Shown here piece after piece: positions 1 through 64,000 of a stretch of 64,000 nucleotides of DNA. Position numbers and translations under genes: made by a program. The notes beneath the pieces were generated by a model, which was given only the letters and a program-made list of their open reading frames with translations, was not told the DNA's origin and ran no database searches. Source of the DNA: an uncultured Paraprevotella sp. (GTDB lineage Bacteria > Bacteroidota > Bacteroidia > Bacteroidales > Bacteroidaceae); contig CALULA010000003.1 of NCBI GenBank assembly GCA_944321365.1, forward strand, positions 1-64,000, written 5' to 3'. Position 1 is the first letter of the stretch; every line of letters begins with the position of its first letter.

Positions 1-1015
1 TGTTTATAATCGCAGTTGCGGAACTAATAGCGTTCAACGCATCTTGTGCGTTTACTTTATCCACATCCACCTTCAATATATTAAACACATACTTATCGGG
101 AAGTATCTGCCCGCCATTATTCTCAACGACTGCACGTCTTTTGTCCAACACAGCCTTTACAAAGTCATTCATAGGAACAACCAACGGTTTTTCCGTTTTG
201 CGCATACGGATTGATATTTTGTCGCTGGCGACATTCTTCCATTTCAAAGTAAGTATGTCAGATATTCTAATGCCTGTATAACATTCAAACAAGAATAATT
301 CCCGTGCATCGTATAACGGACTTTGTAACCGCAATTTCAAATCTTGGATTTTACGGATTTCGTCTATCTCCAAATATGTTCTTTCCGTCTGTTCACGTTT
401 GAATTTTATTTTGCGGAACGGATTACCCGTTTCATCCATATCATAATTGCGATAAATATCCCCTACCAATTTTGCCAATGCTTTCAAATTGACGGTGGAG
501 GTGTTCCTATTGTTGCCAAGGTGGTTCATCAAGTAATCCTCATACTCCTTAATGAAATCCAAGGATATGGACTTAATCGGTAAAGTTTCCTTGCCAACAT
601 ATTGGCGCAATTTTTTAACGACTGATTTGTATTTCTTGTATGTAGCGTGCTTTTGGCTCTTGCGAAGATTTTCAATATACTTCTCGGCATACTCAAATAA
701 ATCAAATGATGTTCTATCGTTGATTTTGTTTCTGATTGTTTCTATGCTTACGGAGTCATCTTTTAAAAACAGGAAACAAGTCTCTTTTTCCAATTCGCCT
801 CTTCTTTGAGAGATAACGGCATTTAACCCTTCTGCATTGGGATGTTGCTTTTTCACACATTGCTCTTTATCGTTCCAATATTTGGGGTCGAGATGCAATA
901 GTGTTTTGTACGTTACTTTTCTGTCTTTGGTGATGCGCAAACATACTGGAGCTTCATTTGTGGATTTCGATAATTTCTCCCGTCTGATTACTACTTTAAA
1001 TTTTGCTACTGTCAT
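1..1015 (-). CDS. Tyrosine site-specific recombinase (integrase), C-terminus cut by window edge
   Basis: The minus strand is open from an ATG at 1015 down to base 1, about 338 codons. It starts MTVAKFKVVIRREKLSKS, followed by a segment typical of the arm-type DNA-binding region of Bacteroidetes integrases (LRITKDRKVTYKTLLHLDPK). Next comes a SAM-like core-binding helical domain around residues 105-200 (FDLFEYAEKYIENLRKS). The start of the catalytic domain has the first catalytic Arg near residue 250 in CYTGIRISDILTLKW and the beta-hairpin Lys in RMRKTEKPLVVP. The HxxR motif and Tyr nucleophile would lie beyond base 1. Such enzymes insert and excise conjugative or mobilisable elements and usually sit at the element end, so the element probably extends leftward. 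Codon use is visibly AT-richer than the genes after 2157. The partner genes and attachment site are unseen, so the element type is unknown. Confidence 0.9.
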   Translation of the reverse strand, partial: MTVAKFKVVIRREKLSKSTNEAPVCLRITKDRKVTYKTLLHLDPKYWNDKEQCVKKQHPNAEGLNAVISQRRGELEKETCFLFLKDDSVSIETIRNKINDRTSFDLFEYAEKYIENLRKSQKHATYKKYKSVVKKLRQYVGKETLPIKSISLDFIKEYEDYLMNHLGNNRNTSTVNLKALAKLVGDIYRNYDMDETGNPFRKIKFKREQTERTYLEIDEIRKIQDLKLRLQSPLYDARELFLFECYTGIRISDILTLKWKNVASDKISIRMRKTEKPLVVPMNDFVKAVLDKRRAVVENNGGQILPDKYVFNILKVDVDKVNAQDALNAISSATAIIN

Positions 1016-1068
1016 TTCTACTTTAATTTAATTCGGTTCAACATTCGTTTTTTTGCTTGCAAGCCACG

Positions 1069-1090
1069 GGGTAAAACATGGGTAAAACAT
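1069..1090. repeat. Tandem 11-bp direct repeat upstream of the integrase
   Basis: GGGTAAAACAT occurs twice back to back (1069-1079 and 1080-1090), starting 54 bp upstream of the integrase ATG. The flanks also form an imperfect dyad: CGGGGTAAA before and TTTACGCCCCG after. Directly repeated short motifs beside an integrase gene are typical of recombinase arm-type sites or of operators for integrase expression. Which applies here is an inference. Confidence 0.6.
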
Positions 1091-1250
1091 TTACGCCCCG
1101 TTTCCTGTGAATAATGGAAATAAGAATGAAAGTTCCAAATCACAAATAGTCGCACAAGAAACTGAAAATCAGTAACCAAATTATTTTAGTTAAAAAATGC
1201 TGGAAAATGGGAGTAACCTGTATTAGAACTGGTGGCACCACTAAAAATCA

Positions 1251-1281
1251 GAGAGTTACAGAAATGTAGCTCTCTTTTTTT
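1251..1281 (+). terminator. Rho-independent terminator
   Basis: Stem GAGAGTTAC (1251-1259) pairs with GTAGCTCTC (1266-1274) with one G-U pair, a 6-nt loop and a run of seven T. On the minus strand the same stem is followed by a weaker U-rich stretch, so it may also end the minus-strand gene 1327-2004. No plus-strand gene that it would terminate is visible upstream. That fits a junction where the original upstream gene was displaced or lies outside. Confidence 0.75.
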
Positions 1282-1326
1282 ATTTTTCGCAGCAGAGTGC
1301 TTTTTTGCAGCCGTTGGGTATGTAAA

Positions 1327-2004
1327 TTACAAAATGTGTAGCAGTTTAGCCAGTGATTCCTCGTCTTTCCAGCTCCAAAAGCGGTCTTCGGTCATGGTGC
1401 GCAATCTTTTGCGTTCGGCTTTGGTGTAACGGCTCATAACAGGACGTTCCTTGGCTGGAATGACATCTCCGTTGAGAACGAAGAAGTATTCGCGTCGGAT
1501 TGGGAACATTTTTGCTTTAGCCTGTGCTTCATGATTGTCCAGTTCTATCAGACCGATGTTGCCGTTGATGTCTATTTGTGCAAAAGGCAATCCCTCTCCG
1601 CTTTGGTCGCGTCCTCCGAATCCGTCTTTCCGGCCTTTCATTTCGTAGAGGTCTATTGTTCTGACGCAGACCAGCATTTTGCTGCTGTCTTCCTCAACAA
1701 TGCGGGCCATTCGGTTTTCGACAGGAATGTATAGGCTGTCGCCAAAAGTCACTCTGTGGATATTGCTCAGGTCGGCTTCTATGGATTTGCCGTTCTGCAT
1801 GAAGTAGAACTTGCTGCCGTCTAAATAGATATTTCCTTTTACTTGTTTACGACTGCCGAACATCATGGTGACGGTAGCGTCGCGGAAAGCGTGATATTCA
1901 TACGGTATGTCCGTCCGTTCTTCTTCCTGGACCTGCTGGGCCATGATTGGTGTGCAGCAAAGTCCGGCACTTATGACAGAAAGTAAAAAGCTGGATATTC
2001 TCAT
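1327..2004 (-). CDS. Secreted hypothetical protein, 225 aa
   Basis: A type I signal peptide is clear (MRISSFLLSVISAGLCCTPIMAQQ, cleavage likely after MAQ). The mature part begins with an acidic linker and then short beta-rich segments (VKGNIYLDGSKFYFMQNG; ADLSNIHRVTFGDSLYIP). It ends with a basic helix and an Arg/Trp-rich tail (RKRLRTMTEDRFWSWKDEES). I do not recognise a characterised family. Similar small secreted proteins are common in Bacteroidales, but no function can be given. The gene is transcribed divergently from hflX. A -7 box at 2059-2066 on its strand supports the ATG at 2004. Confidence 0.8.
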   Translation of the reverse strand: MRISSFLLSVISAGLCCTPIMAQQVQEEERTDIPYEYHAFRDATVTMMFGSRKQVKGNIYLDGSKFYFMQNGKSIEADLSNIHRVTFGDSLYIPVENRMARIVEEDSSKMLVCVRTIDLYEMKGRKDGFGGRDQSGEGLPFAQIDINGNIGLIELDNHEAQAKAKMFPIRREYFFVLNGDVIPAKERPVMSRYTKAERKRLRTMTEDRFWSWKDEESLAKLLHIL

Positions 2005-2040
2005 TATGCTTAAATGTTGAAGGGCGGGTGAGATCCGTCT

Positions 2041-2090
2041 ATAGGGTTTTTATTGTTACAAATATAGCAGATTTGGATGAAAAACCCTAT
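2041..2090. repeat. Perfect 11-bp inverted repeat around a promoter
   Basis: ATAGGGTTTTT (2041-2051) and AAAAACCCTAT (2080-2090) are exact inverted arms 28 bp apart. They bracket the minus-strand -7 box at 2059-2066 and are followed by a plus-strand T run (2091-2096). The arrangement could be an operator for the secreted-protein gene or a terminator-like hairpin insulating the two divergent promoters. Confidence 0.55.
2059..2066 (-). promoter_or_regulatory. -7 box for the 225-aa secreted protein
   Basis: The minus strand reads TATATTTG, an exact match to the Bacteroidetes -7 consensus TAnnTTTG, about 55 bp upstream of the ATG. I see no TTTG at the -33 position, so only half of the promoter is supported. 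Confidence 0.5.
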
Positions 2091-2097
2091 TTTTTTG

Positions 2098-2129
2098 TTT
2101 GTTTTCCCACGTACTTTTGCGTATTTTTG
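2098..2129 (+). promoter_or_regulatory. Candidate promoter of hflX
   Basis: TTTG at 2098-2101 and TATTTTTG at 2122-2129, with a 20-bp spacer, match the Bacteroidetes -33/-7 pattern. The -7 box ends 27 bp before the hflX ATG. A second -7-like box, TACTTTTG, lies at 2112-2119. Confidence 0.5.
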
Positions 2130-2156
2130 CCTTTTGTATAAAGAGAATGTAGCGAA

Positions 2157-3419
2157 ATGAAGGATTTTGTAATATCCGAAGCACAGGCTGAAACTGCAGT
2201 ACTGGTGGGATTGATTACGCAGACACAGAATGAAAGAAAGACCCAAGAGTATCTTGATGAATTGGAATTTCTGGCGCATACGGCAGGTGCTGTTACCGTG
2301 AAAAGGTTTACACAGCGGGTGAACGGGCCTAATTCCGTCACTTATGTGGGCAAGGGAAAGCTGGATGAGATACGGGCTTATATTGAGGCGGAAGAAGAGG
2401 CTGAACGTGAGATAGGCATGGTCATTTTTGATGACGAACTGTCGGCCAAACAGTTGCGGAATATAGAAAAAGAGCTGAAGGTCAAGATTTTGGACCGCAC
2501 GTCACTGATTCTGGATATTTTTGCCATGCGTGCCCAGACGGCCAACGCCAAGACGCAGGTGGAATTGGCGCAATACCGTTATATGCTGCCACGTCTGCAA
2601 CGCCTGTGGACTCACTTGGAGCGTCAGGGCGGTGGCTCAGGTTCCGGCGGTGGAAAAGGCTCTGTGGGTTTGCGCGGCCCCGGTGAGACCCAGTTGGAAA
2701 TGGACCGCCGTATCATTCTTAACCGGATGTCGTTGCTCAAACAGCGGCTGGCAGAAATAGACCGGCAGAAAACCACCCAGCGGAGTAACCGTGGGCGGAT
2801 GGTGAGAGTTGCTTTAGTGGGGTATACCAACGTCGGGAAAAGCACGTTGATGAACTTGCTGTCGAAGAGTGAGGTTTTTGCCGAGAACAAGCTTTTTGCC
2901 ACGCTCGACACTACGGTGCGCAAGGTTATCATAGACAATCTGCCTTTTCTTCTGTCCGATACGGTAGGATTCATCCGCAAATTGCCCACAGACCTTATTG
3001 AGTCGTTCAAGAGTACACTCGACGAGGTGCGTGAGGCCGACCTGTTGCTCCACGTGGTGGACATGGCTCATCCCGATTTTGAGGAACAGATTCAAGTCGT
3101 GGAACAGACATTGGCCGATTTGGGGTGCAGTGATAAACCGTCGATGATCGTGTTTAACAAGATAGATGCTTACCGTTGGGTGGAGAAAGAAGAGGATGAT
3201 CTCACACCGCCGACGCGTGAGAATGTTTCGTTGTCGGAGCTGATGAACACTTGGATGGCACGTCGCAACGACAACTGCATTTTTATCTCGGCAAGGGAGA
3301 AAACGAACATCGACGGACTGCGGAAAGTGCTTTATGATAAAGTGCGTGAGTTGCACGTCCAGAAGTATCCCTACAACGATTTTCTTTTTGATAAATACGA
3401 GGAAGAAGAGACGGAATAG
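2157..3419 (+). CDS. hflX: GTPase HflX (ribosome-associated)
   Basis: This 420-residue protein has HflX architecture: the N-terminal HflX domain (about residues 15-130), a glycine-rich linker (GGGSGSGGGKGSVGLRGPGE), then a G domain. The GTPase motifs are G1 GYTNVGKST near residue 221, G3 DTVGF near 267, G4 NKID near 333 and G5 SAREKTN near 378. HflX binds the 50S subunit and is known to split stalled or stress-arrested ribosomes. Length is normal, and the short acidic C-terminal tail (EEEETE) is common in Bacteroidetes. The ATG at 2157 follows a matching promoter. Fumarase follows 61 bp downstream from its own -7 box, so co-transcription is not required. Confidence 0.96.
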   Translation: MKDFVISEAQAETAVLVGLITQTQNERKTQEYLDELEFLAHTAGAVTVKRFTQRVNGPNSVTYVGKGKLDEIRAYIEAEEEAEREIGMVIFDDELSAKQLRNIEKELKVKILDRTSLILDIFAMRAQTANAKTQVELAQYRYMLPRLQRLWTHLERQGGGSGSGGGKGSVGLRGPGETQLEMDRRIILNRMSLLKQRLAEIDRQKTTQRSNRGRMVRVALVGYTNVGKSTLMNLLSKSEVFAENKLFATLDTTVRKVIIDNLPFLLSDTVGFIRKLPTDLIESFKSTLDEVREADLLLHVVDMAHPDFEEQIQVVEQTLADLGCSDKPSMIVFNKIDAYRWVEKEEDDLTPPTRENVSLSELMNTWMARRNDNCIFISAREKTNIDGLRKVLYDKVRELHVQKYPYNDFLFDKYEEEETE

Positions 3420-3431
3420 CGGAAAAACCGC

Positions 3432-3439
3432 TATCTTTG
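3432..3439 (+). promoter_or_regulatory. -7 box for fumarase
   Basis: TATCTTTG is an exact -7 consensus 41 bp upstream of the fumarase ATG. It lies in the descending arm of a small hairpin (ATAGCGG 3416-3422 with CCGCTAT 3428-3434) that spans the hflX stop codon. No clear -33 TTTG is visible. Confidence 0.55.
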
Positions 3440-3480
3440 CATGCAGTAACAGTAATGGTTTAAACTAAATAAAAGCAATT

Positions 3481-5124
3481 ATGGCAAATGTTCCCGAATT
3501 CAAGTATGCTCCTATGTTCCAGTTGGGAAAGGACGATACTGAATATTATTTGCTGACCAAGGATTATGTGTCGGTCAGTGAGTTTGAAGGCCATCCCATC
3601 TTGAAGGTGGCCCCTGAAGGTCTGACGGCTATGGCCAATGCCGCATTTCGTGATGTTTCGTTCATGTTGCGTCGTTCACATAATGAGCAGGTGGCTAAAA
3701 TACTGAGCGATCCGGAGGCCAGTGACAACGACAAATATGTGGCTCTGACGTTCCTTCGCAATGCGGAAGTAGCCAGTAAAGGCGTGCTCCCTTTCTGTCA
3801 GGATACCGGTACGGCCATCATCCACGGGGAGAAGGGCCAGCAAGTGTGGACCGGTTATTGCGACGAGGAAGCTTTGTCGAAGGGCGTTTATAAGACTTAC
3901 ACGGAGGAAAACCTGCGCTACAGTCAGAATGCCCCGTTGAGCATGTATGAGGAAGTGAATACGCGTTGCAATCTGCCGGCGCAGATCGACATCGAGGCGA
4001 CCGAAGGCATGGAGTATCGTTTCCTGTGCGTGACCAAAGGAGGCGGCTCGGCCAACAAGACATATTTGTATCAGGAGACGAAAGCCATCCTGAATCCGGC
4101 TACATTGGTGCCTTTCATGATTGAGAAGATGAAGAGCCTCGGTACGGCTGCCTGTCCGCCTTATCATATCGCTTTCGTCATCGGTGGTACGTCGGCTGAG
4201 AAGAATTTGCTGACAGTGAAGCTGGCTTCGACTCATTATTATGACAGTCTGCCTACGACAGGTGATGCGACGGGACGCGCTTTCCGCGATGTTGAGCTTG
4301 AAAAGCAAGTTCTGGAAGAGGCGCACAAGATTGGGCTGGGCGCACAGTTCGGCGGGAAATACTTGGCACACGATGTGCGCATCATCCGTTTGCCGCGTCA
4401 CGGTGCTTCCTGTCCCGTGGGACTGGGCGTGTCTTGCTCCGCCGATCGCAACATCAAGTGCAAGATTGATAAGGACGGTATCTGGATAGAGAAGCTTGAC
4501 AGTAATCCGGGCGAGCTGATTCCCGAAGAGCTGCGTCGGGCCGGTGAGGGAGACGTTGTGAGAGTAGATCTGAACCGTCCGATGAAAGAAATTCTGGCTC
4601 AGCTGGATAAGTATCCGGTGGCTACACGTCTTTCGCTGAACGGTACGATTATTGTGGGCCGTGATATTGCTCATGCCAAACTGAAAGAGCGTCTGGACCG
4701 TGGCGAAGATTTGCCGCAATACATTAAGGATCATCCCATTTATTATGCCGGCCCGGCTAAGACACCGGCAGGCATGGCCTGCGGTTCCATGGGACCGACT
4801 ACGGCCAACCGGATGGATCCTTACGTAGATTTGTTCCAGAGTCATGGCGGTTCGATGATTATGTTGGCTAAAGGCAACCGCAGTCAGGTGGTGACCGATG
4901 CCTGCAAGAAGCACGGCGGTTTCTATCTGGGGTCCATTGGAGGTCCGGCAGCCATCCTGGCACAGAACAACATCAAGAGTATCGAATGTCTGGAATATCC
5001 GGAACTGGGCATGGAGGCCATCTGGAAGATTGAGGTGGAAGACTTCCCCGCATTCATTCTGGTGGACAACAAGGGCAACGATTTCTTCAAGCAGATCAAG
5101 CCCTGGACACCTTGCAAGAAATAG
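3481..5124 (+). CDS. fumB: Fumarate hydratase class I (4Fe-4S, oxygen-sensitive)
   Basis: At 547 residues the length matches class I fumarases of the E. coli FumA/FumB type, which interconvert fumarate and malate in the cytoplasm. The three cluster-ligand cysteines are present at residues about 106 (LPFCQDTGT), 225 (GTAACPPYH) and 319 ([11 protein letters not shown]), matching E. coli positions 105, 224 and 318. The C-terminal TtdB-like half carries [18 protein letters not shown] and [12 protein letters not shown]. In anaerobic Bacteroidales it serves the reductive branch from oxaloacetate to succinate. The start is set by the conserved N-terminus and a -7 box 41 bp upstream. The a/b isozyme symbol is nominal; class I membership is certain. 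Confidence 0.96.
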
Positions 5125-5137
5125 CCGGACGCTCGTT

Positions 5138-5158
5138 CCCACCTGACATGCGGGTGGG
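5138..5158 (+). terminator. Hairpin downstream of fumarase
   Basis: CCCACCTG (5138-5145) pairs with CGGGTGGG (5151-5158) around a 5-nt loop, 13 bp after the stop codon. There is no T-run after it, so termination is plausible but not proven. Confidence 0.4.
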
Positions 5159-5741
5159 GTGTCTCCGGAAGTGTACGGTCGCTGCGCAGGTCATTTCCTG
5201 CGTGGCGACTGCTTTTTTGTCCGTTACCGACCCTCGGCTGCGTGGCAGATGTTTATGGACGGGGGCGAGGCGGCCTTTTTTGTGCGCAAGACCTTCCGGA
5301 GTTTTGCGGGAGACTTTCTGGAGTCTTGCAGAATACTTTTCCCGTTTTTCCGCAAGAGATGCGGGGCGGCACGTGCCGTTCTTTACGGCCTGTGTGGCTG
5401 CTGTGCTACTGTCTGCAGGTGTGTAACCTGCTTGTTACATCCTGCGTTATGTGATTTTTCGGACCTTTTTCTGTTACATTCCCTTCCATTCTGTTTCCTT
5501 GTCGGGTTTTTGTGGGGAGTTATGGCTGCCGTTTGCGGACACAAATCGGGTGCGCTCCGGGCGTTTTTCTGTGTCTGGAAGTGCTTTTATATGCTAAAAT
5601 GTGCAAAATACACCCAAAGATTTTAGTCTGTCTAAATTAGCCGTATTCTTTTTATTCTTGTCTATTTTGTTGAGTGTCAGTTTGTTTTAATGGTTTTCGG
5701 GCGTCTAATTTAGTCAGACTCTCAGCCTTATTTTTTTAGTG
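5159..5741. other. Long non-coding gap with G/C hairpin motifs
   Basis: Open frames here give Cys/Phe-rich translations with no recognisable domain, so I treat the gap as non-coding. Between 5275 and 5357 it carries repeated motifs of the TTTGTGCGCAAG, TTTTGCGGG and TTTTTCCGCAAG type, which recur in the other large gaps of the window (near 31785-32165, 38058-38110 and 58924-59022). The 3' half is AT-rich and contains the inverted repeat at 5625-5720, just before the sigma-factor promoter. Confidence 0.6.
5625..5720. repeat. 16-bp inverted repeat (15/16) with 64-bp interior
   Basis: AGTCTGTCTAAATTAG (5625-5640) and CTAATTTAGTCAGACT (5705-5720) are inverted copies with one mismatch. The right arm ends 21 bp before the -33 element of the ECF sigma-factor promoter. 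Candidates are a paired operator, a recombinase-inverted switch, or the ends of a miniature element. No open frame lies inside. Confidence 0.6.
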
Positions 5742-5772
5742 TTTGTTTTTTGTTTTCTCCACTTTATCTTTG
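5742..5772 (+). promoter_or_regulatory. Promoter of the ECF sigma-factor gene
   Basis: TTTG at 5742-5745, a 19-bp spacer and TATCTTTG at 5765-5772 form an exact Bacteroidetes housekeeping promoter. Transcription would begin roughly 7-10 bp downstream. This excludes the longer reading frame that starts upstream at 5739 and supports the ATG at 5814. Confidence 0.8.
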
Positions 5773-5813
5773 TCCGCAGAATCATTCATCAACCATATTT
5801 AAAAGATAATACC

Positions 5814-6338
5814 ATGAACCCGACTTGTTCCATTGAATACATAGAAATCGTGACTCAGGCTTACAACCGCTATCGGAGTCATCTGGTGGCTTACATAGAA
5901 AAGCGGATCAACGATCATGATGCGGCAGAAGATTTTGTGCAAGATATTTTTTTCCGTCTGCTGGACAGTCAGATCCTGATTTGTGCGGCTACAGCCAGGT
6001 CTTATCTGTTCCTTATGGCGGGCAACATGGTCTGTGATTATTTCCGGCGGAGGCGGTGCCATGCGGAGATGCTCTCCTATATGTATGACGCCATACAGCC
6101 TGTCAGTCCCGCAACGGCAGACGCATGTGTGGACTGCAAGCGGCTGGCGCGGAACGAATGGCGGTGTGTGTGCGGCATGCCGCTGCAAAGGAAAGCCGTT
6201 TATATCATGAGCCGCTATGAGGGTCGGAAGATATCGGAGATAGCCGGGCTGCTGCATTTGCGTCCGCGTACGGTGGAGACTCATCTGTTCATGGGGCGGC
6301 GCGAGGTGCGCAGCCGTCTGAAGGCCATGGGGGTGTGA
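5814..6338 (+). CDS. ECF-family RNA polymerase sigma factor
   Basis: 174 residues from the ATG at 5814 (MNPTCSIEYIEIV). Region 2 lies around residues 20-85 (AYIEKRINDHDAAEDFVQDI, then AGNMVCDYFRRRR). Region 4 is a helix-turn-helix around 125-170 (QRKAVYIMSRYEGRKISEIA, then RPRTVETHLFMGRREVRSRL). This is the two-domain ECF layout. Bacteroidetes ECF factors that control Sus loci are normally followed by a FecR-type anti-sigma gene and paired with a SusC carrying an STN domain. Neither is present here: the next gene, 61 bp downstream, is a secreted protein, and both SusC proteins lack STN. The factor heads the long operon and may be controlled at transcription or by a distant anti-sigma factor; that is an inference. 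Confidence 0.92.
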   Translation: MNPTCSIEYIEIVTQAYNRYRSHLVAYIEKRINDHDAAEDFVQDIFFRLLDSQILICAATARSYLFLMAGNMVCDYFRRRRCHAEMLSYMYDAIQPVSPATADACVDCKRLARNEWRCVCGMPLQRKAVYIMSRYEGRKISEIAGLLHLRPRTVETHLFMGRREVRSRLKAMGV

Positions 6339-6399
6339 CAGAGAAAAGTGATTTTGCTATATATCAGATATCGTGATTATTAACTTAAATGTTTTACTT

Positions 6400-9036
6400 A
6401 TGAGAAAGAGAGACTTTTTTTGTGCGGCTCTTATCGCGCTGGGAGTGAACGTCTATGCGCAGGATCCGATCCACGGAGTCGACGGGTATTACAACTGGAC
6501 ACCCACGCAGCTCCAGGTGTCGAACGTGCTGGATGTGGGAGGCAATGGCAATAAGATGGCCGCATGGGCCCGTGAGTTCAAGTACACGGACGACATGCAG
6601 TATGCCAAACTGATTATGGGTATCAACAACACGAGCATCGAGGAGGAGAAGGGCGGTTTCAATTTCCGTTCTGAACTGGTCTTGAAAGAGAGTGCCACGG
6701 GGGCCGGTGTCATGACCATCACGCGGGCTTATCCGGTCATTGCTCTGAAGATTTCCGTGCCGCAGAATGATGAGGCTTCCGAGAATGTGAAGATCTCGGA
6801 CGGTTATTTCGAGCCGGAGTTCAGATGGTATAATCCGGGCACGGGGGTGGCGGAGAAACTGCCTCTGAACGGACTGGACGGCAATGGCCGCTATCGTTTC
6901 CTGCAGTATGGTGGTCCGCTGGTGGATGCTTTGGGGCGTGATTCTGTGCAACTGAACCGCGGCAACAACGGTGATGACGCCATCCGTGCTGCGAAAGCAG
7001 TGCATACGGAGTACAATGATACCATCTGGCGTCTGGTCCGTCTGGAACCCGGTGCGGACGAGCGAACGGAGTTCCTGCTGGCCATGGACCTGTCCACCAT
7101 CTGTGCCGAGGCGCAGGAAGGCGGCGGTGTGGTTTGTCTGGACACCACGGACATCAAGCTGAGCGGTTTCAGTATGGGATTCCTGGGCGTGTATGCAGAC
7201 ACTTTGGCGTATGAAATTGATGAAGCTGGCGAAACGATCAGTTCCCGTGTGAAGACTAAGGATGAGATGCCCACGGTTTATCTGAAGTGGATCAAGACCT
7301 TTGCCTCCATGGACGATTTCAACGCGTCGCTCACCGCAGAGAACAACTGGGGCGACGGCAAGGCTGTTGATCCGCAGAAGAGCGTGCTGAACAGTGCGCT
7401 GTATGATGCGATGACGTTCATTGCCAGCTATAAGTTCTCCGACAAGTTGGCCATATTGAACGATGCATATGATGCAGCCAAATCCGTGTATGACAATCCG
7501 GCGTCCACAAGTGCCGACTATACGGCTCAGGTGGAGGCACTGACAACGGCCAAGAATGATTTTCTGACGGCTATTGCCTTTGCCGGAGAGAACAACATGA
7601 ACACCATCATGAACTATCTTGGCATGTCGCTGGGCCTGTCGACAACGACCACGACAATAGGCAATTATACCGGAAAACAGCTGATGGCAGTGGGCCCGGA
7701 GAATGCCGCCGGCTTCCTGTTCATTGAAAGCGGAGATGTCAACGGTCAGAAGGCTTATAACCTGAAGACTGCCGACGGCACGCTGGTGCAGGCACAGGAC
7801 GGCACGCTGATGTTGGTGGACGCCAGCCAGCTGACGGGCAGCAATGCCGCCAATGTGGTGCTGGCCAACCGTGGTACGACGGACATGCCGGGATATGACA
7901 TGAAAGTGGGCAACTATTATTACTACATAGATGAAAGTACGGGCTTGCTCTCTGTCGCAGAAGAGGTGCCGACACCGGAGGTGGATATCAACGAGATAGC
8001 CGCTTATCTCTTCTTCCCGCAGGAAACGTCCTATGATCCGTCCGACCATGATGCGGTGAACTACCCGATGAGTGCGGGCGAAGGCAGCGCATGGGAATTC
8101 AACGGTGAGGTGGAGATGGCATTGGAGCCGGCTTATGCGGCCTCGTTCGAGATGTACAACTGGGATGCGGCCACCAAGGCCGTGGCTACGCAGCGGGCCA
8201 CGATTCCTTTCGTGGAAGGATGGAGCTGCAACGGTTACCGCCTGGGCACGAACCTGACCGTGGACAAGACTCTTGAGGACGGAGACGGTAACCCGATGAG
8301 CTGTCTGCGCCTGAACTGGATGGACACGTATGACAACATACATGCTGACTCCGTGTCTGTGGCAGAAGTGGTTACGGACTGGAGCGCAGGCACCCAGCAG
8401 CTGAGCATCATGCGTGAGCACGGAGCCTATACTTCAGCTCTGAACCGCGTGCCTCAGCCCAATCAGCTGTGCGATTCGCTCTATGCCATCAACATGAATT
8501 CCGGCATCAACCGCTACTTTGCCATGAAATGGAAAGGCAGCAATGCGAACCTGACGTTCAACGGCCTGACGTTCTTTGTGCGGAAGAATGTGGAGGAACC
8601 GGGTGTCGGTATGAACAATTTGCTGGAACAGCGTGGTGATGTCTATATCTGGGATCTGCTGGAGTGTGGCATACCTTTCGGCGACCGTAAGGCTTGCGCG
8701 CAGTACATGTCGTGGAATGGTGCTGCAAGTTCGGATGATGCCGTGTATGTGGACTGGATGCGTTTCTATGAAAATCTGGATGATATCCCGACGGAGTCCA
8801 TCGTTACTGCCATCAGTGATGTGGTTGCCGAGTCGGCCGACCTGAACGTGGCTGTCAGCGGTAACACCCTGCGCGTGTTCTGCAACGGTGAAGTGTCAGT
8901 CTATGCCGTCGACGGCAAGCAGGTGGCAGGCGGATATGCCGACGGCACAATCAGCTTCACACTGGGCAAAGGCATGTATGTGGTGAAGGCCACGGCCGGA
9001 AACCAGGTGGCAGTGAAGAAGATCCTGATGCAATAA
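6400..9036 (+). CDS. Large secreted protein with C-terminal sorting-like domain, 878 aa
   Basis: The ATG at 6400 gives a clean signal peptide (MRKRDFFCAALIALGVNVYAQ). An in-frame GTG at 6373 would add nine residues and spoil it. No catalytic family is recognised. The N-terminal half is beta-rich. A helical segment around residues 330-400 (FSDKLAILNDAYDAAKSVYD; YTAQVEALTTAKNDFLTAI) resembles FIVAR-like spacer modules. Residues about 540-805 form a second beta-rich region with many Trp/Tyr (VEGWSCNGYRLG; YVDWMRFYENLDD), as in carbohydrate-binding or lectin-like folds. The last 60 residues (VSVYAVDGKQVAGG to MYVVKATAGNQVAVKKILMQ) look like the type A C-terminal sorting domain. The position between the sigma factor and the FAS1 lipoproteins suggests a surface glycan-binding or structural role. 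No enzyme activity is claimed. Confidence 0.8.
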   Translation: MRKRDFFCAALIALGVNVYAQDPIHGVDGYYNWTPTQLQVSNVLDVGGNGNKMAAWAREFKYTDDMQYAKLIMGINNTSIEEEKGGFNFRSELVLKESATGAGVMTITRAYPVIALKISVPQNDEASENVKISDGYFEPEFRWYNPGTGVAEKLPLNGLDGNGRYRFLQYGGPLVDALGRDSVQLNRGNNGDDAIRAAKAVHTEYNDTIWRLVRLEPGADERTEFLLAMDLSTICAEAQEGGGVVCLDTTDIKLSGFSMGFLGVYADTLAYEIDEAGETISSRVKTKDEMPTVYLKWIKTFASMDDFNASLTAENNWGDGKAVDPQKSVLNSALYDAMTFIASYKFSDKLAILNDAYDAAKSVYDNPASTSADYTAQVEALTTAKNDFLTAIAFAGENNMNTIMNYLGMSLGLSTTTTTIGNYTGKQLMAVGPENAAGFLFIESGDVNGQKAYNLKTADGTLVQAQDGTLMLVDASQLTGSNAANVVLANRGTTDMPGYDMKVGNYYYYIDESTGLLSVAEEVPTPEVDINEIAAYLFFPQETSYDPSDHDAVNYPMSAGEGSAWEFNGEVEMALEPAYAASFEMYNWDAATKAVATQRATIPFVEGWSCNGYRLGTNLTVDKTLEDGDGNPMSCLRLNWMDTYDNIHADSVSVAEVVTDWSAGTQQLSIMREHGAYTSALNRVPQPNQLCDSLYAINMNSGINRYFAMKWKGSNANLTFNGLTFFVRKNVEEPGVGMNNLLEQRGDVYIWDLLECGIPFGDRKACAQYMSWNGAASSDDAVYVDWMRFYENLDDIPTESIVTAISDVVAESADLNVAVSGNTLRVFCNGEVSVYAVDGKQVAGGYADGTISFTLGKGMYVVKATAGNQVAVKKILMQ

Positions 9037-9058
9037 TGTGATTAATGGTGGTTAGCGG

Positions 9059-9096
9059 GAGAGGGCCTGCCTGGGCCTATGCCGGGAGGCCTTCTC
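9059..9096 (+). terminator. Intra-operon hairpin, possible attenuator
   Basis: GAGAGGGCCT (9059-9068) pairs with AGGCCTTCTC (9087-9096), 10 bp with one G-U pair, between the 878-aa gene and the first FAS1 gene. It is followed by a pyrimidine-rich CTTTCTCTTTC rather than a pure T-run. It could be a partial terminator or an mRNA-end stabiliser that sets different levels for the genes on either side. Confidence 0.5.
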
Positions 9097-9118
9097 CTTT
9101 CTCTTTCGGTCTCTTGAA

Positions 9119-11197
9119 ATGAAAAAACACAATAAAATGAAGAAACGATTGAAATTATTTATTGCGGGACTGGCCTGTATGCCGCTGTTGGGCCTGACAG
9201 GCTGTATGGACTCTGATGACGTCGGGGAGAACTACCGCACGTTCGAGGGGGAGATGATTTCCACGTATGTGTCCCGTCGTACGGAACTGAAAGAATTTGA
9301 AAAAGCATTGCGCATTGCTAATGCTTATGATTTGTTAGCCTCTTATGGAAAATACACTTGTTTCATGCCTACCGATGAGGCCATGCAGGCGTGGTATGCC
9401 TCTTCCGGCACAACGCTGGAGGATATGGACACCGCAGCCGTGCGCGAGATGGTCTACTATCATCTGATAGACGGTCAGGCCAATGCTGTAGACGCTTATC
9501 TGACAGAAGACTTTCCGGAAGGCTCTTTCCCCGTGCAGAACATGATAGGCCGCTATCTGACGGCTTCCGTGCGCACGGGTACGGGCGTGTGGAGCATCCG
9601 CACCGGAGAGGAATATGCCGACATCATAAATCCCAACAACGAACTGTTGAACGGCGTGGTGCATGTCATCAACAAGGTGTTGGAGGGCAATAACGATATG
9701 TTGCCCGATTTCGTGAGAAACAATCCGCGTTACTCCATCTTCGGGCAGGCCCTGGAGGTCACGGGCTGGCGTGACTCCATGATGGTGCTGGAGGACGCAA
9801 CTTATCAGCCGCCCTTGTCGACTACATTGCCTAACGGACAGGTGGTCGGCTCCTCGTCAACCGGCTATTATCAGTGGCCGACAACGAAAAAGTATCTTTA
9901 CACCTGTTTTGCCGAGAGCGATTCCATCATGAAATTGCGCGAGGGCATAGAGAGTCTGGACGACCTGCGGGACTATGCCAGAAGAGTCTATCCGGAGGGA
10001 GCCGACATCGAGGATGAGACCGATCCCCGCAACAGTCTGCATAAGTTCGTAGGCTATCACCTCTATGACGTGCAGCGGGCCAAGAACAAGCTGGTGGTGA
10101 ACAAATATTTCGTGTCCATGCACGACTGGTTCACGTGGTACGACCAGATCTGTGATGCGGATTATAAGGTGGAGCAGTATTACGTACCCATGCAGCCGGA
10201 CATGTTGCTTTCGGTGCAGAATGCCAATACGGTGGACAAGGATAACATTTCAGCCAGGGGCATTCCGGTGCTCAACTGTCCTTATTCGCCCTACAACCCG
10301 GCTTATACACAGGCGATTACAATGGAGGACACCTACGGCGGATGGCCCATTATCCGCGTGCTAGACGATGAGGCCGACCAGTATTGCCAAAATGGCGTGC
10401 TGCACGGACTGAACAACATGCTGGTCTATTCCGAAGAGGTCAAGGCCAACGTGTTCCACCGTCGTATGCGAATGGATGTGCGCACATTCATGTCCGAAGG
10501 TGTGAACAACGGAGTCATCTATGACGGTGACAAGGGATATAACTGGTATATTACGAGTTTTCCGGACGGTTATTTCAAGAATATAGATTTTACGTCCAAC
10601 AATACTACTTATATAACTTATGAGGGATGTACGCCGCACGACTATCTGCACGGTGACCATTTCTCCTTGTGCGGCAATTTCGACTTCACGATCAAGGTGG
10701 GCCCGGTGCCCAGAGGTTCCTATGAAGTGCGGCTGAGCTATTGTACGAATACCAGTCAGGGTGCTGTGGTGCAGGTCTACATGGACGGCACACCCTGCGG
10801 CATTCCCGTTGACTCGCGCATGGCGGCCTACTCTGGCGATACGGGCTGGATTCAGGACTGGCTGGCCATCCAGGAATCCGGCAGCAGCCGTTTTGCCGGG
10901 ATGGGCGAGAGCGAAGAGGATCCCTACGGACTGGAGAACGACAAGAACCTGCGCAACCACGGTTACATGAAAGCACCGAACAGCTATGTGGGGACTAACT
11001 ATCATAATTTGTCTTATGGCGACAATCTCACGGCGCGGAATGTGGACACCCGGTTGCGCAAGATTCTGGGCATCGTGAACTGGACGGAGGACGGGACGCA
11101 CGATCTGCGTATTGTGGCCATGCGCTCCGGATATTTTGAACTGGATTTCATAGAGTTCATGCCGACCGACTTGCTGGAGGACGAGGACCAGCATTGA
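9119..11197 (+). CDS. FAS1 (fasciclin) domain lipoprotein A, 692 aa
   Basis: The lipobox LTGC (signal peptide ending MPLLGLTGCMDSDD) marks an outer-membrane lipoprotein. The first FAS1 domain covers about residues 45-190, with the family hallmarks YTCFMPTDEAMQAWY, VYYHLIDGQ and GVVHVINKVL. A second, more divergent FAS1-like unit covers about 200-440 (LYTCFAESDSIM to NGVLHGLNNMLVY). A C-terminal beta-sandwich follows (about 450-680; GSYEVRLSYCTN, VQVYMDGTPCGIP, FELDFIEFMP) that looks carbohydrate-binding. Two ATG starts (9119 and 9137) are both compatible with the signal. FAS1 modules mediate adhesion. Within a Sus locus the likely role is as a surface glycan-binding protein of the SusE/F kind, though this is inferred from position. 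Confidence 0.87.
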   Translation: MKKHNKMKKRLKLFIAGLACMPLLGLTGCMDSDDVGENYRTFEGEMISTYVSRRTELKEFEKALRIANAYDLLASYGKYTCFMPTDEAMQAWYASSGTTLEDMDTAAVREMVYYHLIDGQANAVDAYLTEDFPEGSFPVQNMIGRYLTASVRTGTGVWSIRTGEEYADIINPNNELLNGVVHVINKVLEGNNDMLPDFVRNNPRYSIFGQALEVTGWRDSMMVLEDATYQPPLSTTLPNGQVVGSSSTGYYQWPTTKKYLYTCFAESDSIMKLREGIESLDDLRDYARRVYPEGADIEDETDPRNSLHKFVGYHLYDVQRAKNKLVVNKYFVSMHDWFTWYDQICDADYKVEQYYVPMQPDMLLSVQNANTVDKDNISARGIPVLNCPYSPYNPAYTQAITMEDTYGGWPIIRVLDDEADQYCQNGVLHGLNNMLVYSEEVKANVFHRRMRMDVRTFMSEGVNNGVIYDGDKGYNWYITSFPDGYFKNIDFTSNNTTYITYEGCTPHDYLHGDHFSLCGNFDFTIKVGPVPRGSYEVRLSYCTNTSQGAVVQVYMDGTPCGIPVDSRMAAYSGDTGWIQDWLAIQESGSSRFAGMGESEEDPYGLENDKNLRNHGYMKAPNSYVGTNYHNLSYGDNLTARNVDTRLRKILGIVNWTEDGTHDLRIVAMRSGYFELDFIEFMPTDLLEDEDQH

Positions 11198-11234
11198 CAA
11201 CGAAATGTATTTATATATAAACAGGAGGATAAAG

Positions 11235-13883
11235 ATGAAAATATATCAATATATGGCAGGAGCTTGTCTGGCTGTAGGTGTGGCTTTGGGGACGCTGACC
11301 TCGTGCACCGATACGTTCGAGGCTCTGGAGGACCACTCTCCGGACTGGCTTGGAGAGAACATCTACGACTATCTGAAAGGCCGTGGCGACTGTAACTACT
11401 ACGTGCGGCTGATTGATGATTGCGGACTGACGGAAGTCATGCGCCGGACGGGTTCGAACACCTTGTTCTTTAGTAACGACGAGACTTTTAACCGCTATTT
11501 TGCCGAGAATGCGAGAAACGGATCGGGTCCGACTTCCTACGAGGAGATGTCGCCGACATTGAAGAACATGTTCATCAGTCTGGGCCGCATCAGCAACGCG
11601 CAGCTTATTGAGAGGCTGTGTCACGGAGATATCAGCGGCACGGTGCTCCGCCGCTCCACCTATTATAATGTGACGGACAGCATTCCCGTGTTGTTGAAGA
11701 GCGATCTGCTGCAGCAATACGGTGACAATCCTTATTTTGCCGCATTGGAGGAAGACACCGTGCGCCTGTTGCAGGACGCCACGGCACTCACCCTGACCCA
11801 GTTGTTCCCTATGGTGGCTGATGAATTGGGGATAACGGACGGCGACCTGCAGTTTATCATGGACGGTGCGCTCTCTGCAGACGAGGCAGCTTTGTATGGC
11901 AACAAGATTGTCCGTCAGGATATTACCTGCAAGAACGGTTATCTGCATGAACTGGACGGCCTGATATTGCCGCCGGAGACGATGGCTGGCTTCATCAATT
12001 CCAACGGGCAGGTCAGCGAGTTCAGCAAACTGATGAACCGTTTTGCCATTCCTTTGGTTTATCGTGAAGCCACAGCAACGGAACCGCGTGTGTACACCTT
12101 GCGTTATTTCAATGAGCATCCGGAAAATAAGAGTAACAAGACGACCAATCTTTCCGGTGCCTTGATGGTCGATGAAGACATGAACGATAAGAGCAATGCC
12201 TGTCTTTATTTTGATCCGGCATGGAACGCTTATCAGGCCAATGCCACCAATCCGAACTCTACGGAACCGGCTTATCAGGGTGACATGGGCGTGATGTTCG
12301 TACCCACGAATGAAGCCATGGATGAGTATTTCCGCATTGGCGGTGAAGGTGAAGACTTTGTGAAGAATTTCGGGACATGGGAAAATGTTCCCGACAACAT
12401 TGTGGCCGACTTCGTGAAAAACCATCAGAAATATTCTTTCCTGGCTTCCCTTCCACACAATTTCTCCATACTGAAAGATGAGGCAGGTTATGACATGGAA
12501 ATATCTGAAGCCGATATCGTGGACAAATATGTGGCCCGTAATGGCATGGTATATGTGGTGAACAAGGTGTTCCCTCCGCTGGATTACCGTTCGGTGATGG
12601 GGCCGGCCAAGATAGATCAGAGCAACCAGATCTTTAACGTTGCCATGAACGACAGCCATACCCAGTTTGTTTATTATCTGCGTTCGCTGCTCAGCTGCTA
12701 CCAGTTCTTCATTACGCCGGACGAATATCTGGACCATTATGTTGACCCTGTGTCTATGGGGTTGGCTGCTTCTTCACAGGCGTATTGGAAATTCACGTTG
12801 AATACGGCGGGTGACATACAGGCAACGGTGTATAACCTGCATACGGGCGACTCCATCGGCCTTGTGACCGATGCTTCTGTCATCAAAAACCGTTTCAATG
12901 ATATTCTGCGCAGCCATACCCTTGTTGTAGAAAGCGATGAGGCATTCCGGCAAGCTGTGGCCGGCGGGCAAGAGTACTTCGTTACGATGGGCTATATGCC
13001 GCTCCGCATCACCGGAACCACGGCGGGGGCTTCCATCTCCGGCGGCGGTAACGGAGTGAATGGAAATTCTTCCGTGACCATAACGGATGCTTCGGGCAAG
13101 ACGAACGGAACATCGTATATCGTGAACGGCATTCTGCAAAATACTCTGACTTCGACCTACAAGAATCTCAACCAGAGTGACAACAGCAGCGTGATCAACC
13201 AGCAGAGTCCTTTCTATCAGTTCCTGCGCCTGTGCAATGCCTGTGGAATCTTCAGCAATTCGGCTACGACTTCCATCATTCCGCTGGATCCTTATATAAC
13301 TTTCCTGCAGCAGTATGACTACACGCTCTACGTGCCCCAGAACGAGTTATTGCAGGGGGCCATGGCCAACCACTACATCCCGACACCGGAAGAACTTGAA
13401 GAGTTGTACGTGCTTACGGCAGACGGACAGGAGACGCACATCGACTCTCTGTATCAGATAGCTGTGGACCGCCTGCGCCGTTTCATCCGTTATCACATAC
13501 AGGACAACAGCGTGTTCATCAAAGGTGAGAAAGAAGACAATGCGGAATATCTGACGGAGACCATTAATAATACGACCAAACTGTTCTATCCGGTGTATGT
13601 GACGAATACGGGGAATACACTTACCGTGCGTGACAATATTGGCGGAAGAGCCAATGTGGTTCTGGAAGACGGGCGGTATAATCTGATCGGACGGGATATC
13701 CGTGTGAATAATGCGACGGGAAGCACCTCAAGTCCGGACCTGTCGAGATCTACCACGATAGACATGTACAGCTGTACTGTAGTTCATCAGATAGACAATG
13801 TGCTTTGGTATGAGGAGCCTTCCTCACAGTGGCATACGGATCTGTATCAGGATCTGGAGGACTACCTGGCCGGACAGCAGTGA
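11235..13883 (+). CDS. Multi-FAS1 lipoprotein B, 882 aa
   Basis: The start at 11235 follows AGGAGG-like sequence and gives a signal ending GTLTSCTDT with lipobox LTSC; the frame is open further upstream without a better start. I read up to four FAS1-like modules. They are about residues 35-240 (NTLFFSNDETFNRYF), 255-460 (GVMFVPTNEAMDEYF; NGMVYVVNKVFPP), 465-650 (QFFITPDEYLDHYVDP) and 660-870 (YTLYVPQNELLQGAM; CTVVHQIDNVLWYE). Each shows the 'FxPxxEAM' and 'G..hxIDxVL' signatures of the family to a decreasing degree. It lies 37 bp after lipoprotein A and 50 bp before SusC1, so it probably belongs to the same outer-membrane complex. Four tandem units give an elongated shape suited to capturing polymer away from the membrane. 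Confidence 0.87.
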   Translation: MKIYQYMAGACLAVGVALGTLTSCTDTFEALEDHSPDWLGENIYDYLKGRGDCNYYVRLIDDCGLTEVMRRTGSNTLFFSNDETFNRYFAENARNGSGPTSYEEMSPTLKNMFISLGRISNAQLIERLCHGDISGTVLRRSTYYNVTDSIPVLLKSDLLQQYGDNPYFAALEEDTVRLLQDATALTLTQLFPMVADELGITDGDLQFIMDGALSADEAALYGNKIVRQDITCKNGYLHELDGLILPPETMAGFINSNGQVSEFSKLMNRFAIPLVYREATATEPRVYTLRYFNEHPENKSNKTTNLSGALMVDEDMNDKSNACLYFDPAWNAYQANATNPNSTEPAYQGDMGVMFVPTNEAMDEYFRIGGEGEDFVKNFGTWENVPDNIVADFVKNHQKYSFLASLPHNFSILKDEAGYDMEISEADIVDKYVARNGMVYVVNKVFPPLDYRSVMGPAKIDQSNQIFNVAMNDSHTQFVYYLRSLLSCYQFFITPDEYLDHYVDPVSMGLAASSQAYWKFTLNTAGDIQATVYNLHTGDSIGLVTDASVIKNRFNDILRSHTLVVESDEAFRQAVAGGQEYFVTMGYMPLRITGTTAGASISGGGNGVNGNSSVTITDASGKTNGTSYIVNGILQNTLTSTYKNLNQSDNSSVINQQSPFYQFLRLCNACGIFSNSATTSIIPLDPYITFLQQYDYTLYVPQNELLQGAMANHYIPTPEELEELYVLTADGQETHIDSLYQIAVDRLRRFIRYHIQDNSVFIKGEKEDNAEYLTETINNTTKLFYPVYVTNTGNTLTVRDNIGGRANVVLEDGRYNLIGRDIRVNNATGSTSSPDLSRSTTIDMYSCTVVHQIDNVLWYEEPSSQWHTDLYQDLEDYLAGQQ

Positions 13884-13933
13884 GGCAGCGTGAGAGAGAT
13901 TGGATGGAAAATGAAGTAATTTGAACCAATGAC

Positions 13934-16900
13934 ATGAAAAGAATATTATCCTTGGCGGTATTGAGCCTGATGGTCCTGCATGCCGCCGCTCAAAAAATTA
14001 TGGTATCCGGAAAGGTCACCGATGACTTTGGTGAGGTGATAGGCTGTTCCGTTGCCGAAATAGATGCCAGCAACCGTGTGGTTGGCGGAACCACTACCAA
14101 TATGCAAGGCAGTTATGTGTTGGCTGTCAAGAATGTGAACAACAAATTGCGTTTCTCTTATGTAGGTTATCAGACAGAAACCCGTGAGATCGGCAGCAAC
14201 CGTAAGATCAATGTACACCTGAAAGACAACACCATAGCCTTGAAAGGAACGACAATTACGGCGAAGAAGCGTTCGAGTGATACCACGTTCGACATTCCTG
14301 AACGCGAAGTCTCTATGGCTATGACTACATTCGATATGAAGGAAGTGGAGGGCATATCCGTAACTTCCGTTGACGATGCCTTGCAGGGGCGTATTCCAGG
14401 TCTTGACATCGTGGGAAGCGGCACACCGGGACAAGGCGGACAGATGCGTATCCGTGGAACTACTACCATATTGGGTAATGCGGAACCGTTGATTGTAGTC
14501 AACGACATTCCGTTTGAGAGTGCTGATGCCAGTTCTTTCCAGTTTGATGCCGCTACGGATGAGCAGTATGCGGATTTGCTGAATGTCAATGTGGAGGATA
14601 TTCAGGAGATTACCGTGCTGAAAGATGCGGCTTCCACGGCCATGTGGGGATCGCGTGGTGCCAACGGCGTCATTATGATTAAGACCAAGAAAGGGGCCAT
14701 GGGTAAGACGCGGGTGACCTACAGTTATAAGCTGACAGGGGCGACTCAGCCCAAAGGTTATAAACTGTTGAACGGCGATGATTTCTCCATGATGATGAAG
14801 CAAAGTTACTTCAATATGAACCAGCTGACGGGTAACAGCAGCCATAATGACTATGATTTTAAGGAGTTCCAATACGATCCTGCGTGGTCGGAATACCAAA
14901 TGTATGACAATAATACAGACTGGGTGGATGCCGTGACGCAGAAAGGATGGACACACGACCATTATGTGACGGTGCAGGGAGGCGGTGAGCGTGCTACGTT
15001 CTATATTTCCGGAGGATATTACACGCGTACCGGAACCAATATCGGCCAGCGTTATGACCGTTACAGTACCCGTGCCCAGCTGGATTATCACATCAGTGAC
15101 CGCATGCTGGTGCGCACTGACTTCCAGTTCACTTATGGTGATAATGACCAGAATTACGAGAAGTTGTTGGACATTGCCTACAAGAAGATGCCGAACCTGA
15201 GCATCTATCGTCAGCGTGCTGACGGGAGCAATACGGGAGAGTACTACAACATCCTGAGCAGCTCGCAGATGAGCAACAGTCAGAAGAACCTGAAGAATCC
15301 GGTGGCATTAGGACGTCTGGCACGTGACAACCGCAAGACCTACCGTGTGTTGCCCACGATTCGTCTGCAATATGACTTCTTTGACCCGGAAAAGATATTC
15401 TTGCGTTACAGCGGTTATGTTTCGCTGGATATGAATACGGAGCATCGCGAACGTTTCCTGCCCAGTGAATGTACCAACAGTTCATGGGATAACAGTTCTG
15501 TGAATGCAGCTTCTGACCAGAATAGAGAGACATTGAAGATTATGACCGAGAATAAGCTGACATGGCAAAGCCGTTTTGCCAACCGTGATCATAACTTGCA
15601 GCTGATGGCTGCCTGGAATACGGAAAGTTCTACTGGGACAAGCCAGACTGTTACTTCTTACGGTCATCCGGGTTCCGGGATGACAGACGCTTCATCGCCT
15701 GCAACGCTTTCAGAACTGACCAATGGTAATAATGCTTCACGCAGTATGTCCTTTTCCGGACGTTTTCATTATTCTCTGAAGGGGCGTTATATCTTTGATG
15801 CCAGTATCCGTATGGACGGCAGCACCAAGTTTGGCGATGACAACCGCTATGGCTGGTTCCCTGGTGTGGCGGCCAAGTGGATTGTCACGGACGAGAAGTG
15901 GTTCGACGGCATACGGGATGTACTTTCCCTTTTCGCCATACGTCCGAGCTGGGGCGTGGCCGGGCGGCAGCCAGATGACAACTATCTCTATTTTAATCGA
16001 ATGGCAATTGATACGTATGGTTATATGGGTACGACAGCTGTTTATCCGAGCAATATCCGTCTGACCGATTTGCGTTGGGAGAAAGTGACCTCCACGAATT
16101 TTGGCGTGGATTTGGAATTGTTTAACGGGAAAGTGTCCGGAACGTTCGATTGGTATCATAAACGTACGACTGACATGTTGTTCCCAGACCTGAATATTTC
16201 TCCGACATCAGGCTTCACTACCTTGGACTACAAGAATGTGGGTACGATGGATAATGATGGTTGGGAACTGAGTTTTGCCTTTAATAAATTTGTTTCGATA
16301 GGAAAGTTTGACGCTTCGTTTAACGTCAACTTCTCCAGTAACCGCAATACCATCAAGGAGATGGACCCGGTTGTACTGGCCCAATATAATAATGTGACGG
16401 ACTTCACCAATTCTACCGCTTTCCCCTCTCGCTTGCAGGTGGAGAACTCCATCGGCTCCATTTATGGTTTCCGTTATAAGGGCGTGTACAGTTACAGCTA
16501 TGACAATTACGATAAGGCCGTGGCAGAGGGTAAGACTTGTCCGGTGGCACGGGATGCGAACGGCAATGTGATGACCGACTATAACGGGAATCCCAAGCCG
16601 ATGTACTATTACTACAATTCTACGGCTTACCAGTTTCAGGGCGGTGATGCCATGTATGAGGATATCAATCATGACGGCAACATAGACCAGTACGATGTGG
16701 TCTATCTGGGCAATTGTAATCCGAAGCTGACCGGTGGCTTCGGTCTGAATCTACGTTATGACAACTTCACTGCCAGCATCTTCTTTAACTACCGTTATGG
16801 GTATAAGATCATGAACCAGGCACGCCGTTCCATGGAGAACATGTATGAGGGATATAACCAATGTACTACAGTCAACTGGCGTTGGCGTAAGGAGGGTGAT

Positions 16901-17209
16901 GTGACGGATGTGCCCCGTGCGGTGTATCAGGAGGCATATAACTCGCTGCCCAGTGACCGGTATGTGGAGGATGGAAGCTTCTTGCGTCTGAAATATATCA
17001 CATTACGTTACAGCTTTAAGAAAGATTTGATTAAGAAAATAGGCTTGAATACGGCAAGTGTTTATCTCACGGTCAACAATCTGTTCTGCCTGACGAAGTA
17101 TTCGGGCGTGGATCCTGAAATCAATATCGGAGACTTCGGACTGGTTACAGATAATTCTTCTACGCCACGCTCCAGAGACTGGATGCTGGGTATTTCAATA
17201 GGCATTTAA
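13934..17209 (+). CDS. susC: SusC-family TonB-dependent transporter 1
   Basis: 1091 residues. Signal peptide MKRILSLAVLSLMVLHAAAQ, a carboxypeptidase-regulatory-like beta-sandwich at about 22-100 (VSGKVTDDFGEVIGCSVAEI), a plug domain at about 115-250 (MRIRGTTTILGNAEPLIVVN; ITVLKDAASTAMWGSRGANG), then a 22-strand barrel. It contains the Sus-type motifs DINHDGNIDQYDVVYLGN and DGSFLRLKYITLRY and ends in an aromatic/Ile strand (MLGISIGI). SusC proteins import oligosaccharides across the outer membrane with a SusD lid. There is no N-terminal STN signalling domain. SusD1 follows 23 bp downstream. Confidence 0.96.
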   Translation: MKRILSLAVLSLMVLHAAAQKIMVSGKVTDDFGEVIGCSVAEIDASNRVVGGTTTNMQGSYVLAVKNVNNKLRFSYVGYQTETREIGSNRKINVHLKDNTIALKGTTITAKKRSSDTTFDIPEREVSMAMTTFDMKEVEGISVTSVDDALQGRIPGLDIVGSGTPGQGGQMRIRGTTTILGNAEPLIVVNDIPFESADASSFQFDAATDEQYADLLNVNVEDIQEITVLKDAASTAMWGSRGANGVIMIKTKKGAMGKTRVTYSYKLTGATQPKGYKLLNGDDFSMMMKQSYFNMNQLTGNSSHNDYDFKEFQYDPAWSEYQMYDNNTDWVDAVTQKGWTHDHYVTVQGGGERATFYISGGYYTRTGTNIGQRYDRYSTRAQLDYHISDRMLVRTDFQFTYGDNDQNYEKLLDIAYKKMPNLSIYRQRADGSNTGEYYNILSSSQMSNSQKNLKNPVALGRLARDNRKTYRVLPTIRLQYDFFDPEKIFLRYSGYVSLDMNTEHRERFLPSECTNSSWDNSSVNAASDQNRETLKIMTENKLTWQSRFANRDHNLQLMAAWNTESSTGTSQTVTSYGHPGSGMTDASSPATLSELTNGNNASRSMSFSGRFHYSLKGRYIFDASIRMDGSTKFGDDNRYGWFPGVAAKWIVTDEKWFDGIRDVLSLFAIRPSWGVAGRQPDDNYLYFNRMAIDTYGYMGTTAVYPSNIRLTDLRWEKVTSTNFGVDLELFNGKVSGTFDWYHKRTTDMLFPDLNISPTSGFTTLDYKNVGTMDNDGWELSFAFNKFVSIGKFDASFNVNFSSNRNTIKEMDPVVLAQYNNVTDFTNSTAFPSRLQVENSIGSIYGFRYKGVYSYSYDNYDKAVAEGKTCPVARDANGNVMTDYNGNPKPMYYYYNSTAYQFQGGDAMYEDINHDGNIDQYDVVYLGNCNPKLTGGFGLNLRYDNFTASIFFNYRYGYKIMNQARRSMENMYEGYNQCTTVNWRWRKEGDVTDVPRAVYQEAYNSLPSDRYVEDGSFLRLKYITLRYSFKKDLIKKIGLNTASVYLTVNNLFCLTKYSGVDPEINIGDFGLVTDNSSTPRSRDWMLGISIGI

Positions 17210-17232
17210 TTCTTCACTAAAAGTATTATAAA

Positions 17233-18795
17233 ATGAGATATACATTCATTAATATTGTGGCTGTCTGCATTGTCACGCTGTCTTTGTCCTCATGCAATGA
17301 CTGGCTGGAACTTTATCCGGAGGATGAGATTATAGAGGATGATTATTGGAACAGCGGAGATGATGTGGAGATGATGGTAGCCGGTGCGTACCGCTACATG
17401 CTGGAGACGGCTGTGTTGCAACGTTTCGTTTATTGGGGTGAGATGAGATCTGATAATTTGCAGTCGAACAGTCCCAGCACAGAAGAGCGTGCAGTGATAG
17501 ATGAAGGGAATATCCTTTCGAGCAATTCGCTTTGTAGTTGGAATGCTTTTTATAAGGTAGTCAATATCTGTAATTATATCATAGCGAAAGCTCCTGAGGT
17601 TTGTAATGTAGACAATAATTATCAGCAATCGGATTTGCAGCACGATCTGAGTGAGGCCTATTTCATCCGTTCCTTGTGCTACTTTTACTTGGTACGGGCC
17701 TATGGCGGGGTAGTGCCTTATGTGACAGAACCCAGTTCGAGTGATGCTACGAATTACAATGTCGGTGCTATTTCGGAAGAAGATATGTTGTCACATTTGA
17801 TAGAAGATGTGCAGCTGGCCAAATCTTATGCTACTCCATCGTGGGGGTATCAGCAGATGAATTGTGGCCGTGTGACGCAAAATGCTTGTCGTGCATTGTT
17901 GGCAGATATTTATCTTTGGGCCGGGCGTTATGCGGAATGTATTGCCGAATGTGATGAGGTCCTGTCTCATCCCATCACCCTTGCCGGTACCGAGAATTAT
18001 GGATGGATGTTGTTGCCCCGTAGCATATTCTTTACAAATGTCTTTTATTCCGGGAACTCTTCAGAGAGTATTTTCGAGTTTAACTTGAACAGTGACAACA
18101 GTTCCAATCGCTCTGCTTTTCCTGCGTTATATGGCAATGCAGAGACCAATCCGCATTTTCGTCCGACAACGAATCTTATATCTCTATATGATATTGCAGA
18201 TATACGCGGCATGCAGTATATAGATTTGAATCAGTCACGGGTATTCAAATATGTAGGACAGGTGGCTCCACAAGCCGATTCTCAGACAGAGATAGGGAAC
18301 TCTTCTTATATCTATCGTGCATCCAGTTCGGCAAACAATTGGATTGTTTATCGTTTGGCTGACATTTATCTGATGAAGGCTGAGGCTTTAGCTGTGTCCG
18401 GTACAACGCCTGATGATTTCGACCAAGTGGCTACTCTTTGCAATTTAACTTATGTGAGGGCACATCCGGAGGGGATAGATTCGTTGGATCACTCAGCATC
18501 TACGGACAATGTGTCGGCAGAGAACATGGTGATGGAAGAACGCCGCAGGGAATTCGCGTTCGAGGGGAAACGCTGGTTTGACTTGTTGCGTCAGGTGCGC
18601 CGTGCGGGAGGACCTTCGGATAATGTAATCAATACATTGGTAAACAATAAGTATGGCGGGACCGCTCCGGATGGTATTTCTGGAAAGTTGTCGAACATAG
18701 GGTATTGGTATTGGCCGATTCATAAAGACCAGATGGACGTGAACGACCAATTGAAACAAAACGATTATTATCAGAAACAGGAAAGTCTGGATTAA
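17233..18795 (+). CDS. susD: SusD/RagB-family lipoprotein 1
   Basis: 520 residues with lipobox LSSC (MRYTFINIVAVCIVTLSLSSCNDWLELYPEDEI). The SusD-like N-terminal region (DDYWNSGDDVEMMVAGAYRY) and TPR helices (LSEAYFIRSLCYFYLVRAYG) precede the RagB/SusD C-terminal region. The latter carries the diagnostic MVMEERRREFAFEGKRWFDL and ends with WPIHKDQMDVNDQLKQNDY. It forms the surface lid on SusC1 and binds the imported glycan. The DNA is notably AT-richer than the genes before 13934 (line 18181-18240 has 23 G+C of 60), hinting at a different recent history for this pair. Lipoprotein C starts 14 bp later. Confidence 0.96.
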   Translation: MRYTFINIVAVCIVTLSLSSCNDWLELYPEDEIIEDDYWNSGDDVEMMVAGAYRYMLETAVLQRFVYWGEMRSDNLQSNSPSTEERAVIDEGNILSSNSLCSWNAFYKVVNICNYIIAKAPEVCNVDNNYQQSDLQHDLSEAYFIRSLCYFYLVRAYGGVVPYVTEPSSSDATNYNVGAISEEDMLSHLIEDVQLAKSYATPSWGYQQMNCGRVTQNACRALLADIYLWAGRYAECIAECDEVLSHPITLAGTENYGWMLLPRSIFFTNVFYSGNSSESIFEFNLNSDNSSNRSAFPALYGNAETNPHFRPTTNLISLYDIADIRGMQYIDLNQSRVFKYVGQVAPQADSQTEIGNSSYIYRASSSANNWIVYRLADIYLMKAEALAVSGTTPDDFDQVATLCNLTYVRAHPEGIDSLDHSASTDNVSAENMVMEERRREFAFEGKRWFDLLRQVRRAGGPSDNVINTLVNNKYGGTAPDGISGKLSNIGYWYWPIHKDQMDVNDQLKQNDYYQKQESLD

Positions 18796-18809
18796 CAAAA
18801 AAGAGAATT

Positions 18810-20513
18810 ATGATAACTGTAGCACGAAACTTTATAATAGCGGCGGCAGGCTGTATGGTAATATTACAGGCATGTCAGGAAAATGCTTGGGACGACCATT
18901 ATGGCGTAGGCGGGACAGAGGCCAAAAGCCTGATGCAGCTTATTGACGAATCTCCGAACCTGAGCCGTTTTGCCCAGGTGGTTCGTGATAATGATATGGA
19001 TGAATTATTGTCGTCCTCACAGACATTTACCGTCTTTGCCCCGGACAATAATGCAATGGAAGCTTTTGATCTGGATGCAGATACGCTGGAGCATTTTCTA
19101 TATAACCATATTTGTCGTTATGTATATACATTGGGCGACATTGCTGATGCTGACGACGGTATGTTACGAGTGAAAATGTTGAACGGCAAATACCAGAATA
19201 TAAGTAATGCTGATGGAGGCATGACGTTCGGGGGCGATGCTTCCGTATTGAATGTGGCAGGAGGTGCTAATGGGGTTCTCAATACGATAGATCATATCGA
19301 ACCGTTCTATCGTAATCTGTATGAAGAGATCAAGGCTGGGGACCGGACGGATTCCGTCAGCCGTTATCTGCAGTCAATGGATGAGTACACATTCCTGCCG
19401 GAACAAAGTACGGTGTTGGGCGTGGATGAACAGGGACGTACGCTTTATGATTCTGTGTTTTATTTTCAAAACGCTTGGATGACATCTTATGGCGATATTT
19501 ACAAGGAAGACAGCGTATATACGCTTCTTGTACCCTCGGATGTTGCTTGGGAGAAACAGTACGCCAAGGTATATCCTTATTACCGTACAGTCGGAAATGG
19601 CGAAATTAATGTCTCTGGTATACGTGTGACGGGCAATTTTGAAGTGGGTACGGCTCTGGCTGATTCTTTGGCAGATGCACATACGCGACAGGCTATGCTG
19701 CAGGATATTGTGTTCCGTAAGCAAATTGACGTGGAACATCCGGATGGTGATTCTATCATATCTACCTCCGGGCACGTGTTTCATTCTCCACAGTATCTTT
19801 TTGCCGGTGCGGAACAGCGTGAGGTGAGCAACGGACTGATGTATGTGACAGACGAAATGAAGTTCGATCCGACAGAAAGCTGGCATGATGAGGTCCGCGT
19901 GGAGGCTGAGAATTCATCTGATTATGTCACTCAATATTGCGGATCGTCTTCTTCACGTTCCGTTGAGGCTTTTCCTCAGTTTGCCGGACAGGTATCGGAG
20001 AACGCATTCTTGTATATCACTCCGCCGTCGTTGTCATTCCAGCGTAATACGGTACGGTTCAGGCTGCCCAATACCCTTGCGGGCAAATATAATATCTATA
20101 TTGTGACTTTGCCGGCTTCGGCTGTAGATACGGCAGCCGTGAACGATCCGTCGAGAATGCGGTCTACGAAGCTGAATTTCTATCTGACGTATGTACATGA
20201 GGACGGAAGTCTGAAAGAGGACGCGGTAATTTCTACGCCGTCTGATTACAAAGGAACGCAAACTCCGGAACCGATAGACGGCAGTGCTCCGGCTTTCATT
20301 ACAGATGCTTACGCGGTCAATAAGATGTTGGTGGCACGCAACTTTAGATTCCCTTATGCTAACTATACGGGGTCATCTTTCAGCTCGTCTCTGACAGAAT
20401 CGCCGACAACGGCCTATCTGAGGGTGGAATGCGCGGTGACGAGTTCGGCCGATCTGGCTGTTTATGAGAAATACATGCGAATAGATTGCATCATATTGGA
20501 ACCTGTAAATTAA
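18810..20513 (+). CDS. FAS1 domain lipoprotein C, 567 aa
   Basis: Lipobox LQAC (MVILQACQENAWDDHYGVGG). Domain 1, about residues 30-180, is a clear FAS1 fold: SLMQLIDESPNLSRFAQVVR, TFTVFAPDNNAMEAF, FLYNHICRYVY and GVLNTIDHIEPF. Domain 2, about 190-360, is a second FAS1 unit (YTLLVPSDVAWEKQYAKVYP; NGLMYVTDEM). Residues about 370-567 form a beta-sandwich (VRVEAENSSDY; TLAGKYNIYIVTLP; YMRIDCIILEPVN) resembling the C-terminal module of lipoprotein A. It lies between SusD1 and SusC2, 7 bp before the latter. Probably a surface glycan-binding or scaffolding subunit; ligand unknown. Confidence 0.88.
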   Translation: MITVARNFIIAAAGCMVILQACQENAWDDHYGVGGTEAKSLMQLIDESPNLSRFAQVVRDNDMDELLSSSQTFTVFAPDNNAMEAFDLDADTLEHFLYNHICRYVYTLGDIADADDGMLRVKMLNGKYQNISNADGGMTFGGDASVLNVAGGANGVLNTIDHIEPFYRNLYEEIKAGDRTDSVSRYLQSMDEYTFLPEQSTVLGVDEQGRTLYDSVFYFQNAWMTSYGDIYKEDSVYTLLVPSDVAWEKQYAKVYPYYRTVGNGEINVSGIRVTGNFEVGTALADSLADAHTRQAMLQDIVFRKQIDVEHPDGDSIISTSGHVFHSPQYLFAGAEQREVSNGLMYVTDEMKFDPTESWHDEVRVEAENSSDYVTQYCGSSSSRSVEAFPQFAGQVSENAFLYITPPSLSFQRNTVRFRLPNTLAGKYNIYIVTLPASAVDTAAVNDPSRMRSTKLNFYLTYVHEDGSLKEDAVISTPSDYKGTQTPEPIDGSAPAFITDAYAVNKMLVARNFRFPYANYTGSSFSSSLTESPTTAYLRVECAVTSSADLAVYEKYMRIDCIILEPVN

Positions 20514-20520
20514 TGATGTT

Positions 20521-23500
20521 ATGAGAAACAAATTGAAATATATGCTGATGATGGCGGCTTGTATGCCGATGGGGCCTTTGACGGCAGCGGAAAGGTTGCA
20601 ACAGCCGGACAGCACTCGTATGGAAGTGGCAGACAGTATAGGAGAAAAGACAGTCCGGGCTCTGCAACTGAAAGGTTATGTGACGGGCTGTGTGACAGAT
20701 GCCGTGTCGGGTGAGCCGTTGTTGGGTGTTTCTGTAAGTTCTGCTCCTGGAGTGTCGGTGCTGACCGATGAGCGTGGAATGTATCGTGTTCCGGTAAGTT
20801 CTTATGGAGGCGATCTGCAATTCTCGGCTCCCGGATATGTGACGCGCACGGAATCGCTGCGTGGATGTGTCGAGAAGAATGTCTTGATGTATGGCGAGGC
20901 TTTCCGTAGCGAAAAGAACGGTGCGGATGTGATGACGAATACGGCGGCAGTCTCGGTAGATGAGGAGATGGGCATGCGCTTTGGCGGCGATATGCGCGTT
21001 ATGTCACGGGGAAGCCTGCCTGGAATTGGTGCCAACATGTTTATCCGCGGGTACAATTCTGTACATTTGAATGCACAGCCGTTAGTAGTGATAGATGGGG
21101 TAGTGCAGAATGTGGAAAGTGTGGAGTCTGTTTTCTCAGGGTTTTATATCAATGCGTTGTCCAATATCGATGTAAATGATATAGAAAAGGTGGAAATCTT
21201 GAAGAATGCTTCTTCCATCTATGGCTCGAAAGGGGCTAATGGCGCCATTCTGATTACGACAAAGCGCGGGCGCAGTATAGCTACCAAGATAGATGTGAAC
21301 ATGAATTGGGGCTTTGATTTCCGTCCGAAACTTCCGGATATGATGGATGGCGGACAGTTTCGTTCCTATGCCAGCGAGCTGATGAAAGGCACGCAGGGCA
21401 ATGTGGCGGCCGATGTTTTTGAAGGTTTCCTGAATGATGACCCGGACTTGTCGTCTAATATCAGCTATAATCAGTTCCATAATAATCATGACTGGGCAGA
21501 CGATGTGTATCAGACAGGCGTCAGACAGTATTATGGTCTGAATGTGGAAGGAGGGGATGAGGTGGCCAAGTACGCTCTGTCCGTGGCATATGCTATGGGA
21601 CGCGGACAGGTGAAAACCACCGATTACGACCGTCTGACCACACGTTTCAATGCAGATGTCATATTGGCACGCAATCTGACCTTGGCTGCCGGATTCGATT
21701 TCTCTCATCTGACACGCAATGTGATGGATGACGGTGTGAACGATTATACGTCACCGACGCATCTGGCATTGATAAAATCACCGTTGGTGTTGCCTTATCA
21801 GTTTACGGCAGACGGACGCACTTACACCTCAAATCTGTCGGATGTGGATGTGTTTGGCGTGTCTAATCCCCAGGCCCTGCTTGATAATTCCAAGGGCAAG
21901 TTCACACAATACCGTTTCGGGGTGAATGTGCTTCCCAAATGGAATATTACTGATTGGCTCGACATCAGCTCGCGTTTTGCCTACAATATGAACGCTGTGA
22001 AAGAACATTATTACAGCCCGATGGACGGCATTGCGCCACAATTGCAACCCAACGGAAGCATATACCGCAATACGGTGAAGGACCAAAGCATCAGTCAGGA
22101 TCAACTTTTCAGTGATACCCGTTTACATTTCAACCGTCTGTTCGGCGGACGGCATGAATTGGATGCCGCAGTGGGGTTGAGAGTGCAGACCAATATCTAT
22201 AAGAGTAATTATGGTGAGGGCCACAACACAGGTAGCGATAAGGTGGTGAATCTTAGTACCAGTCTGGACGGAAAGGTTATTGACGGGCGTAAACAGGCTG
22301 TGCGCAATTCGGCCATGTATCTGCAGGCTGCTTATTCGTATGATAATCGTTATGGGATATGGGCAACATTGACCGAAGAGGCCTGCAACACTTTCGGACG
22401 TCATGCATCTGGAAGTTTCCGCTTCCTGAGAGGCTCGTGGGCTACGTTTCCATCGGCCGGCATCAACTGGAAAGTTTCCGGCGAACGCTTCATGAAGAAC
22501 GTGGACTGGTTGGATTTGTTTAATTTACGGGCAGAAGTAGGGTTGACAGGAAATGACGGAATTGATGCTCTTTACCGTTATGCTTACATGACTTCGGTGA
22601 ACTATTTCGGGAATGCCAACGGATTGCAGATTGCCAATTTAGGGAATGACAGGTTGAAATGGGAAACCGTGCGTAAAATAAATGTGGGAGTTGATATGGC
22701 GTTTCTGGATGACCGTTTGGGCGTTTCGGTGGATTATTTTCATCACAAGGTATCAGACATGCTGATGTACCGTCCGGCAGATCTGTTGGCCGGGCTGGAC
22801 AATCAGATGACCAACGGTGGGCAAATGGAGAACAAGGGCGTGGAGGTTAACCTCAGTGCCAAGTTGGTGAACCGCAGCAAGTTTAAATGGAATGCGGAAT
22901 TGGGCTTCATGCATTATAAGAATAAGGTGCTCTCATCTGGCAGCTTGTCGGAATATACCATCGGGAACGGTGCGGTATTGGTGAGTGCGGGACAGCCTTT
23001 GGGCGTATTCTATGGTTATAGTACAGTAGCCGAGGACGGGAGTATTGTCTTTCCGACTGAGGCCAAGGCACAGGCGGCAGGCCTGCAGACCTGGAACTCC
23101 ACAAAAAGCGAACGGTTGAACTTTCATGCCGGAGATGTACACTTTGCAGACTTGGATGGCAACGGACTGATTGATGAGAACGACCGCAGGGTGATTGGCG
23201 ATCCAAATCCGTCACTGACAGGCTCGTTTATGAACCGTATGGCGATAGGTCCTGTAACGTTTGAATTCTTCTTTACTTATTCATTAGGTAATGATGTGTA
23301 CAATTACAGCCGGCATGTATTGGAAAGCGGCAGCAGTCTGAATAATCAGACGGCAGCCATGGCCGGACGCTGGCGTTATGAGGGCCAGTTGACGGATATG
23401 CCACGGGCTGTGTATGGCGATCCTGTGGGGAATGCACGGTTCAGTGACCGCTTTATTGAGGATGGCAGTTATCTGAAGCTGAAAGAGATTAAGCTGTCTT

Positions 23501-23697
23501 ATCAGCTTCCTCTGCACGTGAAGTTTGTCAACGGGGCTACGGTGTGGGCCTCGGCCGGCAACCTTTATACGTGGACAAAATATCTGGGATCCGACCCGGA
23601 AGTGTCTTATGGCACATCGCCACTCACACAAGGTGTGGACTATGGCGTGCTGTCTGGAGGACGTTCTTTCCAGTTTGGTATTAAGTTGAACTTATAA
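20521..23697 (+). CDS. susC: SusC-family TonB-dependent transporter 2
   Basis: 1058 residues. After the signal peptide (MRNKLKYMLMMAACMPMGPLTAA) there is an unusual 30-residue linker, then a regulatory beta-sandwich at about 50-130 (GYVTGCVTDAVSGEPLLGVS). The plug follows at about 135-260 (MFIRGYNSVHLNAQPLVVID; VEILKNASSIYGSKGANGAI), then the barrel. Sus hallmarks near the C-terminus are VHFADLDGNGLIDENDRRVI and EDGSYLKLKEIKLSYQLP, and the protein ends FGIKLNL. It is not a close copy of SusC1, so the locus probably imports two different glycans or size classes. No STN domain. SusD2 starts 14 bp after the stop. Confidence 0.95.
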   Translation: MRNKLKYMLMMAACMPMGPLTAAERLQQPDSTRMEVADSIGEKTVRALQLKGYVTGCVTDAVSGEPLLGVSVSSAPGVSVLTDERGMYRVPVSSYGGDLQFSAPGYVTRTESLRGCVEKNVLMYGEAFRSEKNGADVMTNTAAVSVDEEMGMRFGGDMRVMSRGSLPGIGANMFIRGYNSVHLNAQPLVVIDGVVQNVESVESVFSGFYINALSNIDVNDIEKVEILKNASSIYGSKGANGAILITTKRGRSIATKIDVNMNWGFDFRPKLPDMMDGGQFRSYASELMKGTQGNVAADVFEGFLNDDPDLSSNISYNQFHNNHDWADDVYQTGVRQYYGLNVEGGDEVAKYALSVAYAMGRGQVKTTDYDRLTTRFNADVILARNLTLAAGFDFSHLTRNVMDDGVNDYTSPTHLALIKSPLVLPYQFTADGRTYTSNLSDVDVFGVSNPQALLDNSKGKFTQYRFGVNVLPKWNITDWLDISSRFAYNMNAVKEHYYSPMDGIAPQLQPNGSIYRNTVKDQSISQDQLFSDTRLHFNRLFGGRHELDAAVGLRVQTNIYKSNYGEGHNTGSDKVVNLSTSLDGKVIDGRKQAVRNSAMYLQAAYSYDNRYGIWATLTEEACNTFGRHASGSFRFLRGSWATFPSAGINWKVSGERFMKNVDWLDLFNLRAEVGLTGNDGIDALYRYAYMTSVNYFGNANGLQIANLGNDRLKWETVRKINVGVDMAFLDDRLGVSVDYFHHKVSDMLMYRPADLLAGLDNQMTNGGQMENKGVEVNLSAKLVNRSKFKWNAELGFMHYKNKVLSSGSLSEYTIGNGAVLVSAGQPLGVFYGYSTVAEDGSIVFPTEAKAQAAGLQTWNSTKSERLNFHAGDVHFADLDGNGLIDENDRRVIGDPNPSLTGSFMNRMAIGPVTFEFFFTYSLGNDVYNYSRHVLESGSSLNNQTAAMAGRWRYEGQLTDMPRAVYGDPVGNARFSDRFIEDGSYLKLKEIKLSYQLPLHVKFVNGATVWASAGNLYTWTKYLGSDPEVSYGTSPLTQGVDYGVLSGGRSFQFGIKLNL

Positions 23698-23711
23698 ATT
23701 TGATTGGCGAT

Positions 23712-25439
23712 ATGTGGAATATACGGAAGTGGAAACAGCTGTGCGGCGCACTTGCCATGACTGTGCTGTGCTGCAGCTGTACTGATTTTTTTGAAAACGA
23801 TCTGACAAGTGTGACAGATACGGATGGACGGATGATCCGTACGGAACGTGATGCGTTCTATCAGATGTGCGGAATCTTACAGTTGATGCAACAGGTGGGC
23901 GATGGCTATTTCCTGTCAAACGAACTCCGGGGCGATTTGCTGACGCAGACGCGGAACGCATCGCAGGATCTGCGCGATATAGAAATGTTTGCGGCTGACA
24001 CGACCAATCAGTATCTGAATGAGCGTAAGTATTATGCATTGGTCAATAACTGCAATTTTTATATTGATAGGATAGACCGTGGTGCGTTCGGAGCGAAAAG
24101 CGACACGCTGGTGTCACAGGTGAAGTGTATCCGTGCATGGGCCTACCTGCAGCTGGCATTGGATTATGGCAGGGTGCACTATTTTACTCGTCCGGTGCTT
24201 CACATGGACGGAGAGACGGATGTTACGGACTACTCTGTCACGCAACAGGAACTGGAGGAGGCTGGTAATGAGATGGTACCCCGCGTACTGATAGACACGC
24301 TCATCAACGACCTGTTGCCGTATTGTCCGGCCGATGGCCGGGAAGAGGTGTTCCCTTTCAGTACGGGAGAGTATGCCACCATCAATTCTTATCCCACGAC
24401 GCATCTGTTCATTCCCATACGTTTCATGTTGGGTGAGCTTTACATGTGGCGTGAGGATTTCGCCAAAGCGGCCAACATGTATTATCAGTTGATAACGGAT
24501 CGCGGACTGACGGTGAGAAACAATCGGAACGCATGGGCCAACAGTGCCTGCGAGTGGGTGAGCGTGCTGACGTGGAACTCGCAGTTCTCCAGTGATTTTA
24601 CAACGAATTTAGTGTCGGTCATTGCTTTCTCTAATGATTATGAGCAAGGCATGACCCGTTTGCCGCAGCTGTTGTCGGATGAATACCAACTGGGAGCGTC
24701 TGCTGCTTGTCGTGACATTTTTAACAGTCAGCAGTATACTATCGGCATCACCACTGTGGCGTTGCCCGGCGACCTGCGGGGAGAGGGCCGGACCAGCGAC
24801 TATGGTACCTATGTGATGGCTGTTCCGTCTGACGACCCGATGGCGGAAGAGGCAACGGATGCTTATGTTACGAAACTGGAGCACATGATGTTTTCCGATT
24901 CCTATTATATGGGTTTGTGCCGTGCACCGTTGGTTTACCTCCGTTATGCCGAGGCGGTGAACCGTCTGGGCAAGCATCAGCTGGCTATGGCTGTCCTGAA
25001 ATACGGACTGACGGCCGATGTCCTTAATAACGGCAATTATATCGACCGTAAGGAACTGACTGGAGAACCTTATCTGGATTTCGGACAGAACACCCCTTTG
25101 TATGCTTCTTTGTTCAGCTCCAACGTGGGGATGCACGGTCGTGGCTGTGGCGATGTTAGTCTGAATCCGGCCTATGTGATAGATACGTCGACCGGGGTAG
25201 ACTCGCTGACAGATGTGGAAAACAAGATCATGGACGAGTATGTGCTGGAATGTGCCTTTGAGGGTAATCGTTTCCACGATCTGATGCGTATATCGCAATA
25301 TCGTTCCGATCCTTCCTATCTGGCAGAGAAAGTTGCGGCGAAATTGTCCGCCGTACCGGGAACCACTCGCACACGCGAGCAATGGGTGGATTATTTGTCA
25401 GATCGTAATCATTGGTATCTGCCTTCCCTTACCCGTTGA
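23712..25439 (+). CDS. susD: SusD/RagB-family lipoprotein 2
   Basis: The ATG at 23712 gives a signal peptide ending in the Cys-rich lipobox LCCSC (MTVLCCSCTDFFENDLTSV); an earlier TTG at 23700 is not needed. The N-terminal SusD region and TPR helices are present (CIRAWAYLQLALDYGRVHYF; FMLGELYMWREDFAKAANMY). The RagB/SusD C-terminal signature is ENKIMDEYVLECAFEGNRFH, and the tail is YLSDRNHWYLPSLTR. 575 residues, normal length. It pairs with SusC2 as its lid. The C-terminal signature is a looser match than in SusD1, which fits a divergent pair. Confidence 0.94.
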   Translation: MWNIRKWKQLCGALAMTVLCCSCTDFFENDLTSVTDTDGRMIRTERDAFYQMCGILQLMQQVGDGYFLSNELRGDLLTQTRNASQDLRDIEMFAADTTNQYLNERKYYALVNNCNFYIDRIDRGAFGAKSDTLVSQVKCIRAWAYLQLALDYGRVHYFTRPVLHMDGETDVTDYSVTQQELEEAGNEMVPRVLIDTLINDLLPYCPADGREEVFPFSTGEYATINSYPTTHLFIPIRFMLGELYMWREDFAKAANMYYQLITDRGLTVRNNRNAWANSACEWVSVLTWNSQFSSDFTTNLVSVIAFSNDYEQGMTRLPQLLSDEYQLGASAACRDIFNSQQYTIGITTVALPGDLRGEGRTSDYGTYVMAVPSDDPMAEEATDAYVTKLEHMMFSDSYYMGLCRAPLVYLRYAEAVNRLGKHQLAMAVLKYGLTADVLNNGNYIDRKELTGEPYLDFGQNTPLYASLFSSNVGMHGRGCGDVSLNPAYVIDTSTGVDSLTDVENKIMDEYVLECAFEGNRFHDLMRISQYRSDPSYLAEKVAAKLSAVPGTTRTREQWVDYLSDRNHWYLPSLTR

Positions 25440-25472
25440 TGTCTTGAGGTGATTGTCTGGACTGTGATGTCC

Positions 25473-25505
25473 TGTGCGGTGTGGCTTGTCGGAACATACC
25501 GCACA
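25473..25505 (+). other. Hairpin in the SusD2 / 1427-aa gene gap
   Basis: TGTGCGGT (25473-25480) and ACCGCACA (25498-25505) are perfect inverted arms with a 17-nt loop, in the 143-bp gap before the 1427-aa gene. No T-run follows. It could be an mRNA processing or attenuation element separating transport from enzyme genes. Confidence 0.4.
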
Positions 25506-25582
25506 AGATATTCTTTGTCTCCTCCATTATGGTTGGCCGTAAGAACTACAAATGTGAATTGTTTAATTTAGAAAGTAAGGAA

Positions 25583-28500
25583 ATGAAGACGTTAACGTGG
25601 CTTTATAGTTTGGTCCTGTGCGGATTTCCGATAGGAATGGGCGCGCAAGTGACGGATAGGATACTGTTGGGTGATGTATCAAGTGAAGAACAACACGGAC
25701 TGACGGTTTATTGTCCGGATAAGACTCAGATGGTCACAGACGGGCTGATGGGGCAGTCTGGGCGTAACTGCCTGCGTTTTGAAGAGAATCCTTTTGCCGG
25801 TGACTGGCCCGGTATTTATGGCGGTGAATATTGTTTCGTGCTGAAAGTGGACGGCAACCGTCAGAATTATCTTACTCTCCGCACCAACGGAGGCGATGGC
25901 GTGACGATGCAGGAACGTTATCGTGTGCAGGTAAACAATAAGGACTTGCAGGACTATTCCAGGGATGCGGTGAGTTTTGATGCACAGAAAGCACCCGGTG
26001 CTTTTGCTTACAGTACGCTGATCATTCCCCGCAGTCAGACGGATGGGAAAACGCATGTAGTGGTGCGTGTGCGTGCTGTGGGACGTTATTATGGTTACGG
26101 CAGGCCCGGTGAGTTTGCCACCTATCAGCGGGTAATGGAGGGAGATATGCCTCCGGTCTATGCTGTCTATTCGACCACCAATCCCATGTTCGGACTGTTG
26201 GCGGATGAGGTGCCCGGAAAAATTTCCGGATATGAGGAAGCTCCGATGCAGCCGGCTACGGATTTGGATGCGCTGAAAGAGGATATCCGTCAGACGTTGA
26301 ACAATACAATTGCTTCTGAAATCAGCGGTTATGACTTTAAACCGGCTTATGGTAATAACAACTTCAATATCGTGGAGGCCATGGGGACGGCTTACCAAAA
26401 AGGGTATTATGGAACAACACCTGCCGAACTGGCCGCCAAAATCAGAGTGGCCATCGACTCTATGGTCTACATCAACAACCTGACAAAGAGCGGGGTGGTG
26501 GTTTCCCGTTCCGTGCTGGGCAATTCTGCTACCGAACAGAAACCGTCTGCCGGTTGGGGTGGTCTCTATGGTGAGCAGGGCTTCGGACTGTATCAGCTCT
26601 GGCGGGCCGGCCAGGTAACGGATTATTATCTTGACCAGGTGGTGGATTTGGGCGGCGGTGCAGGCCGCACACGCCGCGCACAATGGATCGAGGCTTTCAG
26701 AGAGAGCTTTGATTATGGTTGCACGCTGAACGGACGCCGCACCATTACCAACCAAGCCATGGAGGCGGCCTGCAGTGTATATGGCGCATGTCTGGCTTTG
26801 TATGCGTTAGACAATGAGCAATATCATAATGCGCCCCGACTGGGACTTCGTTTCGTGCGCGAGGCTGTTGGTGTGGACGTGTGGAGCGGTGTTCCGGCCG
26901 ATTGTACGTTCGACGGGCGGCTGAAAGATGCAGAGGGCTATCCTGATTTTCAGTTGGGCGACTCATGCTCCACAGATACCAGAATGAATTTCTGGGGCAT
27001 CAATTTCCAGGTGATGACAGAGAAAGGCAACGGTCGGGAGGCCGGCTGGACTTGCAGCAGCTGTTATGGCAATATGGGGCCGCGCATCATCGACCTTTAC
27101 CTGATGACGCAGGCCGACCCTTACATCGGTAAGGCGGCGGGCGGCAACGGTGATGCGGCAGTGCTGGCCAAGGCCGTGGCCAATGAGAAGACGCAGGCTT
27201 ATTTCACTTATCCTTGGGTGGCCGCCGATGGCTGTCGGCAGATCGACGGCGAGAGCGTCATGTGCTGGCGCAACCGTTATGATCCGGGCAAGGCGTATTA
27301 CAATAACTTGATTGTGGCAGGCATCAGTGGTGATGAGGAACTGCTGGGACATGTATGGCAGAGCTATCTTGAAGGCCGCTTGGGCATCTTGACCGACAGG
27401 AGCAGCCGGTTGTTCAACTACTATTCGCGCACTTATTATCTTCCCGAATGCATCGAGACGTTGCAAGCCTATGGGCAGGCTCATGGCACTGACTATACGC
27501 CCATGCCTTCCGTACCCGGTGAAAAGGATTATGTGCAGGGAGATGAACAGGCAGGTATCGTGGCCGTAAAGCACGGCGGGAATCATCTTTTTGTGAATTT
27601 TTACAGCGAAAGCAGTCTGGGGTCGTGCGGACGCGCCCACCTGATCACGGAGACGGAGGTGCGCAACATCGGGTTCGTTCCGGATGTGATGGAATACGTG
27701 CCGTCCGGACAGACAGAGACCATTGCTGATGTTTACTGGAACGGGAATCATAAGATTACGTATCCCGACAATCCGGTGATGGCCGATGGCGGGACGGTCT
27801 ACGACATTCCGGCCTACGATGGTGTGGCTGGGCATTACAACAGCATGCGCACGATGTGCGAGTTCTATCAGCAGCAGCTGGGCGCTTATCTCATTGCGCA
27901 GAACACTACGGCGGACAAAACCTATCCGCTGCAGGTGACCGAAGCCTTGTTAGGGACAGAGGCTGTGGACATTGCTACGGGGGAAAGTATCACACTGACT
28001 GCGGGCATGCAGGTGCCGCCGCGTACCACTGTGGGCTACTATTTGCCGGATGTCGGTACGGCAGCGGCCTCGATGGATGTCCCTGCGGCGGTTGAGGCCG
28101 ATGTGGAAGCTCTCTCGGCCCGTGTGAGCGAACTGTTGGAGTTTGCCCGTGAGGCTTCTCGCAATCTGTCGGAAGAGCAGCAGAACGGCAAATACTCCCG
28201 CGATGCTTACATGCCGTTCTTCAGCGAACTGACGTTTGCCAACTATGTAGCTCATGCCGGAACGTTCACCGGTTTGCAGGCAGACAGTGTGCTGGCGGTG
28301 TTGAACCGGGCCTATGAGGATTTCGCCGACACCTATTATGTTTACGACTGTGTGGAGCTGCCGGGCACGGTGGACTATAATAAAAAGGTGGCCCAGAGTG
28401 GGGCATTGCAGATTAAGTCATCCACAAGCCTGTCCAACGCCATGAATGGGGCATATGTGTTGATTCCGGTTATGGCTACACAGACGGGTGATTACACCGT

Positions 28501-29866
28501 CACGGTGCAGGCCCGCGGCCATGTCTATGACGAGAAAGAGCCATCGCTGAACCTGGCCTTGTACACCGATGAGGACTATTGGAACGATGACATGCCTGTT
28601 GATGCTTCCAAGACCCGTCAGATAGCTTATGCCATGTTGGGCTATTCCGATTATCAGTGGTATGTTCATCTGGAAGCCGGTGAGTCGAGGTTGCTGAAGC
28701 TTACGTTTCTGGCGAATACGAGCGGTTATACGGTAGACTTGGGACGGATGACGTTTGCCTTGTCCACGCTTTTCGACCGTCTGCAGCAGCAGATTGTCAG
28801 TGCCGACAGCTTGCTGCTGGCCTATGCCGCATCCGATTTGGTAGGCGATGCCGACCGCAACCGGCTTTCTGCAGCCATAGCAGAGGCACGCTCGGTGAGC
28901 TCCGGTGCGGATGACGCCGTCATTCAGCAGGCTTATGGTGCCTTGACCGAGGCCATGGAGCGTTTCCTGCAGGCCGTGGCGGAGTGGAAATATCCCGTAG
29001 CCGACATACAGTTCCGGTTGAACAACACGTCGCAGACCGGCGACGGAGCCACGTTCGAGGTGCGTAATTCCTCGTCCGACACCAGAGACAACGGTTTTGT
29101 CGGGGGCATAAAGTTCGACATCTCTGCCTTGGCCGGGCAGAAAGTGGTTGCTGCGGCGTTGGAGGTGACGACTCTGGAGCGTGGCTGTCAGGTTTCCGTG
29201 CGTCCGTTCTCTACCGACTGGGGAGAGGCGGGAGGCACCACAGACTCTTATGCTTCCAAAGAGGAATATATCCGTGAGGCGTTGGCGGCGGATGAGATAG
29301 CCCGGTTCTCGGCGGCGTTGGGCGGCGGACGAAAGATGTTCGAATGGATTCCGAGCAGCGATTACATGTATACGGTGAAAGACTGGCGGGTGTCTGTCGA
29401 TGTGACGGATTATCTGGTCCGTCTGCTGGACGGCGGGCAGGAAGAAGCCGCGTTCCTGTTGGCACCGGCCGATGGCGGAAGCACGCGTACCACGATTGTC
29501 TGCAAAGATGCTTCCGAGGCCACGTTCGGCACCTCCACCACAGACGACTATTACCTTTCCGGCGAGCTGATGGGACAGAAGACGGGGCAGACGGTGACCC
29601 GCTGGTCGCGCGTGATGCAGGTGCTGGGCCAGGACGGCTCGCCCGTGCAGTCGTTGTTCCCCCAGCTGCTGGTGACGCTGGACGGGACGGACGGTTTGCG
29701 AAAGGTGGTCGTTCCGGCAGGCAAGGGGGCGGCAAGCCTTGTTGACGTCTGGTCTGTGAACGGCGTCAGGCTGAAGGGCGGCGTGCCGTCGGGCGAGGCT
29801 ACGGATGGTCTGCAGCCCGGCATCTACATTGTGGACGGCCGGAAAGTGCTGGTGCGCCGCAAATGA
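25583..29866 (+). CDS. Very large secreted multidomain protein, unrecognised family, 1427 aa
   Basis: The ATG at 25583 gives a signal peptide (MKTLTWLYSLVLCGFPIGMGAQ). Residues about 30-215 are beta-rich with many Gly/Tyr. Residues about 230-660 look like a helical, Trp/Tyr-rich barrel of the (alpha/alpha) type seen in many polysaccharide lyases and some hydrolases (GWGGLYGEQGFGLYQLWRAG; MNFWGINFQVM; CWRNRYDPGKAYYNN). Then come beta-sheet (DEQAGIVAVKHGGNHLFVNF), helical spacers (about 835-930 and 1070-1130) flanking a beta-sandwich, and a domain at about 1139-1367 that also opens the protein at 32451. A sorting-like tail ends GIYIVDGRKVLVRRK. I cannot assign a CAZy family. Placement between SusD2 and GH39 suggests an enzyme on the imported glycan. 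Acid/base residues cannot be named. Confidence 0.8.
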   Translation: MKTLTWLYSLVLCGFPIGMGAQVTDRILLGDVSSEEQHGLTVYCPDKTQMVTDGLMGQSGRNCLRFEENPFAGDWPGIYGGEYCFVLKVDGNRQNYLTLRTNGGDGVTMQERYRVQVNNKDLQDYSRDAVSFDAQKAPGAFAYSTLIIPRSQTDGKTHVVVRVRAVGRYYGYGRPGEFATYQRVMEGDMPPVYAVYSTTNPMFGLLADEVPGKISGYEEAPMQPATDLDALKEDIRQTLNNTIASEISGYDFKPAYGNNNFNIVEAMGTAYQKGYYGTTPAELAAKIRVAIDSMVYINNLTKSGVVVSRSVLGNSATEQKPSAGWGGLYGEQGFGLYQLWRAGQVTDYYLDQVVDLGGGAGRTRRAQWIEAFRESFDYGCTLNGRRTITNQAMEAACSVYGACLALYALDNEQYHNAPRLGLRFVREAVGVDVWSGVPADCTFDGRLKDAEGYPDFQLGDSCSTDTRMNFWGINFQVMTEKGNGREAGWTCSSCYGNMGPRIIDLYLMTQADPYIGKAAGGNGDAAVLAKAVANEKTQAYFTYPWVAADGCRQIDGESVMCWRNRYDPGKAYYNNLIVAGISGDEELLGHVWQSYLEGRLGILTDRSSRLFNYYSRTYYLPECIETLQAYGQAHGTDYTPMPSVPGEKDYVQGDEQAGIVAVKHGGNHLFVNFYSESSLGSCGRAHLITETEVRNIGFVPDVMEYVPSGQTETIADVYWNGNHKITYPDNPVMADGGTVYDIPAYDGVAGHYNSMRTMCEFYQQQLGAYLIAQNTTADKTYPLQVTEALLGTEAVDIATGESITLTAGMQVPPRTTVGYYLPDVGTAAASMDVPAAVEADVEALSARVSELLEFAREASRNLSEEQQNGKYSRDAYMPFFSELTFANYVAHAGTFTGLQADSVLAVLNRAYEDFADTYYVYDCVELPGTVDYNKKVAQSGALQIKSSTSLSNAMNGAYVLIPVMATQTGDYTVTVQARGHVYDEKEPSLNLALYTDEDYWNDDMPVDASKTRQIAYAMLGYSDYQWYVHLEAGESRLLKLTFLANTSGYTVDLGRMTFALSTLFDRLQQQIVSADSLLLAYAASDLVGDADRNRLSAAIAEARSVSSGADDAVIQQAYGALTEAMERFLQAVAEWKYPVADIQFRLNNTSQTGDGATFEVRNSSSDTRDNGFVGGIKFDISALAGQKVVAAALEVTTLERGCQVSVRPFSTDWGEAGGTTDSYASKEEYIREALAADEIARFSAALGGGRKMFEWIPSSDYMYTVKDWRVSVDVTDYLVRLLDGGQEEAAFLLAPADGGSTRTTIVCKDASEATFGTSTTDDYYLSGELMGQKTGQTVTRWSRVMQVLGQDGSPVQSLFPQLLVTLDGTDGLRKVVVPAGKGAASLVDVWSVNGVRLKGGVPSGEATDGLQPGIYIVDGRKVLVRRK

Positions 29867-29901
29867 ATCTTGAAACAGAATATTCACATAAATAAGAAAA
29901 G

Positions 29902-31536
29902 ATGAAGAAAAAAATGATGATGGCGTTGGTCTGCGCCCTGTCGGCTGTGGCGGATCTGCAGGCCCAACGGCTGGACGTGCGGTCGCTGCAGGCAGAACCG
30001 TTCGAGCACTACTGGAGCTTCGCCACTTGCGGTGGCCGTGTCAACGAGGCGTTGCGTGCGGGCTGGCAGGAGCAGCTGCAGGTGGTGAGGGAAGAGTGTG
30101 GCTTCCGCTATGTGCGTATGCACGACCTGTTTAATGATGACATGTTCGTTTATTTCGAGAAGCCGGACGGGCGTGTGGTGTATAACTGGCAATATGTGGA
30201 CGAAGTCTACGACCGTCTGCTCGACAAAGGCATGCGTCCGTTTGTGGAACTGTCGTTCTTCCCCACAGGCATTGCGGCAAAGGACAGTAAGACGCAGATG
30301 TGGTACCGCAACCAGGTGACGGTGGACCGCAACAACTTCGGAAAGTGGCACGACCTCATCAGGGCCTTTACGCAGCACGTTGTGGACCGTTACGGGCTTG
30401 AAGAGGTGCGGCAGTGGTACTTTGAGGTCTGGAACGAGCCAAATCTCTACTATCCCGGTTTCTTCGACGGAACCAAGAGCGACTATTTCCGTCTCTACAA
30501 GGAGGCGGCCCGCGCCATCAAGTCGGTGGACGCCAGCCTGCGCGTGGGTGGTCCGGCCACGAGCAATTTCGTGACCGACACCCGTTTCGACGGTGAGACC
30601 TATGACAAGAACAAGTCCGTGTTCTATCCGCAGGACCAGATCAACCGTCAGCAGTGGAAAGGCGTGTGGATAGAGGATTTCCTGAACTACTGTGCGCAGG
30701 AAAGTCTTCCGGTGGATTTTATCTCCACCCATCCCTATCCCACCGACTATGCCCTCGATCCGGAGACGGGGCGCGGCAAGGATGCCATACGCTATGTGCA
30801 TTCGCTGCATGATGACATCACGTGGTTGCAGGGCACGTTGGCCAAAAGCAAATATCCCGATGCCGAGATTCATCTAACAGAATGGAGCACCAGTCCGAAC
30901 AGCCGCGATGTGATGCACGACCTGCTGCCGCCTGCCGCCTACATCATCAAGGGCAGCCTGGACTGCATCGGCATGGCCCATTCGCTGATGTATTGGACCT
31001 TTACCGACATCTTTGAGGAGAAAGGCGGGGGCGAAGAGATATTCCACGGGGGCTTCGGGCTGATTAATTTCCAGGGCATTGTGAAACCCTCGTTCCATGC
31101 TTTCCGCATGCTGAACGCTCTGGGCAACGAGAAGCTCTACTACGATGAGCCGCTCTTCGTCAGCCGCGACTCGCAGACCGGCAGGCTGACAGCTCTGGCG
31201 TTCAACTATCCGGTGGAGTTTGAGAGCCATGTGCCTGCAGCGCGCGATGCGGGCACGTTCATGCAGGCCTCCTCCCGACCGCTCGACCTGCAGCTGCAGG
31301 GACTGACACCGGGGGCTGTGTTCGAGATAGAGACGCTGGACCACCAGCACGGCAACGTCTATGAGGATTACGTGCGGATGGGGCGGCCCCATTCGCCCAC
31401 GCGTGAGCAGACGGCGGCCCTGAAACGCCTGGCGTGGGCCACGCAGAAAGAATATGTCACAGTGGGAGCCGATGGCACGCTCACGCTCCGGCGCGAGCTG
31501 ACACCCTGGAGCTGTGTGCTCATAAGGGAATTGTAG
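29902..31536 (+). CDS. Glycoside hydrolase family 39
   Basis: 544 residues with signal peptide MKKKMMMALVCALSAVADLQAQ. The GH39 (beta/alpha)8 barrel is recognisable from HYWSFATCGGRVNEALR, FRYVRMHDLFNDDMFVY, the acid/base Glu in YFEVWNEPNLYYPGFF near residue 180, and the nucleophile Glu in HLTEWSTSPNSRD near 326. A small beta-sandwich follows the barrel and ends TPWSCVLIREL, as in beta-xylosidases and iduronidases of the family. GH39 members act on beta-xylosides, alpha-iduronides and, in some gut bacteria, on arabinofuranosyl side groups of arabinogalactan; which applies here is not visible. It is the last gene of the first operon. Confidence 0.92.
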   Translation: MKKKMMMALVCALSAVADLQAQRLDVRSLQAEPFEHYWSFATCGGRVNEALRAGWQEQLQVVREECGFRYVRMHDLFNDDMFVYFEKPDGRVVYNWQYVDEVYDRLLDKGMRPFVELSFFPTGIAAKDSKTQMWYRNQVTVDRNNFGKWHDLIRAFTQHVVDRYGLEEVRQWYFEVWNEPNLYYPGFFDGTKSDYFRLYKEAARAIKSVDASLRVGGPATSNFVTDTRFDGETYDKNKSVFYPQDQINRQQWKGVWIEDFLNYCAQESLPVDFISTHPYPTDYALDPETGRGKDAIRYVHSLHDDITWLQGTLAKSKYPDAEIHLTEWSTSPNSRDVMHDLLPPAAYIIKGSLDCIGMAHSLMYWTFTDIFEEKGGGEEIFHGGFGLINFQGIVKPSFHAFRMLNALGNEKLYYDEPLFVSRDSQTGRLTALAFNYPVEFESHVPAARDAGTFMQASSRPLDLQLQGLTPGAVFEIETLDHQHGNVYEDYVRMGRPHSPTREQTAALKRLAWATQKEYVTVGADGTLTLRRELTPWSCVLIREL

Positions 31537-31559
31537 GCCGTTGCGTCATTACAGCCGGC

Positions 31560-31608
31560 AGACCTGCCCCGTTGCGGATGATTGCATCCGTGGGGCAGGT
31601 CTTTTTTT
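31560..31608 (+). terminator. Strong rho-independent terminator after GH39
   Basis: AGACCTGCCCC (31560-31570) pairs perfectly with GGGGCAGGTCT (31592-31602), with a nested CGGATG/CATCCG stem in the loop and a T6 tail. It ends the operon that starts near 5780. Confidence 0.92.
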
Positions 31609-32450
31609 GTGACACTGGCGTGAGTCTGTGCCGATCGGGGCGGTGATATGCGGACGGGGGGGTGAGCGCGTGTCCGGAAAGAGACCTCGCAAATGCCGGA
31701 GCCGGTGCGCTGGCTCTCCTCGCGCGGCCCCCGGTGTCCTCCGTCAGGCGGTGTGTGTCATTTTGACAGAATGTCAGTCCTGCCCCGCAAAAGAACGCGT
31801 ATTTGCGGCCAAACGGACAACCGGCGGCAAATGCGCGATTCTCACGGGCTTCTGGTTTTTCACGTTGTCAGCTGAAAGCGGCTTTCACTTGACGCCTGTA
31901 CACACGCAGGGCGGGACGTGCGCAGAGAGCGGCGGGGCGCGTCAGCCATCGGTGCGTTCTGCTTTCTTTCTGACATGTCGGCGGAAGGCGTCTTCACGCT
32001 TCAATGAGGGAAAAAAGCGGCGAAAGGCACGGCTGAAACCTGCCTCGCGGACCGGTTGTTCCGGTGTTGCGGACAAGAATCCGGTTTTGTGCGCACAAAA
32101 CCGAGCGTCCTTGCTCACAAAAAAAGTGTTTCTTCCGCAACGCCGTCCGCGTCTTTCCGCAAAGAAAATCGCGCTTTTGCTTAAAGATAGTTAAAATACG
32201 CAGATAAATGTGAATGAATGTATAGAAAATCTTCCTGTTTAGAGCGGAATGCAGGGAGTACCCGTCAGTAAAAGCGGTAAAAGGGTTGCTTTTTGCCGCA
32301 GAAAATGAAGATTCAGTGACTCCCTGTTCTCTCCTTTTCCGGGGAATCCGACTTGGTTAAAAAAACCTTAATTCGTTGGTGTATGATTAAGTGTATCAGG
32401 CCATTCATCCGTATTAGGTTATGTGTAATTTGTTTAAAGTGGAGAATATC
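31609..32450. other. Long non-coding gap with palindromic motifs
   Basis: No credible gene is seen. An open frame at 31628-32194 is Arg/Cys/Lys-rich with no domain, signal or ribosome-binding site. The region carries several short motifs centred on TTGCGC, TTGCGG or TTCCGC (31785-31810, 32064-32165), including the perfect palindrome at 32082-32103. An 8-bp inverted repeat, CAGGGAGT (32252-32259) with ACTCCCTG (32319-32326), lies in the probable leader of the next gene. No convincing -33/-7 promoter was found. Confidence 0.6.
32082..32103. repeat. 22-bp perfect palindrome
   Basis: CGGTTTTGTGC is followed directly by its reverse complement GCACAAAACCG, with no loop. The central TTTGTGCGCACAAA is identical to the centre of the palindrome at 58987-59012. 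As a loop-free palindrome in a non-coding gap it looks more like a protein-binding or recombination site than a terminator. Confidence 0.8.
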
Positions 32451-34733
32451 ATGAGGAAAAAGAACTTGAAGTTTCTGTGCCTGTCCCTGCTGGCCGTGAC
32501 CGGTCTGGCGGAAGGGCATGCGCAGCAAAGTGCGACACTGGAGCTGATGTCGTCCAAGGACATACAACTCCGTGTGAACAATGCAAACCAGAATCCGCTG
32601 AACGCGACGTTTGAGCTGAGGGAATTTACCGGCGGAAACGGCGAGATGGATTACGGCTTCTGCGGTTTGCTGGGATTCGACCTGCAGCCGGTCAGGGAAA
32701 AGATGGCTGAGGGATACAAGGTCTCCGGTGTCAGGGTGCAGCTGACAAACGCCAGCAACGTCAGCAGTTCCTTCTCTTTACGTCCTTTCGGATATGACTG
32801 GGAGGAAGCAGGCACCACGACACGGGATGCCCTGGCCGAGCAGATTGCCGAGGCCGTCGGGCAGGAGGCCGTGGCGCAGGGGAACCAGCCGAACATCGGC
32901 GGGAAGAAACCTTTTGAGCTTCGTGACGTGCAGGCTGTGGAACACTACGACATCGGCGGCTATCAGGCCACGCTGGAAGGCGACGCGCTGACCGACTACG
33001 TGGCTGAGGCTGCAGACGGAGGCGAGGCGGGAGTGGCTTTCCTGCTGGTGGGCGACAACGATGGGACGAACAGCATCCAGATCTATACGAAAGATGCCAC
33101 CCGCGACGGCAGCGGAACCAGCACGACCGAAAAGTGGCAATGGAACGGCACGGCTTGGGAGCAGGTGGCAGGCCAGTCGGTGACACGCTATGAGCAGTGC
33201 CTGGCCTACTTCGGCCTGACGGAGGAGGAATTCCAAAAGGCCGTGACGCCACGCCTGTTTGTCGACCTGACGGAGAGCGGCGTGAAGATTCCGGTGGCAT
33301 TGCCTGTGGAGGTGGACGTTACGTCGGCCAACACGGTGCGCACCTCCAACGCCGGAACCACTACGGTGACGGACAATCAGGGAGTGCGGACGGAGAACGT
33401 GTTCTACAGCAACCAGAACAACGGCATACTTTATCTGGGGCGTTATGACCTCAGTCAGCTCCGTTCCATAAAGGCCGTTGTGGCTTTCGCGCAGAGCAAG
33501 AGTAATTATGTCAGTGCCAATCTGGCCGTCATGGATGCCGCAGACGGCGAGGTGACAGTGGACTATCTGGATGACAATTCCTCCACGATACGTCACGGCA
33601 ACAATGGTTTCCTGTATTTGCGCGGCGGGCAGACCATAAACGGTGAGACGCCTTGGAACAACGGATTCAAGCGTGGGGTGGAATACACCGTGAACGTGGC
33701 GGACCGCACCATTACGGTCGACACCGAGGGATATGCAGCCTATTGGGCGGCGGAAGGCGAGGTCGTGGCCGTGGATTATTCCACCAATACTAATGACAAT
33801 ACCACGAAACAGTCCGAGTTGGGCAACCGTTTCGAGGCAGCGGTAAGCTCAGACCGCCTGCAGGATCTGTTCCTTTACGCTACGGCACAGAGCGGCCGTG
33901 TCTGTGTTTCCTCACTGACGCTCTATTTTGCCGACAATTCGGAGGTGACGCTCCCCGTGCAGACGATGAACGGCTATGCGGTAGACCGCCAGTTGAGTGC
34001 CGCCACCATCAAGGCTTCTGCCGAACTGGACGGCACGCCCATCAGCGAACTGACGTTGGGCAGCGTGGAGATGAGCGGGGCTGTGGCGGATGCCCTGGCG
34101 GAGTTGCAGGAGGCCGGCATCACGTCCGTTGAGGCGGAATCGGTGGACTATGCGCTGACGGTGTCGGCAGCCGGTGCGGCCACTTTGGTGCTCCCCTATG
34201 ATGCCGTGCTGCCCGAAGGTGTCAAGGCATATACGCTTTCCTATACGTCGGGCGACGCCGTCGTGGCCGAGGAGGTCAACTCACTGACGGCCAACCAGCC
34301 TGTGCTTGTCAATGCAGCGGAGGGCACCTATCATGTGACGGCGGCCTATGCCGGACTGACGTTGGCCGAGTCACCGGTTTCGGGTGCGTTGTGCGGCAAC
34401 TATGCGTCCGGTGTGACGGTGCCGGAAGGCTCTTATGTGCTGCAGAACCAGACGGCAGGTCTGGCTTTCTACCAGGTGACCGAGGGAATGGAGTTTGAGG
34501 CCGCGCCTTTCCGCGCCTATCTCACGGCGCAGGCTGCCGGCGTGAACCGCCTGCTCATCGACTGGGGCGACGGAACGACGGGCATCGGCAGTGCGATGGC
34601 CGAAGAGGCGGACATCGCAGACGGTCCGGTCTATAACCTGCAGGGCGTGAAAGTGGCCGATGGCATGAAAGGACTGAACGGCCTGCCCAAGGGCATTTAT
34701 ATAATGAACGGGAAAAAATGTGTAGTGAAATAA
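32451..34733 (+). CDS. Secreted multidomain protein sharing a domain with the 1427-aa protein, 760 aa
   Basis: The start at 32451 follows GTGGAG and gives a signal peptide (MRKKNLKFLCLSLLAVTGLAEGHAQQ); the frame is open from 32421 but that start breaks the signal. Residues about 30-280 are homologous by eye to the C-terminal region of the 1427-aa protein: LRPFGYDWEEAGTTT versus VRPFSTDWGEAGGTT, LTDYVAEAADGGEAGVAFLL versus VTDYLVRLLDGGQEEAAFLL, GTSTTEKW versus GTSTTDDY. Residues about 285-510 form a beta-sandwich (ILYLGRYDLSQLRSIKAVV; FLYLRGGQTINGETPWNNGF) that may bind glycan. A C-terminal part has bacterial Ig-like repeats and a sorting-like end (VYNLQGVKVADG; GIYIMNGKKCVVK). No catalytic motif seen. 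Likely a secreted binding or adhesion partner. Confidence 0.82.
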   Translation: MRKKNLKFLCLSLLAVTGLAEGHAQQSATLELMSSKDIQLRVNNANQNPLNATFELREFTGGNGEMDYGFCGLLGFDLQPVREKMAEGYKVSGVRVQLTNASNVSSSFSLRPFGYDWEEAGTTTRDALAEQIAEAVGQEAVAQGNQPNIGGKKPFELRDVQAVEHYDIGGYQATLEGDALTDYVAEAADGGEAGVAFLLVGDNDGTNSIQIYTKDATRDGSGTSTTEKWQWNGTAWEQVAGQSVTRYEQCLAYFGLTEEEFQKAVTPRLFVDLTESGVKIPVALPVEVDVTSANTVRTSNAGTTTVTDNQGVRTENVFYSNQNNGILYLGRYDLSQLRSIKAVVAFAQSKSNYVSANLAVMDAADGEVTVDYLDDNSSTIRHGNNGFLYLRGGQTINGETPWNNGFKRGVEYTVNVADRTITVDTEGYAAYWAAEGEVVAVDYSTNTNDNTTKQSELGNRFEAAVSSDRLQDLFLYATAQSGRVCVSSLTLYFADNSEVTLPVQTMNGYAVDRQLSAATIKASAELDGTPISELTLGSVEMSGAVADALAELQEAGITSVEAESVDYALTVSAAGAATLVLPYDAVLPEGVKAYTLSYTSGDAVVAEEVNSLTANQPVLVNAAEGTYHVTAAYAGLTLAESPVSGALCGNYASGVTVPEGSYVLQNQTAGLAFYQVTEGMEFEAAPFRAYLTAQAAGVNRLLIDWGDGTTGIGSAMAEEADIADGPVYNLQGVKVADGMKGLNGLPKGIYIMNGKKCVVK

Positions 34734-34742
34734 AAGAAGAAG

Positions 34743-34916
34743 ATGAAGTTTATGAAAAAGTATATGACGCCCCGTGTGGAGACGTTGGAATGCCGGGGGA
34801 AAGAAAGTTTGTTGTCGCTCAGTGATCCTGCCGGAACAGCTGTGAGCGGTTCGCCTGCCGACGATAGTCTGGAGATGTTGTCCAATCGCGATGTCTGGTC
34901 AGACGGATTGTTCTGA
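34743..34916 (+). CDS. Small peptide, 57 aa
   Basis: An ATG at 34743, preceded by AAGAAGAAG and only 9 bp after the 760-aa gene, opens a 57-codon frame that stops 33 bp before a strong terminator. It begins MKFMKKYMTPRVETLE, continues CRGKESLLSLSD and ends SNRDVWSDGLF. It has no signal peptide or membrane helix. From memory, short peptides of the 'MKKYxxPxxExLE...SLLSLSD' type are frequent in Bacteroidales, often unannotated and of unknown function. The tight coupling and terminator suggest it is really expressed. Confidence 0.7.
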   Translation: MKFMKKYMTPRVETLECRGKESLLSLSDPAGTAVSGSPADDSLEMLSNRDVWSDGLF

Positions 34917-34948
34917 GATCCGATAGCGACAGGGCAGTAATTGTGGAT

Positions 34949-34995
34949 AGGCACCCGCCGACGGCCTGTAGATCAGGCCGGACGGGTGCCTTTTT
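34949..34995 (+). terminator. Rho-independent terminator after the 57-aa peptide
   Basis: AGGCACCCG (34949-34957) pairs with CGGGTGCCT (34983-34991), with a nested CGGCCTG/CAGGCCG stem and a T5 tail. It lies between convergent genes and also separates the unit from the minus-strand regulator ending at 34999. Confidence 0.92.
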
Positions 34996-34998
34996 CTG

Positions 34999-37857
34999 TT
35001 ATTTCCGGTTGATGTGGTTGTTCTGCATATACTCGGAAGGCGTGCAGCCCTCATACTTCTTGAATACGGAGAAGAACGTGGACCGCTTGAACCCGCACTG
35101 TTCGCTGATGGCCGTTATGGTGTACTGGTTGTAGGCCGGGTCTTTGATGCAGCGTTTGAACTCCTCTATGCGGTAGGCGTTGATGAAGTCGAAGAACGTC
35201 TGTTGCAGGTACACGTTGAACAGTTGCGACAGATGCACTTTCGACGTGTCGAGGGCCGTGGCGAGGTCTGACAGTTGCAGCTCCTGGTGGGTATAAGGAC
35301 GCTCCCTGTTCATGTAGGCCTTCACTTTCTGGTAGAGGGCGGCATATTCATCCTCGTTCAGCTTCACCCGTTTGTACATCTGCTGTATCTTGTTTTCCGC
35401 TTCTGCCTGTTGTTTCATCTGCTCTTGCTCTTTCATCTCGCGCACCACCTTCTCCTCCAGCAGTCTCATGTCCAGCGCATGCTTGCGTCGCTGGGCTTCT
35501 TTCAATCGTTTGCGCTTTTTGCGTATCCGTATCAGCTGGAACACAGCGACACACATCATCAGCAGCAGGATGACATAGACATAGAATGCGGCCGACGGGC
35601 GTACGTATAGCATGTAGCATACTGCTGTCTTTGGATAGCCGGGAATACGGATGTTCAGCCGGTGCTTGCCTATCGGCAGATTTTGCAGACTGATAGGGGC
35701 GGTGCTTATGCCTGTCCGGTAGGGGCCATCATCGAGCTGCCATTCAAAGAATTGTCCTGAAGGGTAGCTGTAGTTCAGCTCCAGCAAGTTGAAAGTAATC
35801 TGGCCTCCTTTTATCTTATTGAAGCTTAACGGGTTATAGCTTATCTGAATATTCTTGCTCCGATTGATGTCTTTCAGCTGCATCGGGCTGGGCTGCTGTT
35901 GCCCTATCTGCACGTTGTCCATGACGATGGGGTAGTGTTTCTTTTCCGGTATGCGCCGGTACTGTTCCGGAGTGATATAGACAACTCCGTTGAAATTGGC
36001 CAGCCACAGCGTGTCTTTGCTCCAGCAGAATTCTTGATTGTTAAACCGGAGCGACGGCAGGTTGTCCATCTCGTTGAAGTGGTAGAAGTTCTTGAAGTCC
36101 TTGTCAAAGAGGAACAGTCCGCAGTCTGTTCCAACCCAGTAGCGGTTGTCGGGCGTCTCGGTGATGAAATGCAGTTGTTGCACCTGTAGCCTGTCGTGGA
36201 GATCGATGGTGGTGTAACGGCTCAGGTCGGCACGTGTGCGGTAGACGTTGCCGCGCGAGAAAGCCAGGATGTCGCCGTTCTTGCACAGGTTAAGCCTTAA
36301 CTCGCCGGTTTCGTTGAAGAAACCTTCCGGAAAGCCGTGCGACTGTATGGTCTGGTTTGTGGGGTCATAAAGCGAGAGTCGTTCCATGGAGGTAATCCAT
36401 CCCTTGCCGGTGTGGTCGAAAAGAATGTCGGTGAAGTAGGAGTCCGGCAGTTCGGAGTTCCGTGAAGTGTAGGTGCGCACGGCCTGCATGTCCTTGTTCA
36501 GGAAGAATATGCCCATGTCACTCATGGCAATCAGTGTGTCGCGGTCGGTGTAACGGAGCAGGCGGCTGAAGCGTCCGTGTCGCAGTGTGGAGCTGAAGTG
36601 CCTGTCGGACAGCTCCAGTGTCTGCGGGTCGAGGGTGTATAGCCCGTTGCCATACGTGGAGATCACGTATTTCCCTGCAAAATATTCAATGTCGGTGATG
36701 ATGCCGGAACCGGTTTCTTCTGGCGGATAATAGCGTGTGATGCCTTTCGTTTCGGAGACGAAGTAAAGCCCGTTGCGCGTGCCGATGACCCGCTCTCCGT
36801 CACGTATGGCCAGCGACCGGACGTTCAGTCCCCGTGTATTCACATCCTTGAAGCGGTACACCGTAAACGTGGGGGCTGTATGATAGTTGTAGGCCAGTCC
36901 GTTTTCAAAGAAACCGAACCAGCAGACGTCCAGCTGCCGGTCGTAGAAAAAGGTATAGACAGAGTTGTTCTGCAACGAGTATTGCGGTGAGCCGATATGG
37001 TAATGGCGCAGGATGCTGTCCCGTGCTGTGTCGATGATGAAGGCTCCGTTGCCGTCAGTGGAAACGTAGAGTTGGTGCTTGTCCGGCTGCGACTGCAAGT
37101 CGGGTATCACATTGCAGCGCACCCCGACGTCGTAGAGCTGTCCTTTCTGCGTCCGCAGGTCGAAACGGATGATGCCGTAGTTCTGTGTGCCGACATATAG
37201 GCAGTTGTCGATTTTGGCTATGGAGGTAAGATGGCCCGTGTTGATGCCCGGCACCGGGTCGTATTTGGTGAAAGACCGTTTGCTCAGATTCAGACATGCC
37301 ACTTGCGTGTTGGTCACGATCCACACGTTTTCCTTGCCGTCGTAGACCATGTCGTTCACCACATTGCTTTTCGATATGGCATTGCTTTCCAGCAGCAGCG
37401 GGCTTGCCAGTTCTCCGTCCTGATAGAAATAAATGCCGTGCTCGCTGCCGATGAGCAGCTGCTTGCCTGCGCGGCAGAAGCTGATGGGCTGTTGGATTTC
37501 CGGGCAGACCCGCACGCACCGTTTCTGCTCCATGTCGGCACGGTACAGTCCGTTCCGGCAGCACAGCAGGATGTCGCCGTCGGCCGATTCCGTTATGTCG
37601 CTCACGTTGCTCAGCGGCGGCATGCAGTCGATGTCGTAGTTGGTGATGGTCTGGCCGTTGAATGAGCTGACGCCAATGTTGGTGCCTATCCAGATCACGC
37701 TGTCGCTGTCCTTGAAGAATTTATATACGGACTGTCCTTTCAGGCCTTTCTTGTCATTGATGTAGTTGAATGCCCAGTTGACGGCAGGTTGTGTGCGCCC
37801 CTGCAGCACAAGCAGGAGTAGCAACAAGCCGAGAATGGTGCAAAATTGTCTTTTCAT
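34999..37857 (-). CDS. SusR-like membrane-spanning regulator: propeller sensor + AraC-type HTH, no kinase
   Basis: 952 residues from the ATG at 37857 (signal/anchor MKRQFCTILGLLLLLLVLQG); the frame is open to 38109, but the promoter at 37945-37952 rules that out. The periplasmic part is a two-component-regulator-type beta-propeller (repeats such as DSVIWIGTNIGVSSFNGQ; HQLYVSTDGNGAFII), then a Y_Y_Y domain at about 685-745 (LELNYSYPSGQFFEWQLDDG). One membrane helix follows at about 755-775 (YVYVILLLMMCVAVFQLI), then a charged coiled coil to about 840 and an AraC/XylS HTH at about 855-950 (LSDLATALDTSKVHLSQLFN; SEQCGFKRSTFFSVFKKYEG). There is no histidine-kinase or receiver domain, unlike hybrid two-component regulators. 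This is the SusR layout: sugar sensed in the periplasm, DNA bound directly. Its targets are probably the flanking units. Confidence 0.92.
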   Translation of the reverse strand: MKRQFCTILGLLLLLLVLQGRTQPAVNWAFNYINDKKGLKGQSVYKFFKDSDSVIWIGTNIGVSSFNGQTITNYDIDCMPPLSNVSDITESADGDILLCCRNGLYRADMEQKRCVRVCPEIQQPISFCRAGKQLLIGSEHGIYFYQDGELASPLLLESNAISKSNVVNDMVYDGKENVWIVTNTQVACLNLSKRSFTKYDPVPGINTGHLTSIAKIDNCLYVGTQNYGIIRFDLRTQKGQLYDVGVRCNVIPDLQSQPDKHQLYVSTDGNGAFIIDTARDSILRHYHIGSPQYSLQNNSVYTFFYDRQLDVCWFGFFENGLAYNYHTAPTFTVYRFKDVNTRGLNVRSLAIRDGERVIGTRNGLYFVSETKGITRYYPPEETGSGIITDIEYFAGKYVISTYGNGLYTLDPQTLELSDRHFSSTLRHGRFSRLLRYTDRDTLIAMSDMGIFFLNKDMQAVRTYTSRNSELPDSYFTDILFDHTGKGWITSMERLSLYDPTNQTIQSHGFPEGFFNETGELRLNLCKNGDILAFSRGNVYRTRADLSRYTTIDLHDRLQVQQLHFITETPDNRYWVGTDCGLFLFDKDFKNFYHFNEMDNLPSLRFNNQEFCWSKDTLWLANFNGVVYITPEQYRRIPEKKHYPIVMDNVQIGQQQPSPMQLKDINRSKNIQISYNPLSFNKIKGGQITFNLLELNYSYPSGQFFEWQLDDGPYRTGISTAPISLQNLPIGKHRLNIRIPGYPKTAVCYMLYVRPSAAFYVYVILLLMMCVAVFQLIRIRKKRKRLKEAQRRKHALDMRLLEEKVVREMKEQEQMKQQAEAENKIQQMYKRVKLNEDEYAALYQKVKAYMNRERPYTHQELQLSDLATALDTSKVHLSQLFNVYLQQTFFDFINAYRIEEFKRCIKDPAYNQYTITAISEQCGFKRSTFFSVFKKYEGCTPSEYMQNNHINRK

Positions 37858-38493
37858 GTAATAGGTTCTGGCTTTCGATAAATGATGTCTTTCTTTTCGG
37901 TGCAGGTTCAGTTCCAGAACCTGCATTGTAGGTCTCTGTCCTTGCAAATATAGTGTTTTTCTTTTGATTTGCGTGTAACGTCTGGCAGAAAAAAGAACAG
38001 AAACGTCCATGACGGTGTGGAAACAGAAACTGCCGTTCCGGTTTCTGCATACAAGTGTTGCGGAATGTGCGTTCCGGTCTTGCGGAAGACTGTCCGGGGG
38101 CTTGCGCAAGAAAAATCCGGTTTCCCCGCGGCGGTGCGGTGCGGTTATGGCAAAGAGGTGGCCGATGGAGGGGTTGCGGTTGATGGCCGGGCACCTTCTT
38201 TGGGGAGGCCTTTACTGTAGGAAATACTGTTAAAAAGTTGAAAATGCGGGGACTAAAGCGATAAACCGGAAAATGTTTATACGTGGATTTCTTGATTGAA
38301 ACGTATTCTTTATATAAATGTACAGACATCGGGTTGTGTCTGTACGTCTTTGCCGGGACGGAGAAGTGCCGGACAAGGAAAAGTGTGCCCGCGTCATCCG
38401 GAAGGGGCTGCCGCTGTGTGGCAAGATTTGAGTATGCGAATGATTTGGCGAGTCGGCATGCAGACTGTGCGTGAAACTGAAAAAAAACGAAAT
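37858..38493. other. Divergent control region between regulator and GH35 operon
   Basis: A 636-bp gap without a credible gene. It holds the regulator's -7 box (37945-37952) and TTGCGG/TTCCGG/TTGCGCAAG motifs (about 38058-38110), including the palindrome CTTGCGCAAG at 38101-38110. An AT-rich stretch at 38225-38330 could carry the GH35 promoter. I found no exact TAnnTTTG box on the plus strand, consistent with an activator-dependent promoter. Confidence 0.55.
37945..37952 (-). promoter_or_regulatory. -7 box for the SusR-like regulator
   Basis: The minus strand reads TATATTTG, an exact -7 match 87 bp upstream of the ATG at 37857. No -33 TTTG is visible. Confidence 0.5.
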
Positions 38494-40782
38494 ATGATGA
38501 GAGTTACGGCGACTATACTGTGCGGGCTGATGGCCTGCTGTGCGGCAGGGCAGAACCTGACGGACCTTTCGGTGATGGATGACAGGCAGGCTGTGGCGTC
38601 CGAACCGGTGAATATATCCGATGTGCCCTCCATACCGGATTCCGTGTTTCTGCACCCCGACCGCATCCGTTATGACCACCGTTGCTTTACGATAGACGGT
38701 GAGGATGTATTCCTGTTCAGCGGCGCGTTCCACTATTTCCGTGTGCCCCGTCCGCTTTGGCCCGACCGTTTCCGTAAGCTGAAAGCGGCGGGATTCAATT
38801 GTGTGGAGACCTACGTGCCCTGGAACTGGCACGAACGCGGGATGCCCCGCTCTTTGGCGGACGAGTCGTGCATTGACCTCCGTCCGTTGGAAGCGTTCCT
38901 GGACATGGCCGAGGAGTATGGATTATATGTGATTGTGCGTCCCGGTCCTTACATTTGCGCGGAGTGGAGCGGTGGCGGCTATCCGCAATGGCTGATGCGC
39001 AAGCGGCCGGCTCATACCCTTCACGAAGTATGGCTGCAAAGCAACGACCCGGAATATCTGCGCTGGACCGGACATTGGCTGAAAGCCGTATGCCGTGTGG
39101 TGGCTCCCCGCCAGCACACTCGGCGTCCGTCGGGCGGAAAAGGCGTGATTCTTTTTCAGATAGAAAACGAGTATAATCGTGTGAAATGGTTTGCGCGGGA
39201 TGATAAGCGGGAGGTGCTGGAAAACATGGCCGGGTTGGTGAGGCAGGAGGGGATAGACGTTCCGCTCATCACTTGCTGGACCGATGAGGCGCGGAATGTG
39301 TCGGAAGGCCCTTTGAACGGCATTCTGGACATGGTGAACAGCTATCCGCGTTGGGAGGTGGAGCGGAACTTCGGGCGACTGATCGACCGACAGATGCGCA
39401 CGCAGCCCGGCAAACCGCTGATGGCGGGCGAACTGCAGGGCGGATGGATGAGCGATGTGGGTGGTGAATTGAGCTGGAATCAGGACGGGCTGATGCCGGT
39501 GCAGACGCAAAACATCACCCTGTATGCCCTGCAGCGGGGTTTCTGTGCCGTCAACTATTATATGGCCGTCGGCGGAACGAACGGCGATGACTGGGGGGCC
39601 AGACAGATGACCACCACTTACGACTATGCGGCAGCCATCGGAGAGGACGGCTCCACCAACGACCGTTACCGGCGGCTTCAAGGACTGGGCGCGCTGGTCA
39701 GGGAGCACGGGACACGCATAGCCAGGGCCGATGCCGTGTCGTTGGAGTATACCACGACAGACCCTGACGTGCGGCTGGCATTGCGGCGTGCGGCCAATGG
39801 CGACCGTTACTACTTCGTGCGGACAGAAGAACACACACGTCATCACTTCGGAACCCTGCAGACAGCAGACTTCGCGTTGGATTTCTCGCTGGAGCCTTTC
39901 GGCTCGATGGTTTACTATCTGCCTGCAGGCAAGCAGGATGGCAAATGGTATCCCGAAGTGCCGCTTCCCGGTCCGCGTCCGGTGGCCAAGTCGGATACGG
40001 TTCGGCTGACTGATTGTGCGGTAAGTTTTGCTGACCCATTGCCCGGTAAATGGAAACGCCTGAAACGGGGAGAACATCTGGACGACCAAGGCATTTATGG
40101 CAGACACCTTGTTTATTATAGGACATACGCTCCGCAAGGAGCTTTGCTTCAAGTCTGCATAACGGGCGAAAAGATGATGAACAATACTGATGGAGACGGT
40201 GTGTTGCTTGCTGTGGATGGCAAGTTGGTCAAATCATTGCGCCAAGAGGCGGACAGTATCTGGTTTCAGTTGCCCCAAAATCCGTCGGCAAAGGGCAAGC
40301 AGGAAGTCCTCTTGCTCTACGAAAGTCCGGGCTTGCAGCATCACACGAACCTTGCGGTGGAACGGCATTGGAAGATAGGTTTCGACTATGTGCGTTGTGG
40401 GGGCAAAGAATTGCCTTTGGAATATGCCTATACCGAGGAACAGCATGGACAGGCTCTTTCGCAAGGTCAAGCCTTGACAGAAAGAAAGACAGATGGATGC
40501 AATCCGTTTATTCGTTGGTACACCTATGCATTTACCTTGCCACAACAGGCGGACAATGCCCTTTATCACCTGCAACTGGAACACACGGGAAACGGATTCA
40601 TCTACGTGAACGGGCACTGCATCGGACGCTGCTGGCAGAAAGGACCGCAAACCAGTTACTATATTCCCGAATGTTGGCTGAATAAGGAGGGTGAGAATCG
40701 TATTGCTATCAGCCTGCGTCCGATGAATGACGGGGCAGAGGTGAAGAAAGCTAAAATCCATGTAAAATGGAGACATGAGTAA
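38494..40782 (+). CDS. Beta-galactosidase, glycoside hydrolase family 35
   Basis: The start at 38494 (MMRVTATILCGLMACCAAGQ) gives a signal peptide; the frame upstream to 38296 is open but non-conserved. GH35 motifs follow in order: FLFSGAFHYFRVPRPLWPDR, VETYVPWNWHE, RPGPYICAEWSGGGYPQWL, the acid/base Glu in IFQIENEYN near residue 225, and a candidate nucleophile Glu in MAGELQGGW near 312. C-terminal beta-sandwich modules run to residue 762 (GFIYVNGHCIGRCWQKGPQT). GH35 enzymes cleave terminal beta-galactosyl residues in the periplasm or at the surface. First gene of the second operon. The last third (from about 40100) has clearly lower GC than the first two-thirds, suggesting a recombination boundary inside the gene. 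Confidence 0.93.
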   Translation: MMRVTATILCGLMACCAAGQNLTDLSVMDDRQAVASEPVNISDVPSIPDSVFLHPDRIRYDHRCFTIDGEDVFLFSGAFHYFRVPRPLWPDRFRKLKAAGFNCVETYVPWNWHERGMPRSLADESCIDLRPLEAFLDMAEEYGLYVIVRPGPYICAEWSGGGYPQWLMRKRPAHTLHEVWLQSNDPEYLRWTGHWLKAVCRVVAPRQHTRRPSGGKGVILFQIENEYNRVKWFARDDKREVLENMAGLVRQEGIDVPLITCWTDEARNVSEGPLNGILDMVNSYPRWEVERNFGRLIDRQMRTQPGKPLMAGELQGGWMSDVGGELSWNQDGLMPVQTQNITLYALQRGFCAVNYYMAVGGTNGDDWGARQMTTTYDYAAAIGEDGSTNDRYRRLQGLGALVREHGTRIARADAVSLEYTTTDPDVRLALRRAANGDRYYFVRTEEHTRHHFGTLQTADFALDFSLEPFGSMVYYLPAGKQDGKWYPEVPLPGPRPVAKSDTVRLTDCAVSFADPLPGKWKRLKRGEHLDDQGIYGRHLVYYRTYAPQGALLQVCITGEKMMNNTDGDGVLLAVDGKLVKSLRQEADSIWFQLPQNPSAKGKQEVLLLYESPGLQHHTNLAVERHWKIGFDYVRCGGKELPLEYAYTEEQHGQALSQGQALTERKTDGCNPFIRWYTYAFTLPQQADNALYHLQLEHTGNGFIYVNGHCIGRCWQKGPQTSYYIPECWLNKEGENRIAISLRPMNDGAEVKKAKIHVKWRHE

Positions 40783-40804
40783 AGATATTTTCAAAAAACA
40801 AAGC

Positions 40805-42991
40805 ATGATGAAAAGAATAGTTACTTTTTTGTCTTTGATAATAATTTCTATTTCAATGAACCTTTTAGCACAACGCTTGGTATATCCGTTGAACAAAGCA
40901 TGGCGTTTCCATAAGGGGCATGCAAGCGTAGTGGCCCCCACAGCAGAGTGGGAGGAGGTCACCTTGCCCCATAGCTGGAATGTGAAAGACGGACAGGAAA
41001 GTGGTAAAAACAGGTTAGACAACAACGGCCATTCTCTGATGCAGGAAGAAGAGACTGTTTCGGTAATGGACCCCACTCTGAAATTCGGATATTACCGAGG
41101 TACAGGGTGGTACGCCCATTCAATAAATGTCCCTACAGCATGGAAAGAGAAACGAGTCTTTGTCCGTTTTGAAGCAGCGGGACAAGTTGCCCGTGTATAT
41201 GTCAACGGACAGATGCTGGGAGAACATCGTGGAGCGTTCACGGCTTTCTGTTATGAATTAACCCCATACATCCAGCCAGGAAAGCAGAACGAACTCCGGG
41301 TGGAGGTAGATAACATGCATCGACAGGACATTCCTCCATTATCCGGTGACTTTAATGTAAACGGTGGCCTCTACCGTCCGGCACAACTGATAGTAACGGA
41401 CAAGATTTGCGTGTCGCCGTTGGATTACGCCTCACCCGGTGTTTACATCACCACAAATAAACTAAATACCGACAAAGCGGTGATAGAGGTACGTTCGTTA
41501 ATTAGTAATGGCATTCGGGCAGCGATGAGCAACGAACCAGAGGTTCCAGATGCGACGGTAATGATTGAGACCCTTGTTAAAGACATTACCGGAAAAGTGG
41601 TAGCTACGGCACGAACACCGGAACAGATAGCAGCCGGTATCACAAAAGAGGTGATTCAAATTTTGGATATAGAGAAACCACACCTGTGGAATGGCAGGAA
41701 AGACCCCTATCTGTATCAGGTAGAAGTGAATGTCTTACGGAATGAAACGATGGTCGACCAGGTAATTCAGTCTTTGGGATTGCGTACATTCCAAATAGAC
41801 GCAGTTTCCGGATTCTTACTAAACGGAAAACCATATCCGATTTACGGGGTAGGACGACATCAGGATTTCAAAGACAAGGCCTGGGCACTGACGGAGTATG
41901 AAAATGAACTGGATTATGCCATTATAAAAGAGATGGGAGCGACAGCCATACGCTTTGCCCACTATTCGCAAAGCCAAAATATGCACGACATAGCTGACCG
42001 GGAAGGATTCTTGGTGTGGGATGAGATTCCGTTAGTGAATGAAATCCGGTTGGACCACGGTGCGAAACAAAATGTGTGCGAGATGATGAAAGAGATGGTG
42101 AAACAACTCTACAACCATCCCAGTGTAGCATGGTGGGGCATCTACAATGAAATAGAGAACATATACACGCCTCCCTCCGAAGACTTTCTTACCGAACTGC
42201 GTGATGGTATACGGGACATCGATTCGACTTGCCGCATCGTGGTGGGGGCCAGCGATCATGGATTGCGTGCCCACAACCAGATACCGGAAGCCACCTGCTT
42301 CAACAACTATCCTGGTTGGTATCATGGCAATTACCCCAAAGAGGAAGGCTATACCGGGGAGCTTGCACAATTAGACAAATGGATTACCGACCGTGTCCGA
42401 GAGATAGATATGCGTATTGCCATTTCCGAATATGGTGCCGGAGGCGACTATAAACAGCATACCGAGGGTAACCCCCAGAAACCGAATCCGGCGCATGGAG
42501 GACCTTTCCAACCGGAAGAATGGCTGGCCTATGTACATGAGGAGAACTGGCGCGTAATGCAGAACAATGAGAACCTTTGGGGTACATTCCTTTGGGCGAT
42601 GTTTGATTTCGCCAGTTGTATGCGCAACGAGGGAAGTGTCCCGTCATTAAACACTAAGGGTATCGTATCGCAAGACCGGAAAGTAAAGAAAGATCCTTAT
42701 TATTTATATAAGGCCAACTGGAATCCGGAACCAATGGTCTACATTACTTCTCGACGTTCGATAAAACGAACCCAGCCAGTGACGGACATTAAGGTGTATA
42801 GCAATTGTATAGAGGTAACCTTGAAAGTGAATGAGAAAACAATAGGAAAGATGAGGCCAGATGCTGTTAAAGTATGTCTTTTCAAAGACGTGGAACTTAA
42901 AGAAGGTAAGAATAAGATAGAAGTCGTAGGTAGGACGGCACAAAGCGGGGACTGGCCATCGGATACTTGTGAATGGATTTTAGAGTCATAA
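40805..42991 (+). CDS. Glycoside hydrolase family 2 (beta-galactosidase type)
   Basis: 728 residues with signal peptide MMKRIVTFLSLIIISISMNLLAQ. It has the GH2 sugar-binding jelly roll (LPHSWNVKDG; YRGTGWYAHSIN; VYVNGQMLGEHRGAFTAF), an Ig-like middle domain and the (beta/alpha)8 catalytic barrel. The barrel shows GVGRHQDFKDKAWALT, the acid/base Glu in AWWGIYNEIEN near residue 448 and the nucleophile Glu in IAISEYGAGGDYKQH near 540. The short C-terminal module ends SGDWPSDTCEWILES. GH2 covers beta-galactosidases, beta-glucuronidases and others; WWGIYNE fits the galactosidase side but does not decide it. The gene is AT-richer than its neighbours (line 41461 has 27 G+C of 60 against 41 of 60 at 45241), suggesting later acquisition. 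It starts 22 bp after GH35. Confidence 0.92.
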   Translation: MMKRIVTFLSLIIISISMNLLAQRLVYPLNKAWRFHKGHASVVAPTAEWEEVTLPHSWNVKDGQESGKNRLDNNGHSLMQEEETVSVMDPTLKFGYYRGTGWYAHSINVPTAWKEKRVFVRFEAAGQVARVYVNGQMLGEHRGAFTAFCYELTPYIQPGKQNELRVEVDNMHRQDIPPLSGDFNVNGGLYRPAQLIVTDKICVSPLDYASPGVYITTNKLNTDKAVIEVRSLISNGIRAAMSNEPEVPDATVMIETLVKDITGKVVATARTPEQIAAGITKEVIQILDIEKPHLWNGRKDPYLYQVEVNVLRNETMVDQVIQSLGLRTFQIDAVSGFLLNGKPYPIYGVGRHQDFKDKAWALTEYENELDYAIIKEMGATAIRFAHYSQSQNMHDIADREGFLVWDEIPLVNEIRLDHGAKQNVCEMMKEMVKQLYNHPSVAWWGIYNEIENIYTPPSEDFLTELRDGIRDIDSTCRIVVGASDHGLRAHNQIPEATCFNNYPGWYHGNYPKEEGYTGELAQLDKWITDRVREIDMRIAISEYGAGGDYKQHTEGNPQKPNPAHGGPFQPEEWLAYVHEENWRVMQNNENLWGTFLWAMFDFASCMRNEGSVPSLNTKGIVSQDRKVKKDPYYLYKANWNPEPMVYITSRRSIKRTQPVTDIKVYSNCIEVTLKVNEKTIGKMRPDAVKVCLFKDVELKEGKNKIEVVGRTAQSGDWPSDTCEWILES

Positions 42992-43091
42992 AAATATTAA
43001 AGCACATCTTATTAAAAGACTATGATGCAAAAGCTAATGACACATGAATTATTCGACTTTGTTTGGAACTTAAAATCAAAAACAGTTGAAA

Positions 43092-44807
43092 ATGATAAGA
43101 CTTAAATTGTTCCTCCTATTTATGCTGGCCTCATGGAGGACAATAAGTGCTCAAATGACTGGACCATGGGGCGACCAGGGAGACGGTACATACCGCAACC
43201 CGGTGATTGCAGCCGACTACAGCGACCCGGACCCGTTGCGGGTGGGAGATGACTACTACATGGCCGTCTCCACATTCAAGAGCTATCCGGGAGTCACCAT
43301 CCTGCATTCAAAGGACCTGGTCAACTGGACCACCATCGGTGCGGCACTGACAGAACTGGCGGATGTGGACAGTGCATTCACATTTAGGCGCATGAACCGT
43401 TATAACGGAGGTACTTATGCGCCGGCAATCACTTTCCATAACGGCCTGTTTTATGTATATGTGAACCTTGTTACAGACGGATTTCTCGTGGCCACGGCCC
43501 GGCATCCCGCAGGCCCATGGAAAAGCCAGTTCCTGAAAGACAAGTACGGACGCCCCTTGCGCGTGCCCCGCTGGACAGATCCCTGCCCTTTTTGGGACGA
43601 CAACGGGAAAGCTTACCTGATGAGCAGTCGACCGGGCAGGAAATACTGGTACAGCTACATATTCCAGATGTCGGAAGACGGGACCACCCTGCTCGATGCA
43701 GACTCGGCCCATATGGCCCTGAAAGACACCCTATACCAATACCCGAATGGCGGAACGCTGGTGTCGCCCTATCACTCCAGTGAGGGCAACCGCATCTTCA
43801 AGCGCAACGGCTGGTATTACCTGCAGCATATCGAATTCCTGAATGCAGGTTTGGGAGAGGGCACTTATGTGTTCCGTTCACGTCATCTCTACGGTACGCA
43901 GCCCGACGGCACGCCGGGGAAGCCTGGACACCCCGGTGAATACGAAATATTCGCCGTGAACCGCATAAAGCACCGTGACAGCCTGTACTTGCCCGGACAA
44001 GGCGGTTATGTGGACACGTCAGACGGCAGATGGTTCTGGATGGGACAGTTCAATCGTAATTATGCCTGCGGACGTCCGCCACATCTGTTGCCGGTGACAT
44101 GGGTGGACGACTGGCCTGTCATCGGTGTGGATGTGAAAGGAAAGGAGGGGCAGATGGGCTGGCTGCTGCCCAAACCTGTGCAAGGCGTTTTTCCCCGTTC
44201 TTTGCCACAAGGGAGCGATGACTTCTCGGAGGTGGCGCTGCATCCCCGATGGATGTGGAACCATGTGCCCGATGACGGCATGTGGTTCTTGACAGAACGG
44301 CGCGGCTATCTGCGGCTCCGGGTTTTTCCGACCGTGGACCGGAAAGGATTCTTCAAGGCGGGCAATACGCTCAACCAGCGTTATATGTGTGCGTTGTCCG
44401 CAACGGTGACCGTCAAAATGGAGATAACCGGTATGGCGGATGGGCAAAAGGCCGGGCTGGCACACTTTAACGGTGGAAAGACATACGCGTTTATCGGTGT
44501 GGTTCAAGAGGGCGGACGGTGCATGCTGTCTGTGGAGATGAACGGACTGGAGACTGGTAACCGACCGTTGGAGCAGGGTGTACAGGTGGTTTATCTGCGC
44601 ACCGTGTGGGGATTGGAGGATAAAGTGGTGTTCCAATATAGCACGGACGGAACGGTTTTCCATGAGTTGGGAGGAGCCTATCCGGTCACACCGGGCAATT
44701 TCCGAGGTGATATGGTGGGGATTTTCACCTATAACGATGCGGAAGCCGCAGGCTACGTAGACGTGGATTGGTTTCATTATGATGTGACAAACATCAAAGG
44801 AATGTAA
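43092..44807 (+). CDS. Glycoside hydrolase family 43 with C-terminal beta-sandwich
   Basis: 571 residues from the ATG at 43092 (MIRLKLFLLFMLASWRTISAQ). The five-bladed GH43 propeller shows the catalytic base Asp in NPVIAADYSDPDPLRVGD near residue 44, the pKa-modulating Asp in RWTDPCPFWDDNGKAYL near 162, and the acid Glu in YLQHIEFLNAG near 247. The C-terminal beta-sandwich (about 375-565; FSEVALHPRWMWNHV, VDVDWFHYDV) is of the type appended to many GH43 beta-xylosidase/arabinofuranosidase enzymes. Likely activity is exo-removal of arabinofuranosyl, xylosyl or beta-1,3-galactosyl residues; the subfamily cannot be set by eye. Confidence 0.93.
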   Translation: MIRLKLFLLFMLASWRTISAQMTGPWGDQGDGTYRNPVIAADYSDPDPLRVGDDYYMAVSTFKSYPGVTILHSKDLVNWTTIGAALTELADVDSAFTFRRMNRYNGGTYAPAITFHNGLFYVYVNLVTDGFLVATARHPAGPWKSQFLKDKYGRPLRVPRWTDPCPFWDDNGKAYLMSSRPGRKYWYSYIFQMSEDGTTLLDADSAHMALKDTLYQYPNGGTLVSPYHSSEGNRIFKRNGWYYLQHIEFLNAGLGEGTYVFRSRHLYGTQPDGTPGKPGHPGEYEIFAVNRIKHRDSLYLPGQGGYVDTSDGRWFWMGQFNRNYACGRPPHLLPVTWVDDWPVIGVDVKGKEGQMGWLLPKPVQGVFPRSLPQGSDDFSEVALHPRWMWNHVPDDGMWFLTERRGYLRLRVFPTVDRKGFFKAGNTLNQRYMCALSATVTVKMEITGMADGQKAGLAHFNGGKTYAFIGVVQEGGRCMLSVEMNGLETGNRPLEQGVQVVYLRTVWGLEDKVVFQYSTDGTVFHELGGAYPVTPGNFRGDMVGIFTYNDAEAAGYVDVDWFHYDVTNIKGM

Positions 44808-44828
44808 GACAAAGTGAAAACAAGTGAT

Positions 44829-47291
44829 ATGAAGAAAGTGATATTGGTTCTGTTGGCCCTGCTTTCAGGTGTGCGTCCCGCCGCAGCGGAAGATTTGAAG
44901 TTGTGGTATTCCCGCCCGGCCAAGGCCTGGGTGGAGGCCCTGCCCGTGGGTTGTTCCTCGATGGGGGCCATGGTCTACGGCGGCGTCGCGGAGGAAGAGG
45001 TGCAGCTGAATGAGGAAACCATGTGGGGCGGCGGACCGCACCGGAACGACAACCCGGAGGCCCTGAGCCATCTGGACGAAGTGCGCAGCCTGATTGTCGA
45101 CGGGAAACGGAAAGAAGCACAGAACCTGATTGACCGGACGTTCTATACCGGTCGGAGCGGTATGCCCTATCAGACCATAGGCAGCCTGCTGCTGGACTTC
45201 CCGGACCATGCGGACTACACGGACTACCACCGCGAACTGGACCTGTCGCGTGCCGTGGCCACCACGACCTACAAGGTGGACGGAGTGACCTACCGCCGCG
45301 AGCTGTTCGCCTCGCTGGCCGACAGAATCATCGTGATGCGGCTCACGGCAGACCAGCCCGGACGGCTCACATTCAGTCTGCGTTACCGCACGCCGCTGAA
45401 AGTACACAAGGTGTCCCGCTCCGGCAAGGCTTTGGTGCTAACCGGCCAAGGGGATGACCACGAGGGCGTGAAAGGCGAAGTAAGGATGGAGACCCGCACC
45501 CAAGTGAAGACCGAGGGCGGACGGCAACGGCTGGAGGATGACATGCTGCGGGTGGAAGATGCCACTTCTGCCACTGTCTACGTGGCATCGGCCACGAACT
45601 TCCGTTCATACCACGATGTCAGCGGCAACGCACGGAAGAAAGCCTCTACACTGCTGGAAGCTGCCATGGACAAGAAGTATGCCGACGCGCTGGCCGCACA
45701 CGTGAACTGTTATAAGAAGCAGTTCGACCGCGTGCGGCTGTATCTGGGCGAAGGTCCGAATGCCGGACTGGAGACACCAGAACGGGTGCGTCGGTTCGGT
45801 GAAGGAAAGGACGTTTCGTTGGCGGCCCTGATGTTTCAATATGGGCGTTATTTGCTGATCTCATCTTCACAGCCCGGCGGACAGCCCGCCAATCTGCAGG
45901 GCATTTGGAATGACAAATTGTTGCCACCCTGGGACGGAAAATATACCATCAACATCAATACGGAGATGAATTACTGGCCGGCGGAGGTCACGAACCTTAC
46001 GGAAACGCACCAACCGTTGTTGAAGATGGTACAGGAACTGTCGCAGACCGGAAGCGGTACGGCCCGCACCATGTACGGTGCCGACGGCTGGGTGGCTCAT
46101 CATAACACGGACATCTGGCGTTGTACGGGGCCGGTGGACAACGCTTTCTACGGCACGTGGCCCAACGGCGGAGCGTGGCTTTCCACCCATTTGTGGCAAC
46201 ATTATCTCTACACCGGCGACAAGGAATTCCTGCGCGAGGCTTATCCCGTGCTCAAGGGAGCGGCGGATTTCTATATGGATGTTCTGACGCCGCATCCGCG
46301 TTATGGTTGGTTGGTGCTGGCGCCTTCCATGTCGCCGGAGCACGGGCCGGACGGGGAGAATACCGGTACGGCTTCCACCATTGTGGCCGGTTGCACCATG
46401 GACAATCAGATTGTCTTTGATGCGCTGAACGATGCTCTGCAGGCCTCGCGCGTGTTAGGCCTGTCGACAGACTATTGTGACTCTTTGGAACGGGTGCTGG
46501 CGCAGTTGCCTCCGATGCAGATAGGGCGTTACAATCAATTGCAGGAATGGTTGGAGGATGTGGATAACCCGACAGACCGGCACCGTCACATATCGCACGC
46601 CTACGGTTTGTACCCCGGATGCCAGATCTCTCCCTATGTACAGCCGCTGCTGTTCCAGGCCGTGAAGAATACGATGCTGCAACGGGGTGATGAGGCAACC
46701 GGATGGTCCATCGGTTGGAAAATCAATCTGTGGGCACGTTTGCTGGACGGCAACCATGCCTTTGACATCATCAAAAACCTGCTGAAGCTGCTACCCTCAG
46801 ACGCCGAAGCCGGAAAACACCGTGACGGACGTACTTATCCGAACCTGTTTGATGCGCATCCGCCTTTCCAGATTGACGGAAATTTCGGTTATACTGCCGG
46901 TGTGGCCGAGATGTTGATGCAGAGTCATGATGGGGCTGTCCATTTGTTGCCCGCATTGCCGGATGCCTGGCCAGAAGGGAGTGTGTGCGGACTGGTGGCC
47001 CGCGGCGGCTTTGTGGTGGATATGGAGTGGGACGGCGCGCAGCTGTCTGCTTGCCGGATTCATTCACGATTGGGCGGCAATCTGCGCATTCGTTCCTACG
47101 TCCCTTTGACGGGTGACGGGCTGAAACCGGCTGTGGGGGACAATCCGAACGCGTTTTTCGTCCGTCCGGAGGTCAAAGCTCCTTTAGTGTCGGATGCGAT
47201 AAGCCCACAATATCCCATATTGTTCCGCGTTTATGAGTATGATGTGGCGACCGTTCCAGGCGGCGATTATAGCTTCCGGTGCGGGCGGTAG
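44829..47291 (+). CDS. Glycoside hydrolase family 95 (alpha-L-fucosidase / alpha-L-galactosidase)
   Basis: 820 residues from the ATG at 44829 ([21 protein letters not shown]). The N-terminal GH95 domain is diagnostic ([34 protein letters not shown]). The (alpha/alpha)6 barrel has [15 protein letters not shown] near residue 375, whose two Asn match the catalytic N421/N423 of Bifidobacterium AfcA, and [17 protein letters not shown] near 680, whose Asp matches D766. [13 protein letters not shown] is also conserved. GH95 inverting enzymes remove alpha-1,2-L-fucose or, in pectin degraders, L-galactose. The plant-glycan setting makes either plausible. Confidence 0.94.
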
Positions 47292-47416
47292 TGCAAAGAC
47301 CGGGGCATCTGGACGGGAAATGAAGAACGTTATGGAAGAAGACTTTATTGAGTGAGCTTTATATGTTCGGGAAATTATGCCGGTAGTGGCTTCCCCGACC
47401 CGTATATATTAATGAA

Positions 47417-50400
47417 ATGAAGAGCAAAAGAGTGACAAACAATGTCGTGAGAAACATGCTTTTGTGGTTGGCTTGCAGTGTGGCGGTCGGTCTGTCGGCA
47501 CAGGTTGACGTGAGGGCTTTTCAAAATCCCCCTCAGCAGGCCCGTCCCAGTACCTATTGGCAATGGATGAATGGCAACATTACCAAAGCAGGTCTGACGT
47601 TGGATTTGGAATACATGGCCCGTTCGGGTTATGGGAGTGCCATGATTTTCGATACCGGCGTGGGGATTCCCCGTGGCGGTGTGGACTATAACTCTCCGCA
47701 GTGGACGGAGGCGGTGGAACACGCCATGCGGGAAGCCGGACGGATGGGACTGCGGCTAAGCCTGCATAATTCGCCGGGGTATAGCGGTACGGGCGGTCCG
47801 TGGATTCCGGTAGAGCTTTCGATGAAGCAACTGATGTGGACCGATACGTTTGTCGTGTCAGACGGTCGTGAAGCGTTGGACGTAAGATTGCCCCGTCCGT
47901 GTTCCAGGCAGGATTTCTATCGTGATGCCTGCATTCTGGCTTATCCCTCTTTGCCGGGCGAGGTCCGTTCTTTCTGGTCAATGGTCAGGCGGTTGAGTAT
48001 AGATGGGTGTCCGCTGGAACGGTCGGTGCTTTCAGACCATAATCTGTCTACGCAGTGCCGCATGGAGTCAGGAGAGAGCCTGTTGTTTGAGCTGCAGGAG
48101 GCGTTTGAGCTGCAGGCTGCCACGTTGTACCGTGGCGAACGGGAGAAGCCGCTGGACCCTCACGACGGACCTCGTGACTATCCTCCGGTATTGCGGGTGG
48201 AAGTGTCGCTCGATGGCAAAGAATTCCGTCCGGTCGGTGCATTCCGCTGTTCCGCATTGCGGGCGATGGATACGCCGGGCACATTCAGCTGCCCGCCGGT
48301 GAAAGCGCGTTATGTGCGCCTGACAACGAATCGCGGAACGAACTTGGCTGAAGTGGATTTCCATGCTTCTCCGCGCTTGTCTGACTATGCTCCGAAGATC
48401 AATGCCGCAAATGCTCCGGTGGTTTTGCCGGGCAACTTCCCGGCAACGCCTGCAGACGGAGCTGTCTCTTCTGGTGCGGTGGTGGATGTGACGGGCAGGA
48501 CAGATGCCGACGGGCGTTTGCTTTGGCCGGCACCGCCGGGGCGGTGGACCATCGTGCGCATTGGCTATACCACAACCGGTGAGGTCGTGGCTGCTGCGCC
48601 GGATGCCGGCATCGGTCTGGAATGCGACAAGATGAGTCCGGACGGTGTGGACTGTCATATTGAGCGTTTCCTGATTCCTTTGCTGGAACGGTTGAAGCCG
48701 TGGTGTGGTTCTACGCTTGAGTCATTGGTCGTCGACAGTTGGGAGGCGGGCAAACAGAACTGGACGGAAGGCCTTATAGCTCTTTTCCGGCAGAAACGGG
48801 GCTACGACCCTGTTCCTTATCTGCTGGCTGTGACGGGGCGGATTGTGGATGGAACGGAGACAACTGAACGTTTCCTTTATGATTTCAGGCGGACGCATAC
48901 CGACTTGTTTCTGGAAAATTATGTGGATCGCTTCAGAGCGTGTATCAGCCGTTACGGCTTGGAGTATGTGGGCGAGGCTTATGGTGATGGGAACTTTGAG
49001 AGTCTGGAGCTGGCGTCCCGGCAAGATATTCCCATGAGTGAGTTCTGGACACATTATATATATGGTAACATAACGACAACGATGATGGCGTCATCGGTGG
49101 CGCATGTTCTGGATAAACCCGTAGTGGCATGCGAATGCTATACCGGAACGCCGTTCAACAGCAAGTTTACGGAGCATCCTTACGGTATGAAAGCTTTGGG
49201 AGATTATATCATGACAGCCGGGGTGAACCGTTTCGTCTATCATGCGATGGCGCATCAGCCTTATGCCGGAGAACAGCCGGGCAACATCATGACAATGGGG
49301 CCTTTCGGGACACATCTGGACCGCAATTCCACTTGGTCCGAACAGTTCTCCGCTTTGAACCTGTACAATGCCCGCTGTGCCTATCTGTTGCAACAAGGGC
49401 ATTATGTGGCTGATGTGCTTTACCTGAAAGATGAATGTATCTCATCCGGAGTCAGGAACTATAATATGGATGAGCCTGTCACGCCTTACGGTTATCGTTG
49501 GGATGTGACCTTGGCATCGCTTTTGCGGGAAAGAGCTGTGGTGCGTGGCGGCTGTCTGGAACTGCCGGGCGGAATGTCCTATCGTCTGTTGGTCGTGCCC
49601 CCGATGGAACGGACCACTCCTGAGACATTGTCACTGCTGACAGAGTGGGTGCGGCAGGGGCTGTCCGTGCTCTTGGCCGGGGAGCTGCCTTCCGGCTATC
49701 TGGGACTTGATGAACAGAAGGACAGGGCAGTGCGTGCTTTGGCCGATACTTTGTGGTCGGCTTCTGTATTGGGAAAGGGCCGGATCTACCGAGAGACGGG
49801 AGTAGGCGAGGCTTTGCGTGAGATGGGCATACGGCCGGACTTTGCTTTTGTTGCAGAACACAACGACGCACAGATTCATTTCATTCATCGTCAGACGGTG
49901 GCGGAAGATATATATTTCGTGGCCAATCATCGCCGTCGGGCTGAGCGGCTGCAGGTGGCCTGCCGCACGACGGGACGCGTTCCTCGGTTGTGGAATGCAG
50001 AGACGGGGCAGACAGAGCTGCCGGTAGAGTATGAGGTACGTGATGGACTGACGCGCCTGAATCTGGTTTTGCCGGAGAGCGGTTCTGTCTTCATTGTGTT
50101 CAGCAAAGGAAAACAAGAGCCGACAGACCTGCCCCCTGTCTCTGTGCAGGCTACGGTGGTACGGACAAACCATGGTGATTCCTACGGATTCAGTCCGGAG
50201 CATGACTTCCGTTCCACATTCACGCTCTGCTGCTGGGTCAAACCGGAGACGTTTGCCGCTGCCGGGCGTGGCTTCCTGCTTTATCCGGACAAGGGCCGGA
50301 TGGGAAAGGCGAGTGTGGGAGTTTCTGTGGGGCAGAACGGTGTTCGGGTAGTGGAACGGGACACCGGGTTGCATACGGTGCTGGAATATGAAGGGGCTTT

Positions 50401-51253
50401 GGAGGGCTGGACCCATCTGGCTTTGGTCTATGACGCCGGAGTGCCGCAGTTGTATGTGAACGGTGAACCGGTGCAGGACGAGCAGGCTTCCGGGCGGAAT
50501 TGCATGCCGGCAGTCGACGTGCCGATGGCAGAAGAGCAGTTTATTGGCAGTTTCGAGGGCGACCAGACCCCCATGTCGGTGTTCGACTATGCCCTTTCTG
50601 CGGCAGAGGTCCGGACCGAAGCGGAAAAGGGGCTTCCCCTGCCGCCGTCATACGGGGTACTGTGGCGCGAACTGTCGGCAGACTGGCAGGTGGAGTTTCC
50701 GGCTTACAGCCATATACCGCATCCGGTTGTGCTCGACACGCTCCGTTCTCTCCACCGTCACACCGATTTTAATGTACGTCATTTTTCGGGAACGGCCACT
50801 TACAGTAAACGGTTGGTGTTGACAAAGTACGACCTCGAAGCATTGAACGGACACCGTGTCCTCTTGAATCTGGGGCGGGTGGAGAATCTGGCTGAGGTCA
50901 CGGTCAATGACTGCGACACCCAGCTGGTCTGGAAAGCACCTTATGTGGCGGACATTACAGGGAAACTCCGTGAGGGTGACAATGTCGTTGTTGTCAGAGT
51001 GACCAATCTCTGGCCCAACCGCATCATCGGCGATGAGCATCTGCCCGATCCGTACCTATATGACGAGTATGGCAGAATACGACTTTTGCCGGAGTGGTTT
51101 TTTGGAGAACAGGCAAATGAGCGGGAACGTGTGTTGTTCTTGCCTTGGAAGTATTATACCCGTGAATCTCCGCTGTTGGAGTCGGGACTGGTCGGTCCGG
51201 TCCGGCTGGAACTGGCCGACAGGCGGGGATGTTTCTCGGCATGCCGGATGTGA
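47417..51253 (+). CDS. Glycoside hydrolase family 106-like alpha-L-rhamnosidase with LamG-type module
   Basis: 1278 residues with signal peptide (MLLWLACSVAVGLSAQ within the first 30 residues). The GH106 catalytic region is recognised from RPSTYWQWMNGNITKAGLTL, LSLHNSPGYSGTGGPWI, YVGEAYGDGNFESLELASRQ, VVACECYTGTPF and MTAGVNRFVYHAMAHQPYAG. Around residues 930-1050 there is a LamG/concanavalin-like insert (FTLCCWVKPETF; GWTHLALVYDAGVPQLYVNG; VFDYALSAAEV). A C-terminal galactose-binding-like domain at about 1100-1270 (VENLAEVTVNDC; VVVVRVTNLWPNRIIGDE) is normal for the family. GH106 removes terminal alpha-L-rhamnose with Ca2+. The LamG insert is not typical and may target a particular polymer. 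Confidence 0.9.
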   Translation: MKSKRVTNNVVRNMLLWLACSVAVGLSAQVDVRAFQNPPQQARPSTYWQWMNGNITKAGLTLDLEYMARSGYGSAMIFDTGVGIPRGGVDYNSPQWTEAVEHAMREAGRMGLRLSLHNSPGYSGTGGPWIPVELSMKQLMWTDTFVVSDGREALDVRLPRPCSRQDFYRDACILAYPSLPGEVRSFWSMVRRLSIDGCPLERSVLSDHNLSTQCRMESGESLLFELQEAFELQAATLYRGEREKPLDPHDGPRDYPPVLRVEVSLDGKEFRPVGAFRCSALRAMDTPGTFSCPPVKARYVRLTTNRGTNLAEVDFHASPRLSDYAPKINAANAPVVLPGNFPATPADGAVSSGAVVDVTGRTDADGRLLWPAPPGRWTIVRIGYTTTGEVVAAAPDAGIGLECDKMSPDGVDCHIERFLIPLLERLKPWCGSTLESLVVDSWEAGKQNWTEGLIALFRQKRGYDPVPYLLAVTGRIVDGTETTERFLYDFRRTHTDLFLENYVDRFRACISRYGLEYVGEAYGDGNFESLELASRQDIPMSEFWTHYIYGNITTTMMASSVAHVLDKPVVACECYTGTPFNSKFTEHPYGMKALGDYIMTAGVNRFVYHAMAHQPYAGEQPGNIMTMGPFGTHLDRNSTWSEQFSALNLYNARCAYLLQQGHYVADVLYLKDECISSGVRNYNMDEPVTPYGYRWDVTLASLLRERAVVRGGCLELPGGMSYRLLVVPPMERTTPETLSLLTEWVRQGLSVLLAGELPSGYLGLDEQKDRAVRALADTLWSASVLGKGRIYRETGVGEALREMGIRPDFAFVAEHNDAQIHFIHRQTVAEDIYFVANHRRRAERLQVACRTTGRVPRLWNAETGQTELPVEYEVRDGLTRLNLVLPESGSVFIVFSKGKQEPTDLPPVSVQATVVRTNHGDSYGFSPEHDFRSTFTLCCWVKPETFAAAGRGFLLYPDKGRMGKASVGVSVGQNGVRVVERDTGLHTVLEYEGALEGWTHLALVYDAGVPQLYVNGEPVQDEQASGRNCMPAVDVPMAEEQFIGSFEGDQTPMSVFDYALSAAEVRTEAEKGLPLPPSYGVLWRELSADWQVEFPAYSHIPHPVVLDTLRSLHRHTDFNVRHFSGTATYSKRLVLTKYDLEALNGHRVLLNLGRVENLAEVTVNDCDTQLVWKAPYVADITGKLREGDNVVVVRVTNLWPNRIIGDEHLPDPYLYDEYGRIRLLPEWFFGEQANERERVLFLPWKYYTRESPLLESGLVGPVRLELADRRGCFSACRM

Positions 51254-51325
51254 CGGAGGGCAGTGCCCCGCAGGACGGCAGGCTTTTGCTTGCATAATAT
51301 GAATGGAAACTAAAAACAGATAAGA

Positions 51326-53995
51326 ATGAAACGAACTTTTCTTTGGATGACAGCACTGTGGATGCTGGCTTTTGCCGGTGTCGGTGCTGTCGGTGAATGT
51401 GTGGCGGCATCGTGCCGTCCGTCGATGTACGTATCAGCTTCCGACAGGGAAGCCATACGGGAACGGGTGGCCCGTGTGCCTTGGGCAAAGAAAGCCTTTG
51501 CCCGCATACGCGGACAGGTTGAGCCATATGCCGACCGGCATGTGCAGGATCCGCAGTGGATTGTGTCGCGTCTGGCGATGTATTGGAAAGCCGGAGAGCA
51601 CTATACCCAGTGCTATCTGAAGGGCCAGAACTGGGACCGTGGCGAGGGCAATGCGCCTGTTCCGACGGTCCGTATGCCGGGAATGCGGACGTGGAACAAG
51701 TATCAGAATGTGCCTCTTGCCGATCGCACGCCTTATAATGAGACCGGAGACATGTGGGGCGTCAGCCGGCAGGACCCGGATGCTCCGCCGGTGCTGGTTC
51801 CTTATAAGCAAAGCGGACACATGATACGCAGCAACAACGTGGAGATACTGACCTTGGCCGAGAACGCCGCTTTTGTCTATTGGGTGAGCGGTGAGGAGAA
51901 ATTCGCCCGCTTTGCGGCAGACATATTCAACACCTGGCTGGCAGGCACTTACTACATGCAGCCCATTCTGGATCCGGAGAAGTCTTGCGGAAGTGTGGGC
52001 GGCTGGGCACCCGGCGGCATCTGCGGCTATTATGATTATGAACAGATACACGACGATCTGGCATTGCATGCCGCGGCGGCGTATGATTTTCTCTACGACT
52101 GGCTGGCTGTCCATCCTCACCCGCATTTCAAGGAGGTCGGGCTGACCACGCGTGCCGCAGCGGAAACCGTATTCCGGCGTTTTATTGAAATCGGTCTGGT
52201 GCGTGGCGGACGAGAGGGCAACTGGAATGTGAACGGCTGGAACATGATGTTGCGTCCGATCCTGACCCTGGACAGCGACACTGCCTATGCCGACGGAAAA
52301 GGACGGGAGTATTATCTGAACTTCCTGTTGCGGCAGTCTACGGACTATCATGAGGCTATCCCGGACATTCTGGCAAGCTATGACAGCGTGACGGGGCTAT
52401 GGCCGGAGGCACCGGGCTACGCGTTCGGCACGGTGCAGGTGCTGTTGGACTGGGTCGTTCCGCTCCAGCGTTCTGGGGCAGACATTATGGCGGGAAATCC
52501 GGTCCTGGCGAAAGCTGCCATGGCGGTGTTTCCCTGGATGGATGAAAGGGCCAATCTCGTGGCGTTCGGCGATTCCCGCGGCGGCCCGGTGGACTTCAGG
52601 ATGTTCGAGCGTCTGCTGACTTATTACACAGCCTGCGGCAACCGCGAGGAGGCGGGGAGGGCTGCCGCTGCCTTGCGGCGCGGAATAGCCATGGGTACGT
52701 ACGACCGCTCTTCGGCCGACTGGACGGGCATCTGTACGTTCGTGCCCGAACTGCCTCTTGCCGACGGGGTGAAATCCGAACGTACGTCCTATTCGCCTTT
52801 CCATCGTTTCATCATCATGAAAAACTGGGATGCGCCTTATGGTATGATGGCTTGCCTCTATGGCGGGCGGAAGGGCAGTCACCTGACGCCCAACGGGCTG
52901 GCACTGCAGTTTTATGGCTTCGGTTATGCGCTGGTGCCGGACGCGGCGGGGTATGAGTCTTATTGGAGTGCCGATCATGGTTATCACCAGTCGGTGACCG
53001 GATCGAATACCATCATTCCCGGATATACGGCGGGAGAGATAGAGGTGAATGCCATGGAGCCGCAGGTGGAATCCGGACAGTTTGTCAACACCGAGGCCCT
53101 GACCGATGTCGTGAACTTCGCGGATGTGTCGGCTGATGAGAAAAGGCGTACGGTTGCTTTGGTAAGGACGTCGGAGCATACGGGTTACTATGTGGACGTG
53201 TTCCGCTCAAACCAGCCGGATAATGACTATCTGTTCCATCATGTGGGAGATTCCATGCGGCTGTCCGACGCTGAGGGGCGGTCATTGCAGCCTGTCCCGG
53301 TGGAGCGGATGCAGAAAAAGTACACGGGCGGTTACGACAGCTTCAGCCGGTTGTCTTCTCTTGCGTATGACGGTGACTTCGTGGCGGAGTGGACGCTGCC
53401 GGAAGGCATTGCCGCGCGGTTGTGGATGACCGGAGCCGGGGGACGCGAACTGTTCCGGATGGATGCTCCGTCCAGCACGCTGAACAAGGGGCTGACGCCG
53501 GGCAATGCGAGCACTCCGCCTCAGCCTACGCCGGTGCTGCTGGTCCGTCAGGATGGCAATAATGCCGCCGCACATCCGTTCGTCGGTGTGTATGAGGCTT
53601 ACCGCAACGGGCGGCCTTCTGTTACGGCTGTGAGCGCTTTGCCTGCGGCGGACGGCGGATGGTCCGGAGTGAAAGTGCAGACGGGTGAGGTATGCCGGGA
53701 TTATGTGTTCAGTGCCGTCGACACGCTGCAACATCGTTTGCCGCAGGAGGGTGCCTTCCGTGGCTGTTTTGGGCTGGTGCGTCTGCGTGATGGTGCCCCC
53801 GACCTTCTTTATATAGGTAAAGGGCGTAGCGTGAGCTGGGGAGAACTGTCGGTGACGGCGGACACTGATGTGTATGCAGCCCTGTTCCGCCGCGACGGCA
53901 AATGGTATTATTCAGCCACGGGGCCCGTGCATATCCGCATCGGGCAGGACGCTCGCCGCTTGCCGTCTGCTACGTTCTGCCCGTTGGGGGAGTGA
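51326..53995 (+). CDS. Heparinase II/III-like polysaccharide lyase fold protein, 889 aa
   Basis: Signal peptide MKRTFLWMTALWMLAFAGVG. Residues about 35-440 form an (alpha/alpha) toroid (SGHMIRSNNVEILTLAENAA; NWNVNGWNMMLRP; YAFGTVQVLLDWV). Residues about 470-885 form the beta-sheet half typical of heparinase II/III (ERTSYSPFHRFIIMKNWD; YWSADHGYHQSVTGSNTI; GYYVDVFRSNQP). Conserved Asn/His/Tyr/Arg positions of this fold are present, but I cannot pick the catalytic ones with certainty. The fold is shared by several lyase families acting on uronic acids, including rhamnosyl-glucuronate lyases of arabinogalactan degraders, which would fit the GH106/GH43/GH35 context; that match is inference. Some homologues are hydrolases. 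Confidence 0.8.
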   Translation: MKRTFLWMTALWMLAFAGVGAVGECVAASCRPSMYVSASDREAIRERVARVPWAKKAFARIRGQVEPYADRHVQDPQWIVSRLAMYWKAGEHYTQCYLKGQNWDRGEGNAPVPTVRMPGMRTWNKYQNVPLADRTPYNETGDMWGVSRQDPDAPPVLVPYKQSGHMIRSNNVEILTLAENAAFVYWVSGEEKFARFAADIFNTWLAGTYYMQPILDPEKSCGSVGGWAPGGICGYYDYEQIHDDLALHAAAAYDFLYDWLAVHPHPHFKEVGLTTRAAAETVFRRFIEIGLVRGGREGNWNVNGWNMMLRPILTLDSDTAYADGKGREYYLNFLLRQSTDYHEAIPDILASYDSVTGLWPEAPGYAFGTVQVLLDWVVPLQRSGADIMAGNPVLAKAAMAVFPWMDERANLVAFGDSRGGPVDFRMFERLLTYYTACGNREEAGRAAAALRRGIAMGTYDRSSADWTGICTFVPELPLADGVKSERTSYSPFHRFIIMKNWDAPYGMMACLYGGRKGSHLTPNGLALQFYGFGYALVPDAAGYESYWSADHGYHQSVTGSNTIIPGYTAGEIEVNAMEPQVESGQFVNTEALTDVVNFADVSADEKRRTVALVRTSEHTGYYVDVFRSNQPDNDYLFHHVGDSMRLSDAEGRSLQPVPVERMQKKYTGGYDSFSRLSSLAYDGDFVAEWTLPEGIAARLWMTGAGGRELFRMDAPSSTLNKGLTPGNASTPPQPTPVLLVRQDGNNAAAHPFVGVYEAYRNGRPSVTAVSALPAADGGWSGVKVQTGEVCRDYVFSAVDTLQHRLPQEGAFRGCFGLVRLRDGAPDLLYIGKGRSVSWGELSVTADTDVYAALFRRDGKWYYSATGPVHIRIGQDARRLPSATFCPLGE

Positions 53996-54081
53996 GCAGG
54001 AAAGCTGCCGGATGTAAAAGGTAAGGTGTGACAGAGCACATGGACATATTCATAAATGAGTTAGATTAAAAAGAACGTGTT

Positions 54082-55704
54082 ATGAAACATTTGCGTAAAA
54101 TATGGTTGATTTGTTGCTGTTGTCTGGCGGTGAGCCTTTCAGCAGCAGAGTGGCAATGGTCTGTGCCCGTAACGGAGATGGTGTCTCCCGAAACGGACGG
54201 CCATCCGCAGGCTTTTCTCTGGATTCCGTCCGACTGTCAGGCGGTGAAAGCCGTGATGGTTGGCACGCACAACATGACGGAAGAAACCCTGTTCGAGAAT
54301 CCTCTGTTCAGGGAGGAACTGCGTAAGGCGGGCATCGCGCTGGTGTGGGTCACACCCGGACTGGACATGGCTTGGGATGTGTCCAACGGCTGCCAGAAAG
54401 CGTTCGACCGCATGATGGCCGACCTGGCCGAGGCCAGCGGATATGTCGAAGTGGCCACGGCCCCGGTGGTGCCCGTGGGGCATTCCGCCATGGCCACTTT
54501 CCCCTGGAACTTTGCCGCCTGGAACCCGGAGCGCACGCTGGCCGTCATCTCCCTGCACGGCGATGCGCCGCGCACGAATCTGACGGGCTACGGACGCGCG
54601 AATCTGGAGTGGGGACGCACGCGCAACATCGACGGCATACCGGGACTGATGATAGAAGGGGAGTATGAATGGTGGGAGGCCCGCGTCACGCCGGCACTGG
54701 CCTTCCGCATGATGTACCCAGAGAGTTGCATCTCGTTCCTGTGCGATGCCGGGCGCGGGCATTTCGACATCGCCGACCGTACGGCCCTCTACATCGCCCG
54801 CTTCCTGCAGAAAGCCCTGGAATACCGTCTGCCGGAGGGTACACAACCCACGGACACCGTTCCGGTCCGCCTCAAGAAGCTGGATCCCGAAGAGGGCTGG
54901 CTGGCGCAACGGTGGTGCCCGGCACCGGCCAAGCGGGCCAAGGCCGCACCGTTCCACCGTTACAAAGGAGACCCGCATGACGCATTCTGGTACTTCGACC
55001 GTGAGATGGCCGAACTGACAGAAGCCATCTACCGCGAGGAGTGGGACCTCCGTCCGCAGTACGTCTCCTGCCTGCAGGACGGCCAGCTGGCGCATTATAA
55101 TCCACAGTCGCACGTAAAAGTGTCCGTACCCTTCCGCCCGGAAGCCGACGGACTGACCTTCCACCTGAAAGCCGTCTACGTGGACAGCACGAGGGCAAGG
55201 CTGGCAGAGGACGGTGAGCATTCCACCGCACGCCCCGTCATCACCCGCATCAACGGTCCGGTGCGGCAGGTGGACGACACCACCTTTGCCGTCAGCTTCT
55301 ACCGCATGGGGATGCACAACCGCCGCCGCACGGGCGGCATCACGCTGGTGGCCGTGGGCGGACGGGACGCCCGCCACAAGGAGACCGTGCAGGAAATCGG
55401 AATGGAGATACCTTATCGGAACACGGAAGGGCGGCGTCAGCATATTCTGTTCCCCGGAATAGACGATGTGCGCGAGGGAACCGACAGCCTTGTGCTGAAC
55501 GCTGTTTCCGACTGCGGACTGCCGGTAAGCTACTACGTCAAGGAGGGGCCGTGCGAGATAGAGGGTAATGTGTTGCGCCTGACGGACATGCCGCCCCGTG
55601 CAAAGTTCCCCGTCAAGGTCACGGTCGTGGCCTGGCAGTACGGTCTGGCCGGAAAGGTGCGCACGGCAGAGCCTGTGGAACGCACGTTCCATATCGTCCG
55701 TTGA
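54082..55704 (+). CDS. Secreted alpha/beta-hydrolase, esterase-like, 540 aa
   Basis: Signal peptide MKHLRKIWLICCCCLAVSLSAA. The alpha/beta-hydrolase core, about residues 25-270, has a nucleophile elbow (PVVPVGHSAMATFPW, Ser near residue 135) and a plausible catalytic His in CDAGRGHFDIAD near 229. The acid residue cannot be fixed. Residues about 285-540 form two beta-rich units (VKVSVPFRPEADGLTFHLKA; VVAWQYGLAGKVRTAEPVER) that look like Ig-type or substrate-binding modules. In this operon a carbohydrate esterase removing acetyl, methyl or feruloyl groups is the likeliest role. No known esterase family is claimed. Confidence 0.78.
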   Translation: MKHLRKIWLICCCCLAVSLSAAEWQWSVPVTEMVSPETDGHPQAFLWIPSDCQAVKAVMVGTHNMTEETLFENPLFREELRKAGIALVWVTPGLDMAWDVSNGCQKAFDRMMADLAEASGYVEVATAPVVPVGHSAMATFPWNFAAWNPERTLAVISLHGDAPRTNLTGYGRANLEWGRTRNIDGIPGLMIEGEYEWWEARVTPALAFRMMYPESCISFLCDAGRGHFDIADRTALYIARFLQKALEYRLPEGTQPTDTVPVRLKKLDPEEGWLAQRWCPAPAKRAKAAPFHRYKGDPHDAFWYFDREMAELTEAIYREEWDLRPQYVSCLQDGQLAHYNPQSHVKVSVPFRPEADGLTFHLKAVYVDSTRARLAEDGEHSTARPVITRINGPVRQVDDTTFAVSFYRMGMHNRRRTGGITLVAVGGRDARHKETVQEIGMEIPYRNTEGRRQHILFPGIDDVREGTDSLVLNAVSDCGLPVSYYVKEGPCEIEGNVLRLTDMPPRAKFPVKVTVVAWQYGLAGKVRTAEPVERTFHIVR

Positions 55705-55846
55705 CCGCAAGGCGTGCGGCATATTTTCCGAAAAAATCACCCGGCGGATTACGTGGAACGTCACGCCTGTCCGTATTATATATAGGTAAGGGCTTCCGGA
55801 AGCATAGCGGCGGCCCGTCTGCAAACGAATCATAAACCAGAAGAAT

Positions 55847-58800
55847 ATGGCGAGAAACAAGATGCTAAAGGCGATGCTGGCCCTGGGGCTGCTGGCATCG
55901 GTGCAGTTGTCTGCACAGAAAAGACAGTTCGTACATCCGGGAATCACCTACACACAGGCCGACCTGGACCGCATGAAGGCCATGGTGGAGGCACGGCAGG
56001 AACCGTTCTACACCACCTATCAGGCCCTGCTGAAGGATAGCTATTCACAGCCCGGCAACGGCAACTACGAGGACATCACGCAAATCAAGGAGGGCAGATT
56101 CAACGCCACCATCGGCAGTGACGGACGCCGGGCGCACGACATGGCCCTGCTCTATCACATCACCGGCAACAAGGCTTATGCCGACGATGCCGTGAAGCGG
56201 CTGAACCGTTACAATCATCTGACCAACGCCAGCAGCCGGGGCACGGCTCCGTTGGACAACGGCAAGATATACATGCTTATAGAAGCCGCCGAGCTTTTGC
56301 GCGACTACGAGGGCTGGAAGGCCGAGGATCAGGAGGCGTTCAAGCGTATGCTGGTCTATCCGTTCTACAGCACGAAACGGGACGCCAACGCTTATAAGTC
56401 GTCGACGGACGATGAGAACGGCGTGACCTTCTACTGGAACATCTATAATTTCGACCCCGGACGTTTCGGCAATCAGGGACTGTTCGCCGCACGCGGACTG
56501 ATGGCCATGGGCATTTATCTGGACAACGACACGATGTACGACCGGGGATACCGTTATCTGACGGGGCAGCCTGCACGCCCCGACGACCTGCCTTACCAGC
56601 CGGGACCGCCCGTGCAGGGCAGTCTGATCAGCGAAGACGAGTTCAAGTGCGACTACAATGTGACGTGGCCTGCCGAAGGCGAGGAGTATCATTCCGACGA
56701 GGCATTGCAGTATTACATCTACCGCAACGGACAGTGTCAGGAATCCTGCCGCGACCAAGGCCATACGATGGGCGGCATCGGCAACTACACCGCCATTGCC
56801 GAGATGGCCTGGAACCAGGGCGACACCTTATACAGCATGTTGGACAACCGCATCCTGAAGGGAATTGAGTTCAACATCCGCTACAACCTGTCGGCACTGG
56901 AGTCCTTCCCCGACCAGCCGCAGCCTTGGGAGCCTACGGGATATACCAAGAACGAAGAGGAATGCTCGTTCGAGAACGGCAAGTTCTATCAGGCCGTGAG
57001 CCGCTCCAAACGTTGGGAAGCCAGGAGCATGGCGTCGGGCGACCGCGGCAATGTGTTCGGCACGGGCGGATGGAAGACGCAGGCCCTGGAGCACTACCGT
57101 GTGCGTGCCGCACTGCCGGAGGCCGACATGATATGGCTGCAGCGGGCGTATGACAAGATGATGGCCGACTACGGGCTGGAAAACTGGGGCGTGGCTCCCA
57201 ACTGGTATTATGAATGGGCCGGATGGGGAACGCTGACCAAGAAACGCACCGACTGGATGGCCGGAGACGCCGGAACGTGGCAGGACGGGCGGCGCGTGCC
57301 GGGCATGCCAGAGGCACCCTGCACGCTGGCGGCTGCCGACTACGACTATTATGCCGGTGACGGAGAGATGCACACCTATCACAACATCGGAACACAGCCC
57401 GGCACCGTCTACCGTACGGACGGCGCCGTGGAACTTGCCCAGGACGGCAGTGACGTCTACGTGACCGGCATGAAGAGCGGCGAGTGGATGAGCTACACAA
57501 TGGTGTTCCCCGCCCCGTCGGGCAATCTGCAGGCCGGACCGGAACAGAAGTACAACGTCTATGCCACCTACCGCGCATCGGAGGACGGCGCGAAGCTGTT
57601 TGTGTCGGTGGACGGCGGAGAGAAGCGCGGAAAAGAGCTTCAGGCATCCTCCGGCTGGACGGAAAAGCTGCTGGGCACGCTGACCGTGAAATGCGGGGCG
57701 GCCGTGCTGCGGGTTTACGTGCAGGGCAAGGATGACGTGGCCGAACTGAAAAGTCTGCGGGTGGAACCGTTGGAGACGGCGGAGCTGCAGGCGGTGAATC
57801 TGACGGAACGGGCCACATCGGTGAAAGTCTACGACGCGAACGGGAATGACAAGACATCGGAATCAGAGGCTGCTGTGAAGGCGGCCTCTGATGGTGATAA
57901 GGGGACGCCGATAAATCTGAGGAACCAGTATTTTCTGGTCTACGACTTCGGCGAGGAGGGGCTGGACCTGAACGAAGTGGCTTTCTATAACGACGGGGTG
58001 ACGCAAGACACGCGGGAGCAGGCCAAGGTGCTGGGCAACACGGCGGACGGACCCTATACCGGCGAATGGAATCAGAGTCAGGCCTCCGACATCATGCGCA
58101 CGAACGGGAACATCTATCAGGACATCCCGGTGATGGAGAACAGCTGGGTGACGGAGGGCGGTGCGCAAGGTTGCTACCGTGTAGGCCCGGTGGGGCGGTA
58201 CCGCTATCTGGCCGTCTACAACTGGTCGGCCTACGCCCGCATGTCAGAAGTGGAGGTGCGGTCGGTGGTCGGCACGCAGGTGGAAGAGCCTGATGCGGAG
58301 CCGTCGGCACCGTGGGACGGGCTGCCGGAACTGAAGTTGAGTACTTCCGGTTGGTATGCCGGGAATGTAAAGACCGGAACGGTGGCGGAATCGCCGCTCT
58401 TCCGGCTGGAGAATACGGGCGACGCAGACCTGGAGATTCTGTCCGTGACGCCTCTCGCGGCTCCCTGGAGCACATCGTTCGATGCGGAACTGCCGCTGAC
58501 GCTGGCCCCCGGAAGCGGTTACGACTTCACGTTCTCTTTCTCACCGTCGGCAACCGGCGTGTTTGAGCGATACTTCAGTGTGACCACCAGTGCCGGGACA
58601 GCTGCGGTGCGCCTGGGTGGCGATGGCGTGAACATCGTGGGCATCCGGGACAGCCGGGCCGATGCGGGCGTAACGGTGCGGGTGGATGCCGGGGCACGTT
58701 GTGTCCGTCTCTCGGCTGCTGTTGCGGTGTCCTACCGTTTGGTGGGGCTGTCCGGTCAGGTGTGGCGTCAGGGCCGGCTTGCCGCAGGCGAGGATGTGCG

Positions 58801-58882
58801 GGTGGAATTGCCCGGCGGCGTCAGTCTGGTACATGTAACCTCTGCTGTCGGCACGGTGATGCGTAAGGTCGTGCTGCCCTGA
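55847..58882 (+). CDS. Alginate-lyase-like protein with CBM6 and C-terminal sorting-like tail, 1011 aa
   Basis: Signal peptide at MLKAMLALGLLASVQLSAQ. Residues about 25-490 are an alginate-lyase-type (alpha/alpha) barrel (HPGITYTQADLDRMKAMVEA; CQESCRDQGHTMGGIGNYTA; NWGVAPNWYYEWAGWGTLTK), as in the PL5/PL38-like proteins of Bacteroidetes. Residues about 495-640 form a CBM6-like beta-sandwich (YYAGDGEMHTYHNIG; SGEWMSYTMVFPAP; KYNVYATYRASEDG). Then come an F5/8-type discoidin-like domain (about 650-805), an Ig-like segment with DUF1573 flavour (PLFRLENTGDADLEILSVTP) and a sorting-like tail (YRLVGLSGQVWRQG to RKVVLP). Likely a uronate-polymer lyase (glucuronan or arabinogalactan glucuronate) with its own binding modules. 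The catalytic His/Tyr assignment is not certain. Confidence 0.83.
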   Translation: MARNKMLKAMLALGLLASVQLSAQKRQFVHPGITYTQADLDRMKAMVEARQEPFYTTYQALLKDSYSQPGNGNYEDITQIKEGRFNATIGSDGRRAHDMALLYHITGNKAYADDAVKRLNRYNHLTNASSRGTAPLDNGKIYMLIEAAELLRDYEGWKAEDQEAFKRMLVYPFYSTKRDANAYKSSTDDENGVTFYWNIYNFDPGRFGNQGLFAARGLMAMGIYLDNDTMYDRGYRYLTGQPARPDDLPYQPGPPVQGSLISEDEFKCDYNVTWPAEGEEYHSDEALQYYIYRNGQCQESCRDQGHTMGGIGNYTAIAEMAWNQGDTLYSMLDNRILKGIEFNIRYNLSALESFPDQPQPWEPTGYTKNEEECSFENGKFYQAVSRSKRWEARSMASGDRGNVFGTGGWKTQALEHYRVRAALPEADMIWLQRAYDKMMADYGLENWGVAPNWYYEWAGWGTLTKKRTDWMAGDAGTWQDGRRVPGMPEAPCTLAAADYDYYAGDGEMHTYHNIGTQPGTVYRTDGAVELAQDGSDVYVTGMKSGEWMSYTMVFPAPSGNLQAGPEQKYNVYATYRASEDGAKLFVSVDGGEKRGKELQASSGWTEKLLGTLTVKCGAAVLRVYVQGKDDVAELKSLRVEPLETAELQAVNLTERATSVKVYDANGNDKTSESEAAVKAASDGDKGTPINLRNQYFLVYDFGEEGLDLNEVAFYNDGVTQDTREQAKVLGNTADGPYTGEWNQSQASDIMRTNGNIYQDIPVMENSWVTEGGAQGCYRVGPVGRYRYLAVYNWSAYARMSEVEVRSVVGTQVEEPDAEPSAPWDGLPELKLSTSGWYAGNVKTGTVAESPLFRLENTGDADLEILSVTPLAAPWSTSFDAELPLTLAPGSGYDFTFSFSPSATGVFERYFSVTTSAGTAAVRLGGDGVNIVGIRDSRADAGVTVRVDAGARCVRLSAAVAVSYRLVGLSGQVWRQGRLAAGEDVRVELPGGVSLVHVTSAVGTVMRKVVLP

Positions 58883-58923
58883 CTTTTCAATTGAATTTAT
58901 TTTTACATTTCAGAAAACTGTTC

Positions 58924-58975
58924 CCGGCTTTGCGGAAAACGAGACCCGTTTGTGCGCAAAGCCGGAGCTTTTTTT
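58924..58975 (+). terminator. Rho-independent terminator of the second enzyme operon
   Basis: CCGGCTTTGCG (58924-58934) pairs exactly with CGCAAAGCCGG (58955-58965) around a 20-nt loop, followed by AGC and a run of seven T (58969-58975). Placed 42 bp after the stop at 58882, it ends the GH35-to-lyase operon. Its arms contain the TTTGCG/CGCAAA motif seen in the other gaps. Confidence 0.8.
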
Positions 58976-58986
58976 CCGCAAGACCG

Positions 58987-59012
58987 CAGTCGTTTGTGCG
59001 CACAAACGACTG
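58987..59012. repeat. 26-bp perfect palindrome
   Basis: CAGTCGTTTGTGC (58987-58999) is followed directly by its exact reverse complement GCACAAACGACTG. The central TTTGTGCGCACAAA matches the palindrome at 32082-32103. It lies 12 bp beyond the terminator T-run, so it is not simply part of that terminator. Confidence 0.85.
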
Positions 59013-59138
59013 TGATTTTGCGCTCGGTTGTATCTATTTGATATAAAGTCTTTTATGAGAATGCCGGATGTCGGTGCCCGTTCTATCGTGAAGATGGAAA
59101 ATGTTTTACAGATTAACGATACCGGTGTCCGTACGCCC

Positions 59139-59705
59139 TTATGAGATGGACTTGATGACCTTGGCCGGAACGCCGCCTGCGACGGTGTTGGCCGGTACGT
59201 CCTTTGTCACAACGGCCCCGGCGGCTATCACGGCGTTATCGCCAATGGTGACTCCTTGCAGGACAGTGGCGTTGGAGCCTATCCATACGTTGTCGCCCAA
59301 AACTATGGGAGCGGGGTGGGTGAACTTCCGGCGGGCCGGTTCCAGAAAGTGGTTGAGCGTGGCAAACACGACGTTATGTCCTATCTGGCAACCGCTTCCG
59401 ATGGTGACGCCGCCGTGATCCTGAAAGTGACAGCAGGCGTTGATGAAAACGTTTTCGCCGATGGTTATGTTCTTTCCGAAGTCTGTGTAGAACGGAGGGA
59501 ATACACGGAGCGAGGCGGGCACGGCGTAACCGAACAGTTCTGTGAGCAGTGCACGCACCTCTTCCGGTGTGTGGTAGGCGGCGTTCAGGCGGAAGGTGAT
59601 GCGTCTGGCCTCGTCGCTCATCTCGTCCATAAATCTGAAAATGTCTTCGTTGTCCAGCGGCTTCCTGTCTTTGACGTAAGCACGGAATTCTGTCAGAGTC
59701 ATCAT
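59139..59705 (-). CDS. Sugar O-acetyltransferase (LacA/maltose-acetyltransferase type)
   Basis: About 188 residues from the ATG at 59705 ([20 protein letters not shown]). An in-frame ATG at 59744 with AGGAAG upstream would add 13 residues, so the start is uncertain. The N-terminal mac domain ([20 protein letters not shown]) and left-handed beta-helix hexapeptide repeats are clear ([60 protein letters not shown]). This family transfers acetyl from acetyl-CoA to the 6-OH of galactosides, maltose or similar sugars in the cytoplasm, possibly as detoxification of excess sugar. It is divergent from the AraC regulator at 59936 and shares its control region. Confidence 0.9.
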
Positions 59706-59799
59706 TGTTTCGTTGTTTTCATGTAGGGTATTCAGGACCGGCATGCGGGTGATTCTTCCTGTTCCGGTCTGTTTCCTCCCTTTCTGTATGATTGTGTGG

Positions 59800-59807
59800 C
59801 AAAGGTA
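59800..59807 (-). promoter_or_regulatory. -7 box for the acetyltransferase
   Basis: The minus strand reads TACCTTTG, an exact -7 match 95 bp upstream of the ATG at 59705 (56 bp upstream of 59744). The -33 position is not a clear TTTG, which fits activation from the adjacent repeats at 59834-59867. Confidence 0.55.
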
Positions 59808-59833
59808 GCCGTATTTCTCCGGTGCGTTGATAC

Positions 59834-59867
59834 CCGATTTACGGATGATATGAACCGATTTACGGAT
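59834..59867. promoter_or_regulatory. Tandem 13-bp operator-like repeats, 21-bp period
   Basis: CCGATTTACGGAT occurs exactly twice, at 59834-59846 and 59855-59867. The 21-bp spacing equals two helical turns, putting both sites on one DNA face. Such direct repeats are the usual binding pattern of AraC-family dimers, and the adjacent gene at 59936 encodes one. They lie between the two divergent -7 boxes, so one protein could control both genes. Confidence 0.75.
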
Positions 59868-59904
59868 TGCGTTCCTGCTTGGCGGGCGTTACAACAAAAT
59901 TTGC

Positions 59905-59912
59905 TATCTTTG
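59905..59912 (+). promoter_or_regulatory. -7 box for the AraC-family regulator
   Basis: TATCTTTG is an exact -7 match 23 bp upstream of the ATG at 59936. It rules out a longer open frame starting at 59867. The upstream -33 is not canonical. Confidence 0.65.
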
Positions 59913-59935
59913 TCCGTGAAGAAAAGTGTAACGTT

Positions 59936-60844
59936 ATGAAAGAAAGCTTGATTCGGTTGGATACGGTGGATGAATACAACAGACTGTTCGGTTTGGAAAC
60001 CTGTCATCCTTTGGTCAGTGTGGTGGATTTGTCGGAGGCAACCCGCATTCCGCGGCATTTCACGGTTAATTATGGTTTGTATGCCTTGTTCTTGAAGGAT
60101 GTCAAATGTGGCGATATTCGTTACGGCCGTCAGATTTACGACTATCAGGAGGGAACTATCACCAGTTTTGCCCCTGGCCAGGTGGTCGAGACAGATATGC
60201 CGGAGGGGGTGCGGCCCAAGGCGCGCGGTGTGCTGTTCCATCCCGATCTGATAAAGGGAACGTCTCTTGGGCAGGAAATCAAGTCGTATTCTTTCTTTTC
60301 TTACAGTTCAAGAGAGGCTTTGCACTTGTCGGAAGAGGAGAAAAGCATTGTTTTAGACTGTCTGGCTAAAATCAGGATGGAGTTGAATCATCCCATAGAC
60401 AGACTTAGCAAAAGGCTGATAGCAAGAAATATACAGTTGCTGCTGGACTATTGCATGCGTTTTTATAACCGTCAGTTCGTCACCCGTTCGGAGACGAATA
60501 AAGATGTGTTGATACAGTTTGAGTCTCTTCTGGATGATTACTTCCTGAGTGGCAGGACAAGGGTAGACGGGCTGCCCACCGTCAGATATTTTGCCGATAA
60601 GGTTTTCCTTTCGCCGAACTACTTTGGCGACTTGATTAAGAAGGTGACCGGCAAAACGCCGCAAGAGTACATTCAGGGCAAAATCATAGACACGGCGAAA
60701 GAAAAGCTCATCGGCACGTCGAAGACTGTCAGCCAGATTGCCGACGAGTTGGGCTTTCAGTATTCACAGCATTTCAACAGGCTTTTCAAGAAGACTGTAG
60801 GTCTGTCGCCGAATGAATACAGAAAGTCGCAGGTGGTGGGCTGA
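59936..60844 (+). CDS. AraC/XylS-family transcriptional regulator
   Basis: 302 residues. The N-terminal cupin-like sensing region (HFTVNYGLYALFLKDVKCGD; EGTITSFAPGQVVETDMPEG; LFHPDLIKGTSLG) precedes the C-terminal double helix-turn-helix at about 205-300 (PTVRYFADKVFLSPNYFGDL; SQIADELGFQYSQHFNRLFK; VGLSPNEYRKS). It is soluble and lacks a membrane segment, so it senses a cytoplasmic signal. It is divergent from the acetyltransferase gene, with the 21-bp-period repeats between them, so autoregulation and control of the acetyltransferase are likely. Confidence 0.93.
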   Translation: MKESLIRLDTVDEYNRLFGLETCHPLVSVVDLSEATRIPRHFTVNYGLYALFLKDVKCGDIRYGRQIYDYQEGTITSFAPGQVVETDMPEGVRPKARGVLFHPDLIKGTSLGQEIKSYSFFSYSSREALHLSEEEKSIVLDCLAKIRMELNHPIDRLSKRLIARNIQLLLDYCMRFYNRQFVTRSETNKDVLIQFESLLDDYFLSGRTRVDGLPTVRYFADKVFLSPNYFGDLIKKVTGKTPQEYIQGKIIDTAKEKLIGTSKTVSQIADELGFQYSQHFNRLFKKTVGLSPNEYRKSQVVG

Positions 60845-60962
60845 CGTTTCAGTGCCGTTGCAGCTTCAGCTTGCTTTCTGTCGTCCGGTTGTGGTGAAAG
60901 ACCGTCCATCGCCTCTTTCAGCGACAGGTCTGTGTCCGTGAGCGGTTGGCCGGACCGGAACG

Positions 60963-61010
60963 AAAAAACCTCTGCCTTTTCCTTTTCGGGGGATGAGGCA
61001 GAGGTTTTTT
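60963..61010. terminator. Bidirectional rho-independent terminator
   Basis: CCTCTGCC (60969-60976) pairs with GGCAGAGG (60997-61004), flanked by A6 on the left and T6 on the right. It therefore terminates in both directions between the convergent AraC gene and floA. Confidence 0.93.
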
Positions 61011-61056
61011 GCCGGGGGCGTGCAGCCCCTTGCTTTTCCTGACAGGGCGTGCGGAT

Positions 61057-62052
61057 TTACTTCAGAAGGTCTTTCACTCCGTCTTTCGTCAGGTTGCTGA
61101 TATTCTCACGCATGGCAGTGTCTCCCTTCAGGTTCTCCAGCCTGTAGTAGTCCATGAAGCCCATGTGACCGTCGCGCAGGGCCTGTGCAAGAGCCTTGGG
61201 CACTTCGGCCTCGGCCAGTATCACTTCGGCGCGGGCTTCCTGCGCCTTGGCTTTCATCTCCTGTTCGGCGGCGATGGCCATGGCGCGGCGTTCCTCGGCC
61301 TTGGCCTGTGCGATGTTCTTGTCGGCGTTGGCCTGGTCTATCTGCAAGGTGGCACCGATATTCTTGCCCACGTCTATGTCGGCAATGTCGATGGACAGTA
61401 TTTCAAATGCCGTTCCGGCGTCCAGTCCCTTGCGCAAGACCAGTTTGGAGATGGAGTCCGGATTTTCCAGCACTTGCTCGTGATTCTCTGCCGATCCGAT
61501 GGACGATATGATGCCTTCGCCCACACGTGCCAGGATGGTGTCTTCTCCGGCGCCGCCCACAAGCTGGTGAATGTTGGCGCGTACGGTGACACGGGCCTTG
61601 GCGATGAGCTGTATGCCGTTTTTGGCTACGGCGGCTACAGGCGGTGTGTCTATGACTTTCGGGTTGACCGAGGTCTGCACGGCTTCGAACACGTCACGGC
61701 CTGCCAGGTCGATGGCTGTTGCTTTTTCAAACGACAGATCGATGTTGGCTTTGGCAGCCGATACGAGAGCGTGCACCACGCGTTGCACATGGCCCCCCGT
61801 CATGTAGTGTGCCTCCAGATTGTCGCGTGTGATGGTTTTCAGTCCGGCTTTGTGAGCTTCGATGAGGCTTTCCACGATTACGGTGGGCGGCACGTTGCGC
61901 AGCCGCATCAGGAAAAGCTGTATCAGTGAGATACGCACGCCGGAAACTTGGGCGTTCAGCCAAAGGAAGAACGGCACGAAATGAAAGAATATTCCCAGAC
62001 AGATGAGAATGATTACGACTACGAAAACCGGAAAAAAGATTGATACGTCCAT
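61057..62052 (-). CDS. floA: Flotillin-like protein FloA
   Basis: 331 residues. One N-terminal membrane hairpin ([20 protein letters not shown], then [20 protein letters not shown]), then the SPFH/band-7 domain ([58 protein letters not shown]). A long Ala/Glu-rich coiled coil follows ([20 protein letters not shown]). FloA scaffolds functional membrane microdomains. It follows NfeD by 29 bp, its usual partner, in the frr-rsgA-nfeD-floA gene line. Confidence 0.96.
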
Positions 62053-62081
62053 AAGATGTAATAAAATTAAGTGAATATGCT

Positions 62082-62546
62082 TTATCGTTTCTTTACAATG
62101 ACCTGAGCGTCTTCCACGCGTGTGACGATGATGGGTGTGCCTTCGTCCAGGAAGCCGTCGGCAGATTTCACTTCCACGACCTTGCCTTGGATGTCCGCGT
62201 TGCCGATGAGGGCGAGCCGCGTGATGGCTATTCCTTCGTCGCCTGGCTGTACGGAGAGTTGTTCTGTCGTGGCGGCTGTGGAGTCTATGCTTTTATGCAG
62301 CGAGTATTTTTCGAGCGTTTTGGAACGCACCATCCAATAGCCCAGCAGGCAGCATACGGCCAATGAGGCTGCCATTACCCATAATCCGGTGGCAATGCCG
62401 AACTGGTCGAAAACGATGTAGTTGGCTGCTACGAGGCAACATCCGGCTGCTATGCCGGCTATGCTTGTTCCCGGAAGGATGAATAGTTCAACGGCCAGCA
62501 GGATGGCGCAGAACAGGAAGAGTAGTGTGATGAAAAGTATTTCCAT
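62082..62546 (-). CDS. NfeD-family membrane protein, partner of FloA
   Basis: 154 residues: three to four membrane helices in the first 75 residues ([57 protein letters not shown]), then the C-terminal OB-fold of NfeD1b-type proteins ([39 protein letters not shown]). It lacks the ClpP-like protease domain of long NfeD proteins. NfeD/FloA pairs are widely conserved. Confidence 0.94.
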
Positions 62547-62566
62547 GGCAGGTCGTATAAAGGTTC

Positions 62567-63499
62567 TTAATAAGCTTGTCGGTATTTTGTTTCGTCCGGA
62601 TCCTCCAGCATATTGAGGTAGGAGGCATAACGGCTTTGGCTGACGCGCCCTTCCTCGACAGCCTGTCGGACAGCGCAGCCCGGCTCATGGGTGTGGGTGC
62701 AGTCGCCGTATTTGCAATTTGCTGATTCGCGGAAAATCTCCTTGAAGTAATGGCCGACTTCCTCTTTCTTGAAGTCGAATGTGCCGAATCCTTTGATTCC
62801 CGGTGTGTCGATGACGCACCCGCTTTCCGGCAGGTTGAACATTTCGCTGAAGGTTGTGGTGTGCATGCCTGTGTCATGGGCTGAGGAAATCTCGGCGGTT
62901 CTGGCGTTCAGGCCGGGTATCAGTGTGTTGAGTAATGTGGACTTTCCTACGCCGGAATTTCCGGAGAGCAGTGTGGTTTTGCCTTTCAGGAGGTTGCTTA
63001 TTTTTTCCATGCCTGTTTCCTGCAAGGCAGAACACGCTATGCAGTCATAGCCGATGTGCTCATACAGCCGCATCAGTGCAGACATATATTTCTTCTCCTC
63101 TTCCGTATAGCAGTCTGTCTTGTTGAAAGTCAGGATGACGGGTATGCGGTAGGCTTCGGCTGAAGCCAGGAAACGGTCGATGAAAATGGTGGATGTCTCC
63201 GGGTGGCTTATGGTGATGAGCAGCAGCACCTGGTCTACGTTTGCAGCGATGATGTGGCTTTGTTTGGACAGGTTGGAAGCCTTGCGGATAATGTAGTTCT
63301 TGCGTTCTTCTATTTCTGTGATGAAGGCCGTACCTTCCGCGTTGCACGTGATTTGCACATAGTCGCCTACAGCCACCGGATTGGTGCTGCGTATGCCTTT
63401 CAGCCGGAAGCTTCCTTTGATTTTGGAATCTACAAGTTGGCCGTCGTCCGTGCGGACAACGTACCAACTTCCTGTATTGCGAATGACGAGTCCACGCAT
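62567..63499 (-). CDS. rsgA: Ribosome small-subunit-dependent GTPase RsgA
   Basis: 310 residues. An N-terminal OB domain (about 1-65, [20 protein letters not shown]) precedes a circularly permuted G domain with G4 NKTD ahead of G1 ([20 protein letters not shown]), then [11 protein letters not shown]-terminal zinc-binding region ([19 protein letters not shown]) completes the family. RsgA checks late 30S assembly. Its ATG overlaps the frr stop by one base (63497-63501), indicating translational coupling. Confidence 0.97.
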
Positions 63500-64000
63500 C
63501 AGACGGTCATGATTTCTTTGTCCTTGGCTGCGAACAATTCATCAATTTGTTTGATGTATTTGTCGTGAACCTTCTGCAGCTTGCCCTCTGCGTCTTTCTG
63601 TTCGTCCTCCGGCATGCCGTCCTTGACCGCTTTTTTCAGTGCGTCTATGGCGTCGCGGCGGGCATTGCGCACGCTCACCTTGGCCGTTTCGCATTCCGAC
63701 TTGCACTGTTTGGCCAATTGTTTGCGGCGTTCTTCGGTCAACGGTGGTATGCCTATGCGGATTATTTCTCCGTTGTTTTCCGGAGTAATGCCCAGATCGG
63801 AGTCGATGATGGCTTTCTCAATGGGGCGGAACATGTTTTTGTCCCACGGCTTGATGGCGATGCTGCGTGCGTCCGGTGTGTTGACGGCTGCGACATTGTT
63901 GATAGGCACCATCGCACCATAGGAATCCACACGTATGCCGTCCAGCAGCCGGATGTCCGCTTTTCCGGCGCGGATGTGCGCCAAGGCGTCGTCCAGATAC
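63499..64000 (-). CDS. frr: Ribosome recycling factor, N-terminus beyond window
   Basis: The frame is open to the right edge; the visible 167 codons end KDKEIMTV. Motifs of the recycling factor are [39 protein letters not shown] and [20 protein letters not shown]. Full-length proteins are about 185 residues, so about 20 residues lie outside. A GCGCAC-adjacent TTG at 63984 inside the window is not the start. It frees ribosomes from mRNA after termination, together with EF-G. Confidence 0.97.

Follow-up and report, generated by a model that had tools for sequence, protein, structure and literature searches.

Four phased arrays in the window

The window, i.e. the whole stretch of 64,000 bp that was analysed (contig C3, positions 1 to 64000), belongs to a 2.74-Mb genome (G000) encoding a fumarase 97% identical to that of Paraprevotella clara, and contains numerous carbohydrate-use genes. 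Four arrays are found in it, each made up of three to five palindromic sites with a centre-to-centre step of exactly 22 bp (Table 1). The window was scored with a site profile (PWM) derived from the rest of the sample: the 3-unit scores of the four arrays range between 33 and 59, against a maximum of 11.3 in the complemented window, the value of 33 being that of array 1, where the outer two sites are strong and the inner two decayed. Array 4 lies in a convergent gap, the flanking genes ending at 58882 (+) and 59139 (-). A search of the window against Rfam matched no RNA family.

Table 1. Arrays and shared palindrome centres in the window. For each array, the positions of the site centres and the PWM scores of the single sites are given in order.
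Feature	Position	Sites	Centres	PWM scores	Remarks
Array 1	5277..5360	four, 18 bp each	5285/5286, 5307/5308, 5329/5330, 5351/5352	18.0, 9.0, 6.4, 16.5	
Array 2	32062..32167	five	32070/71, 32092/93, 32114/15, 32136/37, 32158/59	11.4-16.6	steps exactly 22 bp; site at 32092/93 is the 22-bp palindrome
Array 3	38053..38114	three	38061/62, 38083/84, 38105/106		
Array 4	58925..59030	five	58933/34, 58955/56, 58977/78, 58999/59000, 59021/22	15.9, 20.4, 18.8, 19.7, 7.7	site at 58999/59000 is the 26-bp palindrome
TTTGTGCGCACAAA	32086..32099				centre of the 22-bp palindrome
TTTGTGCGCACAAA	58993..59006				centre of the 26-bp palindrome

The original prediction rested on two perfect palindromes, of 22 and 26 bp, with a common 14-bp centre, TTTGTGCGCACAAA. 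Both were found at the positions given, and the genome contains 10 copies of the 14-mer, against none for its reversed control. The related motif TTGCGSAA, also expected to be in excess, is present 17 times in the window, where shuffles predict 5.84; none of 100 shuffles reaches 17. The clustering of half-sites proposed for the large gaps stands in part: the intervals 5275-5357, 32070-32165, 38058-38110 and 58924-59022 consist of units of the four arrays, while 31785-31835 holds one weak, unphased site only, and six of the 14 distinct TTGCGSAA places fall outside the named gaps. The decisive features, namely the 22-bp register, the even spacing and an order-wide architecture with species-specific sequence, had been missed.

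Register and copy number across the genome

Pairs of TTGCGSAA spaced by 22 bp, with at most one mismatch, number 348 genome-wide, and none is found for the reversed pattern. Exact TTGCGCAA pairs at 22 bp (140) and three consecutive cores (306) likewise have controls of 0. Further analyses were based on stretches amounting to about 17% of this genome and 15% of that of the congener G007. The autocorrelation of the 6-mer TGCGCA in 464 kb gives 52 at lag 22 over a background of 0.12, and in a 400-kb stretch outside the window 30 chains of at least three sites are found at lag 22, and not one at lags 19-21 or 23-25; thresholds for the scans were chosen by hand, all lags being treated alike. A strict palindrome-only scan (5/6 pairs, three centres) was too insensitive, missing most known arrays. 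The 464-kb sample contains 33 arrays, from which a total of about 195-200 per genome, or roughly one per 10-13 kb, may be extrapolated.

Anatomy of the sites

The 122 units of the 33 arrays define the symmetric profile CGKTYTTGCGCAARAMYG, in which the core T[GC]CG[GC]A is near-invariant. Symmetric positions are each conserved without covariation. The idea that selection or a copying process keeps the arms complementary finds no support in these units, in which no excess complementarity was detected (all p > 0.05), or in those of G007, in which complementarity at symmetric positions is below expectation. Since the arms do not covary, the sites are better read as two half-sites contacted independently by a dimer than as a hairpin. 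A hairpin kept by compensatory change was ruled out in both genomes, complementarity not exceeding what column composition predicts. The perfect palindromes of 22 and 26 bp represent the extremes of a distribution shaped by symmetric half-site preferences.

Site-like sequence continues in register past the called ends of the arrays, with mean scores of -8.2, -17.8 and -19.1 at +22, +44 and +66, against a baseline of -26.5 (sd 1.8) at out-of-register offsets; the register of the G007 arrays decays outwards in the same way. Spacers of different arrays are mostly unrelated, similar ones being slightly in excess. In a BLAST comparison among 40 arrays of this genome, matches cover mainly the site arrays, with the exception of one element of about 590 bp. 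This non-coding dispersed repeat surrounds array 2 (window positions 31757-32341) and was also seen at about 1222-1843 of locus L010 and about 41371-41985 of contig C1; the three copies are 68-71% identical, and their likeness to other arrays is confined to the array part. A MITE was considered as well, and rejected: G007 arrays show no target duplication, and copies have no homologous body, save for the three-copy element.

Genomic context and spacing

The intergenic bias originally noted is upheld in the larger sample, where 32 of the 33 arrays fall between genes and no gap holds more than one (genes were called by a simple codon-usage caller, with approximate start positions). Sixteen of these 32 lie in convergent gaps, against 6.3 expected (p ~3e-4), and three in divergent gaps, against 9.1 (p 0.008); in G007, 17 arrays are found in convergent gaps against 7.1 expected (p 3e-4). 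Arrays also keep apart from each other. In random draws of gaps matched in number and type, 21% of spacings are expected to be shorter than 4 kb, against 3% observed (p 5e-4), and the coefficient of variation of the spacing is 0.60 instead of 0.91 (p 0.003). The same holds in G007, whose motif is largely different: 2.5% of spacings fall below 4 kb, against 24% expected (p below 2.5e-4). All p values come from several tests and are reported as computed singly.

One array (C1:131139-131470, locus L141) is located just downstream of rho, with an AraC-type regulator on its other side, and the orthologous gap of G007 also holds an array. In G007 a 44-kb array-free stretch was noticed on a contig with low coding fraction (C9:14.5-58.3 kb); it is possibly an acquired island yet to gain arrays.

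The convergent bias would be expected of bidirectional transcription terminators, or 3'-end insulators, between convergent genes, and the RNA of the arrays folds better than shuffles (mean z -2.75 in this genome, -6.2 in G007 and -6.8 in G012). Fold stability is, however, a by-product of repeated palindromes, the stems in this genome are about 4 bp long and do not covary, and a 22-bp step is not demanded by termination. In addition, arrays occur about once per 10-13 kb and almost never within 4 kb of each other despite available neighbouring convergent gaps, an exclusion which argues against one terminator per gene pair. We consider this explanation improbable. The chances are smaller still, indeed slight, that the arrays are operators of an ordinary transcription factor with a large regulon: symmetric palindromic sites are typical of HTH dimers, but the promoter-bearing divergent gaps are those in which arrays are depleted.

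Arrays in other Paraprevotella genomes

None of 17 congeners contains the TTGCGCAA pair at 22 bp, and among 43 other genomes a single one has it, with one match. Arrays of G007 are built of GTACT-TTGCGGMA-AGTAC units, 45 arrays being found in 503 kb, none within a called gene; genome-wide, the GTACT-type pattern is counted 354 times in G007 (forward strand), 13 times in G001 and never in G000. The motif of G001 is TTTCTTGCCGCAAAGAAA, and two families are present together in that genome. In G012 and G014 the motif is GAACGAAAAATCGTTCGGCTGA (71 and 48 occurrences), which has a count of 0 in G000, G001 and G007. A TTGC-like core is common to the motifs of G000, G007 and G001, and missing from that of G012 and G014. 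Other congeners contain further palindromes, with fewer examples. A long palindromic element of the AAGTAAGATATCTTACTT type is common to G017 (locus L182) and G009 (locus L184).

Orthologous gaps were compared by anchoring synteny with 20-kb DNA queries, as BLAST of the first random stretches from relatives against this genome had given no overlap. The convergent gap at C1:62363-62482 holds an array in all five Paraprevotella genomes compared, with three motif types: TTGCGCAA in G000, the GTACT type in G007 and G001, and the GAACGAAAAATC type in G012 and G014, the first two having a TTGC-like core in common. Gaps occupied in both genomes, in G000 only, in the other only, or in neither number 3/3/4/59 for G007, 2/1/0/45 for G012, 1/3/1/43 for G001 and 1/2/1/33 for G014. 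Sharing is above chance for G007 (three shared, with six occupied in G000 and seven in G007 among 69 gaps) and G012 (two shared, with three and two among 48). Positional conservation is thus suggested by these alignments, although shared occupancy is modest and partly due to the common preference for convergent gaps.

The turnover of motifs also bears on whether the arrays are strong DNA gyrase sites, with phased contacts along the ~130-150-bp wrap where convergent transcription accumulates positive supercoils. What is known of gyrase wrapping, BIME-2 and topological domains matches the fading of the register within about 66 bp on each side, the convergent bias and the ~10-kb spacing. Gyrase is nevertheless highly conserved and of weak specificity, while the array sites are specific and differ between congeners in a manner not easily explained by such an enzyme; this reading appears quite improbable.

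Motif-blind scan of Bacteroidales

Non-coding DNA was scanned for tandem and palindromic self-similarity, with no motif supplied. A peak at lag 22 was obtained in G000 (12, other lags at most 2), in congeners (18, at most 4), in 80 named Bacteroidales loci (22, at most 10) and in other Bacteroidales (8, at most 4). The peak is missing from other orders of the class (1), other classes of the phylum (0) and Escherichia coli K-12 (0), in sets of 146-165 kb each, where rare arrays could escape. Strong matches show a different palindrome in each species, such as TTAACCGTTAATCGCAACGCAT in Hoylesella pleuritidis and TTACACGNACGTGTAA in Bacteroides caecigallinarum. Searches of the open-access literature yielded no account of palindrome arrays with a 22-bp step in this order.

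Among the named loci (L035-L114), lags 20, 21 and 23 are somewhat raised, to 5, 8 and 10, against 1-5 mostly elsewhere, so that a step of 23 bp, or a mixed one, may exist in certain lineages, which recalls the 23-nt repeats of BrickBuilt. Arrays of TGCGCA or TSCGSA with a 22-bp step were also observed in genomes of other Bacteroidales families: in G122 the arrays at C1:95.4 and 107.8 kb have different spacers, while the units in G311 (C1, C2, C23, C24) and G044 (C16, C25) resemble homologous copies.

Interpretation

The fixed register, the symmetric profile without covariation, the outward decay, the intergenic and convergent bias, the over-dispersion and the order-wide recurrence with different sequences are tentatively best explained by regarding the arrays as phased platforms for a putative cooperative dimeric DNA-binding protein organising the chromosome, an explanation to which we grant somewhat less than an even chance. 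Here protein binding, oligomerisation and the chromosome-level role are what we infer. One dimer would occupy each palindrome, and the invariant step, close to two helical turns, would allow adjacent dimers to touch and assemble in register, most strongly in the middle of the array and more weakly outwards, across a further two to three decayed sites per side. Some 200 platforms of this kind, mutually spaced and placed in gene-free, promoter-poor gaps with a preference for convergent pairs, would organise the chromosome through topological-domain or nucleoid anchoring. The architecture would be kept across Bacteroidales, the recognised sequence being replaced from species to species. Among the identities originally offered, a dispersed extragenic palindrome family proved appropriate, and a nucleoid or regulator site fits best.

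Two points speak against phased platforms. Shared occupancy of orthologous gaps is modest, as noted above, and it is difficult to see how some 200 arrays could follow a change of code unless they were copied; copying does occur to some extent, the array at 32092 being contained in the ~590-bp element, which has versions with about 70% identity at two other loci. The main rival, which we hold to be rather unlikely, is a REP/BIME-like dispersed repeat without host function, spread by copying and surviving only in harmless places (gaps and 3' ends); its spacing would result from an immunity-like effect of the copying machinery, and its families would be replaced between species. The lineage-specific families, the two families held at once by G001 and the repeated element around array 2 all speak for it. 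Purifying selection would likewise produce avoidance of genes and promoters, and REPs themselves favour 3' regions that are convergent or unidirectional (PMC3733652). On the other hand, a REP-associated transposase, which the original proposal had suggested looking for, was not found: Y1_Tnp/RAYT is absent from G000, G001 and G007, and a PF01797 search gave no match in G000 and identified one in a single genome out of 18 of the genus. Furthermore, no consistent target-site duplication flanks the G007 arrays, most spacers of G000 are unshared between arrays, small excess aside, and a selfish element has no reason to maintain one 22-bp register order-wide on unrelated sequences. Both phased platforms and a dispersed repeat are more probable than terminators, gyrase sites or ordinary operators.

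In its broader form, the platform reading would have phased arrays occur about every 10 kb along Bacteroidales chromosomes, as sites of a conserved organising protein. The DNA specificity of this protein would turn over between congeners, giving each species a private address code on a common 22-bp architecture. We regard this extension as possible, though doubtful. If true, it would be a bacterial counterpart of the rapidly evolving codes of satellites or centromeres, with a predicted DNA-binding protein co-evolving with hundreds of sites. Bacteroidales count among the dominant bacteria of the gut, and their chromosome organisation has, to our knowledge, been little studied; the arrays could offer a handle on chromosome domains, foreign-DNA recognition and species typing from intergenic DNA.

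Comparison with known systems

The arrays resemble the REP/PU elements and BIMEs of E. coli and Pseudomonas (GTAG- and CGTC-tagged REPs) in being short extragenic palindromes, clustered and present in hundreds of copies, and belong with them as high-copy extragenic short palindromic repeats. They differ in lacking a RAYT, a GTAG/CGTC tag and arm covariation, and in having invariant 22-bp centres, mostly unrelated spacers, a lineage-specific sequence and an exclusion below 4 kb.

The BrickBuilt MITE/minisatellite of Porphyromonas gingivalis is also an intergenic Bacteroidales element with tandem units of similar length; it consists of 23-nt repeats without spacers, in 19 copies with homologous leader and tail and inverted ends (PMC4596501). 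The arrays described here fall outside that definition, with a 22-bp step, non-homologous spacers, about 200 copies by extrapolation, and neither leader nor tail.

Helically phased direct arrays are shared with plasmid iterons and centromere (parC/parS) arrays. Those arrays bind a cooperative protein, and are located at a single origin or partition locus by a Rep or Par gene, whereas 33 dispersed arrays are found here in 464 kb. Finally, matS, SBS/NBS and KOPS are chromosome-organising single sites of conserved sequence, dispersed and non-randomly distributed. The arrays are dispersed and non-random too, but they are phased, and their sequence changes between congeners.
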